DNA of 64,000 nt from contig JAFQZM010000040.1 of assembly GCA_017405875.1 (NCBI GenBank), positions 1 to 64,000 of the forward strand. Reading direction: 5' to 3'. Numbering within the stretch: the first letter of the stretch is position 1; every line of letters begins with the position of its first letter. A program made the position numbers and the translations under genes. Under the pieces are notes generated by a model. That model worked only from the letters and a program-made list of their open reading frames with translations. It made no database searches and was not told where the DNA came from. Source of the DNA: a bacterium (GTDB taxonomy: Bacteria > UBP6 > UBA1177). This document shows positions 1 to 64,000 of the stretch, piece by piece.

Positions 1-684
1 AGTGTCGCAGCATTCACCGTTTTCACAGCTTTCGGTTGCTTCGAGACATTCAAAAGAATCTTTGAACCAGCCGTCTCTGATTTCTTCGTCCTGGCAGCAT
101 ACTGCAAGTGCAGCAGTCGTGTCATTCGTTTCTGCCGGAAGATCGAGAGCGGCTTCAATTTCTTCATCTGTCATCGGCTCGTAGCATGTGTTCGTAAAAC
201 TCTTCGCGTATGTAAGGCATACGTTGAAAATTTCGGAATCGGTGCAGATAGTTCTTGCCGTTGCCGACTCGGTCCCGCAGAGCTCGACAAGTTTGCTGTT
301 GCATGCTTCATCGCTGGCTTCCATGTTTCCCGAAGTAATTCCGATCAAGCCGAAACAGTGGCAGTCATAGTTTCCGTCCGCTTCTATTTCGCATTCTCCG
401 GCATTGTTCTCGCATCTGATTCCTGCGTTTCCGCAGATGTCGTTAAGTTCAGCCAGGCATTCTTCCTCAGCCGGTAATACTGATTCGACAGTTCCACCCT
501 CTGGCGGAAGTTCGGACTCTCCGACTCCGCTCCCGTCGCGGCAGGTACAGTCTTTTGAGAATGAATCCGCCGAAACAGTGTAAGTGCATTTTCCAAGATC
601 GGATTCACATGAAATGGTGTCGTTTTCAGCGAAAAGTGTAGTTGCAACCGCAAGCATTGCAATAAGAATCAATGATTTTTTCAT
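1..684 (-). CDS. Cys-rich secreted protein, C-terminus cut by window edge
   Basis: The frame is open from the ATG at 684 down to base 1, so 228 codons are visible and the stop lies outside the window. The start is supported by GGAGG seven bases upstream (about 689-694). The first 19 residues (MKKSLILIAMLAVATTLFA) form a signal peptide with an Ala-x-Ala-like site (LFA before Glu20). There is no lipobox. The mature part has 21 cysteines in about 209 residues, several paired (VCC, ECC) or closely spaced (CTC, CHC), with many Asp/Glu between them, which suggests an exported, disulfide-stabilised protein. I recognise no family. The codon use resembles the neighbouring lipoproteins. Confidence 0.75.
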   Translation of the reverse strand, partial: MKKSLILIAMLAVATTLFAENDTISCESDLGKCTYTVSADSFSKDCTCRDGSGVGESELPPEGGTVESVLPAEEECLAELNDICGNAGIRCENNAGECEIEADGNYDCHCFGLIGITSGNMEASDEACNSKLVELCGTESATARTICTDSEIFNVCLTYAKSFTNTCYEPMTDEEIEAALDLPAETNDTTAALAVCCQDEEIRDGWFKDSFECLEATESCENGECCDT

Positions 685-717
685 AACAGCCTCCATTAAA
701 GTTAAAAAAACCGATCA

Positions 718-746
718 AACATATATTTAGTTCCATAAAGTGCCAA
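718..746 (-). promoter_or_regulatory. possible promoter of the Cys-rich gene
   Basis: On the minus strand TTGGCA (741-746) lies 15-17 bp before overlapping TATATG/TATGTT hexamers (718-725). It sits about 35 bp ahead of the start at 684. The -10 box cannot be placed exactly. Confidence 0.35.
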
Positions 747-802
747 TTTTTCTGACAAAAATTTGAAGAAAATGACATTTTTATTGATTTTACTAATAGA
801 TT

Positions 803-2089
803 TTACCAGAACAACCGGCAGAAAAATACTGCCGCCATAATTCCCGCAAAATCGGCGCAAAGTGCCGCAGGAAGAGCGTGACGGCTGTTTTTGATGCTGA
901 CCGCGCCGAAGTAAAGCGCCAGTACGTAAAATGTCGTTTCGGTAGATCCCTGCATTACCGAAACTAAGAACGAAAGGAAGGAATCGGGCTCGTTTCCCAC
1001 GATCTGGCTCATTATTCCGAATGCTCCGCTACCCGAAAGAGGCCGCATCAGCGCCATAGGAAGAGCTTCAGCAGGAAGACCGACCAAACTGGTGACAGGA
1101 TTGAGGGCGCGGATCATGATATCCATTGCGCCGCTTGCCTTGAACATTCCGACTGCCGCAAAAATAGCCACCATGAAAGGAATTATTCTTACTGCGGTGT
1201 TGAAGCCTTCTTTCGCGCCGCTGCACAAGGTCTCGTAGATCTTTACGTTTTTCAAGTATCCGAAAATGAGGATCACGACGATTATCATCGGAACGAGCCA
1301 GTCGGAAACGGCCTTCGTCACGCTTGTGAAAGAAATGCCGCTCATGTCTGACGATGCTATCTGGTAGATCATTCCGGCAAAAATAAGGAGCATAAAGAGA
1401 GAAGCTGTGATCTTTTTGCCGACCGAAGCCTTTTTTTCTCTGACTTCGGGCTCTTTTTCTTCGATTTCAGCCGGAGTTTCACTCACTACGCAGTCTGGAG
1501 TTCCTCTCTGCATAAGCTTGGTCGCTATGATTGCAACTGTCGTCGAAACGATTGTCGCCAGAAGTGACGGAATAAGTATCGAAGCGGGTTCTTTTGCCCC
1601 TGCTGCCGCACGGATCGTGATTACGCCGAGCGGAAGAAGGGTGACGCTTGAAGTGTTTATCGCCAGAAAGAGGCACATCGCATTTGTTGCACGCCCTTTT
1701 TCGCCGTTCAGTTTGTCGAGCTCCTGCATCGCGTTTATTCCGAAAGGAGTCGCCGCGTTTCCCATGCCGAGCATGTTTGCCGACATGTTCATCACTATCG
1801 CGCCGATTGCCGGATGCTCTTTCGGGATTTCGGGAAAAAGTTTCGACATTACCGGCCGTACTATTTTTGCGATGATTTTAAGTGCGCCTGCCGCTTCGAG
1901 AATTTTCATCATGCCGAGCCAGAAAGCCATCGAACCGATGAGCCCTATTGCGAGCATGACCGCCGCTTTCGACTCTTCGAAAAGGGCGAGAGTAAGTTCG
2001 CTCATTTTGCCGAGCCATGCCGCTGAGGCTATGGAAATAAGGATTATCGAAAACCAGATGATGTTGATTGCAGAAGCTTTTTCTTTCAT
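803..2089 (-). CDS. fused SpmA-SpmB nucleoside-recognition (Gate) membrane protein
   Basis: This 428-residue polytopic membrane protein holds two nucleoside-recognition (Gate) halves. Residues about 1-200 match spore maturation protein SpmA (NMSANMLGMGNAATPFGINA, then TSSVTLLPLG). Residues about 255-428 match SpmB (RPLSGSGAFG, then MQGSTETTFYVLALYFGA). A charged linker of about 40 residues joins them. Single-chain SpmAB fusions occur outside spore formers, so sporulation need not follow; the exact substrate is not established for the family. The ATG overlaps the stop of the upstream 5'-nucleotidase gene by one base (TAATG at 2087-2091), so translation is probably coupled. That neighbour makes nucleoside handling a reasonable inference. 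Confidence 0.88.
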   Translation of the reverse strand: MKEKASAINIIWFSIILISIASAAWLGKMSELTLALFEESKAAVMLAIGLIGSMAFWLGMMKILEAAGALKIIAKIVRPVMSKLFPEIPKEHPAIGAIVMNMSANMLGMGNAATPFGINAMQELDKLNGEKGRATNAMCLFLAINTSSVTLLPLGVITIRAAAGAKEPASILIPSLLATIVSTTVAIIATKLMQRGTPDCVVSETPAEIEEKEPEVREKKASVGKKITASLFMLLIFAGMIYQIASSDMSGISFTSVTKAVSDWLVPMIIVVILIFGYLKNVKIYETLCSGAKEGFNTAVRIIPFMVAIFAAVGMFKASGAMDIMIRALNPVTSLVGLPAEALPMALMRPLSGSGAFGIMSQIVGNEPDSFLSFLVSVMQGSTETTFYVLALYFGAVSIKNSRHALPAALCADFAGIMAAVFFCRLFW

Positions 2090-4416
2090 TAGTTAAGCAT
2101 CAAAATGCGTTTGCCGCGCCCGCATTCATCGGGTTTCGTCTGATTCTGAGACCATAAAACCGGATTGAGTTCGACGACCTGGTCAAAGAAATCGATGACC
2201 GCATCACGGAGCGAAACAGATGTGTCAAGACGGGTCGTATTGGCTTCGAGCATATAAAATCCGCTGCCGCCGCGGCCCATGTAGTCGTTTGTCGCCATCT
2301 TGAAAAGCAGATTGGGCTGCAGTACTTCATAGTCATCGATAACAACGGTGTTGCCGATCTGCAGGCACTTCGTCAAAGCGTAGGAATTGTGCTTTTTCTG
2401 GAGCTCTTCAGGCGGATTGCAGTCGAGTTCGACGCCGATTCCGGCAACCTGAACCTGTGTTTTGCAGCCGCGTGTCGCCGACTTTCTTGCAACGAAATCG
2501 AAAAGCGTTTTCAGCTCGTTTCCGCTCAAATACATAGTCGTGATCGAGTTTTCGAACGGGAAAACTTCGTAAAGTTTTTCTAGAGTTATGTCTCCTGTCG
2601 GAATATCGGCTCTGATTCCCATCGAGTTTGTTACGCAAAGCTGCGCTTTTGCAAGTTCGTGGTTCATCATCGCGTCTGTAACGATGTTTCCGAGCGGACT
2701 GTCGCCGTTTGCCGGATCGTTTCTCACGATAGTCGAAGTTGCGTATCCGACTTTTTTCTGGAGATACTGCGAATAGTCAAGGCCCTGAACGTAAGGCTTG
2801 AGCATATTCACGAAATCACCGTTTTCTGCGATTTTTTCAGTGATTGCGTGAGTCGTGTATTTGTGCCAGACAACTTTTTTGTTCTGTACCGCGATCTCGA
2901 GTTCGCCTACTGATTTCAGGTTGACGCCGCTGTGGACGACGATGACGTCTCTTCCGTCAGGTCCTTTGAGGACTTTCGGCGGATCGAGGATAACATGGTG
3001 GTGACCGCCGAAAATAAGGTCAACGCCTTTGACGTTCTCGGCGATTTTATAGTCTCTGTCGAGGCCCTGATGAGAAAGGACGACAACGATGTCAACGAGC
3101 GGTCGTAAGCTGTTTACGTAACTCTGCGTCGTTTCGATCGGGTCAAGGAAGTTGAATCCCGTGCTGCCGCCTATCTGATAGCCTGAATTTATCGAGCTGT
3201 CGTTTGCAACGCCGACGATGCCTACCGTAATTCCGCCTGAAAAAACGATGAGGTAAGGCGAGGAAATATCCATGAGCCCTTTGTGTCCGTCCGGATCGAA
3301 AAGGTAGTTCGATGCCAAAAGCGGGAAACCACCCGATTTTTTGTAAGCCGAAACGAGTCCGCCGGTTCCGTTATCGAATTCGTGGTTTCCGATAACCATC
3401 GCGTCAACGCCCAGTTTCTGCATCGAAAGCATCTCGACATCGCCTTTGTAAAGGTTGAACTCCGGCGCGCCCTGGAAAGTATCGCCGCTGTCGAGATAAA
3501 GCACCGGTATGTCGTCGCGCTCGTGTTTAGCCCTGATTTCATCAATCAGAGTTTTTGCTCTTGCGATGCCGCCTGTATTGACAAGACCGGGACGGTAGTC
3601 GCTGTAATCGCACTTTCCGTCGCGGTTGATGTCTTCGCTTTCCTTTTCGGCTGTTGTCATCGCCTGATTATACGAGGAGTCGTCATCAAAATTCTTGCGC
3701 AGTATCAGTTTTCCGTTCTCGTCGCGCCACGTTTTTCTGAGGGAATCGTAGGGATAATCGCACTTTCCGTTGAAGTTGCGGTCAAAAACGAGCGCGCAGT
3801 CGTCAACATTGCACCAGTTGTCGAAGTTTATATCCTCGTTTTTATCGCATTTGCCGTTCTTGTTCGTATCCCAGCAGGTGCGGTCTGTGCCTGATTCAAA
3901 GCAGTCGCGGGAATCGCATCCGCTTGTGCCGTCGACATCTTCGTCCGGGTCGCAGATGTTGTTGCGGTTTTTATCCCAGCATCTCTGGCAGTCGAGAACG
4001 TCGCATCTGCCGTCTTCGTTGATGTCTTCGATAACGAGTCCGTTTGCGATCGAGTCCTCTGCGAAGTAGCCTTTTTCTATGAGTTCTTCTTTCGTGTAGT
4101 AGACATAGTGGCTGTCTTCGTAGACCTGATACTTTCCGGTGTTGGCATTGTACGAACCGTTGCAGTACGAGCCGCCGCCGCTGTAGTTAAGATCCCAGCA
4201 CGGCGGATTGTCTGATGTAAGTCCCATGTTTCTGTCGAACATGTTCGGTTCCATCCAGAAGGGAAGATACTTTCCGTGAGTGTCGGTAGTGTGGATAAAT
4301 ACCAGCTTTTGCGGAAGACCTTCATCTACCGGCGCACCGCCGAAACTATTGTCAAAGCATGAAGTTAAGAAGAAACACGAAAAAAAAAAGGGAACTAAGA
4401 TTTTGAAAGATTTCAT
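2089..4416 (-). CDS. 5'-nucleotidase/UshA-family lipoprotein with large Cys/Asp-rich insertion
   Basis: A 775-residue metallophosphoesterase that should release phosphate from nucleotides outside the inner membrane. The signal peptide ends in a lipobox (LTSC, Cys20). Metal motifs appear in order: TTDTHG (Asp45, His47), LYLDSGDTFQG, VIGNHEFDNG, VVLSHQG and FGGHHH. The C-terminal 5'-nucleotidase domain has GNIVTDAMM, SMGIRADIPTGDIT, FPFENSI and YMGRGGSGFYML. Unusually, about 230 residues (49-280) separate DTHG from the usual next element GGIARAK. This insertion carries five or six units such as CWDTNKNGKCD and EDINRDGKCD, which look like calcium-binding dockerin/TSP3-like loops. The start has GGAG upstream. 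The gene follows the OB-fold-like lipoprotein gene by 15 bp and overlaps the next gene by one base. Confidence 0.9.
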   Translation of the reverse strand: MKSFKILVPFFFSCFFLTSCFDNSFGGAPVDEGLPQKLVFIHTTDTHGKYLPFWMEPNMFDRNMGLTSDNPPCWDLNYSGGGSYCNGSYNANTGKYQVYEDSHYVYYTKEELIEKGYFAEDSIANGLVIEDINEDGRCDVLDCQRCWDKNRNNICDPDEDVDGTSGCDSRDCFESGTDRTCWDTNKNGKCDKNEDINFDNWCNVDDCALVFDRNFNGKCDYPYDSLRKTWRDENGKLILRKNFDDDSSYNQAMTTAEKESEDINRDGKCDYSDYRPGLVNTGGIARAKTLIDEIRAKHERDDIPVLYLDSGDTFQGAPEFNLYKGDVEMLSMQKLGVDAMVIGNHEFDNGTGGLVSAYKKSGGFPLLASNYLFDPDGHKGLMDISSPYLIVFSGGITVGIVGVANDSSINSGYQIGGSTGFNFLDPIETTQSYVNSLRPLVDIVVVLSHQGLDRDYKIAENVKGVDLIFGGHHHVILDPPKVLKGPDGRDVIVVHSGVNLKSVGELEIAVQNKKVVWHKYTTHAITEKIAENGDFVNMLKPYVQGLDYSQYLQKKVGYATSTIVRNDPANGDSPLGNIVTDAMMNHELAKAQLCVTNSMGIRADIPTGDITLEKLYEVFPFENSITTMYLSGNELKTLFDFVARKSATRGCKTQVQVAGIGVELDCNPPEELQKKHNSYALTKCLQIGNTVVIDDYEVLQPNLLFKMATNDYMGRGGSGFYMLEANTTRLDTSVSLRDAVIDFFDQVVELNPVLWSQNQTKPDECGRGKRILMLN

Positions 4417-4431
4417 AAAATCTCCGAAAAG

Positions 4432-6006
4432 TTATTTTGTAACGTCGTTTGCGTCAACTATAACAAGACCTGGAGTTGAGAAGGTGTTGTCGTAAATGCC
4501 TTTAACCTTGGAAACAGTGTCTCCCGCTTTGAGCGAAAGATTGATTTTGAATGTATTCGGTTTGATTACCAGACCGTTTGTAAAGGTAACATCTTTGTGA
4601 TTAGCATCAACAGATTCGACTGTCAGATTGGTGTCGGTTATTTCGATGTAAGTGCCTTTGTCTTTTTCTGTAAGGTCTGCATAAGCCTTTTTAACGATTG
4701 CAGGAGCTGTTCCTGTTCCTGTTTTTGTCATTTTGCATGTAACATTGTCTCTGCTTCCAATTTCCCACTGGCTGCCGCCATAGAAAAGAACTTTGCCTTC
4801 AATTGTAACTTTGTCGCCTTTTGCCGGAGCAGCTTCGGCAGTTGCCAGATAAATGTAAAGACCGCTGTAGTCGCCGGTATTTCCGTCGGAAACATAGAAA
4901 GAGTAACCTGTTCCGCCTTCACTGAAATCTTTTGAAATAGCAGGGCTGATAACGATCGCATTTTCGATTTTGACAGCAGTTTCTTTTTCTACTTTGCCGC
5001 TCTGAATATCTTTGATCGTGGTTGCTTCGACTTCAGCAGGTTCTGTCGGGTCAACAGTCGGGTCAGTCGGATCTGTGGTATTGTTGTCGCCTTCAACGAA
5101 GTCTTCCTGTGCTCTCGGAGCGAGTCTGAAAGCGTCGTAGGAGTAAATCAGAATTCCCTGGATCGATTCGAATTCTTTGCCTTCGCTTCTCTTCCCTTTG
5201 TAGTAGTAGAGAGTTTTGTCAACTGCAAGATTGCCTGTGACTTCGAATGCGCCGTGGCAGATGTTTGCATTTGTTATAGCAACGTCAGTAACTTTTACGA
5301 GAACGCTTTCATAAGCTTCAGTATCAGCGCCGTGGTTTGCGGTCGGTTCCCATTTGCAGGTTTCCGCACTTGCCTCGTTTTCCTCGAAAGGAGTTGCGAT
5401 TTTTGCAGGATCTTCGATTTCAGCAGGTTCCGGAACATCAGCCGTTCCGAGTTTTTTGATTTCTGCTGCTTCGATCTGCGAGCTTTCGTGGTATTCTGAG
5501 TATTTTCCGCTTACTTCAAGTTTGTCGCCGATTGCGTATTCATCGAGAGCCGCAGTTGCTTTAATGAAAACATAGATTCCGGAGTAAGGCTGTGCCGTTG
5601 TGACGAGTTCCGAAACGTAAAGACCTTTGATAGCCGTGTTTTCGTGAGTCGAGTTGTCCTGAGCATAGTAAATACCGGTAACAACGCACTCCGTCGTGAC
5701 TTCAGTCCCTTCTGCGATCTCACCTTTCTGGATCTGCGTGATCACGCCGGTTGAAGCGGGTTCTTCAGGGTCATCAGTCGGATTTGTCGGTTCGTCAGAC
5801 GGCTCAGTCGTTGGGTCGGTTGTCGGATCAGTCGTCGGCTCGGTCGTGGGATCAGTTGTCTGATCGGTAGGATTGGTCGGATCATTCGTATCCGTGTCAC
5901 ACTCTTCCTCATCGGGATTGCATTCAGGTTCACCCGTGTCGTCGTTGCATGCGATCGTGAACAGGCACAAAGCCAAAACGATCAATGAAACCAAGAATTT
6001 TTTCAT
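4432..6006 (-). CDS. lipoprotein with two OB-fold-like domains and Thr/Pro/Asp spacer
   Basis: The start is placed at 6006 (MKKFLVSL) because GGAGAG lies just before it; an ATG twelve bases further upstream would contain that ribosome site. The signal peptide ends at TIAC (Cys20). A low-complexity spacer of TDPTTEPTTDPT type covers residues about 30-85. Two related domains follow (about 90-305 and 330-524), each with a phrase like SGIYVFIKATAA or SGLYIYLATAEA followed by GDKLEVSGK or GDKVTIEGK. Such repeats are typical of the OB-fold domains found in secreted nucleases and surface proteins (YhcR/DUF5689-like). No nuclease active site is seen. It is the first gene of the operon with the nucleotidase and SpmAB, so nucleic-acid or nucleotide binding is possible but unproven. 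Confidence 0.82.
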   Translation of the reverse strand: MKKFLVSLIVLALCLFTIACNDDTGEPECNPDEEECDTDTNDPTNPTDQTTDPTTEPTTDPTTDPTTEPSDEPTNPTDDPEEPASTGVITQIQKGEIAEGTEVTTECVVTGIYYAQDNSTHENTAIKGLYVSELVTTAQPYSGIYVFIKATAALDEYAIGDKLEVSGKYSEYHESSQIEAAEIKKLGTADVPEPAEIEDPAKIATPFEENEASAETCKWEPTANHGADTEAYESVLVKVTDVAITNANICHGAFEVTGNLAVDKTLYYYKGKRSEGKEFESIQGILIYSYDAFRLAPRAQEDFVEGDNNTTDPTDPTVDPTEPAEVEATTIKDIQSGKVEKETAVKIENAIVISPAISKDFSEGGTGYSFYVSDGNTGDYSGLYIYLATAEAAPAKGDKVTIEGKVLFYGGSQWEIGSRDNVTCKMTKTGTGTAPAIVKKAYADLTEKDKGTYIEITDTNLTVESVDANHKDVTFTNGLVIKPNTFKINLSLKAGDTVSKVKGIYDNTFSTPGLVIVDANDVTK

Positions 6007-6062
6007 TTTTCTCTCCATAAAAAATTATTAAGAAGTTTAAAACCTCAAACAGCAAACGGGCG

Positions 6063-6090
6063 ATTATACACAAAATCAAAATTTTTGAAA
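6063..6090 (-). promoter_or_regulatory. promoter of the OB-fold lipoprotein/nucleotidase/SpmAB operon
   Basis: Minus strand: TTTCAA (6085-6090), 16 bp, TATAAT (6063-6068), followed directly by CGCCCG. The perfect -10 box and the shared GC-rich follow-on (see the promoter finding) support it. It lies 57 bp ahead of the start codon. Confidence 0.6.
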
Positions 6091-6141
6091 GGAAATTTTA
6101 TTTGTAGAAACGTGACCTGACACGTCTCAGAAAACAGAGTG

Positions 6142-8328
6142 TTATTTGCAGTCGGTGGAATAAGTTACGTTCGTAGCTGTGCCGTTAAGGCCGTTTTTAG
6201 AATCATTAACATCGCCGTTGAAATCCCAGAAAGCGACAGTTTCATCATCGGCTGAAAGTTTACCCGGCGTGAAATCTTCGGTATATTTTGCGGTATTTGA
6301 AATCTTTATTGCATCGATAAGGCCTTTAAAGTGTTTGCCGCTATTTAAATTTGCACCGATTACAAGAGCTCCCTCGTTGGTTGTGAGAGCAGTCGGAGTG
6401 TCTGAAAAGTTTTTGGATCCGAGTAGAATTCCATTTACAAAAATGAGCATCTTATGAGAGGGATCGTTGTTTTTGACCATTGCTACATGGGTCCAGTCGT
6501 TAGAGTATGTTACTGTCTGGTCGATTCGGTTGGAAGAACTGTTTGATCCTCCTAAAAGACCTTCATAAGAATAATCCACATACGAAGTCATGCTGTAACC
6601 GTCGCCGGATTGTTGCTTATAATATCCGCTGAGAAGATAAGTCGGATACTTTGTTGATGTTCCTTTGCGGACTATAGGATGCAGAACATTTGTCGGAACA
6701 TCGCCTTCACCCTGTTTGATCCAGGCTTCGATTGTCCACGCTTCAACACTGAGATTCAAGAGAGCGTTGTGTGTCACTTCGATTTGTGAATTTTCTCCGT
6801 CGAAAACTGCCGAACAGTAAGTTTTGCATTCGCCGTTGACATAAATGTATTCTTCCGAGGCACATTTGAAATGGCATGTTCCCTCTTCTGTTTCGCTGTA
6901 AGTCGACTCGTTGATTTCAGGTTCCCAGTTTGAACCGTTCCAGGTCTGTTCAAACTTGCCGTTTTTGCCCTCATCGTTCCAAACTGAGTTTTCAGGTTTT
7001 GCCGGACAGTCGGCAATTTGTGTTTCTCCGACAGTAGAGCCGTTGACAAGTGTCGTTACGAAATCCTTGCCTGCCTGCTGCATCCTTGGGAAATCTTCGC
7101 CCAAAGATGTCGTGCAGTCGAGAACGAGCATTATAAGTGCGCTGTTTTTGTCTTCTGTCGTGGTACTCGAACTTTCAGGATTGAACTCAGACTCTTTGTC
7201 CCAGTTGCCTGTGCTGGTTTCTGTCCACAGTTTTATTTTTTGTACATCGATATCGGATGCCGGGGCATTGCTTTCCTCGTATTTGAGGTCTTTGAAGACG
7301 AAACGGTAGTAAACTCCCTGCGAAGAGTCTGCAGAGATTGTCGTTTCGCCTGCAGCAAAACCGTGATATGTGATATCTTCAAGAGTTCTTCCTCCACCGG
7401 ACGGGCGGCGATAGGTAGCCTCGATGTAGAGATTGGAATCCGCAGCCGCAGCCGTGTCGTCAAAAGTGAAGCGCAGATGCTGACCGTCGTCGTATCCGCC
7501 GGGTACATAGACGCTCAGATCCGCTTTTTGGAAAACGGAATAGAGGGCTTCGGCTATTGTCTTGAAAAGCGCCATAGCTTCTTCCATGTCGGAAACCTGA
7601 AAAACATTTTCGTCGCTGCTGGCCAGTTTGCTAAGTGTTTCCTGAAACGCGGTTTGATCAGTAACGTCGTTTCCTTTCAGACCGATGGTGTAGGCCGACA
7701 CATTCTGTTCATGTATTTTTTCGTTTACGATCATGTCGTGAAGGGCATCGCGGTATTCTGCTCGGCTGTTGTAGTTGCCGGGGTTGTAGCCGTCGTTGAG
7801 CGATGCATTGTCAAGACCGTCGGTAAAAGTGACCAAAGCTACGTTTTTCAATTTCGGCGGAATCGTGTAGTCACGCATCTTTTCCAAAGCGGTGTAGTCC
7901 GCGAAGTAGAGAGCGGTACCGCTGTCGGCAGTAAGCTCGTCGATAAAAGTTTTATAGCTGCTTTCCGTTGAGTGGTTCAGCAGGCCGATTTCTTTAATGT
8001 ACAGATTTTGGTTGAACCCGATAATGCCTAAGTAGACACCTTCAGCCGTCAGTTCAGAAGTTGTGTCGTCATCCGGCACTGTTGTGTCTTCATCATCGTC
8101 ATTCGGTTCCGGTGTCGTGTCGGTGTCGTCGTTCGTTGTCGGTTCTGTAGTCGGCTCGGCATCACCGTCATTAACCGGAGTAACGTCGTTAGAATCGGTG
8201 TCACTGCTGTCTTCGTCAGTCTCGATTTCACCTGAATCTGTGTCATCATCAGTTTTTTTCGAACTGCCGCAGCTTAAAATGAAGATCACTGCTGCAAAAC
8301 AGCAAAAAAATACGAAAAATTTTTTCAT
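6142..8328 (-). CDS. lipoprotein with degenerate VWA-like region and C-terminal LamG domain
   Basis: This 728-residue surface lipoprotein starts with a signal peptide ending ILSC (Cys20), then an Asp/Thr/Glu spacer to about residue 90. Residues about 95-270 resemble a von Willebrand A domain (ALVTFTDGLDNAS, then SAYTIGLKGND), but the usual first DxSxS metal motif is missing. A second VWA-like strand, IMLVLDCTTSLGEDF, appears near residue 395 after a beta-rich region. A Cys-rich patch precedes a LamG/concanavalin-like domain (about 510-725; SVEAWTIEAWIKQG, then MLIFVNGILLG and GLIDAIKIS). AGGAGG stands just before the start. It begins 9 bp after the stop of hisS and is probably read with it. 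A carbohydrate- or host-binding role is inferred only from LamG. Confidence 0.85.
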   Translation of the reverse strand: MKKFFVFFCCFAAVIFILSCGSSKKTDDDTDSGEIETDEDSSDTDSNDVTPVNDGDAEPTTEPTTNDDTDTTPEPNDDDEDTTVPDDDTTSELTAEGVYLGIIGFNQNLYIKEIGLLNHSTESSYKTFIDELTADSGTALYFADYTALEKMRDYTIPPKLKNVALVTFTDGLDNASLNDGYNPGNYNSRAEYRDALHDMIVNEKIHEQNVSAYTIGLKGNDVTDQTAFQETLSKLASSDENVFQVSDMEEAMALFKTIAEALYSVFQKADLSVYVPGGYDDGQHLRFTFDDTAAAADSNLYIEATYRRPSGGGRTLEDITYHGFAAGETTISADSSQGVYYRFVFKDLKYEESNAPASDIDVQKIKLWTETSTGNWDKESEFNPESSSTTTEDKNSALIMLVLDCTTSLGEDFPRMQQAGKDFVTTLVNGSTVGETQIADCPAKPENSVWNDEGKNGKFEQTWNGSNWEPEINESTYSETEEGTCHFKCASEEYIYVNGECKTYCSAVFDGENSQIEVTHNALLNLSVEAWTIEAWIKQGEGDVPTNVLHPIVRKGTSTKYPTYLLSGYYKQQSGDGYSMTSYVDYSYEGLLGGSNSSSNRIDQTVTYSNDWTHVAMVKNNDPSHKMLIFVNGILLGSKNFSDTPTALTTNEGALVIGANLNSGKHFKGLIDAIKISNTAKYTEDFTPGKLSADDETVAFWDFNGDVNDSKNGLNGTATNVTYSTDCK

Positions 8329-8337
8329 TTGATCCTC

Positions 8338-9585
8338 CTATTTTTTTATTGCCGAAATTATTCCGGAAATATCGTCTTTATCGAAAAGAGTCTGTTCTCT
8401 TGTCGCCATATTTTTCATGAGGATTTTGCCGTTTGCGGCTTCGTCTTCACCGATTACGAATACGAATGAAGCGTTCGTTTTTTCAGCTTTCTGGAGAGCT
8501 TTTTTGAGTTTTTTCGGTTTGTAGTCGGCAAGGAATCTGACGTTTTCCTTCGACATTTTTCTGGTGAATTCAACAAGCTGCAGGACTGCTTCGTCGCAGA
8601 GCGCGTATCCTGCCGAAAGAGGCTCTTCCTTGTAAAAATCTTCGGGAATAAGGTCGAAAAGTCTTTCCAGACCCATTGCGAAACCGGTCGCCGGAGTGTC
8701 GTTTCCGCCGATATCGCTGACTAAGTTGTCGTATCTTCCGCCGCCGGCAACTGCATTCTGCGAGCCGCCCGTTTTTGCAACGATTTCGAATGCGGTCTTT
8801 GTGTAGTAGTCAAGCCCGCGGACGATGAAAGGATCGAGAACAAAAGGAACTCCGAAAGCTTTAAGCGCTTTCTGGAGCTCTTCAAAGTGATTTTTGCAGT
8901 CGTCGCAGAGATAATCGGTCATCTTCGGAACGTCGGCGCAGTTTGCCTTCGGGTCGCACGCCTTGCAGTCGAGAAGACGCAGCGGGTTTGCCTCAAGTCT
9001 TGTCCGGCAGTCTTCGCAGAGATTTTCCTTTTTCGCCGAGAAGTATTCGATCAGTTTTTCGCGGTAAGCGGCGCGGCACTTTTTGCAGCCGATAGAATTG
9101 AGGTGGATCTCATAATCAATTCCGAAGTGTTCGAGCACTCTGGACGCGGTGAAAATCATTTCGGCATCCATCTGCGGAGTTTCATCGCCGAAAATTTCTA
9201 CTCCGAACTGGTGAAACTGGCGGAAACGCCCTTTCTGCGGACGTTCGTATCTGAAAAAGGGAGCAATATAGAACGCTTTGAAAGGCGTTGGATAGTTGAT
9301 CCCGATTCCGTGCTCGACGAAAGCCCTGACGACGCTTGCCGTTCCTTCAGGCCTCATTGCGACATGACGGCCTTTCTTGTCGAGAAAATCATACATTTCT
9401 TTTTTGACGACATCGGTCGTTTCTCCGACACCGCGCTTGAAAAGGGCAATTTCTTCCAGAATCGGCGTTCTGAACTCGCCGAAATCAGCCGCAGCCATCA
9501 TCTTTTTTATATCTTCTTCCATCTTTCCCCAGCGGAAAGCCTTTTCGCCGAAGAGGTCGTTCATTCCTTTGATTGCTGAAATCAT
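8338..9585 (-). CDS. hisS: histidyl-tRNA synthetase
   Basis: Charges tRNA-His with histidine in the cytosol. The 415-residue product has the class II motifs: MRPEGTASVVRA, the motif 2 loop FRYERPQKGRFRQFHQ, the HisRS-specific RGLDYYTKTAFE and AGGGRYDNL, and motif 3 near GFAMGLERLF. The insertion domain carries Cys pairs (CKKC, CEDC, CKAC, CDDC) that suggest zinc binding. The start at 9585 (MISAIKGMNDLFGE) is chosen because GGAGAA precedes it and the family begins here; an in-frame ATG at 9630 lacks a ribosome site. A C-terminal anticodon-binding domain is present (VRFLADYKPKKLKKA). Confidence 0.96.
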   Translation of the reverse strand: MISAIKGMNDLFGEKAFRWGKMEEDIKKMMAAADFGEFRTPILEEIALFKRGVGETTDVVKKEMYDFLDKKGRHVAMRPEGTASVVRAFVEHGIGINYPTPFKAFYIAPFFRYERPQKGRFRQFHQFGVEIFGDETPQMDAEMIFTASRVLEHFGIDYEIHLNSIGCKKCRAAYREKLIEYFSAKKENLCEDCRTRLEANPLRLLDCKACDPKANCADVPKMTDYLCDDCKNHFEELQKALKAFGVPFVLDPFIVRGLDYYTKTAFEIVAKTGGSQNAVAGGGRYDNLVSDIGGNDTPATGFAMGLERLFDLIPEDFYKEEPLSAGYALCDEAVLQLVEFTRKMSKENVRFLADYKPKKLKKALQKAEKTNASFVFVIGEDEAANGKILMKNMATREQTLFDKDDISGIISAIKK

Positions 9586-9618
9586 TGTGTTTCTCCAATT
9601 AAACAACAAAAACGGGCG

Positions 9619-9646
9619 ATGGTAGCACAAAAACTTAAATTTTCAA
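9619..9646 (-). promoter_or_regulatory. hisS promoter
   Basis: Minus strand: TTGAAA (9641-9646), 16 bp, TACCAT (9619-9624), followed by CGCCCGTTTTT. It lies 33 bp before the chosen hisS start, which also supports that start over the upstream one at 9630. Confidence 0.55.
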
Positions 9647-9650
9647 TCTT

Positions 9651-9680
9651 AAGGTTTAAGGTCTAAGGACTCTAAACCTT
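9651..9680. repeat. inverted repeat after the second nucleotidase gene
   Basis: AAGGTTTA (9651-9658) and TAAACCTT (9673-9680) form a perfect 8-bp stem around a 14-base loop that contains a partial repeat (AAGGTCTAAGGACT). It overlaps the stop codon of the nucleotidase gene on the minus strand and lies before the hisS promoter. It may act as a weak terminator, but no T-run follows. Confidence 0.4.
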
Positions 9681-11097
9681 ACTCTTTAACAAGATTTTCG
9701 CAGGCTCCTTCCAGGTCCAGCCCTTTTTTGGATGATTCGATGAGATAGTTTTCAAGCGGAGTCCGCCAGCTTACGCTTGTCGTTTTTCCCTGTGAATTTG
9801 TGAATCTGTAGCCGTCGCCGCCCTGATAAACAAAATCGGTCGTGATGATTTTATAAGTTTTCGACTTGTCGATTTCTTCGTTTCCGATAAACCATTTTTC
9901 ATCTTTTTTTGTTGCGCCGCAGTAGGCGTTTCCCGATTTTTCAATATCGTAAATCAGGTCTTCTCCCTGAACTGTGGCCTTGACTATGAAGTTGTCGAAA
10001 GGGAATACTGAAAGGATGTCGCTTTTTTTGATCTCTCCCGCTTTTATCGAATCCCTGAAACCTCCGGGGTTGCTGAATGCGGCGTCGTATTCCGGAAAAG
10101 CTCTGAGCATCGAGCAGGCGAAAAGTTTCTGCAAAGCGGGCGTGTCAAGCGGTTTGGTAGCGGAAATGAGTGATTGCCCCGTATTTTTTTCAAGCTGTGA
10201 GAGATATTTGTCGATTGTTTTCTTGACTTCCTGCGAGCCGGCTGATGTCAGCGAGATTTCTTTTTTCAAAGGAACGATTTCGGCATCCTTAACTTTTGAA
10301 ATTTTTCCCTTTTTTTCGATTATAACTTTCGCATAACTCGGGAGATATCCTGCATTCTGGATAAAAAGTACGCCGTTTTCCTCGGAAAGCGCCTCTTTGT
10401 GGTCGTGAGCCGTGAAGACTACCAAAGGTTTTTTCGCAAGCTCTGGAACCCATGTTTTCGCTTCGTTGTGCGATTCGTGAGCCACTATGATATTGAGATC
10501 GGTGTTTTCTTTTAAAATAGCGCGCAGAACGGTGCTTTTGGGTTTTGCGATCATAGATTCGACGAAAGGTTTTGACATGCTTATCCGTTTTACGTCTTCT
10601 GTTATTGCCGAAACAAAAAGGATTTCCTCGTTTCCGGCGTAAATAACTGCACTCGGCTCAAAGAGGTTTTTCATGTCCTTCGATACGACATTTGAGCAGA
10701 TGTACTGCATGTTTGCCGTTTTTGCGTTGTTTTTGAGTTCACGCTCTCCGAAATCGAATTCGTGGTTTCCGAGTGCCGAGACTCTGTAGCCTAAAAGTCC
10801 CATGACTTCAGCCATCGAAGCCCCTTTGAAAAAGGTCGAAACGGCGGTTCCCGTGTAGTTGTCACCGCCGGAAAGCTTGACGACCGCGCAGTTTCTGCAG
10901 TTTTTCTCCTCTTCCTCCCACATTTCGTAAAGTGCGACACCTTTGTACCAGCCGTCGTTTTCGTAGATGTGGCCGTGTTCGTCGTTCGTGTAGAGAAGAA
11001 GGATCGTCGAAGTTTCTTCTTCCTGAAAGAATCCTTCGATCTGCGCGCAGCCTGCAAAAACGATAATCAGAAATAAAAACCAGTATTTTTTAACCAT
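9679..11097 (-). CDS. second 5'-nucleotidase-family lipoprotein
   Basis: A 472-residue metallophosphoesterase anchored by lipidation (signal ending VFAGC, Cys17). Motifs run in the standard order without the insertion seen in its 2089-4416 relative: YTNDEHGH, SGGDNYTGTA, SALGNHEFDFG, IVAHESHNE and VFTAHDHKE. The C-terminal domain shows SNPGGFRDSI, ILSVFPFDNFIVKA and VYQGGDGYRF. The start at 11097 is chosen because GAGGAGT lies upstream; a frame extension to 11121 would put that site inside the gene. It stands alone, between hisS downstream and the divergent array upstream. The substrate (nucleotide, nucleotide sugar or other phosphate ester) cannot be told from sequence. Confidence 0.9.
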   Translation of the reverse strand: MVKKYWFLFLIIVFAGCAQIEGFFQEEETSTILLLYTNDEHGHIYENDGWYKGVALYEMWEEEEKNCRNCAVVKLSGGDNYTGTAVSTFFKGASMAEVMGLLGYRVSALGNHEFDFGERELKNNAKTANMQYICSNVVSKDMKNLFEPSAVIYAGNEEILFVSAITEDVKRISMSKPFVESMIAKPKSTVLRAILKENTDLNIIVAHESHNEAKTWVPELAKKPLVVFTAHDHKEALSEENGVLFIQNAGYLPSYAKVIIEKKGKISKVKDAEIVPLKKEISLTSAGSQEVKKTIDKYLSQLEKNTGQSLISATKPLDTPALQKLFACSMLRAFPEYDAAFSNPGGFRDSIKAGEIKKSDILSVFPFDNFIVKATVQGEDLIYDIEKSGNAYCGATKKDEKWFIGNEEIDKSKTYKIITTDFVYQGGDGYRFTNSQGKTTSVSWRTPLENYLIESSKKGLDLEGACENLVKE

Positions 11098-11166
11098 CGG
11101 AAACTCCTCATGAAAACTCAAAACGGAAGATCATACCCGAAATCCTGAATATGTAAAATCGCCGAC

Positions 11167-11194
11167 TTGAATTTTCATGCGGTTCGTGTATAAA
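11167..11194 (+). promoter_or_regulatory. promoter of the tandem outer-membrane gene array
   Basis: TTGAAT (11167-11172), 16 bp, TATAAA (11189-11194), about 48 bp ahead of the first array gene. It is the only promoter-like sequence I could see ahead of the array. The following genes are too tightly packed to hold obvious promoters between them. Confidence 0.5.
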
Positions 11195-11241
11195 AACTAT
11201 GCCGTTGAGATTGTTGGATAAAGAGAAGTTCGGAGGTTTTC

Positions 11242-11898
11242 ATGAAAAAAATCATATTGTTTTTTGTGATGTTTTTATTTTTAGGAATTCTCTCCGCGCA
11301 GGAAGCTCAGAACGAACCGGCTCCCAGTCAGAGCGATATCATCGTCATGCATGAAACGACCCTGGACGGCGGCGAAGCTGCTCCGGAAGAGGCTGAGGCA
11401 AATCAGGAAAGTGAAGCGCAGAACGCTCCTAAGAAAGAGGAAAAACCCGATAAATTCTTTTTTCTTCCCACTATCGGCGCGGGAAGCGGTTACGGAGTAT
11501 TCAACGTCAATGCCGGTTTTTGGATGAATTTGCTGGTCAACCGCACGAAAAGCGGAAACAACACTTATCTGGGTATTAAGACCCATGTCGGATATACGCC
11601 GCTGGATCTTGGCTATAATTTAATAATGTTTCCCATCGAACTCAATGCTCTTATCGATTTCAAAGTCGAAAACGAAGTTCTTGCTTACCTCGGCTGGTGG
11701 TTTTCTGCCGGAATCGGCTTGAGCTGGGAGCTGGAACGCTACTATTACGATGAAGACGAGAATGAATTTTTTAAAAATATGGCGTGGGGAACAGGTTTGA
11801 GTCTCCTTTTTAAAAACAGAGTCACGTTTATTGCCGGAATAAACGGAAATCCGCGCAGATATTTTGATGTAAATTTTGCTGTCGGATACAGATTCTAA
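11242..11898 (+). CDS. array copy 1, outer-membrane beta-barrel-type protein
   Basis: 218 residues; first gene behind the array promoter, with CGGAGG upstream of the ATG. The signal peptide is MKKIILFFVMFLFLGILSA, cleaved before Gln. An acidic linker rich in Glu and Ala runs to about residue 68; its stretch NQESEAQNAPKKEE is almost the same as one in copy 3, also at DNA level. The barrel domain opens with KFFFLPTIGAGSG, includes NTYLGIKTHVGY and AWGTGLSLLFKNRV, and closes FAVGYRF. No catalytic motif is present. An outer-membrane location is inferred from the architecture. Confidence 0.9.
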   Translation: MKKIILFFVMFLFLGILSAQEAQNEPAPSQSDIIVMHETTLDGGEAAPEEAEANQESEAQNAPKKEEKPDKFFFLPTIGAGSGYGVFNVNAGFWMNLLVNRTKSGNNTYLGIKTHVGYTPLDLGYNLIMFPIELNALIDFKVENEVLAYLGWWFSAGIGLSWELERYYYDEDENEFFKNMAWGTGLSLLFKNRVTFIAGINGNPRRYFDVNFAVGYRF

Positions 11899-11916
11899 GG
11901 ATTTAAGGAGGCTTTC

Positions 11917-12477
11917 GTGAAAAAATATATGTTGTTTTTTGCAGTTCTTCTGCTTTCCGGCATTCTGGTCGCGGAGGAAGCCCTGTCAGAAAATTCAAAA
12001 GACGAGTTCTCCGCTTATTACGACAGGTTTTTCGTGCAGCCGACCGCCGGAATCGGAATAATTTACTTCGATATCGACATAAATGTGGCGCTAGATGTGC
12101 TTGTCAAGCGTTTTGACAGCGGTCACGGCATTTATGTCGGGGCTGAAGGCGGTTTCAGATATATGCCGGACCTCGATTACGGAGCATACGATGTAGAGCC
12201 TGTAACGGAATTCCCTGTCATGGGAAACATTGTTTTCGATTTTAAAACGAAAAACGGACTTCCGGAATATGCATCGCTCTGGCTTGCGTTCGGATACAGC
12301 CGGATGCTGATCGTTCCTGATCCTGCGGAAAGCGGGGAAAAAAGCTGGCGCAACAGTATGTCGTGGGGAATCGGAACGGCTTTGACATTTAAAAACAGAC
12401 TTGTTCTTAAAATGGGTGTAAACGGTATCAGTGTTATCGTTCCGACGCTGACTGTCGCCATTGGTTACCGTTTTTAA
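11917..12477 (+). CDS. array copy 2, outer-membrane beta-barrel-type protein (GTG start)
   Basis: 186 residues, the shortest intact copy. It begins with GTG at 11917 after a strong AAGGAGG; no ATG fits. The signal peptide ends ILVA before Glu-Glu. The linker is only about 20 residues, so the barrel segment (FFVQPTAGIGIIYF) starts close to the cleavage site. Family marks are GIYVGAEGGFRY, NIVFDFKTKN, SLWLAFGYS, SWGIGTALTFKN and the ending VAIGYRF. It shows that the long acidic linker is dispensable in the family. Confidence 0.88.
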   Translation: MKKYMLFFAVLLLSGILVAEEALSENSKDEFSAYYDRFFVQPTAGIGIIYFDIDINVALDVLVKRFDSGHGIYVGAEGGFRYMPDLDYGAYDVEPVTEFPVMGNIVFDFKTKNGLPEYASLWLAFGYSRMLIVPDPAESGEKSWRNSMSWGIGTALTFKNRLVLKMGVNGISVIVPTLTVAIGYRF

Positions 12478-12488
12478 GGGAGGTTGAT

Positions 12489-13328
12489 ATGAAAAAATTA
12501 TTTTTGTTTTTTGTGATTTTTATGCTGTCCGGCGTTATTTCGGCGCAGGAAGCTCAGAACGAACCTGCTGCTGAAGAGAGTGAACCGGCAGCTGCGGCAG
12601 AAGAGGCCAGAGAAGAGGGCGAAGCTGCTCCGGCAGGGGCAGAAGCTGCTGAAAATCAGGAAAGTGAAGCGCAGAACACTCTTAAGGAAGAGGAAAAAAC
12701 GCCCGAAACAGCGGAAAAACCTGCTGAACCCGAGCCGAAAGAGACAAAAAAAGAAACTCCTGCTCCTGCGGAAACGGCGAAGGAAGAACCAGCTCAGCCT
12801 GAAGCAGCGCCGCAACCGGCATCCGAACCTGTCATTAAAGAGGAAAAACCTTCGAAAATGTTCTACAATCCTTCTGCCGGTCTCGGAATAGGCGCTTCAA
12901 TATTCAGCTTCAGAATCAACAACGATTTCGATTTTCTTCTGAAGCACACTGATGGCGGCACCGATGTCTACCTCGGGCTTGAAATCGACTTCAGATACAG
13001 CCCTTATATCGACGATCATTCCATTTACGAGATTCCTATCCAGCTGAATTTCCTTTTCGATTTTCCGCTGAGCAACAAGAATGTCAAACGCCTTTCACTG
13101 TGGTTCTCGGGCGGTATCGATCTCGCTATAGGTTATCTTTCCTACTATGATTACGATGACGACTATGATGATGACGGCAAAGACCGCGACTCGCGATTCA
13201 AGCTTATGGCGGCATGGGGCATGGGGGTGAGTATGCTCTTTCATAACGATGTCACTTTGAAACTCGGTTTCGACAGTTTCTACGGCAAATATCCCGACCT
13301 GGTCTGTGTGGCAGGTTACAGGTTCTAA
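12489..13328 (+). CDS. array copy 3, outer-membrane beta-barrel-type protein with longest linker
   Basis: 279 residues, the longest copy, with GGGAGG before the ATG. After the signal peptide (ending GVISA, then QEAQNEPA as in copy 1) comes about 105 residues almost wholly of Ala, Glu, Pro and Lys, resembling the extended periplasmic spacers of TonB-like proteins. The barrel domain opens FYNPSAGLGIGA and contains DVYLGLEIDFRY, a very acidic loop (YYDYDDDYDDD) likely to be extracellular, MAAWGMGVSMLFHN and the ending VAGYRF. The alternation of codons for Glu, Ala and Pro makes the linker DNA repetitive and prone to length change. Confidence 0.9.
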   Translation: MKKLFLFFVIFMLSGVISAQEAQNEPAAEESEPAAAAEEAREEGEAAPAGAEAAENQESEAQNTLKEEEKTPETAEKPAEPEPKETKKETPAPAETAKEEPAQPEAAPQPASEPVIKEEKPSKMFYNPSAGLGIGASIFSFRINNDFDFLLKHTDGGTDVYLGLEIDFRYSPYIDDHSIYEIPIQLNFLFDFPLSNKNVKRLSLWFSGGIDLAIGYLSYYDYDDDYDDDGKDRDSRFKLMAAWGMGVSMLFHNDVTLKLGFDSFYGKYPDLVCVAGYRF

Positions 13329-13337
13329 AGGATCTTT

Positions 13338-13991
13338 ATGAAAAAACCGCTTCTCTTTTTTACACTCTTTTTCTTTTTCGTTTTTTTGAGTGCGGAAGAA
13401 GTGCAAGTCGGCGAATACGAAATAGAAGATGTCACGGTCACGCTGTTTGAAGAGAGAGAAGCGGTGCCTGAACCTGAAAAAGTTTCCGAAGAGGAGCGGG
13501 AAGTTGAAGCTAAAGAAGAGCCGGAATGGTTCTATGTCCAGCCCGCTTTGGGAATTGAAACGGGCAGAGTGTTTTTTGCGACAGTCATAAATCTGGATAT
13601 AGATTTTCTTGTCGGCCGGACGAAAAGGAAGAACAACATATATCTCGGTTTTGATTTGGGAATGACAACTACTCCGATTGATCATTTCTACGCCGTTCCG
13701 ATTCAGGCGAACATCAGTTTTGATTTCAAACAGAAAGATCCGAACCTGAATTTTGTGAGCCTCTGGATGTCGCTCGGAATCAATTTAAATTTCTGGTCAT
13801 ACAGAGAACATTCAGGCTGGATGGGGGTTTCGACCGCATGGAGAACCGGTCTCGACATTGTTTTTGTGAAGGATGTCGTGATAAGAGTCGGTCTTGACAA
13901 ATCTCCGTGGGCTCTGCTGGACAAATACAATAGCGGTAATGTCCGCGGATTGTATCTGAGTTTTATGGTTGCTGTGGGTTATAGGTTTTAG
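13338..13991 (+). CDS. array copy 4, outer-membrane beta-barrel-type protein
   Basis: 217 residues; AAAGGAT precedes the ATG. The leader carries a diverged form of the module shared by many copies: VQVGEYEIEDVTVTLFEE in place of the common VKTGEYDFGDITVTLFEE. The barrel belongs to the subfamily of copies 6 and 19, sharing NLDIDFLV, RKNNIYLG, IQAN, FDFKQKDPNLN, WMSLG and a late phrase RGLYLS before VAVGYRF. With copy 5 it forms a two-gene unit that recurs as copies 6-7 and 19-20. Confidence 0.9.
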   Translation: MKKPLLFFTLFFFFVFLSAEEVQVGEYEIEDVTVTLFEEREAVPEPEKVSEEEREVEAKEEPEWFYVQPALGIETGRVFFATVINLDIDFLVGRTKRKNNIYLGFDLGMTTTPIDHFYAVPIQANISFDFKQKDPNLNFVSLWMSLGINLNFWSYREHSGWMGVSTAWRTGLDIVFVKDVVIRVGLDKSPWALLDKYNSGNVRGLYLSFMVAVGYRF

Positions 13992-14000
13992 GGGAGTGTT

Positions 14001-14591
14001 ATGAAAAAAATCGTGATATTTTTGATAATGTTCCTCTTTTCTTTTGTCGTGACGGCGCAGACTGCGGAAAATGAGACTGCAACCGGCTTAAGCAGCGGTT
14101 CATCCGCATCGGAAGGCGGTGTCTCTGAAGCTGAAGAGGCTCCTTCAAAGTTTTATGTCCAGCCCGCTTTGGGAGTAGGAACAGGGATGTCCATTTTCCG
14201 GACCAATGCGGCTCTGGATATAGATTTTCTCCTGAAACAGTCGAAGAACGCCCGCGGTTACATGGGGTTTGATATTGATTTAAGATACATGACTATAGTC
14301 TGGGACGGCGATGTCGAACTCGCTTTGCAGCTGAATGCCGTCATCGATGTCAACGTGACCGATCCCCGCATGAAATCGGTTAGTTTCTGGGGCTCTGCGG
14401 GACTTCTCCTCTATTTTGATAAAGATGACGATGATTATAAAAGCTGGGGCGGTTATTCTTTGGTTCTGCGTCCGGCATGGGGATTCGGGACCGATCTTGT
14501 CTTCAGAAACGGAATGATACTTAAAATCGGCATAGACGGATTTCAAGGAAAATATCCCGATCTGACTCTTGCAGTCGGCTACCGTTTTTAG
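14001..14591 (+). CDS. array copy 5, outer-membrane beta-barrel-type protein
   Basis: 196 residues, nine bases after copy 4, with GGGGAG before the ATG. The signal peptide ends VVTA before Gln. The linker is short and Ser/Gly/Glu-rich. The barrel opens KFYVQPALGVGTG and matches copies 7 and 20 (ALDIDFLLK, DLRYMT, ELALQLNAVIDV, LKPAWGFGTDLVF-like, GKYPDLT, AVGYRF). A poly-Asp loop (KDDDDYK) sits at a probable surface turn. It is the second member of the recurring two-gene unit. Confidence 0.9.
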   Translation: MKKIVIFLIMFLFSFVVTAQTAENETATGLSSGSSASEGGVSEAEEAPSKFYVQPALGVGTGMSIFRTNAALDIDFLLKQSKNARGYMGFDIDLRYMTIVWDGDVELALQLNAVIDVNVTDPRMKSVSFWGSAGLLLYFDKDDDDYKSWGGYSLVLRPAWGFGTDLVFRNGMILKIGIDGFQGKYPDLTLAVGYRF

Positions 14592-14600
14592 GGGCTTTTG

Positions 14601-15236
14601 ATGAAGAAACTGCTTCTCTTTCTCACAGTTTTTCTCTTTTTCGGATTTTTGATTGCGGAAGATGTGAAAACGGGCGAATACGATTTCGGCGATATCACGG
14701 TCACGCTGTTTGAAGAAAGGGAACCTGAGCCGGAGCCGGAGAAAGCTGAAGAAGCTGAGCCTGAAACTAAGGAAAAAACTAAGTTCTTCTATGTCCAGCC
14801 GGTTCTCGGTATAGAATTAGGCAATATAGCTTTCGGTACTCTCTTCAATTTGGATATTGATTTTCTCGTTGCTCAAACCAAAAGGAAAAACAATATTTAT
14901 CTTGGTCTGGATTTAGGAATGACAGGAGCCCCTTACTATCGGTTTATTACTGTTCCGCTTCAGGCAAATATCACTTTCGATTTCAAGCAGAAAGATCCGA
15001 ATCTTAATTATGTAAGTTTGTGGATGTCGATTGGAGCGGCCTTCAACTTTTGGGTGTATAGAGATTATTCGGGATGGAAAGGCACTGCTGTTGCATGGAG
15101 AACGGGTTTGAGCATGATTTTTGTCAACGACATGGTGATAAAGATCGGGCTTGACAGACTGCCTGTGGAAAAGGACGTACACAATCTCCGCGGATTGTAT
15201 CTGAGTCTTATAATTGCTTTGGGTTACAGGTTTTAG
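14601..15236 (+). CDS. array copy 6, outer-membrane beta-barrel-type protein
   Basis: 211 residues. The ATG at 14601 is preferred over a TTG one codon earlier because it sits six bases after AGGGG, which overlaps the stop codon of copy 5. The first 39 codons (signal peptide plus EYDFGDITVTLFEE module) differ from those of copy 8 at a single base out of 117. A Glu/Pro linker (EPEPEPEKAEEAEPE) follows. The barrel is of the copy 4/19 subfamily, with KRKNNIYLGLDLGM, FDFKQKDPNLNYVSLWMS and EKDVHNLRGLYLS before ALGYRF. Confidence 0.9.
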   Translation: MKKLLLFLTVFLFFGFLIAEDVKTGEYDFGDITVTLFEEREPEPEPEKAEEAEPETKEKTKFFYVQPVLGIELGNIAFGTLFNLDIDFLVAQTKRKNNIYLGLDLGMTGAPYYRFITVPLQANITFDFKQKDPNLNYVSLWMSIGAAFNFWVYRDYSGWKGTAVAWRTGLSMIFVNDMVIKIGLDRLPVEKDVHNLRGLYLSLIIALGYRF

Positions 15237-15245
15237 AGGGATGTT

Positions 15246-15833
15246 ATGAAAAAAATCGCGATATTTTTGATAATGTTCCTCTTTTTCAGTGTTGTCATGG
15301 CGGAACCTGTGTCGAATGAAGTGAAAACGGCTGAAAGCGGCGGCTCTGAAACTGCGGCAGAAACCGAAGATGCTCCAAAAAAATTTTATATCCAGCCGGC
15401 TTTGGGAGTTGGAACAGGCTTTTCCCTTTTACGTACGACTGCCGCTTTGGATATCGATTTCCTTTTAAAGCGTTTCGACAGCAGCGATATAAATCTCTAT
15501 ACGGGTTTTGATTTTGATTTCAGATATATGACTGTTTTTTGGTGGAACATCATTGAACTGGCTTTGCAGGCAAATGTGGTTGTAGATATAGATTTGAAGA
15601 ATCAGCCGCATTTGAAATCGGTGAGTGTATGGGCTTCGCTCGGACTTCTGCTGCTTTTCGATAAGGATGAGGTCGATGAATATTATTGGAGCGATTATTT
15701 TTTGGTTTTGAAGCCCGCTTGGGGATTCGGAACCGATCTCGTTTTTAAAAACGGGATGGTGTTGAAGCTCGGATTAGACGGATTTCTCGATAAATATCCC
15801 GATCTGACTGTCGCAGTAGGTTACCGTTTTTAG
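15246..15833 (+). CDS. array copy 7, outer-membrane beta-barrel-type protein, near twin of copy 20
   Basis: 195 residues. It differs from copy 20, 8.4 kb away, at about 16 residues (about 92 percent identity), and the differences are spread along the whole length. The signal peptide ends VVMA before Glu. The linker (VKTAESGGSETAAETED) is short. The barrel has FYIQPALGVGTGFSLL, ALDIDFLLKRFDSSD, a Trp-rich turn (FWWNIIELALQAN) and GKYPDLT-like ending (DKYPDLTVAVGYRF). Such high identity between distant copies indicates a recent duplication or gene conversion. Confidence 0.92.
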   Translation: MKKIAIFLIMFLFFSVVMAEPVSNEVKTAESGGSETAAETEDAPKKFYIQPALGVGTGFSLLRTTAALDIDFLLKRFDSSDINLYTGFDFDFRYMTVFWWNIIELALQANVVVDIDLKNQPHLKSVSVWASLGLLLLFDKDEVDEYYWSDYFLVLKPAWGFGTDLVFKNGMVLKLGLDGFLDKYPDLTVAVGYRF

Positions 15834-15842
15834 GTGCTTTTG

Positions 15843-16520
15843 ATGAAGAAACTGCTTCTCTTTCTCACAGTTTTTCTCTTTTTCGGATTTTTGATTGCGG
15901 AAGATGTGAAAACGGGCGAATACGATTTCGGCGATATCACGGTCACACTGTTTGAAGAAGAATCTCCAGAAGCTGAAAAGGCGCGGAAAGAAGCCGAGGA
16001 GAAAGAAAAACCTGTTCTGAACGAAGAAGGGAAAATCTGCTGCTGCAATATTTCTGATGAAAAGGCTTTCGAGCCGAAAAAATTTTATATCCAGCCGGCT
16101 ATCGGATCCGGCACCGGATTGTCTTTTTTCCGCTTTACGGCTGCTCTTGATGCGGATTTTCTTGTGGCACGCAGGGAAAAAATCAATTATTATGTCGGCT
16201 TGGATATTGATGCAAGGTTTTCATATTATATCGGGTCTGACCCTAGAGAAATAGCAGTTCAGGCGAATGTAGTTTTTGATTTCCTGCGGGACGATCCGAA
16301 TCTGAGAAGTGCAAGTCTCTGGATCTCGGCAGGAATAGATCTTATATTTATCAGAGACATGATAGACGGTGATTATGAAGACTATGTTTTCGAATATTCT
16401 CAGGCATGGGGGTTGGGAGTCGATATGGTTTTTAAAAACTATGTCGTTCTTAAACTGGGAATAGACGGTTTGGTAGGAATATGGCCGGATCTGACTATCG
16501 CAGTGGGTTACAGGTTCTGA
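15843..16520 (+). CDS. array copy 8, outer-membrane beta-barrel-type protein with CCC linker
   Basis: 225 residues; ATG at 15843 chosen because the frame extension upstream would use GTG inside the ribosome site (TAGGTG). The leader module is nearly identical to that of copy 6. The linker lacks the EP run and instead carries three adjacent cysteines (GKICCCNISDE), the first of three neighbouring copies with Cys motifs just ahead of the barrel. The barrel (FYIQPAIGSGTGLSFF, AALDADFLVARR) is closest to copy 15 and ends TIAVGYRF. Confidence 0.9.
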   Translation: MKKLLLFLTVFLFFGFLIAEDVKTGEYDFGDITVTLFEEESPEAEKARKEAEEKEKPVLNEEGKICCCNISDEKAFEPKKFYIQPAIGSGTGLSFFRFTAALDADFLVARREKINYYVGLDIDARFSYYIGSDPREIAVQANVVFDFLRDDPNLRSASLWISAGIDLIFIRDMIDGDYEDYVFEYSQAWGLGVDMVFKNYVVLKLGIDGLVGIWPDLTIAVGYRF

Positions 16521-16534
16521 TTATGCGGGGCGTG

Positions 16535-17164
16535 ATGAAAAAAATAATTCTTTTTTTCGCGGTATTTTTTCTTTTTTCGCTACTTGCAGCTGAAGAAATA
16601 TCCGCTGAAAATAAAGAAACTCAGGAATTGTCCGAAAATACGACTACCTGTCCCTGCAACGAATTTAAAAATTATAATAAAACAAAAAAATTCTACTTTG
16701 CACTGGTCCCGACATTTGAACTCCTTTGGACAATTTCAGCCGGAATGGATTTCGATTTACTTCTGAAACATACGGAAAAAGGGCACAATATATACATGGG
16801 ATTGAGTTTTACTCCCGGATATTCATTCTTTCAATACGGTTTTTTTAATGTCTTTGAACTTCCGTTTCAGGTGAACGCGGCTTTTGATTTCAAGCAGAAC
16901 AACTGCGTTGTAGATTATCTTTCTCTGCGGATCTCGGGCGGAATCAATCTGATTTTCGGGCAGCCCGAAACCAGTAATTATAGTGACGATGCAAGACGTT
17001 ACGGCGGGTTGAGCAGAATTGTGCCTGCCGCCGTGATAAATCTTGATCTGATATTCGTCAACAATATGATTTTCCGTGTGGGTTTGGATATGGCAAGTGA
17101 AACATCATCCTTCTATGGGGGCTGGATGCCGTTTCCGATGTTCGGGCTCGGCTACCGTTTTTAG
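16535..17164 (+). CDS. array copy 9, outer-membrane beta-barrel-type protein with CPC linker
   Basis: 209 residues. The ATG at 16535 follows GCGGGG; in-frame starts further up lie inside copy 8 and are rejected. The signal peptide (MKKIILFFAVFFLFSLLAA) is followed by a short linker with TTCPCNEF. The barrel is one of the most diverged (FYFALVPTFELLWTISAG), yet keeps NIYMGLSF, FELPFQVNAAFDFKQN, LSLRISGGINLIF and ends GLGYRF. An extra Cys occurs in the mid-barrel segment (NNCVVDYLS). Confidence 0.88.
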   Translation: MKKIILFFAVFFLFSLLAAEEISAENKETQELSENTTTCPCNEFKNYNKTKKFYFALVPTFELLWTISAGMDFDLLLKHTEKGHNIYMGLSFTPGYSFFQYGFFNVFELPFQVNAAFDFKQNNCVVDYLSLRISGGINLIFGQPETSNYSDDARRYGGLSRIVPAAVINLDLIFVNNMIFRVGLDMASETSSFYGGWMPFPMFGLGYRF

Positions 17165-17173
17165 GTGATTTTT

Positions 17174-17866
17174 ATGAAAAAATTCGCTCTCTTTTTCACA
17201 GTTTTTCTCTTTTTCGCTTTTCTGGCTGCGGAAGATGTGAAAACGGGCGAATACGATTTCGGCGATATCACGGTCACACTGTTTGAAGAAAGAGAGCCGG
17301 AACCGGAACCTGAACCGGAGCCGGAAAAAGAGCCTGAGAAAGAGGAAAATCAATCATGCGGCTGCGATGTTTCACGTGAACCAGACAAAAAACCGGAGAA
17401 ATTCTTTTTTCAGGCATCCGCAGGGGTTCTTACCGGCATCAATTTCAATCTGGCTGCCAATTTTGATTTCGGTTTTCTCGTTTTCCACTCTCCGGCAGGA
17501 AACAATCTCTATCTCGGTTTTGAGACCGATTTCAGATATGCTATGAAAAACTGGATGGTGGACGATCGCGATGACTACAATATTTTCGAAATTCCTTTTC
17601 AGGCGCATCTGACGGTCGACTTTAAAAACAAAAATCCGTTTGTTCCATACCTTTCGATGTGGTTTTCGCTCGGAGCGGAACTCTTGCTGGAAAGCGAAGC
17701 GGATAGTCCGCGGGACTCAAAGAAGTTCAAAGGTGCGAGAGCGGCTGTGGCATGGGGAACGGGGCTTAACCTCGTGCTTAAAAACGGCGTTGTTTTCAAA
17801 ACGGGGCTGGAGGGATATAAAGGAATGTATCCTGTCCTGCTTTTTGCTTTGGGTTACAGATTTTAG
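17174..17866 (+). CDS. array copy 10, outer-membrane beta-barrel-type protein with CGC linker
   Basis: 230 residues. The ATG at 17174 follows TTTTAGGTGATTTTT, in which the stop of copy 9 and the ribosome site overlap. The leader has the full EYDFGDITVTLFEE module and a long EPEPEPEPEPEKEPEK rod, then NQSCGCDVSRE, a third Cys motif. The barrel opens FFFQASAGVLTG and keeps NLYLGFETDFRY, FEIPFQAHLTVDFKNKN, MWFSLGAELLL, AWGTGLNLVLKN and ALGYRF. Confidence 0.9.
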   Translation: MKKFALFFTVFLFFAFLAAEDVKTGEYDFGDITVTLFEEREPEPEPEPEPEKEPEKEENQSCGCDVSREPDKKPEKFFFQASAGVLTGINFNLAANFDFGFLVFHSPAGNNLYLGFETDFRYAMKNWMVDDRDDYNIFEIPFQAHLTVDFKNKNPFVPYLSMWFSLGAELLLESEADSPRDSKKFKGARAAVAWGTGLNLVLKNGVVFKTGLEGYKGMYPVLLFALGYRF

Positions 17867-17883
17867 AGGTGTTCGGAGTTTTT

Positions 17884-18456
17884 ATGAGAAAAGTTCTCGT
17901 TTTTGCAGCGCTTATTTTTGTTTTCGGCACTTTTTTTGCGAAGAGCGGAACAGCTGAGACTAGTACTGCGGAACCTGATCTGTTCTATATCCAGCCTGTT
18001 TTGTCAGCCGGTGTGATTTTCGGCGGAGAGCGTTATGTTTCAGGCTCGTTCAATGCCTCGCTCAAGACGGAATTTCTCGTTTCAAAGCCTGACAGGATAA
18101 GTTCGATCTATGTCGGAGCCGATATCGGCTTCAAGTACAACAATTCATTTTATCAGACTTGGGATGTGCCGATACTTTTCAATGTCGCATTTGACTTCAT
18201 GACCGATTCCAAAGACGGAATTCCCGAGCATGTCGGCTTCTGGATAGCACTCGGGATGGCGTGCGGAAAATATGATGAGGATTCGGTTTTTGATTATGAT
18301 CCGGGCGATCCGGATGATCCTTATGTTCAGTTCGACTTTGCGTGGGCATTCGGTCTGGAGGTGAAATTCAGAAACCGCATCGTCGTTCAGCTTTCGGCGA
18401 GGAGTTTTGCTGTGGGCAAAGTGGCTCCGATGATCGGTATAGGTTACAGATTTTAG
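17884..18456 (+). CDS. array copy 11, outer-membrane beta-barrel-type protein
   Basis: 190 residues. The ATG at 17884 (MRKVLVFAALIFVFG) follows CGGAG; an earlier in-frame GTG would place that site inside the gene. The leader lacks the EYDFGD module and the linker is very short. The barrel (FYIQPVLSAGVIFGGERY) belongs with copies 13 and 17: it shares the GGE near the start, a Phe-Asp-Phe segment, FWIALG, and an acidic loop (FDYDPGDPDDPY). It ends GIGYRF. Confidence 0.88.
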   Translation: MRKVLVFAALIFVFGTFFAKSGTAETSTAEPDLFYIQPVLSAGVIFGGERYVSGSFNASLKTEFLVSKPDRISSIYVGADIGFKYNNSFYQTWDVPILFNVAFDFMTDSKDGIPEHVGFWIALGMACGKYDEDSVFDYDPGDPDDPYVQFDFAWAFGLEVKFRNRIVVQLSARSFAVGKVAPMIGIGYRF

Positions 18457-18468
18457 GCGGAGAGTTTT

Positions 18469-19041
18469 ATGAAAAAACTGCAACTCTTTTTTGCGATGAT
18501 ATTTTTCACAGTTGCTCTGAGCGCTGCCGATGACACGCTTGTTCCGGCGGAAAGCGGGGAAAAACCTGTAAATCCGGTATATTTCCAGGGAACTCTCGGT
18601 TTTGCGACAGGCTCTTCGTTTTTTTCTCTGAGTACTGATTTCAACCTCGGTTTTCTTGTTGCGCATACAAAGAAGGAAAACAACATCTACCTTGGGATAG
18701 ACGCCGACTTCAGATATAATCCCTACAAGGAGCACGAACATTCGATAGAAGTGCCGCTGCAGCTCAATTTCGCGGTCGATTTCAAGATGAAAAATGTCGG
18801 ACTTCAGTATTCGGGATTCTGGATCTCTGGCGGAGTCGATCTCACTTACGGAGTCGATTGCGCGACTGACAGCCACTATCGTGCGGTTTCTCCTTCGTGG
18901 CAGAAACAATTCAGGCTTAAACCGGCATGGGCTGCCGGCGGGAACTTCGTTTTTAAGTACAATATAGTTTTGAGAACAGCGCTTTACGGTTTCTACGGAA
19001 AATATCCGAATGTTCTTGTCTCCGCAGGCTACCGTTTTTAG
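18469..19041 (+). CDS. array copy 12, outer-membrane beta-barrel-type protein
   Basis: 190 residues; GGCGGAGAG, directly after the TAG of copy 11, serves as the ribosome site. The signal peptide ends ALSA before Ala-Asp-Asp. A linker of about 20 residues precedes VYFQGTLGFATGSSFFS. Family marks: NIYLGIDADFRY, VPLQLNFAVDFKMKN, FWISGGVDLTYG, AWAAGGNFVFKYN, GKYPNVLVSAGYRF. A Cys in GVDCATDSH lies in a predicted surface loop. Confidence 0.88.
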   Translation: MKKLQLFFAMIFFTVALSAADDTLVPAESGEKPVNPVYFQGTLGFATGSSFFSLSTDFNLGFLVAHTKKENNIYLGIDADFRYNPYKEHEHSIEVPLQLNFAVDFKMKNVGLQYSGFWISGGVDLTYGVDCATDSHYRAVSPSWQKQFRLKPAWAAGGNFVFKYNIVLRTALYGFYGKYPNVLVSAGYRF

Positions 19042-19050
19042 GTGTTTTTG

Positions 19051-19746
19051 ATGAAAAAACTGCTTCTCTTTTTCACAGCTTTTCTCTTTTTCGGATTTCT
19101 AATAGCGGAAGATGTGAAAACGGGCGAATACGATTTCGGCGATATCACGGTCACACTGTTTGAAGAGAGGGAACCTGAACCGAAACCGGAACCGGAAAAA
19201 GAAGCTGAAAAAGAGCCGGAACCTGAGCCGGAAAGTCCGCTTGAAAATAAAGTGAAAGAACCGAAACCGTTTTATATCCAGCCTATGGTCGTTGTCGGAA
19301 TTTCTTACGGGGGAGAAGACGACAGGCTCTACGAAGTTGTCGATACGAATGCCGATCTCGCTTTTCATCTCGCAGAGACAAGTCGGGGAGACAATATTTA
19401 TCTTGGATTTAATTTGGGAGTAAGATACTCAGGTTCGCTTTTCCGTACTGTCGAAATACCGGTTCAGTCTAAACTTGCTTTTGATTTCAAAAGAAATTCG
19501 CCTTACGGAACTCCTGAATATGTAAGTTTTTGGCTTGCTCTGGGGCTCAGCGCAGGACTTTATGATTCAGCCTATGTTTTTCCGTTTGATCCAAGTGAAG
19601 AGGTAAGTCCGGAGTGGGATATGATCTTTTCGTGGGGAATAGGGACCGATCTCTCTTTTGAGAACGGGTTCATTTTGCAGTTCGCTATAAAAAGTTTCAT
19701 TTATTTGTATCCTGTCCCGTCTTTTGGTTTGGGGTGCAGGTTTTAG
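19051..19746 (+). CDS. array copy 13, outer-membrane beta-barrel-type protein ending GCRF
   Basis: 231 residues. ATG at 19051 follows TTTTTAGGTGTTTTTG. The full EYDFGDITVTLFEE module and a Glu/Pro/Lys rod (EPKPEPEKEAEKEPEPEPE) precede FYIQPMVVVGISYGGEDD. The barrel pairs with copy 17 (YGGEDD or RGGEDD, RTVEIPVQSKLAFDF, TPEYVSFWLALG, SWGIGTDLSFENG). It is the only copy whose last residues are GCRF instead of GYRF, explained by one base (TGC for TAC). The terminal Phe is kept, so outer-membrane assembly may still work. Confidence 0.9.
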   Translation: MKKLLLFFTAFLFFGFLIAEDVKTGEYDFGDITVTLFEEREPEPKPEPEKEAEKEPEPEPESPLENKVKEPKPFYIQPMVVVGISYGGEDDRLYEVVDTNADLAFHLAETSRGDNIYLGFNLGVRYSGSLFRTVEIPVQSKLAFDFKRNSPYGTPEYVSFWLALGLSAGLYDSAYVFPFDPSEEVSPEWDMIFSWGIGTDLSFENGFILQFAIKSFIYLYPVPSFGLGCRF

Positions 19747-19755
19747 GGGAAATTT

Positions 19756-20370
19756 ATGAAAAAAAAGGTCGTGTTTTTCGTGATCATGCTTGTTTTAGGG
19801 CTTTTGAGCGCTGAAGAAATGCAGAAAGAGACGCCTTCTCCCGATACGAAAACCACAACCGAGGAAAAAAACGATGAGAAACCGAAATTTTTCTATATTC
19901 AGCCTGCTTTAGGCTTGTCTTCCGGATTCATGGGGGTTTCCGTCATGGCAGATATAGATGCCGGATTCCTTGTCAAACACACCGGAAAAGGAATAAACAT
20001 TTATCTGGGGCTTGATTTTGATTTCAGATACAGCCAGCGGCCGGGTATATTCGAAGAAGAGGACATTGAAAACATTCTGGAATTTCCGATACAGGCAAAT
20101 CTTACTATTGATTTTAAAAACAGAAACAGGCTTGCACCGCATATTGCGTTTATTTCTGTCTGGGGTTCTCTCGGAGTAAATCTTTTCATTGAACAGGAAT
20201 TTAACTGGCATAGTTACAATTATGAATACACCGGAGGACTTAGAGAAGGAGTGGCCTGGGGCACGGGTTTCAGCATCCTTTTTAAAAGCAATATGGTCTT
20301 CAAAACGGGAATATCGGCGTTTCGCGGGCGTTATCCGCAGGTTTTCCTGCTGATCGGTTACCGTTTTTAG
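19756..20370 (+). CDS. array copy 14, outer-membrane beta-barrel-type protein
   Basis: 204 residues; TAGGGGA overlaps the stop of copy 13 and serves the ATG. The signal peptide (MKKKVVFFVIMLVLGLLSA) is unlike the common leader, and the linker is Thr/Lys/Glu-rich without EP repeats. The barrel (FFYIQPALGLSSGFMGV) has NIYLGLDFDFRY, ILEFPIQANLTIDFKN, SVWGSLGVNLF and AWGTGFSILFKSN, ending LIGYRF. Its ILEFPIQAN segment is the best guide for restoring the frame of copy 16. Confidence 0.9.
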   Translation: MKKKVVFFVIMLVLGLLSAEEMQKETPSPDTKTTTEEKNDEKPKFFYIQPALGLSSGFMGVSVMADIDAGFLVKHTGKGINIYLGLDFDFRYSQRPGIFEEEDIENILEFPIQANLTIDFKNRNRLAPHIAFISVWGSLGVNLFIEQEFNWHSYNYEYTGGLREGVAWGTGFSILFKSNMVFKTGISAFRGRYPQVFLLIGYRF

Positions 20371-20379
20371 GTGCTTTTT

Positions 20380-21075
20380 ATGAAAAAATTCGCTCTCTTT
20401 TTCACAGTTTTTCTTATTTTCGGATTTTTGATTGCGGAAGATGTGAAAACGGGCGAATACGATTTCGGTGATATCACGGTCACACTGTTTGAAGAAAGGG
20501 AACCTGAACCTGAAAAAGAGCCGGAACCTGAACCGGAGAAAGAACCTGAACCTGCGGAATCCGCACCTGAAACGGCTGAAATGGCTGATTTAAACAAGTC
20601 TTTACGAGAGAATCATGTAAAACCGAAGTTTTTCTATATCCAGCCCGCTTTGGGATTCGGCACCGGAATCTCGGGATATCGTGTTACTGCTGCTTTGGAT
20701 GCCGGTTTTCTGGTGGGAAGTACCGAAGTTGCCAATTTTTATATCGGATTAGATTTTGATTTCAGAGCTGGAATGGTGGATTTGATTTTGAAGGATTCGA
20801 AAGAGTTCGCTATTCAGGCTAACGGGGTTTTTGATTTTGCGGTTGTCAATCCGGAACTTAAAAATGTAGATATCTGGATGTCGCTGGGATTTGATCTGAT
20901 TTACGGCGGTATATATCATGAAGAGGAGTTTCAAGAGTCGACTTTTATATATATGCCGGCATGGGGAATAGGACTCGATTTTGTATTTACAAACAATATC
21001 ATTTTGAAAGTAGGAATAGACGGCTTTCTGGGAATGATTCCCGATTTGACGCTGCTTGTTGGTTACAGGTTCTGA
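20380..21075 (+). CDS. array copy 15, outer-membrane beta-barrel-type protein
   Basis: 231 residues. ATG at 20380 follows TTTTTAGGTGCTTTTT. The 71 bases from 20353 (end of copy 14, gap and signal peptide) are identical to those from 21652 before copy 17. The EYDFGDITVTLFEE module and an EP rod precede a linker with a basic patch, then FFYIQPALGFGTGISGY. The barrel is nearest to copy 8 (AALDAGFLV, FAIQANGVFDF, IWMSLGFDLI, AWGIGLDFVFTNN, LLVGYRF). Confidence 0.9.
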   Translation: MKKFALFFTVFLIFGFLIAEDVKTGEYDFGDITVTLFEEREPEPEKEPEPEPEKEPEPAESAPETAEMADLNKSLRENHVKPKFFYIQPALGFGTGISGYRVTAALDAGFLVGSTEVANFYIGLDFDFRAGMVDLILKDSKEFAIQANGVFDFAVVNPELKNVDIWMSLGFDLIYGGIYHEEEFQESTFIYMPAWGIGLDFVFTNNIILKVGIDGFLGMIPDLTLLVGYRF

Positions 21076-21091
21076 CGGTGCGGAGAAAAGT

Positions 21092-21669
21092 ATGAGAAAA
21101 ATTCTTTTTTTAATTTTATTTTTTCTCTTTTCAACGCTCTCGGCTGAAGTTGCGACGGATAAAAATGAACCCGTCAAAGCACCGAAGTTTTTCTATTTTG
21201 AGCCGGCTATCGGAATAAAAACCGGTCTTCCTAATCCTTTGGGCGCTGTTGTTGATATGAATTTTGATTTTCTTGTCCACAGCACAGAAACAATGCACAA
21301 CATTTATTTGGGTCTTGACCTCGGTTCCAGATACAATTATTGGGAAATGTATGAGGATGATACTGATGATAATGATAAAAAAATGTTCTGGAGCTCTTGA
21401 TAAAAGCGAATGCTGCCTTTGATTTCAAACGGCCCGGTCCTTATGTCGATTACCTGACTTTACGGCTTTCTGCCGGTCCGGACTTGATATGGTGGCAAAA
21501 ATATTGGCCCAACAGAGGGGAAGAGGAAAAGAAATTTTTCAAAGTTTCTGCAACATGGGAAATAGAACTCGATCTTGTGTTCAAAAACAATGTTGTTCTA
21601 AAATTTGCTTTTGATTCTGTCGCAGGAATTTACCCCGATCCTGTAATAGGCATCGGTTACCGTTTTTAG
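21092..21669 (+). pseudogene. array copy 16, frameshifted at a seven-A tract
   Basis: The ATG at 21092 has GCGGAG upstream. The first frame encodes a signal peptide and FFYFEPAIGIKTG, NIYLGLDLGSRYNY, then stops at 21398-21400. The other half of the barrel continues in the -1 frame (VLELLIKANAAFDFK to GIGYRF at 21669). The two frames meet at AAAAAAA (21377-21383): one added A would give an unbroken protein of about 192 residues with VLELLIKAN in place of the family phrase FEIPIQAN. The cause may be a true mutation, a phase-variable tract, slippage during expression, or an assembly error in a homopolymer. Confidence 0.8.
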
Positions 21670-21678
21670 GTGCTTTTT

Positions 21679-22308
21679 ATGAAAAAATTCGCTCTCTTTT
21701 TCACAGTTTTTCTTATTTTCGGCTTTTTGATCGCGGAAGATGTTCAGAAAGAACCTGTTTCAGTAGAAAATGAAATCAAAACCGAATCTGAAGCACGACA
21801 GAAAAAAGAAAAACAACCGAAGTTTTTTCATATTCAGCCTATGGTGGAAGCTGGAATCGGCAGAGGCGGAGAAGATGATATAATTTACGGATTTTTTTCT
21901 ACGAATATCGATTTTAGTTTTCTTGTTGCGAATATAAAACGCAGACACAATATCTATGTAGGGTTCGGTTTCGGCGTAAAATATGCCCATTCGTTGTATA
22001 AAACCGTCGAAATACCGGTTCAATCCAAAATAGTCTTCGATTTTAAGACAAATACCCCTTACAAAATCCCGGAATATGCGAGTTTGTGGTTTGCACTGGG
22101 CGGCGGAGTCGGACGTTATGATATTGACTATATTATCGCTGCTGTTTCCGGCGGGAAGGAACTGGATCCTGAGTGGACTGCGGCCGTTATTACATGGGGA
22201 GTCGGAACGGATCTTACTTTTGAAAACGGGCTGGTTTTGCAAATAGCCGTGGAAAGCTTTTTTGTTATTGGTCTGATGCCGACAATCGGTTTGGGATACA
22301 GGTTTTAG
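21679..22308 (+). CDS. array copy 17, outer-membrane beta-barrel-type protein with hybrid leader
   Basis: 209 residues. ATG at 21679 lies in the 71-base segment shared with copy 15. The signal peptide is the common FALFFTVFLIFGFLIAEDV, but the EYDFGDITVTLFEE module and EP rod that normally follow are absent; a plain Lys/Glu linker (QKEPVSVENEIKTESEA) comes next. This looks like a recombination joint just after AEDV. The barrel (FFHIQPMVEAGIGRGGEDD) is of the copy 11/13 subfamily and ends GLGYRF. Confidence 0.9.
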   Translation: MKKFALFFTVFLIFGFLIAEDVQKEPVSVENEIKTESEARQKKEKQPKFFHIQPMVEAGIGRGGEDDIIYGFFSTNIDFSFLVANIKRRHNIYVGFGFGVKYAHSLYKTVEIPVQSKIVFDFKTNTPYKIPEYASLWFALGGGVGRYDIDYIIAAVSGGKELDPEWTAAVITWGVGTDLTFENGLVLQIAVESFFVIGLMPTIGLGYRF

Positions 22309-22317
22309 GAGCTTTTT

Positions 22318-22980
22318 ATGAGAAAATCCCTGCTGTTTCTGATAATTTTTCTTCTGCTGTTTAATTTGACTGGCGAAGAAGTTATGAAGAATGAAGAGGG
22401 AAATTCTTTGCAAAACAGTTCGGAAATACAGCCTGAAAGCGGGCAGAAAAAAGAAGGACTGAAAAAAATCTATATCCAGCCGGCATTGGGAATGGAGTGG
22501 GCTATATTGGCCAATGTTGCGCCTAAATTCAGTTTTGATGCGGAATTCCTGTTGAAAAATACGAATGTTTACCTTGGATTCGACATGAATCTGATTTATT
22601 TCCCAGGTAGTTTTGCGGGCGACTGGAATTTTGCAGGAGACTGGAGTGCGCCTGTTCATTTCAATGTTGTTTTCGCTTTTCTCCCATATAACGAACCGTC
22701 TCCGCTTAAATCACTGGAACTGTTTCTTGCAGGGGGAGTGGATTTTTCCTTTTTGCAGCATAAGGATTCAAACGATAACGCTAAAGGAGCCTTTTATCAC
22801 TATACATACTACAAAAGCGAGGAAAGACCTCTTGATGATTATAAAATTTTTGCTGTTTTTCCATCATTTAATATCGGCATGAACTTCTTGTTTGAATACA
22901 ATATTGTTCTTGAAATCGGCATTGACTACACTTTATTCTATTATTTGGGACTTTACACAAGTCTCGGTTACCGTTTTTAG
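22318..22980 (+). CDS. array copy 18, outer-membrane beta-barrel-type protein
   Basis: 220 residues; TTTTAGGAG combines the stop of copy 17 and the ribosome site. The signal peptide is MRKSLLFLIIFLLLFNLTG. The linker (QNSSEIQPESGQKKEG) is short. The barrel opens IYIQPALGMEW and is strongly diverged, with NVYLGFDMNLIYF, GDWNFAGDWS (a small repeat), VHFNVVFAF, LFLAGGVDFSF and SLGYRF at the end. A long loop around residues 155-180 is rich in Tyr, Lys and Asp. Confidence 0.88.
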   Translation: MRKSLLFLIIFLLLFNLTGEEVMKNEEGNSLQNSSEIQPESGQKKEGLKKIYIQPALGMEWAILANVAPKFSFDAEFLLKNTNVYLGFDMNLIYFPGSFAGDWNFAGDWSAPVHFNVVFAFLPYNEPSPLKSLELFLAGGVDFSFLQHKDSNDNAKGAFYHYTYYKSEERPLDDYKIFAVFPSFNIGMNFLFEYNIVLEIGIDYTLFYYLGLYTSLGYRF

Positions 22981-22989
22981 GTGATTTTT

Positions 22990-23655
22990 ATGAAAAAATT
23001 CGCTCTCTTTTTCACATTTTTTCTCTTTTTCGGATTTTTGAGCGCGGAAGAAGTGAAAACGGGCGAATACGATTTCGGCGATATCACGGTCACGCTATTT
23101 GAAGAAAGGGAACCTGAACCGAAACCGGAACCAGAACCTGAACCGGAAAAAGAGCCGGAGCCTAAGCCTGCGGAACCCGCGCCGGAAATCAAGGGAAAAC
23201 CGAAGTTTTTCTATATCCAGCCGGTTTTAGGTACGGAATTTGGCAGCATGATGCTTTTCGGAGCAATGGTTAATTTGGATATCGATTTTCTTGTCGCCGA
23301 AACGAAAAGAAAAAACAATATATACCTCGGTGTCGATTTGGGAGCGGTATTCGCACCTGAGCATTTTTGGGGAATTCCGCTTCAGGCGAATATCACTTTC
23401 GATTTCAAACAGAAAGATCCCAGGCTGAATTATGTGAGTCTATGGATGTCGCTCGGAGCGAATTTCTGTTTCGAGATATGGAGAGATTCTTCGGAACGGT
23501 ATGTTGCGGTTGCATGGAGAACCGGTCTGAGCATTGTTTTTGTGAATAACATGGTGATAAAAATAGGGCTTGACAGAGTTCCGCGGGAAAAAGACGTACA
23601 CAATCTCCGAGGATTATATTTGAGTCTTATGATTGCCCTGGGATACAGGTTTTAG
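22990..23655 (+). CDS. array copy 19, outer-membrane beta-barrel-type protein
   Basis: 221 residues; ATG at 22990 after TTTTTAGGTGATTTTT. It has the EYDFGDITVTLFEE module and a rod EPKPEPEPEPEKEPEPKP. The barrel is a close relative of copy 6: NLDIDFLVAETKRKNNIYLG, IPLQANITFDFKQKDP, YVSLWMSLGA, AWRTGLSIVFVNNMVIKIG and EKDVHNLRGLYLS are the same or nearly so. With copy 20 it forms the third occurrence of the two-gene unit. Confidence 0.9.
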   Translation: MKKFALFFTFFLFFGFLSAEEVKTGEYDFGDITVTLFEEREPEPKPEPEPEPEKEPEPKPAEPAPEIKGKPKFFYIQPVLGTEFGSMMLFGAMVNLDIDFLVAETKRKNNIYLGVDLGAVFAPEHFWGIPLQANITFDFKQKDPRLNYVSLWMSLGANFCFEIWRDSSERYVAVAWRTGLSIVFVNNMVIKIGLDRVPREKDVHNLRGLYLSLMIALGYRF

Positions 23656-23664
23656 AGGAGTGTT

Positions 23665-24252
23665 ATGAAAAAAATCACGGTATTTTTAATAATATTCCTC
23701 TTTTTCAGTGTCATCATGGCGGAATCCGTGTCGAATGAATTGAAAACGGCTGAAAGCGGCGGATCTGAAACTGTGGCTGAAACTGAAGATGCCCCGAAAA
23801 AATTTTATATACAGCCGGCTTTGGGAGTTGGAACAGGCTTTTCCCTTTTACGTACGACTGCCGCTTTGGATATCGATTTCCTTTTAAAGCGTTTCGATAG
23901 CAGCGATGTAAATCTCTATACGGGTTTTGATTTTGATTTCAGATATATGACTGCTGCTTGGTGGAACATCATTGAACTGGCTTTGCAGGCAAATGCGGTT
24001 GTGGATATAGATTTGAAGAATCAGCCGCATTTGAAATCGGTGAGTGTATGGGCTTCGCTCGGACTTCTGCTGCTTTTCGATAAGGATGAATTTGATGAAG
24101 ATTATTGGAGCGATTATTTTTTGGTTCTGCGTCCAGCGTGGGGAATCGGAACCGATCTCGTTTTTAAAAACGGGATGGTGTTGAAGCTCGGATTAGACGG
24201 ATTTCTCGGTAAATATCCCGATCTGACTGTCGCAGTAGGTTACCGCTTTTAA
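23665..24252 (+). CDS. array copy 20, outer-membrane beta-barrel-type protein, near twin of copy 7
   Basis: 195 residues; TTTTAGAGGAG overlaps the stop of copy 19. About 179 of 195 residues match copy 7, including KTAESGGSET, FYIQPALGVGTGFSLL, LKRFDSSD and NQPHLKSVSVWASLG. It ends the unbroken part of the array. The next 150 bp hold a 32-bp tandem repeat rather than another copy. Confidence 0.92.
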   Translation: MKKITVFLIIFLFFSVIMAESVSNELKTAESGGSETVAETEDAPKKFYIQPALGVGTGFSLLRTTAALDIDFLLKRFDSSDVNLYTGFDFDFRYMTAAWWNIIELALQANAVVDIDLKNQPHLKSVSVWASLGLLLLFDKDEFDEDYWSDYFLVLRPAWGIGTDLVFKNGMVLKLGLDGFLGKYPDLTVAVGYRF

Positions 24253-24378
24253 AACTCGCTCATCTTTTGTGAAATTTTCTTGAAAAGTCGCTCGTTTTTT
24301 GCTGAATTTTCTTGAAAACTCGCTCATTTTTTTGTAAATTTTCTTGAAAACTCGCTCGTTTTTTTGTGATTTAAATGG
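24251..24378. repeat. four-unit 32-bp tandem repeat
   Basis: AAAACTCGCTC or AAAAGTCGCTC recurs at 24251, 24283, 24315 and 24347, exactly 32 bases apart, each followed by a T-rich stretch and GAAATTTTCTTG or similar. The last unit decays after the T-run. The repeat begins at the stop codon of copy 20 and ends 25 bp before the ATPase gene. There are no spacers, so it is not a CRISPR. It may mark where the array was opened. Confidence 0.8.
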
Positions 24379-24403
24379 AAAGTTACTGTAAAACAGGTGT
24401 GTT

Positions 24404-25756
24404 ATGAAAAATTTAAATTATGTCAAAAGAAAAGCTGATGATTTTCTTGCCTCATGGAAAAAGGATCCGCAAAGAAAACCGCTGATCGTGAAAGGGGCGA
24501 GACAGGTCGGCAAAACAGAAACCGTTCTCCATTTCGCAAAGCAGAATTACAAAAATGTCGTCTATATCAATTTCGTTACCGATGAAAAGTTCAAATTGAT
24601 AACCCGTGACGGCTATGAACCTGAAAATATTGTAAAAAATATAACTCTGATCGACCAGACAAAAAAGTTTGTGCCTGAAAAAACGCTTATCATTTTTGAC
24701 GAGCTTCAGGAGTTCCCGGATATTGCGACTTCTCTTAAATTTTTCAATCTCGACGGGCGTTTCGACGTAATATGCTTAGGTTCGCTTCTCGGCGTAAACT
24801 ATCGGAGAATCGAGAGCAACAGCGTGGGCTACAAAACCGATTTTGAGATGTCTTCTCTCGATTTTGAGGAATTTCTTCAAGCGAAAGGTTATGAGAACGC
24901 TGCTGACGAAATGCTTGCCAAAATGAAAGGCATAACTCCTTTTTCGGAAGTCGAAATGTCAGTTTTCAATAATCTTTTCAATGATTTCTGCGTAATTGGC
25001 GGAATGCCTGCGATAGTCTCTGCTTACTTGAAAAACGGAAATTTCAACGGTGTGCTTGAAATGCAGAAACAGCTGATCCTTGATTACAAAGAAGACGCGA
25101 AGAAGTATGCCGAAGGTCTGGACAAAGCGCGGATAATCCATGTTCTTGACCACATTCCGGCCCAGCTTGCGAAAGAAAATAAAAAATTCCAGATTTCGAA
25201 AGTTGCACCCGGTGCAAGGTTCAAGGACTACTGGGGCTGCATCGAATGGCTGCGTGATGCAGGTATTGTCAATGTCTGCTACTGCCTGAACTTTCCGGAG
25301 CTTCCGCTGAAAGGGAATTACGACGAATCGAAATATAAACTTTATTTTTTCGACACAGGCCTTCTCCTTGCGGGGCTTGACGAAGACGCACAGGATGACT
25401 TTCGTGTCAACGGAAATTTCGGTGTCTACGGCGGTGCACTTTACGAAAACATAGCGGCAGAATCGCTGAAAAAGCAGGGTTTCGAGCTTTATTACTACAA
25501 ACGTGAGGATTCGACTCTTGAAGAGGATTTCTTTGTTCGGGCGAAGAATTTTCTGATTCCGGTCGAAGTCAAAGCGAAAAACAGAACCGCTAAATCACTG
25601 CGGACATTGCTTGAAAGCGAACGATACCCCGATATAACTTACGGAATAAAGTTTGTTCGCGGCAATGTCGGTTTCGCGGACAATATTTTTACTTTCCCTT
25701 ATTTTTGCTCTTTTCTGCTGAAACGATACATTAAGGAAGGAGGCTTTCCGAATTAA
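24404..25756 (+). CDS. AAA_14/DUF4143 family ATPase inserted in the array
   Basis: 450 residues. The N-terminal ATPase has Walker A GARQVGKT (about residues 31-38), Walker B TLIIFDELQE, and a sensor-like CLGSLLG. The C-terminal DUF4143 part contains LYFFDTGLLLAGL and a PD-(D/E)xK-like strand IPVEVKAKNRTAKSLR. Members are widespread, often present in many copies per genome, and their function is mostly unknown; a nuclease-like fold has been suggested. AGGTG precedes the ATG. It lies between array copies 20 and 21, in the same direction and without a visible terminator, so it may be co-transcribed with them. Confidence 0.9.
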   Translation: MKNLNYVKRKADDFLASWKKDPQRKPLIVKGARQVGKTETVLHFAKQNYKNVVYINFVTDEKFKLITRDGYEPENIVKNITLIDQTKKFVPEKTLIIFDELQEFPDIATSLKFFNLDGRFDVICLGSLLGVNYRRIESNSVGYKTDFEMSSLDFEEFLQAKGYENAADEMLAKMKGITPFSEVEMSVFNNLFNDFCVIGGMPAIVSAYLKNGNFNGVLEMQKQLILDYKEDAKKYAEGLDKARIIHVLDHIPAQLAKENKKFQISKVAPGARFKDYWGCIEWLRDAGIVNVCYCLNFPELPLKGNYDESKYKLYFFDTGLLLAGLDEDAQDDFRVNGNFGVYGGALYENIAAESLKKQGFELYYYKREDSTLEEDFFVRAKNFLIPVEVKAKNRTAKSLRTLLESERYPDITYGIKFVRGNVGFADNIFTFPYFCSFLLKRYIKEGGFPN

Positions 25757-25776
25757 AAGGTAGTTGCAGGTGATTT

Positions 25777-26451
25777 ATGAAAAAACTGCTTCTCTTTCTC
25801 ACAGTTTTTCTTTTTTTCGGCTTTCTGAGCGCGGAAGAAGTGAAAACGGGCGAATACGATTTCGGCGATATCACGGTCACGCTATTTGAAGAAAGGGAAC
25901 CCGAGCCTGAACCGGAACCAGAACCTGAACCGGAAAAAGAGGTGGAAGAAGTTGCGCCTGAAACCTATGAAAAACCGAAATTTTTCTATATCCAGCCTGC
26001 TGGGGAAATCGGTGCTGCTATGGGCGTCTTCTTTCCTCGGATTGGGGTTGCTTTAGACGCAGGGGTTCTTGTAGGAACGATACAGGATAAGACAAATGTT
26101 TACTTAGGGCTCGATTTTGATTTGAAACTTGTTCCTATTTTTTGGTCACATCCATGGCCAATTATTTCTTTTCCGGTTTTGGCCAGTACGGTTTTTGATA
26201 TTGCGTTGCAGAACCAGCCGGTACTAAAATCAATAAGCGTAAGATTTTCTTTTGGTGCAAATATGTGGCTTTCACGAATAGAATATAGCAGCAGCGACGA
26301 GATATATTCTGATCTTAAATTTTATGCAGATTATGGTTGGGGAACAGGATTTGATCTGGTATTTAAAAACAGTATGGTTTTTAAATTCAGCATAGAAGGA
26401 TATTGGATATATTTTCCCGATCTGCTTGTCGGTTTAGGTTACCGCTTTTAA
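25777..26451 (+). CDS. array copy 21, outer-membrane beta-barrel-type protein beyond the ATPase gene
   Basis: 224 residues, 20 bp after the ATPase gene, with GCAGGTG as ribosome site. It keeps the full common leader: signal peptide, EYDFGDITVTLFEE and a rod EPEPEPEPEPEKEVEE. At DNA level its module shares with copy 19 the variant CTATTTGAAGAAAGG. The barrel (FFYIQPAGEIGAAMG) has NVYLGLDFDLK, a Trp/Pro-rich loop (FWSHPWPIISF), YGWGTGFDLVFKN and ends GLGYRF. Its stop overlaps by four bases the stop of the convergent glycosylase gene. Confidence 0.9.
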   Translation: MKKLLLFLTVFLFFGFLSAEEVKTGEYDFGDITVTLFEEREPEPEPEPEPEPEKEVEEVAPETYEKPKFFYIQPAGEIGAAMGVFFPRIGVALDAGVLVGTIQDKTNVYLGLDFDLKLVPIFWSHPWPIISFPVLASTVFDIALQNQPVLKSISVRFSFGANMWLSRIEYSSSDEIYSDLKFYADYGWGTGFDLVFKNSMVFKFSIEGYWIYFPDLLVGLGYRF

Positions 26452-27041
26452 CCTTTGGAGACGAATCTGTTCCCTTCGATGTATTTGCGCCAGGGTTTGT
26501 CCTTGAATTCTCCGGCGTAGTCGATGTTTACGCGGGCAGTCGAAACTATGGAAAAACCGCCTGAATCCGGATTCTTTTCGAGAAAAAGTTCTTTTCCTTT
26601 GACAAGGTCGCAGCCGTTCAGGTTTTTGTCGATAAGAAGCGCTTTTGCGAGTTTGCCGGGACCGTTCGTGAGATCGGTCTCTTTTATTATTCCTTTGCGG
26701 TTTTCCTTGATCAGTTCAAGTCCTTTGACCGGCTCGACCGCGCGGATGAGCACAGCCTGCGGATCGTCTTTGGGAGAGGTGACGACATTAAGGCAGAAAT
26801 TCATTCCGTAGATCATGTAGACGTAGGCATGTCCGCCGGGAAGAAACATCGCTTCGGTCCTTTCGGTTCGTCTGCCGCCGAAAGTGTGGCACCCTTTGTC
26901 GGTAACTCCGCAGTAGGCCTCGGTCTCTACTATTTTTGCGACGATCCTGCCGCGCTCAGTCTGCCGGACGAGATAGTGCCCGAGAAGATCTTCGGCGACA
27001 TTTAGTGCGCTTCTCATGAAAAAAGATGCCGGAAAACGCAT
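26448..27041 (-). CDS. DNA-3-methyladenine glycosylase (AAG/Mpg family)
   Basis: Removes alkylated purines from DNA as the first step of base-excision repair. The 197-residue product has the family marks: VAEDLLGHYLVR, IVETEAYCGVTDKGCHTFGG (with the catalytic Glu of ETEAY), MFLPGGHAYVYMIYGMNFCLNVV, QAVLIRAVEP and NGPGKLAKAL. Length is normal for bacterial members. It faces the outer-membrane array, and the two stops overlap in the palindrome TTAA. It has no operon partner. Confidence 0.95.
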   Translation of the reverse strand: MRFPASFFMRSALNVAEDLLGHYLVRQTERGRIVAKIVETEAYCGVTDKGCHTFGGRRTERTEAMFLPGGHAYVYMIYGMNFCLNVVTSPKDDPQAVLIRAVEPVKGLELIKENRKGIIKETDLTNGPGKLAKALLIDKNLNGCDLVKGKELFLEKNPDSGGFSIVSTARVNIDYAGEFKDKPWRKYIEGNRFVSKG

Positions 27042-27098
27042 GAAAACTCCGTCTTAAGAGTAGTTTCAACCGCCGGAATTTACGGCAAAGCAAAAAAA

Positions 27099-27126
27099 TT
27101 TCCTAATTTTTTCTATGTTGTATAGT
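27099..27126 (+). promoter_or_regulatory. adk promoter
   Basis: TTTCCT (27099-27104), 16 bp, TATAGT (27121-27126), then CGCCCGTTTTTG, the same follow-on as at hisS and the 6-kb operon. It lies 40 bp before the adk start. Confidence 0.55.
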
Positions 27127-27166
27127 CGCCCGTTTTTGTTTTTTGGTTTTTTTTAAGGAGGAAAAC

Positions 27167-27739
27167 ATGATCAACATCGCTCTTTTCGGAGTTCCGGGAG
27201 CAGGAAAAGGAACACAGGCACAGCTTCTTAAAGAACATTTCAGCCTTTGCCACATTTCGACAGGCGAGCTTATCCGTCAGGAGATCCGCGGCGGAACGGA
27301 GCTCGGCAAAAAGGCGAAAGCCATCATCGACAGAGGCGAACTTCTTGACGACACGATAATTTCCGACATGTTCAAAAGCGAGCTCAAAAAGAATATCGGC
27401 GGCAAAGGATTTTTGTTCGACGGTTATCCGAGAACGCTGAAACAGGCTGAAATTTTCGACAATATGCTGAAAGAACTCGGTCTTAAGCTCGACTGCATGG
27501 TAGAGATCCTTCTTTCGGAAGAGGAATCAACGAAAAGGATCCTCAAAAGAGCAGAGATCGAAGGCCGCTCCGACGACAACCCCGAGACTGTTAAAGCGCG
27601 TTTCGAAGAATACCGCGGCAAAACAGCTCCGATCGCAGACCACTACAAAAAACTCGGTCTTTACAAGAGCGTAGACGGTTTCGGAAAGATCGAAGACATC
27701 CAGAAAAAGATAGTCGAGATCATCGAAACGCTTCGTTAA
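27167..27739 (+). CDS. adk: adenylate kinase, short-lid form
   Basis: Converts ATP and AMP to two ADP. The 190-residue protein has the P-loop GVPGAGKGTQ, the AMP-binding HISTGELIRQEI, FLFDGYPRTLKQAE, and the arginine-bearing EGRSDDNPETVKARFEEY. The LID domain is short and has no zinc cysteines. The start at 27167 is set by AAGGAGG; an in-frame codon 24 bases upstream lies before that site. It stands alone behind its own promoter, followed by tRNA-Leu. Confidence 0.96.
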   Translation: MINIALFGVPGAGKGTQAQLLKEHFSLCHISTGELIRQEIRGGTELGKKAKAIIDRGELLDDTIISDMFKSELKKNIGGKGFLFDGYPRTLKQAEIFDNMLKELGLKLDCMVEILLSEEESTKRILKRAEIEGRSDDNPETVKARFEEYRGKTAPIADHYKKLGLYKSVDGFGKIEDIQKKIVEIIETLR

Positions 27740-27742
27740 AAT

Positions 27743-27770
27743 TTGACTTTCAGCCCTTTTTCCGTAATAT
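27743..27770 (+). promoter_or_regulatory. promoter of tRNA-Leu(CAA)
   Basis: TTGACT (27743-27748), 16 bp, TAATAT (27765-27770), then ACCGCCCGATTTT running into the tRNA at 27784. Confidence 0.6.
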
Positions 27771-27783
27771 ACCGCCCGATTTT

Positions 27784-27870
27784 GCCGGAGTGGTGAAATA
27801 GGTAGACGCACTGGACTCAAAATCCAGCGGGGGCGACCCCATACCGGTTCGATTCCGGTCTCCGGCACCA
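27784..27870 (+). tRNA. tRNA-Leu (anticodon CAA)
   Basis: Acceptor GCCGGAG pairs with CTCCGGC; CCA is encoded. The anticodon loop between CTGGA and TCCAG reads CAA, and a long variable arm (GCGGGGGCGACCCC) fits leucine. The T-loop GGTTCGATTCC is standard. Confidence 0.95.
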
Positions 27871-27951
27871 TTTCTTTTTAGGATTTTCCCGCAAATTTAA
27901 AGATTCTTAAATAAGAAAATTAAGGATATTTGTTTGAATTTATTCGATTTT

Positions 27952-29181
27952 TTATTCGCCGCCTTCCGGCTCTGTATCGTTTGTGTCGGTATCTGCGCCG
28001 GTATCCGCGGTATCTGCATCCGTATCATTTGAGTCTGTATCCGCATCGGTATCAGCGTCTGTGTCGGCGTCTGTATCTGTTTCTTCTTCAACAAGATCTT
28101 CTTCGGTGAAGAAATGGCAGATTTCTGCAAAATTTTCCGGCATCTCTTCGCGGTAAGGTGACTCGACTGTTCCGAAAGGATGATCAGCAAAGAATTGGAT
28201 TAAATCTTCTTCCATTATTCCTGCGATAGTGTGATCTTTTACGCCGTGATCGCAGAGAATAGCGTCATGACCGTTTTCCGAAAGATAGCCTGCCCCGAGA
28301 CGACCCATCTGGTTGAAATAAATCGTGAATATTCCGGATATGCTCCATGAATCCGCCTCTTTGTCGCCGTAAACGAAAACCTGCGGATATTTGTTGTGTT
28401 CTTCGGCAAAATCAGGCCAGCTGAAGAAATCACCGATTTTCATTCCATAAATGTCTCCCAAAGCCTCGCGGCTGTTTTTATCCGAGAAGTATGCGCCGGA
28501 GTAAGAAAGAATGCTTGCGATTTTTTCAGGTCTCTGGACACCCAGGCTGTTTGCCGTGATCGCACCTGCGGAGAATCCCGAAACGTGGATGTGCTTCTCG
28601 TCGATTTTCCATCTTTTTTCAAGGCATTCAAGAACTGCGTCAAACATATCTGCTTCCGCGCTTCCGTCCTTGAGATTCATCATATCCCAGTCAAGACCTG
28701 CCGGCGGAATGTTGTTGAATCCGAAAACATCTCCGCGTGATTCGGGAACAACGAGGATGAAAGGCATTGTTTTGTTGTTGACATAGCCTCCGAGCAAATT
28801 CGCGAAATTTCCTGCAGAGTCGCCGTAACCGTGGTAAATGAAGATTACCGGAAGTTTTTCATCGGAATCGATGTTTTCAGGCAGACGGAGAATGAAACTT
28901 CTCTCAAGTGCGTTTTTGCCTTCGCCGACGATCAGATTTTCGTTGAGTCCTTCAGCAAAATCCTCACATTTGAGAGCTTCTCTTTCCGGTTCTTCAGTAG
29001 GTTCATTGTCGTTGTCTGCGACCGGTTCTTCGGTGTCGCCGTCGGTTTCAGCAGGTTCTTCATCGGAAATTTCGTCAGTGTCGGTGTCAGGAGTTTCCTT
29101 CTCATCTTTCTTTGAATCGCCGCAGGAAACTGCGAAAAAAAGTACCAAAGCAAGTGTCAAAAGCCACGAAAATTTTTTCAT
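27952..29181 (-). CDS. esterase-type lipoprotein with acidic repeat tail
   Basis: 409 residues. The start at 29181 is chosen because AAGGAG precedes it and a lipobox signal follows (AVSC, Cys20); the frame remains open upstream only because it runs through tRNA-Glu. After an Asp/Glu/Pro spacer to about residue 65 comes an alpha/beta-hydrolase of the PHB-depolymerase/feruloyl-esterase (LpqC-like) type: PVIFIYHGYGDSAGN (oxyanion strand), PFILVVPESRG, and the nucleophile elbow GFSAG (Ser204). A later NGHDAILCDHGVKDH may give the His. The tail ends in about 40 residues of DTDAD-type repeats. Likely substrate: ester links in plant polysaccharide or polyester, not resolvable from sequence. Confidence 0.85.
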   Translation of the reverse strand: MKKFSWLLTLALVLFFAVSCGDSKKDEKETPDTDTDEISDEEPAETDGDTEEPVADNDNEPTEEPEREALKCEDFAEGLNENLIVGEGKNALERSFILRLPENIDSDEKLPVIFIYHGYGDSAGNFANLLGGYVNNKTMPFILVVPESRGDVFGFNNIPPAGLDWDMMNLKDGSAEADMFDAVLECLEKRWKIDEKHIHVSGFSAGAITANSLGVQRPEKIASILSYSGAYFSDKNSREALGDIYGMKIGDFFSWPDFAEEHNKYPQVFVYGDKEADSWSISGIFTIYFNQMGRLGAGYLSENGHDAILCDHGVKDHTIAGIMEEDLIQFFADHPFGTVESPYREEMPENFAEICHFFTEEDLVEEETDTDADTDADTDADTDSNDTDADTADTGADTDTNDTEPEGGE

Positions 29182-29294
29182 AACATTTCTCCTTAAAAAA
29201 CGATAAAACAACCGAAAAAACTCTAAACTATCGGTTTTATTTGTCAAATTTAAACATTCGTATGTTCGGGGAGCGCCACTGAAGGGCAAAAAAA

Positions 29295-29369
29295 TGGCGA
29301 CCTTTGGGGGACTCGAACCCCCGTTACCGGCGTGAAAGGCCGATGTCCTAACCACTAGACGAAAAGGTC
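29295..29369 (-). tRNA. tRNA-Glu (anticodon TTC)
   Basis: Minus strand: acceptor GACCTTT pairs with AAAGGTC, discriminator G, encoded CCA. The anticodon loop in CGGCCTTTCACGCCG gives TTC. Twenty bases separate it from tRNA-Lys. Confidence 0.95.
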
Positions 29370-29389
29370 ACCAAAAAAGTGAGAGCGAA

Positions 29390-29465
29390 TGGTGGGTCGG
29401 GCGGGACTCGGACCCGCGACCCCCTGATTAAAAGTCAGATGCTCTTCCATCTGAGCTACCGACCC
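29390..29465 (-). tRNA. tRNA-Lys (anticodon TTT)
   Basis: Minus strand: acceptor GGGTCGG/CCGACCC, discriminator A, encoded CCA. The loop CTTTTAA between CTGA and TCAG places TTT at 34-36. First gene of a two-tRNA transcript with tRNA-Glu. Confidence 0.95.
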
Positions 29466-29512
29466 ATTCAACTCAAGAAATCGTTTAATCAACGAACCTG
29501 AAAAACGGCGGT

Positions 29513-29540
29513 ATAATAGTGAAAAGTCAATGAATGTCAA
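29513..29540 (-). promoter_or_regulatory. promoter of the tRNA-Lys/tRNA-Glu pair
   Basis: Minus strand: consensus TTGACA (29535-29540), 16 bp, TATTAT (29513-29518), followed by ACCGCCGTTTTTC. The best -35 box in the window. Confidence 0.7.
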
Positions 29541-29598
29541 ACTTTTAAAGGCTTAAATGTGCAAATGTTTGATTTTATTTAAAATTTTTACTCTATTT

Positions 29599-29631
29599 CT
29601 CCCTCTAAGTTAGAGGGAGTGCCCGCAGGGC
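29599..29631. repeat. REP-like double palindrome
   Basis: CTCCCTCTAA and TTAGAGGGAG (29599-29619) form a perfect 10-bp inverted repeat around one base. It is followed at once by GCCC-GCA-GGGC (29621-29631). The element sits alone in the 262-bp gap between tRNA-Lys and malG. No second copy is seen in the window. Confidence 0.55.
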
Positions 29632-29727
29632 GAGGGCGTGTGTCATGTTTTATGTTAATATTTTTTCACGAAAATCTGTCTATTTTTTATTTTTTGAATA
29701 AAATTCCGCGTTTTTTGGAGGTGTACC

Positions 29728-30582
29728 ATGGCAAAAAGAGAAGTTAGTCTCGGAAAAGCGGTGCTTATGCATCTTTCCCTGATAGTTATATGCGCGATCG
29801 TTATCTATCCAGTGCTCTGGGTCATAAAAATGGCTCTTTCGAGCGGTCAGGGATTTTCGCTTTCGGCAAATCCGATCCCGACAGAGTTCACGCTGAGCAA
29901 CTTCAAAGACGTCATTTTCACGACCGATTCAAACGGGAGCTGGCTTTTCGGCAGACAGTTTTTGAACAGCGTCGTCATTTCGGCGGCGACGACTCTGCTC
30001 GGCATAACCCTTGCAACTACGGCGGGTTACGCATTTTCGCGCTTTGAATTTCCGGGCAAAAACTTCGGCATGAAGATGTTTCTCGTGAGCCAGATGTTTC
30101 CTGGTGTCGTCATGGCGATCCCGCTTTACATCCTGCTTGACAAACTCGGTCTTCTCAACAGCATGGCAGGTCTTGTCCTCGTTTATTCGACGACGGCGAT
30201 TCCTTTCTGCGTCTGGATGCTCAAAGGATATTTCGATACGATCCCGAAGGATCTTGAAGAAGCGGCACTTATGGACGGCGCGTCTCAGTGGACGATTTTC
30301 GTTAAAATAGTTATGCCGCTTGCAAAACCGGCGATAGTCGTCACCGCACTTTTCAGCTTTATGACGGCTTGGAACGAATTCATTTTAGCTGCAACATTCC
30401 TCGGCGACGAAAAAGCTTTCACGCTGCCTGTCACGCTTCAGCACTATGTCGGAAGCTATTCGACCGAGTGGGGTCACTTTGCAGCAGGCGCGATAATAGT
30501 TTCTCTTCCTGTAATGATCCTTTTCTTCATTTTACAGAAAAGTCTTATCGGCGGACTTACTGCCGGCGGTGTCAAAGGATAA
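29728..30582 (+). CDS. malG: maltose/maltodextrin ABC transporter permease MalG, orphan
   Basis: 284 residues, six predicted membrane spans. The binding-protein-dependent permease loop (EAA motif) reads EEAALMDGASQWTIFVKIVMP, and the C-terminus GGLTAGGVKG matches the end of MalG. It should form the inner-membrane channel with MalF. TTGGAGG gives a good ribosome site. No malF, malE or malK is nearby: upstream are tRNAs and downstream a convergent tig. Its partners must lie elsewhere, or it serves another sugar importer. A weak promoter (TAAAAT at 29699-29704, then TCCGCGTTTTTTGG) precedes it. Confidence 0.88.
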   Translation: MAKREVSLGKAVLMHLSLIVICAIVIYPVLWVIKMALSSGQGFSLSANPIPTEFTLSNFKDVIFTTDSNGSWLFGRQFLNSVVISAATTLLGITLATTAGYAFSRFEFPGKNFGMKMFLVSQMFPGVVMAIPLYILLDKLGLLNSMAGLVLVYSTTAIPFCVWMLKGYFDTIPKDLEEAALMDGASQWTIFVKIVMPLAKPAIVVTALFSFMTAWNEFILAATFLGDEKAFTLPVTLQHYVGSYSTEWGHFAAGAIIVSLPVMILFFILQKSLIGGLTAGGVKG

Positions 30583-30709
30583 TTCTAACAGTTTGTTCCG
30601 ATAATTTTACCATCCGGTATATCTGAAACAGCGGACTTTGAATTTGTGGTCTTTGTTGTAATTGCCGATCGCGCCTGTGTCGAAATTTACGCGGAAAGAT
30701 ATATTAGGA

Positions 30710-32011
30710 TTATTCAGCCTTCTTTTCTTCAGCTTTTTCAGGAGCTTTTTCGGTGAAAACCATCTTCTCAACCATCTTGTCGAGAACTTTCTGCTCTTTT
30801 ATCTCGTACTTCTTCGCGTTGATTCTCTCTTCGCCTGCATATTCGCGGAGTTTGTTTGCAAATTCAGCCGGAAGACCGTACTGGGCAGCTTCCTGTGCGA
30901 AAGCGATGTCAACATCCTTATCGGTTACGGTGATGTTGAGTTTGTCAGCGAAAGTATTGAGGATTATGTATCTCTTGATTGCGAATTTTGCATCGTCTTC
31001 GATTTTCGCAAGCTCTTCAGCGGGAACTTCTTCAGCCTTGAACTCTCTCTTGTAGTCGTCGATACGTGCATTCTTTTCATTCATAAGGAATGACGGCGGA
31101 ACTTCGAAATCGTATTCTTTGACGTAGGTTTCGATAGCGATGTTCTTTTTGCCCTGCATCGAAATGTCGTCAAGGTAGTTTTCGATGTTCTTTTTGATCT
31201 GCTCTTTGAGTTCTGCGACGGTGTTCGGATAGCCTTCTTTGCCAGCGAGGAATTCATCGGTAAGTTCCGGAGCGTTCGCGCATTTCTCAACTTTCGTTAT
31301 ATCGATCGTGAACTGAACGGTTTTTCCTGCAAGCTCAGCCGATCTGTAATCTTCGGGGAATTTGACGTCAGCCGTGAAGGAGTCGCCTTTTTTGTGGCCG
31401 TAAAGAGCCTTTTCGAAATCGGGAACGAATTTTCCGTCGCCGACAATGACCGTAACGTCTTTTCCTGCGGTGTTCTCGACTTCCTTGCCGTCGATTCTGC
31501 CGACAAAAGAAATGACGAGTCTGTCTTTTTCAGCAGTAAGTTCTTCATCGCTCTCTTTGTATTCGACAAATCTTGCCTTGATTGCCTCAAGTTCGTTCTC
31601 AAGCATGGTTTCGTCGTATTTGATCGGAGTAAATTCCTTCTCGAAAGGTTTGAGTTCTGCATCTATTTCAGGGAAAACTTCTGCACGGAGCTTGAAGCTG
31701 AAAGGTGCGTTTTCGGAAAGTTCGGTCTCATCGAAAATCTCGGGATTCGTAGCGAGTCTGAGTTTTTCCTTGAGAACTGCATCCTGCATGCCTTCGGAAA
31801 TGAAGTGATGTTCGACGTCAGCTTTGATGTTCTTGCCGTAGAACTGCTTCAAAACATTGAGGGGAACTTTGCCGGGTCTGAAACCTTTGACTGTTACCGT
31901 GTGCGAAAGCTGGGAATATTCCTGCTTGAACTGAGCCTGAACTTCTTCAGCGGAAAAACTGATTTCGAGTTCTTTTTCCACTGTGCTGAGATGATTGATT
32001 TTGTAATCCAT
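30710..32011 (-). CDS. tig: trigger factor chaperone
   Basis: Ribosome-bound chaperone with prolyl isomerase activity that meets nascent chains. The 433-residue product has the ribosome-binding signature VKGFRPGKVPLNVLKQFYG (about residues 41-59), a central FKBP-like domain (about 150-245; VISFVGRIDGKEV, then FTADVKFPEDY) and a long helical C-terminal domain ending in a Lys/Ala/Glu tail. Length is normal. CGGAG precedes the ATG. It follows the five-tRNA cluster on the same strand and is convergent with malG. The 127-bp gap between them shows no clear terminator. Confidence 0.95.
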   Translation of the reverse strand: MDYKINHLSTVEKELEISFSAEEVQAQFKQEYSQLSHTVTVKGFRPGKVPLNVLKQFYGKNIKADVEHHFISEGMQDAVLKEKLRLATNPEIFDETELSENAPFSFKLRAEVFPEIDAELKPFEKEFTPIKYDETMLENELEAIKARFVEYKESDEELTAEKDRLVISFVGRIDGKEVENTAGKDVTVIVGDGKFVPDFEKALYGHKKGDSFTADVKFPEDYRSAELAGKTVQFTIDITKVEKCANAPELTDEFLAGKEGYPNTVAELKEQIKKNIENYLDDISMQGKKNIAIETYVKEYDFEVPPSFLMNEKNARIDDYKREFKAEEVPAEELAKIEDDAKFAIKRYIILNTFADKLNITVTDKDVDIAFAQEAAQYGLPAEFANKLREYAGEERINAKKYEIKEQKVLDKMVEKMVFTEKAPEKAEEKKAE

Positions 32012-32066
32012 TTTTTTCTCCGTTTAAAACGTTATTGTCAAAAAACCGTTGTTTTTACAAGCGTTC

Positions 32067-32150
32067 CTGGTGCGAAGGGGGGGACTCGAACCCCCACGGT
32101 TGCCCGCCAGATCCTAAGTCTGGTGCGTCTGCCAATTCCGCCACTTTCGC
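32067..32150 (-). tRNA. tRNA-Leu (anticodon TAG)
   Basis: Minus strand: acceptor GCGAAAG/CTTCGC with encoded CCA. The anticodon loop between CCAGA and TCTGG reads TAG, and a long variable arm is present. Last gene of the tRNA cluster, 55 bp before tig. Confidence 0.94.
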
Positions 32151-32218
32151 AAGGATACAACTTTCCCTCATTTTGGAAAGCTAAAAAATATGTCGGGTGA
32201 TCAAAAGTAGAAAAAAGA

Positions 32219-32294
32219 TGGTAGGCCCTAAAGGATTCGAACCTTCGACCCACTGATTAAGAGTCAGTTGCTCTACCAGCTGAGCTAAGGGCCC
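32219..32294 (-). tRNA. tRNA-Lys (anticodon CTT)
   Basis: Minus strand: acceptor GGGCCCT pairs with AGGGCCT (one G-U at the end). Anticodon CTT in CTGACTCTTAATCAG, encoded CCA. Confidence 0.94.
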
Positions 32295-32307
32295 ACACTT
32301 TGCGTAA

Positions 32308-32383
32308 TGGGGTGGGAGGTGGGGCTCGAACCCACAACGCCCGGATCCACAATCCGGTGCTCTACCATTGAACTACACCCACC
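32308..32383 (-). tRNA. tRNA-His (anticodon GTG)
   Basis: Minus strand: anticodon GTG in CCGGATTGTGGATCCGG. An extra G at the 5' end faces discriminator C, as expected for histidine. The acceptor GTGGGTG/CTCCCAC has one U-U mismatch. CCA is encoded. Confidence 0.93.
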
Positions 32384-32415
32384 ACGTCTATTCAAATTAA
32401 AAAGAACAATCAAAA

Positions 32416-32492
<77 letters not shown>

Positions 32493-32524
32493 ACACTCAA
32501 AACATCCGGTTGCCAAAGACCTGA

Positions 32525-32603
<79 letters not shown>

Positions 32604-32615
32604 AAAGGCGGACGC

Positions 32616-32643
32616 ATAGTACGAATAATTTTTTAAAAATCAA
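32616..32643 (-). promoter_or_regulatory. promoter of the five-tRNA cluster
   Basis: Minus strand: TTGATT (32638-32643), 16 bp, TACTAT (32616-32621), then GCGTCCGCC just before tRNA-Pro. It may also drive tig. Confidence 0.55.
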
Positions 32644-32662
32644 GTTTTTTGTTTGATTCAGG

Positions 32663-32691
32663 GATTTTGGCAAGTGTAACTTGCCAAAATC
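32663..32691. repeat. perfect 13-bp inverted repeat after argS
   Basis: GATTTTGGCAAGT (32663-32675), loop GTA, ACTTGCCAAAATC (32679-32691). It lies between the end of argS and the tRNA promoter. A T-rich tract follows on the plus strand (TTTGGTTTTTTTT), where there is no gene to terminate; on the minus strand no T-run follows. It may still end argS transcripts or bind a regulator. Confidence 0.6.
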
Positions 32692-32771
32692 TTTGGTTTT
32701 TTTGGCAAGCCGCCGGGATCACTGGATCACGGGATTTCGAGATCTCGGCATGATTTGCGGCGCGTCAAAAA

Positions 32772-34487
32772 TTACATCTTCTCCGGCGCTTCGATTCCGA
32801 GCAGGTCAAGCCCTGTTTTGATTGTCCGTGCCACTGCTTCTGCCAGAAGAAGGCGCGACTGCATCTTTTCGGGTTCGGCTTTGAGGATGGGAGTCGAGTT
32901 GTAAAATGTGCCGAATTTCTGCACGAGGTCAAAAATGTGGTCAGCGATGAAGTTCGGTTTGTAGAGTTCAGCCGCCTTTTCGACACATTCGGGGAATCTC
33001 GCGACACTTGCGGCGATGCTTCTTTCGATCTCGCTTTCCAAAGAAATTCTGCAGTTAAAATCAAGGTTTATCCCTTTTTCGGCTGCTTTGCGTTTTATAG
33101 ACTGCACTCTTGCGTAGGAATACTGCAGGTAAGGCGCGGTATTTCCTTCAAAACTGAGTGCCTTCTCCCACGAAAAGTCGATGTTGCTCGTTCTGTTCTG
33201 CGAAAGGTCGGAGTATTTCAACGCGCCGATGCCGACAGCTTTTGCGATTTTTCTCTTTTCTTCAGCCGGAAGTTCGGGATTTTTCTCTTCAACGACACTA
33301 AGACCTTTGCTTTCAGCCTCTTTGAAAAGGTCTGCAAGTTTTATCGTGTTTCCGGCGCGTGTTTTCAGAATTTCGCCGTTGAACGAAAGAACTCCGAAGG
33401 GAATGTGGACGAATTCCATCTTCCAGCCGGCACGCTCGGCAATATTGAATATCTGCTTGAAGTGAACCGCCTGCCTGTCGTCGGTGACGTAAAGCGCCTT
33501 GTTCATTCTGTAGTTTTCGTATTTGTATTTTATCGTGGCAAGGTCGCTTGTCGCGTATAAAAATGCGCCGTCTTTTTTCCGCACGATGCAGGGATGAAGG
33601 TTCTCTTTTTCATCAAAAAATACGACCAGCGCCCCTTCGCTTTCTACTGCAAGCCCTTTTTCTATAAGCTCGTCGATAACCTTCGGCATAAGCGGATGAT
33701 AGAACGATTCGCCGTAGTAAGTGTCGAATTTTACTCCCAAATATTCGTAGATTTTTTTACACTCGGCGAGCGTTATATCGACGAATTTTTTCCAGAGAGC
33801 CATATTTTTTTCATCGCCGTCCTGCACTTTTTTAAGTTCCGTTCTCGCAAGTTCTTCAAGTTCGGGTTCTTTTTCAGCTTCGTCACCGAATTTTATGTAG
33901 ATTCTTTCAAGTTCCGAAATCGGATCTTTCTCGAAATTCTCCTTGTCGAGCCATCTTTCCCAGCCGACGATAAGTTTGCCGAACTGCGTTCCCCAGTCGC
34001 CTAAGTGATTGTCGGCGATGACATTGTAACCAACGAATTTCATTATCCTTTTTATGCTGTCGCCGATAATTGTGGTTCTCAAGTGACCGACGTGCATCGG
34101 TTTTGCGATATTGGGCGAAGAGTAGTCGATTACGACTGTTCCGTCGGTATTTATATGCGAAAAATCCCAGTTTTCAGTGAATGTTTTTGTAACCGTTTCG
34201 GAAATAGCCTCTTTTTTGAGAAAAATGTTTATGAAGCCGGGTCCCGCCACTTCGACTTTTTCGGTGAGATCGTTTTCGGGAATCGCTGCAATCAGACTTT
34301 CAGCAATCATTTTAGGAGCAAGCCTGAAAATTTTTGAAGAAGTCATCGCGAAATTTGTCTGATAGTCGCCGAATTTTTCGTCAGTTGCCGGCTGCAGGAC
34401 GAGTTTCCCCCAGTCTTCGAAGTCGGGACGGATATTTTTTATCGCCTCTTTAAAAAGTTTTTCGAGTCTGATTCTCAAAAGTTCCAT
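32772..34487 (-). CDS. argS: arginyl-tRNA synthetase
   Basis: Class I synthetase that charges tRNA-Arg. The 571 residues hold the HIGH-type motif in SPNIAKPMHVGHLRTT, the arginine-site DNHLGDWGTQFGKL, and a family-typical degenerate KMSK region (LKTRAGNTIKLADL). The C-terminal helical anticodon domain has the usual PYLQYSYARVQSI. The ATG has GGGGAG upstream. A tRNA-Arg gene lies in the adjacent cluster, though the two are separate transcripts. Confidence 0.96.
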   Translation of the reverse strand: MELLRIRLEKLFKEAIKNIRPDFEDWGKLVLQPATDEKFGDYQTNFAMTSSKIFRLAPKMIAESLIAAIPENDLTEKVEVAGPGFINIFLKKEAISETVTKTFTENWDFSHINTDGTVVIDYSSPNIAKPMHVGHLRTTIIGDSIKRIMKFVGYNVIADNHLGDWGTQFGKLIVGWERWLDKENFEKDPISELERIYIKFGDEAEKEPELEELARTELKKVQDGDEKNMALWKKFVDITLAECKKIYEYLGVKFDTYYGESFYHPLMPKVIDELIEKGLAVESEGALVVFFDEKENLHPCIVRKKDGAFLYATSDLATIKYKYENYRMNKALYVTDDRQAVHFKQIFNIAERAGWKMEFVHIPFGVLSFNGEILKTRAGNTIKLADLFKEAESKGLSVVEEKNPELPAEEKRKIAKAVGIGALKYSDLSQNRTSNIDFSWEKALSFEGNTAPYLQYSYARVQSIKRKAAEKGINLDFNCRISLESEIERSIAASVARFPECVEKAAELYKPNFIADHIFDLVQKFGTFYNSTPILKAEPEKMQSRLLLAEAVARTIKTGLDLLGIEAPEKM

Positions 34488-34520
34488 TTTTTACTCCCCA
34501 AAAGTTCCAAAAAACGCGGA

Positions 34521-34548
34521 ATCTTACATTTTTTAAGCCTGTAGGCAA
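34521..34548 (-). promoter_or_regulatory. argS promoter
   Basis: Minus strand: TTGCCT (34543-34548), 16 bp, TAAGAT (34521-34526), followed by TCCGCGTTTTTTGG. The same 14 bases follow the -10 region of malG. Confidence 0.55.
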
Positions 34549-34633
34549 TATTTGTCATGCCGAATGTTAGTGGAATTTATAAAAATTGTAGGTATAATAG
34601 GTGGTTTTGTGTTGCGATCAGGAGGAAAAAAGA

Positions 34634-36466
34634 ATGAAGTTAATGCTTAAATTGTTGATTTTAAACGTGTTTTTTGCAGGAGTTCTGAGTGCTTTGCCTA
34701 TAAGCAACTTCCCGATTTTCGAGTATGAAGGCGCTTTCGACTACTTCATTCTTTCGAAGTCGCTGCTTTTAAATACCAGTGCTTATTCGACTTACGAGCC
34801 GCAGGGCGACACTTCAATAGGAGTCGAAGGTGCGAGCGATTTTCTGCTTGAAACCGACATTCCGAAAGATGCCGTTATCGAGCAGGCTTTTCTTGTCTGG
34901 TTCGCTTCAGTTAACGATGCCGACAAGATGATGTTCACCGACAACCAGGTCACTTTGATGACTCCTGACGGTGAAGAACACACCGTTACCGCTTCGCTTC
35001 AGGGAAATACTGCTTCTCCGCAGGGGTTCGAGTTCGAATCATACTATAAAACAGGCTATTACTACTATGTCTACAGAGTCGATGTCACCGATATCATCGC
35101 AAATTTTCAGTATGACAAAGAGACCGGCGAGAGAAAGTCGCTTGTCGGCGAATACAAAGTTTCGGGCGTTGACGACATTTACGACTGCGCTCAGAGCGGA
35201 ACAAGCCACAATTACTGCCAGATGGCGAGCATGATCGGCGGCTGGCAGCTTATTCTGATTTACGGCTCTTCACAGATCGCACGTAAAAGACTCTATCTTT
35301 ACAACGGTCTGGATTGGAGTGCCAACACCACGCTGAAACCGACGACGATAACTATCGGCAACTTCGAGCTTCCCGAAAAGGCTGCTGTAAAAGTTTCGTT
35401 CGTAACTGCCGACGGTGACGATGTTGCTTCGGCTCCCGAATCTCTCGAAATCAGAGGCGGTCTGACTGATCAGCATCTTGTCCTGGGTGATGTTGACGGC
35501 TCGTGCAATCCGCTGAACCAGCCGTTCAACAGCAAGTTCAGGACTGTAAACCACAAAGGTGAAGTTTCCGACTGCCGCGAAGAACTTTCTTTCGATATCG
35601 ACACTTTCTTTCTGCAGTACGACGAGAGTATCGAAGATAGCATAATAAATCCGCATGTCCAGTACGGAACGAATTCGATGGATTTCTACATCAAGACAGG
35701 TGCCGACATCGTCCTTACGAATTACGTTATCCTTTCGGTTGATACGCGCCTTCCTGCATTCGATATTCCCGAGAAAAACGAAAAATTCCTTCTTACGACG
35801 ACAGGCGAGGACGGCAAAGTCTGCAAGGACACCGCTTTCGGTTATCAGATCGTAGTCGAAAATCACGGTCAGGAGCCGGCAGAGCTGGTAATGGTCAGCG
35901 ATACTTTGAGAGATATCCAGACTTACATTCCTGGAACTTTCCAGATCGACTACACCGGAACTGGAAAATGTTTCGAGGATTATCCTGACGGCGGTGATTT
36001 CCCGCTTAAATCGGGCATTATGGTTGCTGATAAAATGGAAATCTGTCAGGATGAGTCTAACTGCGAAAGAATTCTTCTGCGTTTCCTCGTCAAAATGCCC
36101 GAAAATGCGCCGAAAAACGCTTCATTCAACAATACGGCTTTAATCTGGGATTCCAAAACAGGTGAGGAATCGGCTTACAGAACCAATCAGGGGCTGCCCG
36201 TCAGATCGACTCTGGCTGCTTCGTGCGATGCTATGGACGATGCGGCGGTAAAGGCAAAACTTTACACGAAAGAGAGCATGACCTGTGACGGCAGCAAGGA
36301 AGTTCCCGATGATCCAGAACCCTCTTCCGACAAGGACGACACAGACACTGACACTCAGCCGGGAGACGAAGATTCAGGCGATACCGGAAAAGATAACGAT
36401 CCCGCCGACGGCGCTGACGGCGAAGATGAAGAGGATGATGCAGGCTGCGCGTTGATATTTATTTAG
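34634..36466 (+). CDS. secreted DUF11-like protein with C-terminal GCAL motif
   Basis: 610 residues; ATG at 34634 chosen for its GGAGG, 33 bases below an alternative start. The signal peptide ends GVLSA before Leu-Pro. The central region has repeated beta-rich phrases and several conserved Cys; residues about 390-530 resemble the DUF11/isopeptide-type repeat of surface proteins (FGYQIVVENHGQEPAELVMV). An acidic Asp/Thr/Gly linker of about 50 residues follows, ending DDAGCALIFI at the very C-terminus. The downstream protease ends DDSGCALTLI, so this is a shared tail motif. With the protease it forms an operon (27-bp gap). A -10 box TATAAT stands at 34593-34598. Confidence 0.8.
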   Translation: MKLMLKLLILNVFFAGVLSALPISNFPIFEYEGAFDYFILSKSLLLNTSAYSTYEPQGDTSIGVEGASDFLLETDIPKDAVIEQAFLVWFASVNDADKMMFTDNQVTLMTPDGEEHTVTASLQGNTASPQGFEFESYYKTGYYYYVYRVDVTDIIANFQYDKETGERKSLVGEYKVSGVDDIYDCAQSGTSHNYCQMASMIGGWQLILIYGSSQIARKRLYLYNGLDWSANTTLKPTTITIGNFELPEKAAVKVSFVTADGDDVASAPESLEIRGGLTDQHLVLGDVDGSCNPLNQPFNSKFRTVNHKGEVSDCREELSFDIDTFFLQYDESIEDSIINPHVQYGTNSMDFYIKTGADIVLTNYVILSVDTRLPAFDIPEKNEKFLLTTTGEDGKVCKDTAFGYQIVVENHGQEPAELVMVSDTLRDIQTYIPGTFQIDYTGTGKCFEDYPDGGDFPLKSGIMVADKMEICQDESNCERILLRFLVKMPENAPKNASFNNTALIWDSKTGEESAYRTNQGLPVRSTLAASCDAMDDAAVKAKLYTKESMTCDGSKEVPDDPEPSSDKDDTDTDTQPGDEDSGDTGKDNDPADGADGEDEEDDAGCALIFI

Positions 36467-36493
36467 GCTGCAAACTTTTTAAGGAGTTGATAA

Positions 36494-38440
36494 ATGAAAA
36501 AAATCGCATTGTTTTTGGTTGTTTTGCTTCCGTTTTTTATGTTTGCCGAAACTCTTTACTACTATTCAAACGGCAAAAAAATCCCTCTTTCCGAGACTTC
36601 CGGTTACACTTTTGTTCATGATGTAACTACTAAATCGGTTGACACTTTTGCAAAAAGTTTGAACTTCACACTCAGGCATGAAAATATTTATCTTTTCAAC
36701 AAATTAAGCTCGAAAAATCTTAAAGAGCTTGAAAAAAGCGGAAAAATTCTGCCTGCGTACAAAAGAAACGGCAAAGAAAAGGTTTTCGCAAGCGGCAGAA
36801 TTTTCGTTAAACTTCCGGAACTTGGTGCTAAAGCTGCCGAAAAATGGTGCAAGAACAACGGCTTGCGTCTTATCAAAACATTTAAATATGCACCTGGCTG
36901 GTATCTTGCTGAAACAAGCGAAAATCCGGTAAAAAAATCGGTCGAACTTGTTGAAAAGAAGATCGCGGCTCAGGCTGAACCGAGCTTTTTCGTAAAATTC
37001 GAAGAGAGGACGTACATTCCGAACGATCCGCTTTTTGCAAATCAGTGGCATCTTTACAACGACGGCACCAATCCGAATGTTTCCGGTTCTGACAGCACGC
37101 ATGTCGCAGAAGCCTGGGATGTCCTGCGCACAATCAAAGGCGAACTCGGCGGTTCGACCGTAAAACTGGCGATAATCGACGACGGCTTTGACAGCACTCA
37201 CGAAGATTTTCAGGGCCGTTTTCTTCCCGGACACGATTTCGCAGACGGAGACGACTTTCCTGATCCCAACCAGAGCGGCATGAATCCTGATCAGCACGGA
37301 ACATCTGTCGCAGGAGTCGCAGGCGGTGCTACCGACAACGGAATCGGCATCGCCGGTGCGTGCCCGAACTGCCAGCTTATTCCGATAAGAATGAACATGA
37401 GTACATATTCGCTTGATTCATCTGCGATCGAATGCTTTGAATGGGCGGCGAATGCAGGTGCCGACATAATTTCAAACAGCTGGGGCCCGGCTGACGGAAC
37501 AGGCCAGACAGTCAACATGAACCAGACTTTGCAGGACCTCGTCCTGAATATTACTACAACCGGTAGAAAAGGTTTGGGAACGATCATTCTTTTTGCTGCC
37601 GGAAACGGCGGTGAAAGCATCGAAACCGACGGTTATGCAAGCAACCCCAATGTTTTTGCGATCGGCGCAAGCAATGCTGCCGGAATGAAGGCGTCTTATT
37701 CCGATTTCGGCAACTCGCTCGACTTTATGGCGTCAAGCTGCGATCAGGATATGAACGGCGGTGACGCATGGGCCGGCGGCGGCGTTATTGACGGAATCTG
37801 GACGACTGACAACATGGGTTCAGGCGGTTACAACGCCGGTAACGAGAATGACGGCGATGCGTTGGGAAACTACACGAACAGTTTCGGCGGAACCTCGTCG
37901 GCTTGTCCGCTTGCAGCCGGAATCACGGGACTTGTTCTTTTTGCAAATCCGAGTCTGACCAAAGATCAGGTTTATGAAATTTACAAGGAAACTTCCGACA
38001 AAATAGGTGCCGACAATTATGACGGAAACGGTTTCAGCATGAATTACGGTTACGGCAGAATCAACGCATGCAAGGCTGTTAAAAAAGCTCTTGAAATGGC
38101 GGGAACCGATGTTTCTTCCGTTGAATGCGGCGGTCCTGTCAACCAGTCCGATCCCGGCAACCCTGATCCCGGCAACCCCGGTACGCCGACCGATCCGACT
38201 GATTCCCTTTGCGGAAACGGAAATGTCGATGCTAACGAAATCTGCGACGGAAACACGGTGCCCTGCGATCAGCTTGCCGGAGCTCCTAAAAACGGAACCG
38301 CAAAATGTGCCCCTGACTGCATGAGCTGGGATAAATCGGATTGCAGCGACGAAGAAGAGGAATCTCAGGCAAACGAACCGGAAGGAAACGGACCTGTTAT
38401 CAGGGACGACGATTCAGGCTGTGCTCTCACGCTGATTTAA
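36494..38440 (+). CDS. subtilisin-like secreted serine protease
   Basis: 648 residues. The signal peptide ends FMFA before Glu-Thr. Residues about 20-165 are a propeptide-like region. The S8 domain has Asp229 (LAIIDDGFD), His268 (DQHGTSVAGVAGG), oxyanion Asn371 (AAGNGG) and Ser468 (GGTSSACPLAAG), so the triad is complete. After a Pro/Asp/Gly linker comes a Cys-rich repeat of the CGNGNVDANEICDG type known from myxobacterial surface proteins. The tail ends DDSGCALTLI, like the upstream gene product. AAGGAG precedes the ATG. It may mature exported proteins or digest external protein. Confidence 0.93.
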   Translation: MKKIALFLVVLLPFFMFAETLYYYSNGKKIPLSETSGYTFVHDVTTKSVDTFAKSLNFTLRHENIYLFNKLSSKNLKELEKSGKILPAYKRNGKEKVFASGRIFVKLPELGAKAAEKWCKNNGLRLIKTFKYAPGWYLAETSENPVKKSVELVEKKIAAQAEPSFFVKFEERTYIPNDPLFANQWHLYNDGTNPNVSGSDSTHVAEAWDVLRTIKGELGGSTVKLAIIDDGFDSTHEDFQGRFLPGHDFADGDDFPDPNQSGMNPDQHGTSVAGVAGGATDNGIGIAGACPNCQLIPIRMNMSTYSLDSSAIECFEWAANAGADIISNSWGPADGTGQTVNMNQTLQDLVLNITTTGRKGLGTIILFAAGNGGESIETDGYASNPNVFAIGASNAAGMKASYSDFGNSLDFMASSCDQDMNGGDAWAGGGVIDGIWTTDNMGSGGYNAGNENDGDALGNYTNSFGGTSSACPLAAGITGLVLFANPSLTKDQVYEIYKETSDKIGADNYDGNGFSMNYGYGRINACKAVKKALEMAGTDVSSVECGGPVNQSDPGNPDPGNPGTPTDPTDSLCGNGNVDANEICDGNTVPCDQLAGAPKNGTAKCAPDCMSWDKSDCSDEEEESQANEPEGNGPVIRDDDSGCALTLI

Positions 38441-38443
38441 CCG

Positions 38444-39244
38444 ATGTTTCGCAAGTTTCCGGCATTTTTCAGACTTTACCGCGCAGATGTTTTTCTGCTT
38501 TCGTTTCTCGCATTTTTTGCGGGAAGACTGCTCGGGAAAGATGAATTTTCATGGTTTTTTGCGGTGCAGTCGCTTTTTGTCGCGCTTTTCCCGTATAATT
38601 TCGTCTACACGCTCAATTCAATAACCGATGTCGTTGAAGATTCGGCAAACAAGCCGTGGCGTCCTTTGCCAAGCGGAGTCATATCAAGGTGGGACGCGGT
38701 TTTATGGCTGATTTTCCTCACTTTCGGCACGATTTTAGGCTCTGTCGTACTTTTTGAAGGTTTGGAAAAGTTTCTCGTTTTTTTAATTCTGTTTTTCGGA
38801 GTTGCCTATTCGCTGCCTCCTTTGACACTTAAAAAACGGGGGATTGCTGCGTGCTTCGTAACCGGAGTCGGTATCGCTTATCCGATGATTGTTGCGGGTG
38901 GAAAGAGTTGTCTGCCGTGTTCTCTGAGTCTGCTGCTCCACGTTTTGGGCGTTACGGCTTTGAAAGATCTTTCCGATGCTGAAGGTGATGCGCTTGCCGG
39001 AAGGAAAAACAGCACGGATCTTAAAAAGACTTGTGCGGTATCAGCGGTTTTCATGCTGCTTTCGGCAGCCGGATTCCTTTTAAGTCCTCAGAAAATCGCG
39101 GTGATCCTGCCGCTCTCATCTCTGGTCCTTCTTTTTTGGAATTTCTTCTTTGCAAAAAAGGATTTCAAAGAAAAAATCTACGCCAGAATCATTCTTGTTA
39201 CCGGAATTACTGCGGTCGCGGCTGTTGCAATGCTGAAAATTTGA
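38444..39244 (+). CDS. UbiA-family prenyltransferase
   Basis: 266 residues, about eight membrane spans. Both Asp-rich motifs of the family are present: NSITDVVEDSANKPWRPLPSG (first, ligand for the prenyl diphosphate) and KDLSDAEGD (second). Members attach polyprenyl chains to aromatic rings (quinones, haem O) or to sugars or lipids. This one is not close enough to a named enzyme to assign. The ATG lies three bases after the protease stop, and no ribosome site is visible, so translation is probably coupled. Why a prenyltransferase follows a secreted protease is unclear. Confidence 0.88.
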   Translation: MFRKFPAFFRLYRADVFLLSFLAFFAGRLLGKDEFSWFFAVQSLFVALFPYNFVYTLNSITDVVEDSANKPWRPLPSGVISRWDAVLWLIFLTFGTILGSVVLFEGLEKFLVFLILFFGVAYSLPPLTLKKRGIAACFVTGVGIAYPMIVAGGKSCLPCSLSLLLHVLGVTALKDLSDAEGDALAGRKNSTDLKKTCAVSAVFMLLSAAGFLLSPQKIAVILPLSSLVLLFWNFFFAKKDFKEKIYARIILVTGITAVAAVAMLKI

Positions 39245-39277
39245 GTATAATACTTAGGTTTTTTTGACGGAGGCTCC

Positions 39278-41266
39278 ATGAAAATAAAAATTCTGATTAT
39301 TCTTGCGGCTCTGCTTTTTGCTGCCGCCTGCGGTTCAGAAAATGATGATCCGTACGGTGAATACGGCGGTGACAGTGACAGGACTCATTCCGATGATGAT
39401 TCGGTTCTGCCTGACACAACCATATCGGATAATGATGCGACAGATACTGAACCTGATGACGATCCTTTAGATCCTGAATGGGCTGAAAGGGATGACGACG
39501 GTGACGGAATTACCAACGGAATCGAAGGAAAAGACGATGAGGATAATGACGGTGTTCCCAACTATCTTGACGATGACAGCGACAACGACGGAATTCCCGA
39601 TTCGGTAGAAGCTCCGCGCGGTGTTCCGGTCGATGACGACAACGACGGAATTCCGAATTTCCTTGACTATGACAGTGACGGCGACGGTATTCCTGATGTG
39701 TCGGAAGGAACAGGTGACTCTGACGGTGACGGAATGCCGAATTACCGTGACGATGACAGCGACGGTGACGGTATCTTGGATTCTGACGAGTGTTTTTCCG
39801 TTCCGTGTATAGACAGTGACGGAGACGGTAAGCCCGATTATCTTGATACTGACAGCGACGGAGACGGAATTCCCGATGTTTACGAGGGGATGAAAGATAT
39901 CGACAAAGACGGGCTTCCCAATTTCGTAGACGATGACAGCGATGGCGACGGAATTCCTGATTCGGTTGAAAACGAGGCCGGAACTGCGACTCCGATTGAC
40001 AGTGACGGCGACGGTATCCCCGATTTTCTTGATTTCGACAGCGACGGTGACGGTCTTTCTGACAAAATCGAATCTGAAATCGGTACTGACCCGAGACTCG
40101 CTGACTCTGACGGCGACGGATTTGACGACAACAGCGAATTTATTCTGGGAAGCGATCCCAATGATTCTGCAAGCGTCATTTCGGAAGATACTTTTTATGT
40201 TATTCTGCCTTATAACGGCGAACCTGTAGTCCAGCATCTTAATTTCAGCACCGATATTCAGAAAGTCGATGTTCTCATCATGGTTGACCTTTCAGGTTCA
40301 ATGATGGATGAACATGCAAATCTGAAAAACGGAATAAAAAACACCATTATTGACGGAGTCCGCAACGAGATCCCCGATTCGGCTTTCGGTCTTGTCAAAT
40401 TCGGAACCCTCCAGGATGATCCTTATATTCTTGCTCAGCCGATGACGACTGATTCTGATGCTGTAAAAAGCGCGGTTGACGGAATAACCGATTGCAACGG
40501 ATCTGACGAATACCACACCCACGCACTCTGGGAGGCTGCTTGCGGCGAAGGGGATTATGAAGACATCAAGACGAGCAATATGTTCGGAACATGCACTGCT
40601 ACCACACAACATTCTGACTTTACCGTTGCGCCGGTTAACTGTTCGGGACAGCTGGGAAGCATCGGCGGCGCCTGCTTCAGGGACGAAGCTCTGCCTATTT
40701 TCATAATGGCGAGCGACGAGGGTTTTACGGATGACGATTTCTGCGGCTGGAAAGATGGCTCGAGAAAGAATAGAGACATGGCTATCGAGAAGATGAATGC
40801 GATAAACGCAAAGTTTATCGGTCTTGACTCGGGCAGTTCGATGAGTGATTTCAACTATATTTCTGACGGAACGGGCTCCAACAACGGAGCAGGAACACGC
40901 TTCAACTTCTCTGTCAATGCCGACGGAACAGGATTTTCCAACGCGATTGTTGATGCCGTTATCGCCCTTACGAACAACATTCAGATAGATATCACGACAA
41001 AAGTAAAGCATGTTCCGAATGAATTCGGACTAGAGGATACGACGAAGTTCGTCAAGTCGATAAGTCCTGAAATTTTCCCTGATGTAAAACCCGGTCAGGA
41101 AGTTACTTTTGATGTAACGTTTGAAAATAATTTCTATCAGAACGAATCTTACGAATCGAAGGTTTTCACCGCATCGATAAGCGTTTTAGGCGACGGCGCG
41201 TTCCTCGATATGAGAGATGTCGTCATTGTTGTTCCGGGTCGTGATTACGCCGGTCAGAACGAATAG
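39278..41266 (+). CDS. lipoprotein with thrombospondin type 3 repeats and VWA domain
   Basis: 662 residues. The lipobox AAAC puts the lipid Cys at 18. After an Asp-rich spacer, residues about 70-300 hold about ten TSP3-type calcium-binding units (DSDGDGIPD, DDDNDGIPNFLD). The VWA domain (about 330-570) has an intact metal motif DLSGS (Asp337, Ser339, Ser341), and Cys residues suggest disulfides (CNGSDEY, ACGEGDY). A beta-rich end follows (PGQEVTFDVTFENNFY). Such proteins are calcium-stiffened surface rods carrying an adhesive head. ACGGAGG precedes the ATG, and TATAAT at 39245-39250 could be a promoter inside the intergenic gap. Confidence 0.92.
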   Translation: MKIKILIILAALLFAAACGSENDDPYGEYGGDSDRTHSDDDSVLPDTTISDNDATDTEPDDDPLDPEWAERDDDGDGITNGIEGKDDEDNDGVPNYLDDDSDNDGIPDSVEAPRGVPVDDDNDGIPNFLDYDSDGDGIPDVSEGTGDSDGDGMPNYRDDDSDGDGILDSDECFSVPCIDSDGDGKPDYLDTDSDGDGIPDVYEGMKDIDKDGLPNFVDDDSDGDGIPDSVENEAGTATPIDSDGDGIPDFLDFDSDGDGLSDKIESEIGTDPRLADSDGDGFDDNSEFILGSDPNDSASVISEDTFYVILPYNGEPVVQHLNFSTDIQKVDVLIMVDLSGSMMDEHANLKNGIKNTIIDGVRNEIPDSAFGLVKFGTLQDDPYILAQPMTTDSDAVKSAVDGITDCNGSDEYHTHALWEAACGEGDYEDIKTSNMFGTCTATTQHSDFTVAPVNCSGQLGSIGGACFRDEALPIFIMASDEGFTDDDFCGWKDGSRKNRDMAIEKMNAINAKFIGLDSGSSMSDFNYISDGTGSNNGAGTRFNFSVNADGTGFSNAIVDAVIALTNNIQIDITTKVKHVPNEFGLEDTTKFVKSISPEIFPDVKPGQEVTFDVTFENNFYQNESYESKVFTASISVLGDGAFLDMRDVVIVVPGRDYAGQNE

Positions 41267-41505
41267 TTTTGCCTGATCTAAGATAAATTATTCAAAAAAT
41301 TTGTTTTTGTGAAAAATCTAAAATTCAAAGCATAATTCTGTATTTGGTATAATTTTTATTTTTAATTTGAAAAATTATTGACTTTTATAAAAAATAAAAT
41401 ATTTATTTGCTTGTTATTTTGCTTTTTGTTTAGAATTTGTGAATTGGTTACGGGAATTGAGCTGATAGGATTTTTGATTGGTTTTAATGTAATGTTAGAA
41501 GGCGA

Positions 41506-41827
41506 GATGCGCATAACGCGGGAAGCAGGCACATTCCACTACGGCTGGTTCTGCAACCTGGCTATTGATTTCAACAAATCGAAGGAGAGTCCGAAAAAGA
41601 CGGCTTTCTTTATTCCGGAATTCAGCAGCGCAGTGCTTTCTGCGAGCGAGATCGGTGAAATAAGAAATCAGATAAACTATATGCTTGAGGCGGAGGACGA
41701 TGCCGATGAAGAGTTTTTCAACGAATTTAGTGATCCTTTCGCGGTTGAGACGGGCGATCCGTTCGTTGTCGGCGCAGACCCTTTTGAAGTCGATTACGGC
41801 GATCCTTTTGTTGTTTCTGACGAGTGA
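41506..41827 (+). CDS. small acidic protein with DPF repeats, uncertain start
   Basis: 106 residues if translation begins at the ATG at 41506, which has GAAGG upstream; the frame is open further up but without convincing codons. The C-terminal part repeats DPFAVETGDPFVVGADPFE and ends SDE. No family is recognised. The last 44 bases overlap, in another frame, the signal peptide of the next gene, which begins with TTG at 41784. Codon use from 41510 onward looks normal for the window. Confidence 0.5.
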
Positions 41828-42452
41828 GATTTTTTGTGCCGAAGTTTCTCCGCTCGAAGCTTTGGCCGCTTTTCTGAAAGGATATGACGTGACGAGTGAA
41901 TCGCTTGAAAACGATTACAGCTGCATCACTCTTGACGAAATGATCGAACATGCTTTGCGCAATGTTGCAGATCTTGAAAAAGCGGTCGTTTCTGCGCGTA
42001 AAAATACACGTGTTGCAGGGCTTCTGCCTGAAATAAGTTTCTGGGGAAAATATAAAAGCGACGAAAAACTGTATCTCTATCAGCGCAACAACATTGCGGT
42101 AGGCAAAGACTATATCACGGTAGGTCCAGACGACAACAACACAACTTACGGAGACCTTAAATCATACGAAGTCGGCGGAAAAATCAGTTTTGACCTGAAA
42201 AAACTGCTTTATAACCCCGATACGATAAGGTTCGGCGAGCAGGAACACAAACTTTACCTCATGCGGATCGAAATGATCGAGCGGCTGAGCAGTGTCTACT
42301 ATTTTTCGGCAATGATGAAGGCGGCAGAAAGTCTGGGAATTAAAATTCCGGAAGAGCAGATGATAGTTTTCAGAATAATAGATAAGAAAAACAACGGATG
42401 GCTCAGGTCTTATGCGGGTTTTGACCTTTATTCCTGCGGTAAAAAACAATGA
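41784..42452 (+). CDS. exported protein, weakly TolC-like N-terminus (TTG start)
   Basis: 222 residues when started at TTG 41784, which gives a clean signal peptide (MKSITAILLLFLTSEIFCA). An earlier ATG in frame would give an Arg-rich, non-signal start inside the previous gene. Residues about 45-90 (TLDEMIEHALRNVADLEKAV, then ARKNTRVAGLLPEISFWGKY) resemble the first helix pair of TolC-family outer-membrane proteins, but the chain is half the usual length and no second repeat is seen. It may be a short relative or a fragment. It overlaps the next gene by four bases (ATGA). Confidence 0.6.
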   Translation: MKSITAILLLFLTSEIFCAEVSPLEALAAFLKGYDVTSESLENDYSCITLDEMIEHALRNVADLEKAVVSARKNTRVAGLLPEISFWGKYKSDEKLYLYQRNNIAVGKDYITVGPDDNNTTYGDLKSYEVGGKISFDLKKLLYNPDTIRFGEQEHKLYLMRIEMIERLSSVYYFSAMMKAAESLGIKIPEEQMIVFRIIDKKNNGWLRSYAGFDLYSCGKKQ

Positions 42453-43822
42453 GAAAAGTGCTTTTTACGGTAATTTCTGCAGTTTTCTGCATCTCCTGCG
42501 GCCTGGATGCCCCGGAACCTAATGTTTATGCACCTTTCAGGTGTGTTGAAGAACCTGAAAACAGGGTTTATTACCCCGAAGAAAAGCTGGTTTTCAAGTT
42601 CAATTCCGATGTGAATCCAAATTCAGTTGCGTCCGGCTTTTCGGTTTCATCTGAAAATGTGGGAAAGCTCGAATCCATCGTGGTTTCAGGCGATACGGTG
42701 ACTGTTCTGCCGCCTCTTCCGGCAGAGGACAATATTTTCATAACGATGACTTCAGCCCTGAAATCGTCAGACAACAGACCTCTTATGACGGGAGAGCAGT
42801 TTTCTGAAAATAAGGAGATCAGGGAACTTCTGTATGAAACAGGCAAAAAACTGCCTGAAGTTGCCGAAATCATTCCCGACGATTCAAGGAGCATGACCGC
42901 CGCAGTCCGTTTTGACAGCGCGGTCGAGATAAAGTTTTCCGATATCGAACCGAAGCCTGAAGATATGATGAAACTTGATGAGTGGTATGTTTTTCTTTTT
43001 TCGAAAACTGTTGATTCATTCACTGTTAAAAAGGCAAAGTCGGCAGAGCGCGACTACGAACTTGAAAACGTGAAGATAGAACTTCCTTCAAACGAGCCTG
43101 AAAAATCGGAGGTTTCATTCGATTCAAGTGTTACCGATACGACTTTCAGTCTTTCAGTCACAGGAGATTCGGTGATCGCTCTCGCACTTGAAAACAGCTA
43201 TTTTATATGCCGCAAAGGGTGCACTGCCGTTCTTGACGGGCTTGAAGCCGAAAAAAATTATGAAGTGAATGCCGAAGTGTGGACGAAAACCGGCAAAGTG
43301 AATCGGAGTTTTGCAGTTGAAACCGATGAAGCCTCTCCGCACATAATGATTTCCGAAATCATGCACACACCCTCTCTTGAGCCGCAGAAAAGCTGGGAAT
43401 TCGTCGAAATTTACAACTACAGCGCGATGGATTTCGATCTTTCAAACTGCTTTATAGACGACAAAAACGACGGAAAAGGCGTTGATCCGCTGAGTGCGAA
43501 AAATGAAGGATCGGATCTTATTCTTAGGTCCGGAGAAGTCGCCGTTGTAACCGGAAACGAAGCTGCTTTCGGTGATATTCTGCCGCCTTCAGCGCTTTGG
43601 CTCATAGTTGACGACACGACCATCGCCGATTCAGGTCTTACCGGCAATGAATCGGTGCAGATTCTGTGTGACATTGACGGCGTGAGAACTATTGTTGCAG
43701 AAGCAGATCCGGGCAGTTTCAAAACCGATAAGGGCTTTTCGTTTACTGCCGATGCACACGGAAAAAAATGTCAGTCTGAAGTTGAAAACGGAACGCCGGG
43801 AGTTTATGAAGAGTGCAGATGA
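42449..43822 (+). CDS. lipoprotein with Ig-like repeats and lamin-tail domain
   Basis: 457 residues; signal ending CISC (Cys17). Residues about 30-300 look like two or three Ig-like beta-sandwich units (VYYPEEKLVFKFNSDVNP is typical of the bacterial Big_5 type). Residues about 305-440 match the lamin-tail domain: HIMISEIMHTPS, WEFVEIYNYSAMDFDLSNC, then SGEVAVVTGN. Such domains anchor or shape cell-surface assemblies. The start overlaps the upstream gene (ATGA), so the two are translated together. It ends 19 bp from the convergent 43841-44245 gene. Confidence 0.85.
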   Translation: MRKVLFTVISAVFCISCGLDAPEPNVYAPFRCVEEPENRVYYPEEKLVFKFNSDVNPNSVASGFSVSSENVGKLESIVVSGDTVTVLPPLPAEDNIFITMTSALKSSDNRPLMTGEQFSENKEIRELLYETGKKLPEVAEIIPDDSRSMTAAVRFDSAVEIKFSDIEPKPEDMMKLDEWYVFLFSKTVDSFTVKKAKSAERDYELENVKIELPSNEPEKSEVSFDSSVTDTTFSLSVTGDSVIALALENSYFICRKGCTAVLDGLEAEKNYEVNAEVWTKTGKVNRSFAVETDEASPHIMISEIMHTPSLEPQKSWEFVEIYNYSAMDFDLSNCFIDDKNDGKGVDPLSAKNEGSDLILRSGEVAVVTGNEAAFGDILPPSALWLIVDDTTIADSGLTGNESVQILCDIDGVRTIVAEADPGSFKTDKGFSFTADAHGKKCQSEVENGTPGVYEECR

Positions 43823-43840
43823 TTTTGAAGGAGATTTATT

Positions 43841-44245
43841 TCAGTTGTTATACTCGTAACCCGAAGTGATGTCGTCTTCGGTATTTTCCAAGGTGTCGGG
43901 ACCGCAGCTTTTTACGATGAACCCCTCCTTTGAAAGTCCCGGAACCTGGTCAACTTCGCGGACTTCGTAGAATTTGTCCCAATAGTCTTTTGCCGAATCT
44001 CTTCCAGGAACATCGGCTTTCATGTTTGCGCGGATGTATTTCGCCCAGTCTTCGCTGCTTTGGTCGGGAATCCTGCCGTCAACTATGGTGTTGCCGTAGA
44101 TCTGGTGGGCGATCGAATTGACTTCGTGCTGTGTCAGCGTGATTTTTACGATATTCATAAAGTACTCAATCTGTTCTCCGCCTATTCCGGTGAATTTTCC
44201 AAGAATGAATATTGTGGCGCATACGCCTATCATTTTCGCGAACAT
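43841..44245 (-). CDS. small membrane-anchored protein with pseudopilin-like C-terminus
   Basis: 134 residues. An N-terminal hydrophobic segment (MIGVCATIFILGKFTGI) is followed by a soluble domain ending SCGPDTLENTEDDI, a phrase like the calcium-binding C-terminus of type II secretion pseudopilins (GspG/GspH type). A prepilin cleavage site is not evident. Its start overlaps the upstream cNMP-domain gene by 16 bp, and GGAGG lies ten bases before the ATG, inside that gene. It is therefore probably a partner of the cNMP protein. Function unknown. Confidence 0.6.
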   Translation of the reverse strand: MFAKMIGVCATIFILGKFTGIGGEQIEYFMNIVKITLTQHEVNSIAHQIYGNTIVDGRIPDQSSEDWAKYIRANMKADVPGRDSAKDYWDKFYEVREVDQVPGLSKEGFIVKSCGPDTLENTEDDITSGYEYNN

Positions 44246-46335
44246 GATTTCATTACCTCCTCTCCAAGTTGTTCTGCTCTTTCGTTGATGAGCGAATCGA
44301 GTTCCCTGCCGCCCGAAAGCGTGCTTCCGATAACGTTGCAGAAGCTTTCCTTGTCCAGAGTAAACAGCAGCGAATCACTGACAGCTTCAGCCGTCGCAGT
44401 TCTCGGAATGTTTTTGACAAGTGCCATTTCACCGAAGAAATTGCCCGGTTTCAGGACGATGTCGAGGGTCTTGAGCGAGTTGTCGAAGCGTTCGAGATGG
44501 ATGTTTCCTTCCTGAATGAGATAGAATTTGTTTCCTTCGTCGCCCTGTTTGAAAACTACTGTTCCCGCTTTTATCTTTTCGGGTTTGAGATTTTTTATAA
44601 GATATGAAATCTGTTTCTGGCTCATGAAGGAGAATACGGAAGAAGCGAGAAGCATCTTTCCGAGGCGTATTTTGCCGGTGATTTTTTCTCTGTTTTCGGT
44701 GTTCGACGCCAGGAATTTTTCGAACCCTTCGCGGCTTATTTCAAAAACTGCGGTCTGCGTCAGCGTTATGATGCTTGCCGTGCGCGGACCTTTTTCGATA
44801 AGTGCAGTTTCGCCGAAAGAATCTCCCGTTGAAAGCGTTCCCAGAATCTTTTCCGCTCCGTTGTTTCCCGTAACGACGATTTTCGCTTTGCCGGAAACTA
44901 TCGTGTAGAAGTTGTCGCCGGCGTCTCCCTGACGGACTATCGGCGAATTTTTCATGAAGCGGCGCAGTTTTATGTGCCTGCAGAGTTCGGTAAGATCTTC
45001 TTCCTTAAATTCCGCAAAAAGAGGAATTTCTTTTAAAAATCCGATTATTTCTTCTGTTGCAGGAACAGCTTTCGCCGTGATCGTTCCTGCAAGATCTCGC
45101 ATTTTTACAAGCGGTGTCGCAACGACCGAACCGATGTTTCCGCAAGCAATCGCTATAAAACCGGCGAGTGCCGCTATTGCCGGAGTTATCATGAGAAGAA
45201 GGGTAAGCGCGATGAATATTCCGGAAACTATGTCGCCGCCGGTGTATGAAGTGTAAAAATCGGAAAAAAGGTAGCTCATCGTTGATTTTGCGACACTCCA
45301 GAAGTAGCTGTAGACAAAGTAGATCCAGACTAGTCCGAAACTTGAGAGAATCATCATACGTTCTGTTTCGGGCGAAACTTTTTTAAGTGTGAAAACGTCT
45401 TTTATGAAGCGTTTTCTCGCATAGTTGAAGGATTTTCCGCTTCCCGGCATGAAAAAATCGACCATCATCGAAAGCGGGGAAGTGCTTATCGGCGAGAGTG
45501 CTATAAGTCCGCATGCGGTTGAGATCACGTTCATTACAGCCATCATCGGACGGGCTATTTCCAACTGCCACAGAAGAGCGGTAAGTCCCGATACTGCAAA
45601 CGGAGTAAGGAGTATCATCGCATAATGCCTGAGTGCATCGGCGCGTCCTTTGCCTATTATCTGAGCGGAAGATGCTTCGAGATAGAAAAATCCGCATTTG
45701 TTTTTAAGCGTGAGGCGCGCTGTTATGCCGTGGGCTGCAAGGTCTGCGGCGGAAAATACTGCCGGCAGAGAGAGGATCACAAACAGAAAAACGAGGATGA
45801 AAAAGAGCGCCAGAATGTATGCCGTGCCGAGTCCTGCCGCGCCCTGCGTGATCGAAGTGAGAATGTTTACCCCTTTCAGCGAAGGTGCCAGAAATGAGAT
45901 GAGCGAAAGAATAAGCATGATGACGAGAACCGGCAGAGATGTCAGGATTTTTCCCGCCAAAGCAAGAAGGGATGTGGGTTTCAGCTCTTTTTGAGCCAGC
46001 GTTTTTTCATAAAAAGCCTTTTTGTGTGCCGATTTTTTAAGACCTGCGGCACATTCCGGATCAAGCAGATCGTTGTCGTTCAGTTTTTCGATCAGCGTTA
46101 TCAGCTTGTCGAAAACCGACGTGTCACCCTTGTCCAACCTTGATGCCGTGATGTCCGCCAAAGTGTTTTTGCCGTCAAATTCAGAGAGCAGCCTCTGCTC
46201 TAAAAAATCGAGTTTCACGAAATTTCCGTCAGCTTCGGCAAAAAATACCGAGTCCGAAAATCTTGTGACAGAGAGGTTCTTCACCGGCTTAAGCACTGTG
46301 AGTTCGGCATCGTTTCCTACAAAAGAATTTTTCAT
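44230..46335 (-). CDS. membrane protein with two C-terminal cyclic-nucleotide-binding domains
   Basis: 701 residues. Residues about 1-100 resemble a PqqD-like winged-helix domain (FVKLDFLEQRLLSEFDGKNTLADI). Residues about 125-420 contain several membrane spans. Their layout recalls M50 site-2 protease-like proteins that carry PqqD domains, but the HExxH motif is absent (DLAAHGITAR at the comparable place), so any protease function is probably lost. Two cNMP-binding domains follow (about 430-545 and 560-680), with phosphate-binding cassettes FGETALIEKGPRTAS and FGEMALVKNIPRTAT. A cyclic-nucleotide-sensing role is likely. AGGAG precedes the ATG. Confidence 0.82.
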   Translation of the reverse strand: MKNSFVGNDAELTVLKPVKNLSVTRFSDSVFFAEADGNFVKLDFLEQRLLSEFDGKNTLADITASRLDKGDTSVFDKLITLIEKLNDNDLLDPECAAGLKKSAHKKAFYEKTLAQKELKPTSLLALAGKILTSLPVLVIMLILSLISFLAPSLKGVNILTSITQGAAGLGTAYILALFFILVFLFVILSLPAVFSAADLAAHGITARLTLKNKCGFFYLEASSAQIIGKGRADALRHYAMILLTPFAVSGLTALLWQLEIARPMMAVMNVISTACGLIALSPISTSPLSMMVDFFMPGSGKSFNYARKRFIKDVFTLKKVSPETERMMILSSFGLVWIYFVYSYFWSVAKSTMSYLFSDFYTSYTGGDIVSGIFIALTLLLMITPAIAALAGFIAIACGNIGSVVATPLVKMRDLAGTITAKAVPATEEIIGFLKEIPLFAEFKEEDLTELCRHIKLRRFMKNSPIVRQGDAGDNFYTIVSGKAKIVVTGNNGAEKILGTLSTGDSFGETALIEKGPRTASIITLTQTAVFEISREGFEKFLASNTENREKITGKIRLGKMLLASSVFSFMSQKQISYLIKNLKPEKIKAGTVVFKQGDEGNKFYLIQEGNIHLERFDNSLKTLDIVLKPGNFFGEMALVKNIPRTATAEAVSDSLLFTLDKESFCNVIGSTLSGGRELDSLINERAEQLGEEVMKSCSRK

Positions 46336-46437
46336 TGTGCAAACTCCTATTCAAAACAGAATGCCTTAAATGATATTAAATTAACCGTAGATATGCCATT
46401 TTTTTTGTAAAATTAATGAAAAAATTCATTTTTTCAG

Positions 46438-46465
46438 TTGAAATTTAATTTTTATCAGTTATTAT
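46438..46465 (+). promoter_or_regulatory. promoter of a candidate small RNA
   Basis: TTGAAA (46438-46443), 16 bp, TATTAT (46460-46465). It points rightward into a 110-bp stretch without a reading frame. Confidence 0.5.
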
Positions 46466-46471
46466 TGAACG

Positions 46472-46576
46472 TTCTATCACGTGGGGGGACCTCAATCGGA
46501 TTTCCGGTTTTGACCGTTAGGTGCATTTCGGTTTTTTCCCCGACAGCGTTTTTTAACGCTTCTTAGGTTCTTTTTT
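46472..46576 (+). ncRNA. candidate free-standing structured RNA
   Basis: From the predicted start about seven bases after TATTAT the sequence can fold. A GGGG run at 46483-46488 can pair with CCCC at 46538-46541. Inside, ACCT (46489-46492) pairs with AGGT (46519-46522), and CGG (46497-46499) with CCG (46514-46516). It closes with AGCGTT-TTTT-AACGCT (46545-46560), followed by TTCTTTTTT, a plausible terminator. There is no coding frame, and the flanking genes are on the other strand. It does not show the conserved core of SRP RNA, tmRNA or 6S RNA that I know. The rest of the 325-bp gap between nadA and the cNMP gene is AT-rich with nothing else recognised. Confidence 0.4.
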
Positions 46577-46660
46577 CAATATAAATATCTGAATTATATT
46601 TTTGAAATGCGTCCCCTCAATCCCTGTGTTGTTTTTTTGCAATTTTTCCGGAAACTGGTT

Positions 46661-47575
46661 TCAGCCGAGTTCGATCATTTTGTCGATGCAGCGGCGCGCT
46701 TTTTCGATCGTCCCGCTGTCGAGTATGATTTCTTCTCCGCCTCTGCCGCGGACTGCGTTGTAAAGGTCTACCAAAGTGGTGGCTTTCATGTTCTGGCAGA
46801 TGAGATTCTGTGAAAGCGGATAGAAGTTTTTGTCGGGAAATTCGAATGAAAGATGTTCGCAAATGCTGATTTCGGTGCCGATGATGAATTCAGATTTGTC
46901 CGATTTTCTCGCAAAATCCATGATCCCGGATGTTGAGCCGATATAGTCTGCGAGTTCGGTGACTTCGGGTTTGCATTCGGGATGAACGAGAACAAGCGCA
47001 TTAGGATGAGCCGCTTTCGCTTTGTGGACGCTGTCAGCCGAGATTTTTGCATGTGTCGGGCAGCCGCCGTTTAAAAGTTTTATGTTCTTTTCAGGCACCT
47101 GTTTCGCGACGAATGCACCCAGATTGCAGTCCGGAATGAAAAGAATATTTTTGTTTTCGAGTTTTTTCACGATTTTTACTGCCGAAGATGAGGTTACGCA
47201 GACATCGCATATCGTTTTGAGCGAAGTCGTCGTGTTGATGTAGGCAACGACGGTGTAGTCGGGATACTGTTTTTTCACTTCGGAAATTATATCTTTGTCC
47301 ATCTGCTCCGCCATCGGACATCCCGCGGTCGGATTTGCGAGATAAACCGTTTTTTCGGGGGAAAGCAATTTAACCGTTTCAGCCATAAAACGCACTCCGC
47401 ACATAACGACAGTTTTCTGCGGAGCGTCCTTCGCCTTAACGCTGAGCTGAAAGGAATCGCCTGTAAAATCGGCAACTTCCGTGATCTCTCTTGCCTGATA
47501 GCTGTGGGCTAATACGCAGACATCATTCTCTTTTTTGATTCGCAGGATCTCCTGCTGAAGTTCGCAGATATTCAT
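46661..47575 (-). CDS. nadA: quinolinate synthase
   Basis: Condenses iminoaspartate with dihydroxyacetone phosphate to quinolinate in NAD synthesis, using one [4Fe-4S] cluster. The 304-residue product has Cys86 (AGCPMAEQM), Cys172 (GGCPTHAKI) and Cys260 (NLICQNMKATTL) at the expected spacing, plus VLAHSYQ near the start and MCGVRFMAETVKLLSPEKTV. It starts three bases after the hydE stop with AAAGGAG as ribosome site. nadB and nadC are not in the window. Confidence 0.95.
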   Translation of the reverse strand: MNICELQQEILRIKKENDVCVLAHSYQAREITEVADFTGDSFQLSVKAKDAPQKTVVMCGVRFMAETVKLLSPEKTVYLANPTAGCPMAEQMDKDIISEVKKQYPDYTVVAYINTTTSLKTICDVCVTSSSAVKIVKKLENKNILFIPDCNLGAFVAKQVPEKNIKLLNGGCPTHAKISADSVHKAKAAHPNALVLVHPECKPEVTELADYIGSTSGIMDFARKSDKSEFIIGTEISICEHLSFEFPDKNFYPLSQNLICQNMKATTLVDLYNAVRGRGGEEIILDSGTIEKARRCIDKMIELG

Positions 47576-47578
47576 TTT

Positions 47579-48631
47579 TCAACTCCTTTTGACGTTTCCA
47601 ATATCGGTGACGATGTGATAACCGGCGTTTTTTACGCGCATTTCCAGGCATCCGCGGCACTGCGCCGATTCTTCGCCCGTGCATATTTTGTTTTCGTATA
47701 AATCGTAAAGTTTCCGCACCGAAACCGGTGAAAGGTTGGGCATGACGACATTTGCACCTGCTTTTAAGCCGAGTTCGCGCCCCTGCGGATGGATCGTTCC
47801 GAGAGCAGTCGTTGCCGGAAGAAGGGCGTGCGGGAACATTAGGCGCAGGATCGAAACCATTCTTAAAACAAGGGTAAGTTCACCCTGCTTTTTATCGGCA
47901 AACGGCGTTTTTTCGTGCGGAATGAAAGGGCCGATCCCGATCATGTCAGGGTCTAATTCCTGCAGAAAACGGAGGTCTGCGACAAGATTTTTTGTTGTTT
48001 GAAACGGAGAGCCCACCATAAAGCCTGAACCGACCTGATAACCGATTTCCTTGAGGTCGAAAAGGCATCTTTTCCTGTTTTCAGGCGAGAGTTCTGCCGG
48101 ATGGATTTTGTGATAATGCCCGTTATCGGCAGTTTCGTGACGCAGAAGATAGCGGTTTGCCCCCGCATCGAACAACTTTTGATAACTTTCGCGCGACTTT
48201 TCGCCCAAAGAAAGTGTTATCGCGACATCCGGAAAGTTTTTCCTGATATCTGCAACGATTGCGCACATTCTTTCGTCGTTGAAATAAAGGTCTTCGCCGC
48301 CCTGAAGAACGAAAGTGCGGAAGCCGAGAGAGTAACCTTCGCGGCAGCACTCCATGATTTCTTCTTCAGTGAGCCTGTATCTCGTCGCGCTTGTGTTGCT
48401 GCGCCTTATTCCGCAGTAGTAGCAGTTGTTGCGGCAGTAATTTGTCATTTCGATAAGTCCGCGCAGATAAACGGCGTCACCGTAAACTCTTCTGCGAACT
48501 TTGTCGGCCGCAGTTCCGAGAGGTTCAGTCGCCTCTTCGCAGTCGATAAGAGTTGCCAGAGCTTCGTCTGAGAGATTTTTTTCGTCTCTGAGTTTTGCAA
48601 TAAGTTCCGTGATTTCGGGCATTGTCGTCAT
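47579..48631 (-). CDS. hydE: [FeFe]-hydrogenase maturation radical SAM protein HydE
   Basis: 350 residues. The radical SAM motif is CRNNCYYC (Cys66, 70, 73) within MTNYCRNNCYYCGIRRSN, the HydE form of the BioB-like family. A second cluster site CTGEESAQCRGC near the end is also typical of HydE. The start at 48631 follows GGAGGAG by four bases; a longer reading to 48670 would swallow that site. HydE makes the precursor of the diiron ligands with HydF and HydG, neither of which is seen here. It forms an operon with nadA. A related family (PylB/MqnC-like) is less likely because of the C-terminal cluster. Confidence 0.9.
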   Translation of the reverse strand: MTTMPEITELIAKLRDEKNLSDEALATLIDCEEATEPLGTAADKVRRRVYGDAVYLRGLIEMTNYCRNNCYYCGIRRSNTSATRYRLTEEEIMECCREGYSLGFRTFVLQGGEDLYFNDERMCAIVADIRKNFPDVAITLSLGEKSRESYQKLFDAGANRYLLRHETADNGHYHKIHPAELSPENRKRCLFDLKEIGYQVGSGFMVGSPFQTTKNLVADLRFLQELDPDMIGIGPFIPHEKTPFADKKQGELTLVLRMVSILRLMFPHALLPATTALGTIHPQGRELGLKAGANVVMPNLSPVSVRKLYDLYENKICTGEESAQCRGCLEMRVKNAGYHIVTDIGNVKRS

Positions 48632-48661
48632 TTCTCCTCCATGAGCCGAAAACCGACAGTT

Positions 48662-48689
48662 TTTTATCACTGAGGCGGCAATTCGTCAA
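48662..48689 (-). promoter_or_regulatory. hydE-nadA promoter
   Basis: Minus strand: TTGACG (48684-48689), 16 bp, ATAAAA (48662-48667), about 30 bp ahead of the hydE start. Confidence 0.45.
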
Positions 48690-48770
48690 GATTCGGCGGC
48701 GGCAAGTTTTCTTGCTTTAACCCTGTATGCCTGCTAAAAAACGGTGTTGGTCAGACTTCGGCAGAAAGGG

Positions 48771-50120
48771 ATGAAATCAGGTTTTTACAAACGAGTTCTC
48801 GGAATAGCAGTTCCGATTGCGATCCACAATCTTATGATTTCAGCCATAAATATGGCGGATGTCTTCATGGTGGGGCAGCTCGGCGAAGAGGCTATCGCGG
48901 CTCTGGGAATAAGCAACCAGCTCATGTTTCTATTGATCCTCTTTCTTTTCGGAATGGGAAGCGGCGGTCAGATCTTCGTTTCGCAGTTCTACGGAAAAGG
49001 AGATCTGCTCAATCTGCGGCGCGTCATGGGTGTGATCTTAGGGCTTGGAATATGCGTTTCGCTCGCCGCTTTTGTCGGGGCTAGATTTTTTCCCGAAGCG
49101 ATCGTCGGCTTGTTTTCAAACGACGCACCGGTCGTAAAATACGCCTGCGAATACCTGAAAATCGTTTCGTGGAGCTACATTTTTACCGCAGTATCATTCA
49201 TCTATCAGGTCGTTCTGAGAAGCACCGACAGTCCGCGCCTTCCGGTCTATTCGTGTGCTCTGGCGCTTGTCATAAACGTATTTTTCAACTGGATTCTGAT
49301 TTTCGGACACTTCGGTTTTCCTGCGATGGGAATTCAGGGCGCCGCGATTGCGACACTTATTGCCCGAGTTGCCGAAATTGTTTTCACTCTTGCCTATGCC
49401 TACATCAGAAACCTTGCTGCCGCGGCTAGATTCAGTGAGCTTGTAAGCGCGAAAAAAGATCTTTTGAAACAGCTTTTTGTTACTGCAGTGCCGGTTTTCT
49501 TCAATGAGATGACCTGGGCTCTCGGTATTCTGGCGCTAAACTGGATCTACGCGAAACTGGGAACGGAATCTATCGCCGCGCTCAATATTTCCGACAGCGT
49601 GACAAAACTTTTCTTTGCAGCATTCATCGGAATCGGAAACGCCGGAGCGGTTGTTCTCGGGCACGACATCGGAGCGTGTGTCGAAACTGAAAAAGTTTGG
49701 CACACATCGGTGAGACTCGTCAAACTTTCTATCTCGACAGGCGTTTTTCTGTCGATTCTACTTCTTCTCTTCATGAATCCGATTCTTTCCGTTTACAACA
49801 TATCTGAAAGCGTTTACGATCTCGCCTACAAAAGCACTCTTGTCTGGATATTCTTCCTGCCTATAGTTGCGTTCAATAACCTCAATATCGTCGGCATCTT
49901 ACGCAGCGGCGGCGACACGAAGGCTGCGTTTCTCATCGATGTCGGCGCGCTCTGGCTCGTCTCAGTCCCCGTTTCTTTTGCCGGAGCTGTGGCATTCGGT
50001 CTTCCGCTTTACTGGGTCCTCCTCCTCGGAAAAATCGAGGAAGCCATAAAATTCGGCTGGGGCTTCAAACGCTACATCTCGAAAAAATGGATCAAAAATC
50101 TGGTTCGGGAACTGAACTGA
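48771..50120 (+). CDS. MATE-family multidrug/metabolite exporter
   Basis: 449 residues with about twelve membrane spans. Family phrases include ADVFMVGQLGEEAIAALGISNQ and GSGGQIFVSQFYGKGD in the first half, and a second similar half from about residue 230. MATE proteins expel cationic compounds in exchange for sodium or protons. The ATG at 48771 directly follows AAAGGG; a GTG nine codons earlier is possible. It is divergent from hydE. Confidence 0.9.
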   Translation: MKSGFYKRVLGIAVPIAIHNLMISAINMADVFMVGQLGEEAIAALGISNQLMFLLILFLFGMGSGGQIFVSQFYGKGDLLNLRRVMGVILGLGICVSLAAFVGARFFPEAIVGLFSNDAPVVKYACEYLKIVSWSYIFTAVSFIYQVVLRSTDSPRLPVYSCALALVINVFFNWILIFGHFGFPAMGIQGAAIATLIARVAEIVFTLAYAYIRNLAAAARFSELVSAKKDLLKQLFVTAVPVFFNEMTWALGILALNWIYAKLGTESIAALNISDSVTKLFFAAFIGIGNAGAVVLGHDIGACVETEKVWHTSVRLVKLSISTGVFLSILLLLFMNPILSVYNISESVYDLAYKSTLVWIFFLPIVAFNNLNIVGILRSGGDTKAAFLIDVGALWLVSVPVSFAGAVAFGLPLYWVLLLGKIEEAIKFGWGFKRYISKKWIKNLVRELN

Positions 50121-50146
50121 AAATTTGCAGAAAAGTGATTTTTTCC

Positions 50147-50174
50147 TTGCCATGAAAAAATTTTTTTCTATATA
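50147..50174 (+). promoter_or_regulatory. promoter of the DUF1846 gene
   Basis: TTGCCA (50147-50152), 16 bp, TATATA (50169-50174), 60 bp ahead of the start at 50234. Confidence 0.5.
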
Positions 50175-50233
50175 TTGAATCCCGTTTCAGAGTTTTTTTG
50201 AGTTGCAGCTTTAGACGAAAAACGGGGGCAAAA

Positions 50234-51751
50234 ATGGTCTTTAAAATCGGGTTCGACAACGAAAAGTATCTTCAGGAGCAGTCGCGCGAAATCTTAGAGC
50301 GCGTGAAGATGTTCAACAACAAACTTTATCTCGAGTTCGGCGGCAAAATCATGTACGACTACCATGCTGCGCGCGTTCTGCCGGGCTTTGATCCGAACGT
50401 AAAGATGCGTCTTCTGCAGATGATCAAGGACGATGCCGAAGTCATCATGTGCATCTACGCCGGCGATATCGAAAAAAGAAAGATCCGCGCCGATTTCGGT
50501 GTTTCTTACGATGCCGACACAATGCGGACGATCGACGATTTTACCGACCGCGGCGTTACGGTGAGAGCTGTTGTCATCACGCGCTACAACGGTCAGCCTG
50601 CTGCAGAGGCTTTCAAAAACAAGCTCGAGAGGCGCGGCGTAAAAGTTTACACTCACGGCTTTACAAAAGGTTATCCGACCGATGTCGATACGATCGTAAG
50701 TCCTGAAGGTTACGGCAAAAACGCCTTTATCGAAACTGAAAAACCGATAGTTGTCGTCACTGGCCCGGGCCCCGGCAGCGGAAAATTTGCGACTTGTCTG
50801 AGTCAGCTTTACCACGAAAATCAGCGCGGTGTTAAGGCCGGATATGCAAAGTTCGAGACTTTCCCGATCTGGAGTCTGCCGCTCAAGCACCTTGTCAACG
50901 TTGCGTACGAATCGGCGACATGCGACCTCAAAGACGTCAACATGATGGACAACTTCCATTACGAGGCTTACGGCGAAGTTGCGGTCAACTACAACCGTGA
51001 CCTTGAAGCGTTCCCGCTTGTAAAAAGGATAATCGAGAAAATCACCGGGCAGCCTTCAGTTTACAAATCTCCAACCGACATGGGTGTCAACCGCGCAGGT
51101 TTCGGCATAATCGACGACGAGGCGGTTCAGGAGGCTTCAAAGCAGGAGATCATCCGCAGATACTACCGCTATGCATGCGACTATGCTCTTGGAATTGCCA
51201 GTGAAGAAACGGCGCAACGGGCTGAAATGATTATGAAAAATATCGGTGCAAAACCTTCGGACAGGCTCGTTTCGGAGTATGCGAAAAAGGCTGCTTTCGA
51301 TGCAAAAACCAACAATAAAGGAAATGAAGGAGTTTATTCCGGCGCCGCGATCGAACTCAAAAACGGCGAATTCGTTACCGGCAGCAACTCGCCTTTCCTT
51401 CATGCAGCTTCGGCTATGGTTCTCAATGCAATCAAAAAACTTGCCGGAATTCCTAAGGAAATCCCGCTTATTCCGAACCACATCACCGAGATGGTCGCTC
51501 ACCTGAAGCAGAATATTTTCATGCGTGGCAATGTAAGTTTGGATCTGGAAGAGACTTTGATCGCACTTGCGATAAGCGCGGTTTACAACCCGTCAGCCGC
51601 TTTTGCAATGGAAAAACTCAAAGATCTGCGCGGCTGTGAAGTTCATCTGACCCACATTCCGACTCCGGGAGATGAGATGGGCTTAAGAAAACTGGGCGTA
51701 AATGTCACGAGTGAACCCGAATTTGCGACAAACCACCTTGTAAATGCGTAA
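50234..51751 (+). CDS. DUF1846 (UPF0371) family protein
   Basis: 505 residues, the normal size for this family. Phrases KIGFDNEKYLQEQSREILER, FGGKIMYDYHAARVLPGFDP, VVTGPGPGSGKFATCLSQLY and MGVNRAGFGI are characteristic. GPGPGSGKFATC resembles a P-loop. Structures of family members exist, but no firm function is established. The start at 50234 is the family start. It overlaps or abuts the aminotransferase gene that follows, so the two are probably co-expressed. Confidence 0.92.
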   Translation: MVFKIGFDNEKYLQEQSREILERVKMFNNKLYLEFGGKIMYDYHAARVLPGFDPNVKMRLLQMIKDDAEVIMCIYAGDIEKRKIRADFGVSYDADTMRTIDDFTDRGVTVRAVVITRYNGQPAAEAFKNKLERRGVKVYTHGFTKGYPTDVDTIVSPEGYGKNAFIETEKPIVVVTGPGPGSGKFATCLSQLYHENQRGVKAGYAKFETFPIWSLPLKHLVNVAYESATCDLKDVNMMDNFHYEAYGEVAVNYNRDLEAFPLVKRIIEKITGQPSVYKSPTDMGVNRAGFGIIDDEAVQEASKQEIIRRYYRYACDYALGIASEETAQRAEMIMKNIGAKPSDRLVSEYAKKAAFDAKTNNKGNEGVYSGAAIELKNGEFVTGSNSPFLHAASAMVLNAIKKLAGIPKEIPLIPNHITEMVAHLKQNIFMRGNVSLDLEETLIALAISAVYNPSAAFAMEKLKDLRGCEVHLTHIPTPGDEMGLRKLGVNVTSEPEFATNHLVNA

Positions 51752-51758
51752 AAACACT

Positions 51759-52865
51759 ATGGAAATAAAATTTTTAGATCTCAAAAAGCAGTATTCTCTG
51801 CTCAAAAACGAAATCGATCCGGCTGTGCAGGCTGTTTTTGCCGAAGCCGACTTCATAAAAGGGGCTGAAGTTAAAAAATTTGAGGCTGATTTTGCGGCTT
51901 ATTGCGGCGCAAGTCACTATATTTCCTGTGGAAACGGAACTGATGCGCTGAGTGCGCTCATTAAAGTCCACGATTTTCCTTTCAAAAGTGAAGTGATCCT
52001 TCCTGCAAACACTTTCGTTGCGACTGCCGAAGCGGTCATTTCAAACGGTCTGAAACCGGTTTTTGCAGACATAAAAGAAGATTTTACGATTTTACCTGAA
52101 AGTGTTGAATCTTTAATAAACACAAATACTTGTGCAATTATTGCAGTTCATCTTTACGGGCATCCTGCCGATATGGAACCTCTTAAAAAAATCGCTGAAA
52201 AACATAATTTGAAACTTTTCGAGGATGCGGCTCAGGCTCACGGCGCGACTTACCGCGGAAAAAAGGTCGGAACTTTGGCTGACGGCGCAGGTTTCAGTTT
52301 TTATCCGGGAAAAGTTCTGGGCGCTGCGGGAGATGCCGGAGCGATAATGCTGAATGACGACGATCTCACCGAAAAAGCGCGCAAATTCTGTAACCACGGA
52401 AGATCACAAAAGTATTTTCACGAGTTTGCCGGTATAAACTCAAGAATGGATACTCTTCAGGCGGCAGTCCTCAATATCAAGCTGAAACATCTTGACGAGT
52501 GGATTGCGGCAAGAAATGCAGTCGCAAAAATGTATGTTGAGCAGTTTTCCGGTGTTTCGGAAATCGTTCTTCCCAAAATACATCCTGAAACCCTGGACGC
52601 TTGGCACTTGTTTGTCATAAAAACCGAAAAACGTGATAACCTGCGGGAATATTTGAAAAATTCAGGCATTGAAACCGGCATTCACTATCCGCTTTCTCTG
52701 CCGGAGCAGCCTGTTTTTGCCGAACATTTGAATTACAGCCGCAACTACCGCGCAGTCAAAGAATCCAAAACTCTTCTTTCGCTTCCGATAGGCGAACATT
52801 TAGGCGTTGAAGAAGTCACTTTTGTCGCTGAAAAAATAAAGGAATTCTTCGCGAAAAATATCTGA
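51759..52865 (+). CDS. DegT/DnrJ/EryC1 (ArnB-type) sugar aminotransferase
   Basis: 368 residues from MEIKFLDLKKQY, the usual family start. An ATG five codons earlier overlaps the DUF1846 gene and is also possible; neither has a ribosome site. PLP-fold marks: CGNGTDALSALI, ILPANTFVATAEAV, VHLYGHPADM, FEDAAQAHGA (the Asp binding the PLP nitrogen) and the Schiff-base Lys in FSFYPGKVLGAAGDAG. The C-terminal GIETGIHYPLSLPEQP is typical. Members transaminate nucleotide-linked keto sugars for surface polysaccharide. No other sugar genes are adjacent. Confidence 0.93.
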   Translation: MEIKFLDLKKQYSLLKNEIDPAVQAVFAEADFIKGAEVKKFEADFAAYCGASHYISCGNGTDALSALIKVHDFPFKSEVILPANTFVATAEAVISNGLKPVFADIKEDFTILPESVESLINTNTCAIIAVHLYGHPADMEPLKKIAEKHNLKLFEDAAQAHGATYRGKKVGTLADGAGFSFYPGKVLGAAGDAGAIMLNDDDLTEKARKFCNHGRSQKYFHEFAGINSRMDTLQAAVLNIKLKHLDEWIAARNAVAKMYVEQFSGVSEIVLPKIHPETLDAWHLFVIKTEKRDNLREYLKNSGIETGIHYPLSLPEQPVFAEHLNYSRNYRAVKESKTLLSLPIGEHLGVEEVTFVAEKIKEFFAKNI

Positions 52866-52893
52866 AAAAGGTACGGCTGTGTAGATTCGTACC
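52865..52893 (-). terminator. probable terminator of the cyclase gene
   Basis: On the minus strand GGTACG, a 12-base loop and CGTACC (52870-52893) are followed by TTTTT. It lies 31 bp beyond the stop of the 52924-56721 gene and may also serve the convergent aminotransferase. Confidence 0.5.
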
Positions 52894-52923
52894 ACGTTTG
52901 TTTAATAAAATCAGCCGGATTGG

Positions 52924-55900
52924 CTATTTTGCTTTCAGCAGATCCAAAGCCTCTTTGTAGATTATTTTCGGAGCGGTTTCGTAGAGCGGCGATATCAGTT
53001 TTACTGCCTCTTCACGGTAATGCTCATCATGTGTCAGCAGGAAGAGTGCGACACAGGCATCGGCGCGGTTTGCTTCGGTTGTGTCGTCGGTTATCATCTT
53101 TTTGATCTCTTCGATCGCCTCTGCCGGTTTTTTGAGCGCGGTTATATTCCACTGAAGAAGCGTATTTTTGAACTGAAGATCCTTGCGGTTGACTTCGACA
53201 ATTATTTTTCCTGCTTCCTGGTTGACCTCGTCGGCTTTGTCGTATTGTTTCATGCAGAAAAGGAGGTGCGCGTATTCAAACATGAATTCGCAAAGGATGT
53301 TGTTTGCATTGAGCTCTTTCGCAATAGTGATCGCCTGGAGGTAATGTTCCTCTGATTTTTCGAAATTTCCCTCTTTTTTCGCGATGTTACCGAGAATAAG
53401 GTGTGCAAGTGCGACATGTCTGCGGATTCCGAGTTCGGTAGCGATTGCAAGCTGGTCTTCGATGAGCGACTTCGCTTCTTCGTATTCACCGAGCCAGTAT
53501 TTGAGTTCTCCAAGGTTGTTCGACGTGTAGCAGATGTACTGTCTGATGCCCACTTTCTTGTAGGTTTCAAGAGCACGTCTGTAGAATTTCGCCGCGTTTT
53601 TGAAGTCGTTGAGGTAGGAATATATAAGACCGATGTTGTTTTCAGCAACGGCCACATCAAGCAGATTCTCGTTTTCTTTCGAAATTTTAAGCTGATTCTT
53701 GTAGTGCTGAAGTGCTTTCTGATAGTCTCCGCGGTAGTATGCAACACCGCCCATATAGCGGTAGGAAAGTGCTTTCGCCGATTTGTCGTTGATAATTTCG
53801 GCAAGACGGAGCTTTTCGGTGAAATGTTCTACTGCATCGTCAAGTTCGCCTTTGTAATAATGGATAAGTCCGCGGTAACCTTCGACATCGCATTTGCCTT
53901 TTGTGTTGTCGAGTTTTGTATAAAGTTTTTCGGCCTCATCCAGGAGCGGATTGGCCTCGTCGTAACGTCCTTTCTGCAGCATCATGTTGGCGAGTTCCTT
54001 CATACTCGTTGCAATGAGAAGTTCGTCGCCGATCTTCTGCGAGCGTTCAAGACTCTCTTTGAACAGCTTCTCGGTAAGATCCCATTTTCCTTCGATCTGG
54101 TAAACCTGCGCGAGGCTGTGGCCGACTTTGATTATCTCTTTTTCGTCTTTGAGAATAGTCAGGAGCTTTTCGTACATTTTCTCGGCTTCCTGATTGTGAT
54201 ACTGCGATTTTGCGTAGTCGGCGGCTTTTTTGAGATAAATTATCTCTTTTCCCAAATCTTCAGCCTTTTCATAGTGGAAAGCGAGAGTGGAAAAGAATTT
54301 TTCTTCGTCTTTGTAATTTTTCTCGATAGCGTTGGCGACTTTTTTGTGGATCTCTTTTAAGCGCGCTTTGAGCTGCATCGAATACGCCGCATCGCGGAGA
54401 AGTGCGTGCCTGAAAGAGTAGAGCAGTGACGAAGCCTCGTTCCAGACGAGTTCGTTGACTCCTTCTTTGAGCAGATTCGGGATGTTAAGTTTGTCCTGAT
54501 CCTGTGCTATATCGTTCAAAACAAGAAGGTCGATATTGTTGCCGAGAACCGAAGCCCTGAAGACGAGGTCTTTCAGGTGCTGCGAAAGCCTGTCGAGACG
54601 GCTTACGAGCAGCGAATTGACACCGCTCGGAACCTCTGCCTTGTTGCTGGTGAGCGCATAGCTCTTTCCGGTTTTCTGGATATATTTCTTGTCCTTCATG
54701 AAGAGGACGAGCTGTTCGATAAAGAACGGGTTGCCGTCGGTACGTGAAAATACGAAGTCGTTAAGTTCGCGGTTTCCCTTTTCTCCGAGAATATTTTTTA
54801 TCATCATCGGAATGTCGCTTTTCTGCATTTTGTCGATGACGATTACGTTGAATCTTTCGTCGGTGTTGGTGAGAATTTCGGGTTTCGTGCCGTCGTCGTT
54901 GAGTCTCGACATGATGTAGAGCGCGACGGGGTAATCATCGAGAGCCTTTACCAGAGCCCTGGCGATTGTGAGTGAATCGCTGTCTGCCGCGTGCATATCG
55001 TCGAGAACGAGCATCAGCGGCTTGGTTTCGGCTATTGCGGAAAAGAAGTCGCATACTGCATAAATCGTGTTTTCATATCTGCTTTTTGCATCAAGCATGT
55101 CGTAAACAGAGCCTTCCCAGAAAATTCCGGCAAGAGCGGCAATATATGCTTTTGAAGCCTCGAAAGCATCTTTTTTATTAATGATTTCAGCCGACAGCGC
55201 AGCCCATGCCTTTTCGAAAGCCGCATGGTTTTCCTCTGTCGTGGCGTTTTCATTCTGGTTGAAAAGCGTGTGGAAGAAGTTCGTGAACATATTCAGAGAC
55301 TGTCTGAGAATCGTGTCTGTTTTTAAGGTTAAGACTCTGAAATCATTGGCGGAATTTTTTCTTACCTCGTAAATAAGACGTGATTTTCCGATACCTGCTT
55401 CTCCGTAAATCGTGGAGCAGTAAAGCCTGTTGTTTTCTCGGCATTTGTCGCGTGTTTCGAAAAGCTGCCTGAGTTCAGCCGTTCTGCCGGTGAAAGCCGT
55501 GGAGAATGAAGCTTCTTCTTCGACTTTGAGATGCCCTTTTATTTCAAAAACTTCGATCGGAACATCTATGCCTTTGAAAGCGAAATCGCCTTTGCTTTCG
55601 AGCTCGAATACGCTTTTTGCCTTTTCAGCAGCCTTGCCTGCGATCCAGTCTGCGCCGTAGGGAGCTTTCATCATAACTCTGGCAGAAAGGTTTACGTTGT
55701 CGCCCAGAGCTGTGTAAGCCGCGCGTTTCGGGCTTCCGACGAATCCGGCATAGACGACACCCTGCGTGATTCCGCTTCTGAGTTCTGTCTTGCAGTTCTT
55801 TCTGATTTCTGCAACACAGTCGATTGCGCGTTCCAGATTGTCTTCATAACTTACCGGAGCGCCGAAAAGTGCCAATAGTGTCGCACCTTTGTCGCCGAAA

Positions 55901-56721
55901 TCGAATCCGCTGATGTATCCGCCGTATTTCTGAACGTAACTAGCTAAATATTCGAGCATTTTTTCGATTTCACACATCTCTTTCGAGATCTGGTAGGAGA
56001 TGAAAAGAGAGACGACTTCACGGAACTCTCCCGGAATTTCCTGCTCGATGACAGTGTGCGGGATGAAAATTTCGAGGTCTTCGATCTTCGGTTCAGTTGC
56101 TGCAGGTTTTGTTTCAGCCGGAACGAGAAGTTCGTCAACGAAGTAAGCACCTTCTTTGATATGCGTGCAGCAGTCGTTTTTGAGAATGGTGTAAACTTTG
56201 TCGTTTATGCAGATGTCGTTTGCAGTGCAGTGGTGTTCAGCTTCTGCAGCTTCGTCGACAACGTCGCCGAAGAAAAGGAAATGTCTTAAATTTTCTTCGC
56301 CTTTTGCAGCGATCCAGTTGAATTTTCCTATTGAAATTCCGGCCTTAGCAGAAATTTTGAAAGCCTGACCCTTATGGTAGAGCGAAGGATTTTCGGTAAA
56401 AAACTTGTGAATATTGAAAGCCGCCGTTATCGCGCGTCTGCCGTTGTCGTCTTTGAAAACCGCGGTGAAAGCGTCTCCGGCGAAGTTTAGAATAAATCCG
56501 TTCAGGTTATATACCGCTTCGATAAGCGGATTGAATATCGTGTTCATGAAGACCGAAAGAGTTTCCGCACCGTCGCTTCCCTGCGACATGAGCTGTCTTG
56601 TCATGTTCGTGAAACCCGATATATCGACAAACATAACGGATGCGTCAACCGACCCTGATTTTTTACTGGAATTGATGTCGAAGTAGCCAAGTTGTTTAAG
56701 ATCAGGAATTAAATTTCTCAT
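52924..56721 (-). CDS. soluble-adenylyl-cyclase-like protein: two cyclase domains, AAA NTPase, TPRs
   Basis: 1265 residues, started at ATG 56721 (AGGT upstream) rather than a TTG six codons earlier. Cyclase domain 1 (about 25-190) has both metal aspartates: Asp33 (MFVDISGFTNM) and Asp83 (NFAGDAFTAVF). It lacks the catalytic Asn/Arg (FGDVVDEAAEAEHHC instead). Domain 2 (about 230-375) has LGDNVNLSAR (Asn344, Arg348) but lost the first metal Asp (SLFISYQ). Together they would build one complete site, as in animal cyclases. The NTPase has Walker A GEAGIGKS (440-447) and Walker B LVLDD (571-575). Residues about 800-1200 are TPR-like helices (AVAENNIGLIYSYLNDFKNA). Cytosolic; cAMP or cGMP production is inferred. 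Confidence 0.92.
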   Translation of the reverse strand: MRNLIPDLKQLGYFDINSSKKSGSVDASVMFVDISGFTNMTRQLMSQGSDGAETLSVFMNTIFNPLIEAVYNLNGFILNFAGDAFTAVFKDDNGRRAITAAFNIHKFFTENPSLYHKGQAFKISAKAGISIGKFNWIAAKGEENLRHFLFFGDVVDEAAEAEHHCTANDICINDKVYTILKNDCCTHIKEGAYFVDELLVPAETKPAATEPKIEDLEIFIPHTVIEQEIPGEFREVVSLFISYQISKEMCEIEKMLEYLASYVQKYGGYISGFDFGDKGATLLALFGAPVSYEDNLERAIDCVAEIRKNCKTELRSGITQGVVYAGFVGSPKRAAYTALGDNVNLSARVMMKAPYGADWIAGKAAEKAKSVFELESKGDFAFKGIDVPIEVFEIKGHLKVEEEASFSTAFTGRTAELRQLFETRDKCRENNRLYCSTIYGEAGIGKSRLIYEVRKNSANDFRVLTLKTDTILRQSLNMFTNFFHTLFNQNENATTEENHAAFEKAWAALSAEIINKKDAFEASKAYIAALAGIFWEGSVYDMLDAKSRYENTIYAVCDFFSAIAETKPLMLVLDDMHAADSDSLTIARALVKALDDYPVALYIMSRLNDDGTKPEILTNTDERFNVIVIDKMQKSDIPMMIKNILGEKGNRELNDFVFSRTDGNPFFIEQLVLFMKDKKYIQKTGKSYALTSNKAEVPSGVNSLLVSRLDRLSQHLKDLVFRASVLGNNIDLLVLNDIAQDQDKLNIPNLLKEGVNELVWNEASSLLYSFRHALLRDAAYSMQLKARLKEIHKKVANAIEKNYKDEEKFFSTLAFHYEKAEDLGKEIIYLKKAADYAKSQYHNQEAEKMYEKLLTILKDEKEIIKVGHSLAQVYQIEGKWDLTEKLFKESLERSQKIGDELLIATSMKELANMMLQKGRYDEANPLLDEAEKLYTKLDNTKGKCDVEGYRGLIHYYKGELDDAVEHFTEKLRLAEIINDKSAKALSYRYMGGVAYYRGDYQKALQHYKNQLKISKENENLLDVAVAENNIGLIYSYLNDFKNAAKFYRRALETYKKVGIRQYICYTSNNLGELKYWLGEYEEAKSLIEDQLAIATELGIRRHVALAHLILGNIAKKEGNFEKSEEHYLQAITIAKELNANNILCEFMFEYAHLLFCMKQYDKADEVNQEAGKIIVEVNRKDLQFKNTLLQWNITALKKPAEAIEEIKKMITDDTTEANRADACVALFLLTHDEHYREEAVKLISPLYETAPKIIYKEALDLLKAK

Positions 56722-56753
56722 ATTTACCTGCCAATTCAAAAATTAACCGGGCA

Positions 56754-56781
56754 ATTATAGGAATATGTGAAAAGAAAACAA
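56754..56781 (-). promoter_or_regulatory. promoter of the cyclase gene
   Basis: Minus strand: TTGTTT (56776-56781), 16 bp, TATAAT (56754-56759), followed by TGCCCGG. It lies 32 bp before the start codon. Confidence 0.6.
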
Positions 56782-56798
56782 GTTTAAGAGGCTATGAA

Positions 56799-58607
56799 TT
56801 ATAATACATTGATTTTTATGGTATTTGCAGCTGAGCCGTTGTTGTTGAGCGCGCTTGTGCCGCCAGTGATGATAAGTATGGGTCTGCTGCCTATGGTTCC
56901 TGCCGGAATAATCGATGCATCCGGCATGATTCTTTTATCGGTCATATAGTGGCTTGTAGGATCTTTTAACTTCTCAAGGCTTGCCGTATTTATTACCTGA
57001 TACATATTTTCCGCGCTGGTTCCGCCGATAACTATCAGGCGATTGTTCCGCTCGTCGAGAATTGTTTTTGCAAAAGCTACGTTTTTGCCGTTCGAGCTGA
57101 GACCGTTGCTGTTTGCCGGAGTTTCGAACGAACCGTTACTGAGATCCCATTTTCTTATAACGCCGTTTTGATCAGAATCTGTAAGTTCTCCTGATTTGTT
57201 GGGCATTCCGCCGAGAGTATAGAGAGCGTTGTCAGAAGCTGCGCTGTTTGCGAAAAATATGTTGCTGCTCAGATCTGCTTCAATATCCCTGCTTTCATTT
57301 TCAGAGATGATTGATGCTACAACTCCTGTGGAGCCGGATTCTGCGGTCGGTTCTTCGGTTGTTTCTTCAGTTGTGTCCTCATCGGTAGTGTCTCTGGTCG
57401 ATGCCGCCGAAGGTGCTGGTCTTCCTCCGACTGCAAAAATTGAACCGTTGCTGTATGCCAGTGCCGGAAGAATCATCGGAGACGAAGTTTCGGCAAATTC
57501 GGTGACGGTGCTTACAGAAACAGTTCCTTCTCCGATGGTGGAATCGGTGATTGTGAATTTGTAAGTCTTGTTTGAAGGTTTGCCCTCTGCGTCAACTCCG
57601 CCGACAAGGAAAACCTCTATAGGCGCAGTGTTGTATCCTGTATCGTTAGCCACAGTCTGTTTTACGAAAATGCTCTGAAACGTCATGAATTTAATCTCTT
57701 CCGGAACGGTAATGGTTTCGGTTTTGTTCTCAACCGAGCTTCCCAAACCGTTTATTTTGAAGTTATAATTCGGCTGAGAAGGCATATACTTCTCAATCGT
57801 TGTAACGGCATTTTTCTGAACGTATGGCAGAAGCGGATAGCCGTCAAACGCTGTATCCTGCTCTTTTGCACTAAAATCCTGAACTCCGCCGATAAAAAGG
57901 ACACTTCCGTCATTCAGAGGTATTGCCGTGTGCATTGCACGTTTTGTGGTCATCGGTTTGAGAGGTTCTATCTCTCCGGACTCGATATCTATTATTTCGA
58001 CGCTGTCCGTCGCAGCACACTGACCGTTGTCGCCGCATGAAACAAAACCTCCGGCGACAAGAACTCTTTTTTTGTCAAGAAGAACTGTAGACGTGTGACC
58101 GAATCTCGGCATCTCCAGTTTTTTAGGCATTTCAAGCTCTTTATCTTTCGGTGCTACAGGGTAAAGAAGAATCGCCGCTTTAGTCGTTTTCCCCTTTGTA
58201 AAATTCAGACCGGCTGCTCTTCCTTCGTAATTTGCGTATGTGACATTAGGTTGTCCCGTTGAATCTGTTCCGGTAAACACGGAAACAAGGAGAGTCGCAT
58301 GCGTGGCATTTTCTATGCCTGTAACTTTAAAGTCAAAGTCCTTTAACTGTTGTCTGCTGACTGAAAATCCCGGTTTCCCGTTGATAAGAACAGTATTTCC
58401 TTCTCCGTCTATTATCTTGAAAGCTATTGCTGAAATGTCCAGAGTGAGGCATTCCAATTGCATTTCGCTGCATTCGCTCTCTGCATCACGCATCATTCTG
58501 AACGAAAAAGAAGCGCCGTCGTCTTCAGAATTGGATTCGTCTCCGCCGCATGAAACAAAGAAAAAAATTGAAAAAATCACGAAAAATAACCGCAAAAGGT
58601 TTTTCAT
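56799..58607 (-). CDS. Kelch-repeat lipoprotein
   Basis: 602 residues; signal ending FVSC (Cys20), then a short acidic spacer. Residues about 40-155 form a beta-rich domain. From about 165 onward several Kelch-type blades appear (RFGHTSTVLLDKKRVLVAGG, AMHTAIPLNDGSVLFIGG, NNRLIVIGG), giving a probable beta-propeller. An acidic Thr/Glu stretch (RDTTDEDTTEETTEEPTAE) interrupts it near residue 405-425. GGGAG is the ribosome site and lies in the last codons of the phosphodiesterase gene, whose stop is two bases upstream. It is presumably a surface binding protein. Confidence 0.88.
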   Translation of the reverse strand: MKNLLRLFFVIFSIFFFVSCGGDESNSEDDGASFSFRMMRDAESECSEMQLECLTLDISAIAFKIIDGEGNTVLINGKPGFSVSRQQLKDFDFKVTGIENATHATLLVSVFTGTDSTGQPNVTYANYEGRAAGLNFTKGKTTKAAILLYPVAPKDKELEMPKKLEMPRFGHTSTVLLDKKRVLVAGGFVSCGDNGQCAATDSVEIIDIESGEIEPLKPMTTKRAMHTAIPLNDGSVLFIGGVQDFSAKEQDTAFDGYPLLPYVQKNAVTTIEKYMPSQPNYNFKINGLGSSVENKTETITVPEEIKFMTFQSIFVKQTVANDTGYNTAPIEVFLVGGVDAEGKPSNKTYKFTITDSTIGEGTVSVSTVTEFAETSSPMILPALAYSNGSIFAVGGRPAPSAASTRDTTDEDTTEETTEEPTAESGSTGVVASIISENESRDIEADLSSNIFFANSAASDNALYTLGGMPNKSGELTDSDQNGVIRKWDLSNGSFETPANSNGLSSNGKNVAFAKTILDERNNRLIVIGGTSAENMYQVINTASLEKLKDPTSHYMTDKRIMPDASIIPAGTIGSRPILIITGGTSALNNNGSAANTIKINVL

Positions 58608-58609
58608 TT

Positions 58610-59149
58610 TTAGATCTCCCTAAATAAACCGTTGATTTTATTAAATCTTTTTGAAATAAAAACTTCTTTTGAATCAATGTCGGAAATTTGAATTTTCACT
58701 GTGCCGGAAGGCTCTGTTTCCATAACTGCAAACGATCTGCGGCCTGTCAGTCCGACCTTTCCCAATGAGCCGGGATTTATAAAAATCCTGCCGCCGCGCT
58801 CTTCGGCAAGCGGCGTGTGAGTGTGACCGAAAACGGCGATTTCGGCTTTTGCGGCATTCATCGCGCTTTCGTTTGCGGGAAGGATTCTGTGCGGAGCTGT
58901 CAGGTTGTGGACTATGAAAAATTTCAAGTTTCCGATATCTGCTGAAACGCTTTCGGGAAGATAGCCGGAAAGGACAAAATCGGTGTTGCCGTAAACCGCA
59001 TAAAGATTTTTTTCGCCCGCAGCATTGTTAAGTGCATCGAAAAATGCGGCGTCTCCAATATCTCCCGCATGTATCACGGTATCAAAATCCATACTTTTTA
59101 TATCTATCGGCATTTCGCCGTGAGTGTCGGAAACAACAAGTATTTTCAT
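58610..59149 (-). CDS. YfcE/MJ0936-type metallophosphodiesterase
   Basis: 179 residues, cytosolic. Metal motifs: SDTHGEM, IHAGDIGD, VYGNTD, IVHN and FGHTHTP, then the family phrase INPGSLGKVG. Members hydrolyse phosphodiester model substrates; in vivo targets are mostly unknown. The start at 59149 has AGGT upstream; an earlier in-frame start adds an unlikely extension. It precedes the Kelch lipoprotein gene by two bases. Confidence 0.93.
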   Translation of the reverse strand: MKILVVSDTHGEMPIDIKSMDFDTVIHAGDIGDAAFFDALNNAAGEKNLYAVYGNTDFVLSGYLPESVSADIGNLKFFIVHNLTAPHRILPANESAMNAAKAEIAVFGHTHTPLAEERGGRIFINPGSLGKVGLTGRRSFAVMETEPSGTVKIQISDIDSKEVFISKRFNKINGLFREI

Positions 59150-59173
59150 AACCTGCACCCCCAAAACTGCTCT

Positions 59174-59201
59174 TTTTAGCACGATATTGTTATTATGTCA
59201 A
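59174..59201 (-). promoter_or_regulatory. promoter of the phosphodiesterase/Kelch operon
   Basis: Minus strand: consensus TTGACA (59196-59201), 16 bp, CTAAAA (59174-59179). The -10 box is weak. Confidence 0.4.
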
Positions 59202-59259
59202 AATAGTGGATTTTTATTTTTTTATGCCTAAAATTTTCCGGTTTTTTTGAGGAGTAGTC

Positions 59260-60393
59260 ATGATTACGAAAGAAAAATTGCAAAGATTTCTGTTCGAGAA
59301 GAAAGGGTGGATTCCGCTTCTTTTTATTTCCCTTCTGGTTCTAGCGTTTATTATGACGCCGCGCATGGCTGCGATCCTTATAGCCGCGTTCGTTGCTGCC
59401 GACGCGATAGAGCCGATAGTCGATTTTTTCTCGAAAAAGCTCAAAATTCCGCGAACTTTTACGACGATTCTTTCTATAATTCTGATAATTCTGGTAATTG
59501 CGGTGCTTCTCCTCGCGATTCTGCCCGAAATCATAAGTCAGCTGGGGAGTGCTGCGGGAAAAATGCAGCCTGCCATGAGTTCGCTCTGGGATATGGCGAA
59601 TACTTATGCCGGAAAAATGAACATCAACCTTCGCGAGCTTGTGAGCCGCGACGAATTCGTTTCGGGGCTTGGAAGTCACGCCGAATCTCTTTCAAAGCTC
59701 GTTTCAAGCACGACAGGCGTGGTTCTGAAACAGACTTTTTCGGTTGTTTCGTTCCTGCTCGACATGCTGATTTTTGTAGTCATCACATTTTTTGCGAGTT
59801 CTCGCTTCAAAAAGATACAGGAGTCGATTTTTTCGCTTATTCCGCCGCACATGCAGCCGTCGGCTAAAGAGTGGCTTTTGAAGTTCGACAAAATTTTCTC
59901 AGGTTTTATCCGCGGTCAGCTCACAGTCTGCATCGTTCTGGGTTCTCTTTACGCCGTTCTTTTCACGATTGCAGGCATTCAGGGCGGCGGCAACCTCGGA
60001 ATAATGATCGGTGCGCTCTGTTTCGTGCCGTATGTCGGACTTTTTACCGGCATTTCGATCGCTCTGATTCTGGCACTCATCAGCGGCGGCTTCTGGGGTT
60101 TGTTCAAAGTCCTCATTATTTTTGTTGCAATTCAGGTGTGCGATACGATTTTCATAACGCCGAATATCGTCGGAAAGAAGGTGAACGTAAGTCCGGTTTT
60201 CGTAATCATCGCCCTTTTTGCGGGAGCTGAGATCGGCGGATTTCTGGGTGTTCTCACGGCGGTTCCGGTTTTTGCAATGATTAAAGTCGTGATAGACGAG
60301 GTTGTCGCGCGTTACAAAGATTCTGATTTCTACAACGACAGAACTCTCGGAGTGACGGTGGAAAATCCTTCCAAAACGTCAAAAGAGGAGTGA
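59260..60393 (+). CDS. AI-2E/PerM-family transporter
   Basis: 377 residues with paired N-terminal spans, a soluble middle region and about five further spans; phrases GFIRGQLTVCIVLGSLYAV and LCFVPYVGLFTGI are typical of the family. Members include exporters of autoinducer-2 and sodium/proton antiporters, so the substrate is open. GAGGAG precedes the ATG. The stop overlaps the next start by one base (TGATG). Confidence 0.92.
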   Translation: MITKEKLQRFLFEKKGWIPLLFISLLVLAFIMTPRMAAILIAAFVAADAIEPIVDFFSKKLKIPRTFTTILSIILIILVIAVLLLAILPEIISQLGSAAGKMQPAMSSLWDMANTYAGKMNINLRELVSRDEFVSGLGSHAESLSKLVSSTTGVVLKQTFSVVSFLLDMLIFVVITFFASSRFKKIQESIFSLIPPHMQPSAKEWLLKFDKIFSGFIRGQLTVCIVLGSLYAVLFTIAGIQGGGNLGIMIGALCFVPYVGLFTGISIALILALISGGFWGLFKVLIIFVAIQVCDTIFITPNIVGKKVNVSPVFVIIALFAGAEIGGFLGVLTAVPVFAMIKVVIDEVVARYKDSDFYNDRTLGVTVENPSKTSKEE

Positions 60394-61466
60394 TGTTCGC
60401 TTTTTTAGAGCCTTACTATTCAGGTAGCCACAAATATTTTGCCGACGGTTTTAAAAAATGTTTTCCTGAGCAGATTCAGCTGTTTACGCTTCAGGGACGT
60501 CACTGGAAATGGCGTATGCACGGCTCTTCGGTCACTTTTGCCGGCATGCTTGAAAAAAGCGGAGAAAAATTCGATACAATCATAGTTTCATCGCTTTCCG
60601 ATACCGCTCTTTTGAAGTCGCTTGTCCTTCCGAAAATGCCTGAGACCCGCTTCGTCACTTATTTTCACGAAAACCAGCTTGCCTATCCGTGGTCGGAAGA
60701 TGACAGAGAACCTTCAAAAACCGATATGCACTACGCTTTTATAAACTTCACTTCGGCTCTTGTTTCAGATATCGCGCTTTTCAATTCGGAGTTCAACAGA
60801 GAGAGTTTTTTTGCCGCTTTGGAAGGCTTTCTGCGTTCCTTTCCAGACAACAGGCTGACCGATAAAATCGATGCAGTCTACAAAAAATCGAAAGTGCTTT
60901 ATCCCGGAATAAACACAATTCAGAAATCAAATGGTAGAAAAGGTAACATCTTGAAAATATTGTGGAACCACCGCTGGGAGTATGACAAAGACCCTGTTGC
61001 TTTTTTTGAGACGATGTTCAGACTGAAAGCAGCCGGAACCGCTTTTCAGCTTGTTGTTCTGGGTGAAGAAAAATCGACCTCGCCTGAAATTTTCAAAATT
61101 GCGCGTGAAAAACTGAAAGATGAGATAATTTCGTTCGGTTATGCCGAAAATTATGAAGAATACAAAAAACTTGTCGCAGGCTGCGATATCCTGCCGGTCA
61201 CTTCAAAGCACGAATTTTTCGGAATAAGCGTTCTCGAAGCTGCTTCTGCAGGAGTCATTCCGATTCTGCCTGAAAGGTTGAGCTATCCCGAAATTTTTCC
61301 ACCTGATAAATTCGGAAAACTTTTCTATGAAGAAGGTAAACTTTTTGATTTTATTAAAAAAATAGCCGAGAATCCCGATTTTTCGCTTCGAAACGAAATT
61401 TCCGAAAGAGCATCATTCTTTGACTGGGCGCATTTCAAAAGAAACGCTGAAAAGCTGCTGTTTTAG
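60393..61466 (+). CDS. DUF3524 glycosyltransferase, tRNA-queuosine mannosyltransferase-like
   Basis: 357 residues. The N-terminal phrases LEPYYSGSHKYFADGF and GRHWKWRMHGSSVTFAG, and YFHENQLAYPW, are the DUF3524 signature shared with animal QTMAN (GTDC1), which adds mannose to queuosine in tRNA-Asp. The C-terminal half is a GT4-type fold (NHRWEYDKDP, FGYAENYEEY, EFFGISVLEAASAG). In bacteria the substrate is less certain. The ATG at 60393 is preferred over a GTG just before it and shares a base with the upstream stop. It is convergent with the next gene, overlapping by four bases. Confidence 0.88.
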   Translation: MFAFLEPYYSGSHKYFADGFKKCFPEQIQLFTLQGRHWKWRMHGSSVTFAGMLEKSGEKFDTIIVSSLSDTALLKSLVLPKMPETRFVTYFHENQLAYPWSEDDREPSKTDMHYAFINFTSALVSDIALFNSEFNRESFFAALEGFLRSFPDNRLTDKIDAVYKKSKVLYPGINTIQKSNGRKGNILKILWNHRWEYDKDPVAFFETMFRLKAAGTAFQLVVLGEEKSTSPEIFKIAREKLKDEIISFGYAENYEEYKKLVAGCDILPVTSKHEFFGISVLEAASAGVIPILPERLSYPEIFPPDKFGKLFYEEGKLFDFIKKIAENPDFSLRNEISERASFFDWAHFKRNAEKLLF

Positions 61467-62512
61467 AAAACAGGTTCAAGCCGCTCTTCTTCTTCGGTAT
61501 TTTTTCTGTTTTTTACGAAAAAAATGAGCGGTTTCCCGTCGGATGTTTCTGAAAACAGAAATTCCCCGCCTTCCTTTTCAAGAGGAATTTCAGGAAGTTC
61601 ATACCCTTCATTCAGACCGGTAATGCGCAGGAGAGTCTTGTCTTTTTCGGAAGAACGGGCAGCAGTGTAGACACTGTTTTCTTTCTTTGAATAGTAGTTG
61701 AAAATGATGTTGTCGTAGGCTATGAGCGCCGTATCGTTTATGTTTACACCTTCTTTTTCAGGATCGAGATCGATTCTGCTCAAAATCCAGTTCGGCTGCG
61801 AATTGTAGAATAAAGAGATTTCGTTGGTATGGTTTCGTTCGGAAAAAAGGTATATCTCTTTGCCGGTGCATTGAAGCTGTTTCGGTTCTTCCCAAAAATA
61901 GTCGCCCAAGTCTCCCTCTGACGGTTCGTCCTGCGGAAAGAGATATTTTTGCGGTTTTTTTATTTCTCCTTTTTCATAGATATGCAAAGAAACGGTGATC
62001 CCCTCTTCCGAGTATTGCTGATGGTCGTTTATTATGCTGCTGTTGGAAAGCAGGTTTTCATAGCGGACGAGCAGGACTATCGTGCCGTCATTCTGAACGC
62101 AGCCGCTTAAAAGTTTCGGAAAAGCAAAAAAAGTTTCTCCTTTTTCATTGAGTGTTTTTTCTGGTTTCAACGGAAGTTTGGGGGAGAGTTCTTTTCCGTT
62201 TTCCGTGCTGACCGTAAAAATATCGATTGAGGAATCAGTAGCTTCCTTTACGAGAGCCGTTCCCGTTTTGGGATTGTAGGCAACAGGTTCTCCCTCTTCG
62301 ATTTCAGCTTTTTCGAGTCCTTTCTGTGTCAGGATATAATGAATGCGGCTGCTTCCTTTCGTAACGGTGACGATTCCGGGTATCCTGTGCTGATAGTCGC
62401 AGTCGTATTCTGAAACTCTGCAGATCACGAAACGGTCTTCAGAACTGCATGAAACCATGAGTGTAAAAAGAAAAACAATGATTGAAAAAATAAGAAAATT
62501 TTTAGTATTCAA
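61463..62512 (-). CDS. lipoprotein of unknown function
   Basis: 349 residues; signal ending MVSC (Cys22). The remainder is beta-rich with several repeated phrases that could form a propeller (LLRITGLNEGYELPEIPLE, IVLLVRYENLLS), four or five Cys near the start, and no recognised domain. Its start overlaps the 3' end of the upstream coiled-coil gene by 11 bp, so the two are likely made together. Confidence 0.78.
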   Translation of the reverse strand: MNTKNFLIFSIIVFLFTLMVSCSSEDRFVICRVSEYDCDYQHRIPGIVTVTKGSSRIHYILTQKGLEKAEIEEGEPVAYNPKTGTALVKEATDSSIDIFTVSTENGKELSPKLPLKPEKTLNEKGETFFAFPKLLSGCVQNDGTIVLLVRYENLLSNSSIINDHQQYSEEGITVSLHIYEKGEIKKPQKYLFPQDEPSEGDLGDYFWEEPKQLQCTGKEIYLFSERNHTNEISLFYNSQPNWILSRIDLDPEKEGVNINDTALIAYDNIIFNYYSKKENSVYTAARSSEKDKTLLRITGLNEGYELPEIPLEKEGGEFLFSETSDGKPLIFFVKNRKNTEEEERLEPVF

Positions 62513-63818
62513 GCTGCTGGAGATCTTGCTCAGCTTTTTTGTAATGTTCGTTTTCAGCGGTGACGAGCTTGAGGATCGCGCGGAGAAGTTCTTTCGCCTT
62601 TGTCGGGTTGAAGTTCTTCATTACGCTTGCTTTGTCGTATATAGCTTTTACGAGTTTGTCTTTTGAATTGAGCCAGTCGCTGCATTCGGTCTTGTCCGGA
62701 TCGATTTCGACACACTTTTCAAAAGCTTCGTTAGCTTCTACGTAATTGTTCGCTTTTTCCATTTCTCTGCCGCGTGCAAGCCATCCTGTTGCCGCATATT
62801 TGTCGACTTTCTGCGAGAATTCAGTTCCGCCTTCAACGATCGATTCGTCGAGAGCTTTTGCAGCTTCGATGTTGTCAAGAATGAGCGAGGAGTTCTTTAC
62901 TTCAACGCCTTTGAGGATCTGCTCACGGACTTTGTTGAAGTTGAGAAGCTGGGTTTTAAGTGCCAGAACTTTTGCGTCTTCTTCGCATTCGCATTTGATC
63001 TCGCCGACTTTTACGATTGCTTTGATTGCTGCATTGTATTTGCCCTGAGCGCACATTTCGAGAACGAGTTCACGTGCTCTTTCGAGTTTTTCAGCGTTGT
63101 CTTTAAGAGATTTTTTCTTGCTTGCCTGTTCTTTTTTCTTTTCGGCTTCTTTTCTTGCTCTCTCTTTTTCAAGACGTGCTATCTCTTCTTCTTCCTCTCT
63201 TCTCTGTCTCTCTTCTTCCATGCGCTCTCTTTTCTTGCGCTCTTTTTCGAGACGGGCTTCTTCTTCACGCTGTTTCTCAAGTTCGCGCTCTCTTTTCTTG
63301 CGCTCTTCTTCGAGTTTTTTCGTGCGTTTGTCGACTTCGCTGTCTTTCTTCGATTTTTTGCCGCCTTTTATCTCGCTGAAAGCAGACAGTTTTCTGATCT
63401 GAGCGAAGATCGCCTTTTCGTTTGCGTCATCGGCATAGTCGTAAGTTTTGGAAGAATCGTCGACGACTTCTTCGTCTTCAATGTTGATGAGAACGAGTCT
63501 GACGGTGACTTCTTCGTCTTCGTTCATGCTGATGAGCGAAAGAAGAACGAACTGGAAATCTTCTTCGGAAGCGTTTTCCGACCAGCACTCCGGTTTCATT
63601 CCGCATTTGCCGAATTTTTTGAGTTTGGCTTTGGAAACATCGTTGTAGCTTACCGAATTGAGCTTCGATTTAACGTTCGCTTCAAGATTTTTTATGATCT
63701 TGTTTGCGTCGGATTTTTCGATTTCTTTCGTGACAGGTTTCATGAAAAAAACTGTGTCGGCATATGCCGGAAGTATAAAAGAAATCATCCAAGCAAGAAT
63801 AAAAAGTTTCTTTTTCAA
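62502..63818 (-). CDS. periplasmic protein with long charged coiled coil and TPR-like end (TTG start)
   Basis: 438 residues. TTG at 63818 is taken as start because GGAGGAG stands five bases ahead and the signal peptide MKKKLFILAWMISFILPAYA follows. Residues about 20-150 form a small domain with two Cys (KCGMKPECW) that resembles stress-sensor or FlgT/LpoA-like folds only vaguely. Residues about 160-250 are an almost pure Glu/Lys/Arg coiled coil (RELEKQREEEARLEKERKKR). Residues about 255-435 are TPR-like (EKANNYVEANEAFEKCVEID). It may span the periplasm as a scaffold. It overlaps the downstream lipoprotein gene by 11 bp. Confidence 0.82.
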   Translation of the reverse strand: MKKKLFILAWMISFILPAYADTVFFMKPVTKEIEKSDANKIIKNLEANVKSKLNSVSYNDVSKAKLKKFGKCGMKPECWSENASEEDFQFVLLSLISMNEDEEVTVRLVLINIEDEEVVDDSSKTYDYADDANEKAIFAQIRKLSAFSEIKGGKKSKKDSEVDKRTKKLEEERKKRERELEKQREEEARLEKERKKRERMEEERQRREEEEEIARLEKERARKEAEKKKEQASKKKSLKDNAEKLERARELVLEMCAQGKYNAAIKAIVKVGEIKCECEEDAKVLALKTQLLNFNKVREQILKGVEVKNSSLILDNIEAAKALDESIVEGGTEFSQKVDKYAATGWLARGREMEKANNYVEANEAFEKCVEIDPDKTECSDWLNSKDKLVKAIYDKASVMKNFNPTKAKELLRAILKLVTAENEHYKKAEQDLQQLEY

Positions 63819-63857
63819 TCTCTCCTCCAACAATCACTCTGAAAAAAAACTGCGAGT

Positions 63858-63885
63858 ATTAAACCGACTTTTGTTTTTTTTTCAA
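63858..63885 (-). promoter_or_regulatory. promoter of the coiled-coil/lipoprotein operon
   Basis: Minus strand: TTGAAA (63880-63885), 16 bp, TTTAAT (63858-63863), followed by ACTCGC. It lies about 40 bp ahead of the TTG start. Confidence 0.5.
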
Positions 63886-63941
63886 GTTTTATCCTTAAAA
63901 TTACCGATAAATTTAAAATTTGTCCGTTTATTTTTTTTAAA

Positions 63942-63969
63942 TTGACCGCGAAAAGAGAGCGAATATAAT
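63942..63969 (+). promoter_or_regulatory. promoter facing out of the right edge
   Basis: TTGACC (63942-63947), 16 bp, TATAAT (63964-63969), then CCTCGCCTG. It should drive a gene beyond the window. Confidence 0.6.
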
Positions 63970-64000
63970 CCTCGCCTGAAAATTTTTCGTCGTTTGTGAA

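Follow-up and report, generated by a model that had tools for sequence, protein, structure and literature searches.

Organization of the locus

The stretch of DNA considered here (the window; 64,000 nucleotides from a bacterium of the lineage UBP6) contains, at positions 11242-26451, 21 paralogous genes lying head to tail, all on the + strand, which confirms the 21-gene tandem array described in an earlier note on this DNA. Twenty of the 21 copies are intact. The exception, copy 16 (21092-21669), carries a frameshift close to a run of A, which may be a genuine lesion or an error of sequencing. The intact copies match an array profile, built from the window's own copies, with E-values of 1e-44 to 1e-78, and a search with one copy as query also recovers nearly all copies, so chance is excluded as an explanation of the array. 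Copies 20 and 21 are set apart by 1,524 bp containing a gene for a DUF4143/AAA_14 ATPase, which the earlier note, taking the array to be uninterrupted, had overlooked; thus, the layout is 20 copies, the ATPase gene and one further copy. The gaps of 0-20 bp that had been reported hold for all other spacers (9-18 nt, the majority exactly 9) but not for this one. A signal-peptide-like stretch opens every intact copy, as had been claimed, and the claim that each copy ends in GYRF holds for the C-terminus of all copies but one, the copy at 19051 ending in GCRF.

The encoded proteins are predicted to be barrels (see below), and clustering of these barrels at 62% identity gave 35 array families, which are designated by letters. 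The genome of the window is referred to as G000, and related genomes by further numbers in the same series. The features of the locus are as follows.

11167-11195, +, promoter-like array motif TTGAATTTT-N13-TATAAAA, conserved upstream of the array in relatives
11242-11898, +, barrel gene 1, family Y, only in G000; eight strands predicted by AlphaFold
11917-12477, +, barrel gene 2, family Z, only in G000; start GTG
12489-13328, +, barrel gene 3, founder family A; long Ala/Glu/Pro linker
13338-14591, +, module B-C, copy 1 (genes 13338-13991 and 14001-14591); B-C adjacency in 7 genomes
14594-14704, +, example of a module-boundary junction (spacer and leader); 111 bp identical to 15836-15946
14601-15833, +, module B-C, copy 2 (genes 14601-15236 and 15246-15833); B barrel at dS 0.01 to G009
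15843-17164, +, module H-P (genes 15843-16520 and 16535-17164)
17174-19041, +, module I-J-K (genes 17174-17866, 17884-18456 and 18469-19041); identical order in G004 and G006
19051-20370, +, module L-M (genes 19051-19746 and 19756-20370)
20380-21669, +, module of family a (20380-21075) with a frameshifted barrel gene (pseudogene 21092-21669)
21679-22980, +, module D-E (genes 21679-22308 and 22318-22980), common to G013, G001 and G006; eight strands predicted by AlphaFold for E
22990-24252, +, module B-C, copy 3 (genes 22990-23655 and 23665-24252)
24253-24350, +, boundary element, left part (32-bp repeats); 88% identity to the element of G013
24404-25756, +, DUF4143/AAA_14 ATPase gene, of a dispersed family
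25759-25776, +, boundary element, right end GGTAGTTGCAGGTGATTT, adjoining the start of the last barrel gene
25777-26451, +, last barrel gene, family b; intact only in G000, with a deleted remnant in G014

The promoter-like motif also lies directly 5′ of the array in six further congeneric genomes and, with a single mismatch, in G004; all 11 of its exact matches in the window and loci L056-L073 are upstream of array genes. It is repeated within a 244-bp element that occurs at module borders of G013, G001 and G006 (twice). Both ends of this element flank the ATPase gene in the window, as the remains of an internal promoter element: on the left there is a tandem repeat of period 32 (24251-24369), and the 18 nt on the right also terminate the element in G013 and G001. 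Of the one visible promoter reported earlier, the single complete site at 11167-11195 stands, but relatives hold internal copies and the window retains internal remains. As the genes are tightly spaced, the array is probably co-transcribed. The ATPase family is dispersed (14 matches in G000, 3-15 in relatives); thus, the inserted gene is probably a passenger, and may be a mobile one. It is 81% identical to a copy located elsewhere in G014.

Elsewhere in the window are genes for a 728-residue protein with VWA and laminin-G-like domains (6142-8328), which has only partial likeness in related genomes; a putative esterase lipoprotein with DTDTDADTD-type repeats (27952-29355), present as two adjacent copies in several relatives; and a 1271-residue protein with guanylate cyclase, AAA_16 and TPR domains (52924-56739).

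Predicted structure of the array proteins

The AlphaFold model of copy 1 comprises a signal helix, an acidic linker modelled with low confidence, and eight strands, mostly at pLDDT near 97. For copy E, which is very different in sequence, eight strands are likewise predicted; the 8-strand barrel expected in the earlier note is therefore predicted for both of these dissimilar members. In Foldseek the top matches are Ail, OmpX, the OmpA barrel, OprF and NspA, with E-values of 1e-5 to 1e-7 for Ail, OmpX and the OmpA barrel. These models support the assignment of the array proteins as 8-strand outer-membrane barrels of the OmpX/OmpA/Ail type, and the C-terminal YRF agrees with the usual last-strand signal of outer-membrane proteins.

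The predicted fold is shared with these known barrels, but identity in the matches is only 11-16%, and the Pfam barrel families remain below their cut-offs (PF13505 at 13-14 bits, cut-off 28.7; PF13568 at 14.8 bits, cut-off 27). Nine copies scanned against Pfam and NCBIfam gave no family above cut-off, and a PDB sequence search gave no significant match. Furthermore, we know of no large arrays of OmpX/Ail/OmpA-type barrels. The predicted outward loops, most of which are short, are only moderately more variable than the strands (0.27 versus 0.18 differences per site), and their lengths are also more variable.

Distribution and copy number in related genomes

The comparison set comprised fourteen congeneric species, one genome each, all draft assemblies (with an estimated contamination of 6% in G013). 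The array profile has matches in all 14 species and array-type genes are present in 13, G002 having only a distant relative (family X). Array copy number, which the earlier note had proposed to compare among relatives, ranges from 1 to 21 across the congeneric species. Wherever both flanks are readable, the array occupies one chromosomal site, from a 5′-nucleotidase gene to MPG/adk, with 21 copies in G000, 18 in G013, 6 in G004, 4 in G012, and 3 each in G007 and G010; G006, whose flanks were also read, has 20 copies on two contigs joined via an exact 24-bp overlap. In G003 and G008 the founder family A is the sole array gene, with adk downstream and without the usual upstream neighbour; G009 has three copies, with MPG/adk downstream and different DNA upstream; in G001 the array is in pieces, with at least 12 copies; and in G014 the founder gene is at another place.

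Outside the genus, three of the family's four other genomes have one or two distant matches each; the phylum sample of 28 genomes otherwise has none. A single-protein search identified two sister species, Tb.RUG.391 and RGIG7134 (water buffalo abomasum), both from ruminant gut samples; a Mycobacterium match in this search was spurious, being within a low-complexity stretch. One query against IMG/VR viral contigs and one against plasmids found no relative, which leaves carriage by phage or plasmid without support.

Modules and their order

The array is composed of modules with conserved inner order, and the order of the modules is permuted between species. Each module comprises a first gene and usually one or two later genes (1-3 genes in all), the starts of modules having been set by leader type rather than by order (for D, G and T, by the signal peptide alone). 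With module borders marked by a slash, the order in G000 is Y Z A / BC / BC / HP / IJK / LM / a (+ pseudogene) / DE / BC / b; in G013 it is A / Qc / BC / FR / SNO / DE / HP / LM / TU; and in G006 it is A / Hd / IJK / LM / e / FV / SNO / TU / DE / BC. Adjacent pairs were kept in 100 of 100 directed comparisons within modules, and in 16 of 52 across module borders. The spacers follow the same division: those within modules are common across species (e.g. GCGGAGAGTTTT between J and K in three genomes), and those at module borders are genome-specific, being nine nt in all seven readable borders of G000 and seven nt in six of seven borders of G006.

Module B-C is present three times in the window; the barrel DNA of two of its C genes, those at 15246 and 23665, is 95% identical. 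In G014 (L065, 7229-7665), a leader that comes after a boundary element is joined to an internal part of a family-b barrel; this is a deletion remnant and thus documents the loss of a module. In G001 (L059, 5307-5922), a module-first gene is frameshifted in the Pro/Glu repeat linker between leader and barrel.

Leaders and junctions

Module-first genes have similar signal-peptide DNA whatever barrel follows (mean identity 0.78-0.84), and the identity of their leaders is uncorrelated with that of their barrels (Mantel r 0.037; 513 of 2000 permutations as high). In later genes the leader tracks the barrel (Mantel r 0.824; 0 of 2000 permutations as high), with leader identities of 0.88 within and 0.55 between families. 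Leader and barrel are thus decoupled in module-first genes, a feature that, like the modules themselves, the earlier note overlooked. First-gene leaders are more alike within than between genomes (22/1000), although the excess is modest, and six module-first genes of G000 share an identical leader stretch of 32 nt.

A junction is made up of three parts: the final codons of the gene before it, a short spacer of mostly 7-9 nt, and the signal-peptide/linker leader with which the next module-first gene opens. The exact repeats of 40-111 bp in the G000 array all fall at junctions and leaders, the duplicated C gene excepted.

A conserved stretch, GEYxxxD[IV]T[IV]T-x-FEE, follows the signal peptide at 13410-13454 and is at the same place in other module-first genes. 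It faintly resembles a TonB box; the barrel is predicted to be plugless, with eight strands. A genus-wide search for GEYxxxD[IV]T[IV]T gave matches in array genes only.

Probable exchange of modules between species

Between G000 and G013, dS is 0.37-0.93 in five flanking genes and 0.20 in adk; the founder barrel is at 0.94, and eight module barrels are at 0.01-0.24. The medians are 0.08 for modules and 0.73 for flanking genes. Between G000 and G009, the B barrel is at dS 0.01 and five of six flanking genes are at 0.56-1.22, and between G000 and G001 the D, E, C and B barrels are at 0.04-0.21. Several of the barrels with low dS belong to genes whose leaders are at dS 0.5 to above 1. In module L-M of G000 and G013, sliding identity climbs to 97-100% where the linker ends and drops within the final codons of M; more generally, the identity profiles of shared modules break at these two places, the linker and the closing codons of the module. 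Recent movement does not, however, apply to all shared modules, since the median module dS between G000 and G006 (0.30) is near that of the flanking genes (0.40). A fixed, old set of orthologous copies, which the earlier note had regarded as incompatible with diversification, is found in part only: many copies are orthologous across species, yet they have been turned over and permuted.

The preferred reading, to which a probability of about 0.7 is given, is that the co-directional modular barrel array grows, shrinks and reshuffles by homologous recombination at the repeated junction, and that the surface repertoire is thereby renewed. DNA incoming from a sister species would recombine at two points, one within the leader or linker and one at the end of the module's last gene, and a foreign barrel would thereby come to lie in frame behind the resident export leader and would be read from the array promoter; recombination at the junction would also keep the leaders alike. 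The incoming DNA may arrive through natural uptake or by another route; homologues of ComEC and DprA are present, but as they are also present in most control genomes they lend weak support to uptake. The cell would then export a set of different 8-strand barrels together, renewed via exchange, and this repertoire would most likely face phages, predatory protists or competitors. The biological role is the weakest step that we infer, as phage, protist, competitor and substrate binding are indistinguishable from genomes.

A bolder form of this reading, tentative and at somewhat less than even odds, is that a genus-wide pool of barrel modules is swapped between species into one chromosomal docking array via a homogenised junction, without a dedicated recombinase. 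This could be seen as a homologous-recombination counterpart of the integron for surface proteins, in which barrels are fused in frame behind a resident leader.

Perhaps the recombination is real but the role differs, the barrels binding or taking up different gut substrates and their combinations being kept by diet or niche; this is rather unlikely. Each family keeps its sequence from species to species and hardly any copy is damaged, as would suit such a role, but eight-strand barrels of solved type are not known to have a wide pore. In the nearest known layout, that of Ehrlichia, P28 and OMP-1F are nutrient porins (PMC7789307), which speaks for substrates.

It is improbable that the array is an old vertical set, i.e., a large ancestral array with different losses in each species and with leaders kept alike through selection for export. 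Many barrel families are indeed common to several species, and the G000-G006 comparison (0.30 for modules, 0.40 for flanking genes) fits vertical descent; but in the G000-G013, G000-G001 and G000-G009 comparisons modules are at dS 0.01-0.28 and most flanking genes at 0.37-1.25. Furthermore, the leaders of later genes are unlike (mean identity 0.56 between families within one genome), so that export by itself does not call for a common leader, and in the module-first genes and at the borders it is also synonymous sites and spacers that are alike. The permuted module order also argues against descent of this kind.

Recombination between species is likewise favoured over an assembly artefact, in which metagenome assemblers would have fused DNA of different species wherever their junctions are identical. 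Repeats of 40-111 bp such as those at the junctions are a known hazard, every genome here is a draft, and G013 has its 6% contamination; but the shared modules differ, many at dS 0.07-0.25, unlike reads from one population, the pattern recurs in several genomes (including sister species of different animals), and identity climbs inside linker DNA that differs between genomes, which makes an artefact very improbable. Least credible is antigenic variation of the Opa or Msp2 kind, in which genes are switched on and off or a single expression site is rewritten by gene conversion, since, although the paralogous barrels share their 5′ part and one copy is frameshifted near an A run, every intact copy has its own signal peptide, coding repeats examined for slipped-strand switching are all in frame (periods 6, 12, 18 or 24), the array promoter has no inverted repeats of the kind sought for an invertible promoter, and the window has no 5′-truncated silent cassettes. 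The surface diversification suggested in the earlier note is therefore upheld at the evolutionary level (copy number, permuted modules, interspecies exchange), but not as opa/msp-style switching, against which it also speaks that 20 of the 21 copies are intact.

Comparison with known systems

The Opa proteins of Neisseria are 8-strand barrels with variable loops, diversified by recombination, and their genes are scattered and switched by CTCTT repeats. Here, by contrast, there is one array, and its coding repeats preserve the frame, so that no out-of-frame phase variation is seen.

The nearest layout is that of Ehrlichia P28/OMP-1, which also has many tandem paralogous genes for outer-membrane proteins at one conserved site, so the earlier statement that no described family has such a layout does not stand. 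The p28/omp-1 locus comprises 14-23 such genes at one site between fixed genes, with a copy number that varies by species and some other genes inside the locus (PMC7789307). The flanking genes are tr1 and secA in Ehrlichia, whereas here they are a 5′-nucleotidase-type gene and hisS on one side and MPG and adk on the other; no Pfam surface antigen family is above cut-off in the nine copies scanned here, and the array proteins are predicted 8-strand barrels with an acidic linker. In Ehrlichia, p28 and omp-1B each have their own promoter (PMC7971322), whereas the short spacers here imply that the array is probably one operon. Multi-gene modules with a common leader, which characterize the present array, are not described for P28/OMP-1 in the available parts of PMC7789307 and PMC7971322.

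The trw genes of Bartonella (trwL, trwJIH) are tandemly amplified surface genes in which a multi-gene unit is copied as a block, copy number varies by species and recombination between species occurs (PMC2883598). They are the nearest evolutionary analogue, in that blocks of neighbouring genes are kept or copied together and recombine between species, but this is a match of pattern and not homology: those genes encode a type IV secretion pilus, and these encode barrels. To our knowledge, decoupling of leader and barrel has no counterpart in Bartonella trw. The array belongs to neither Ehrlichia p28/omp-1 nor Bartonella trw, as the sequence family and the neighbours differ. Tandem arrays of outer-membrane proteins are already known; what is new here is the modules with a shared export leader, and the lineage.

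Such arrays are best known from tick-borne pathogens, and here one is found in a little-described lineage, some relatives of which live in the gut of ruminants; the related genomes allow the unit of exchange, its borders and the traffic between species to be read directly. The array thus offers a testable case of surface diversification in bacteria without known pathogenicity, in which arrays of 1 to 21 copies form a natural series.
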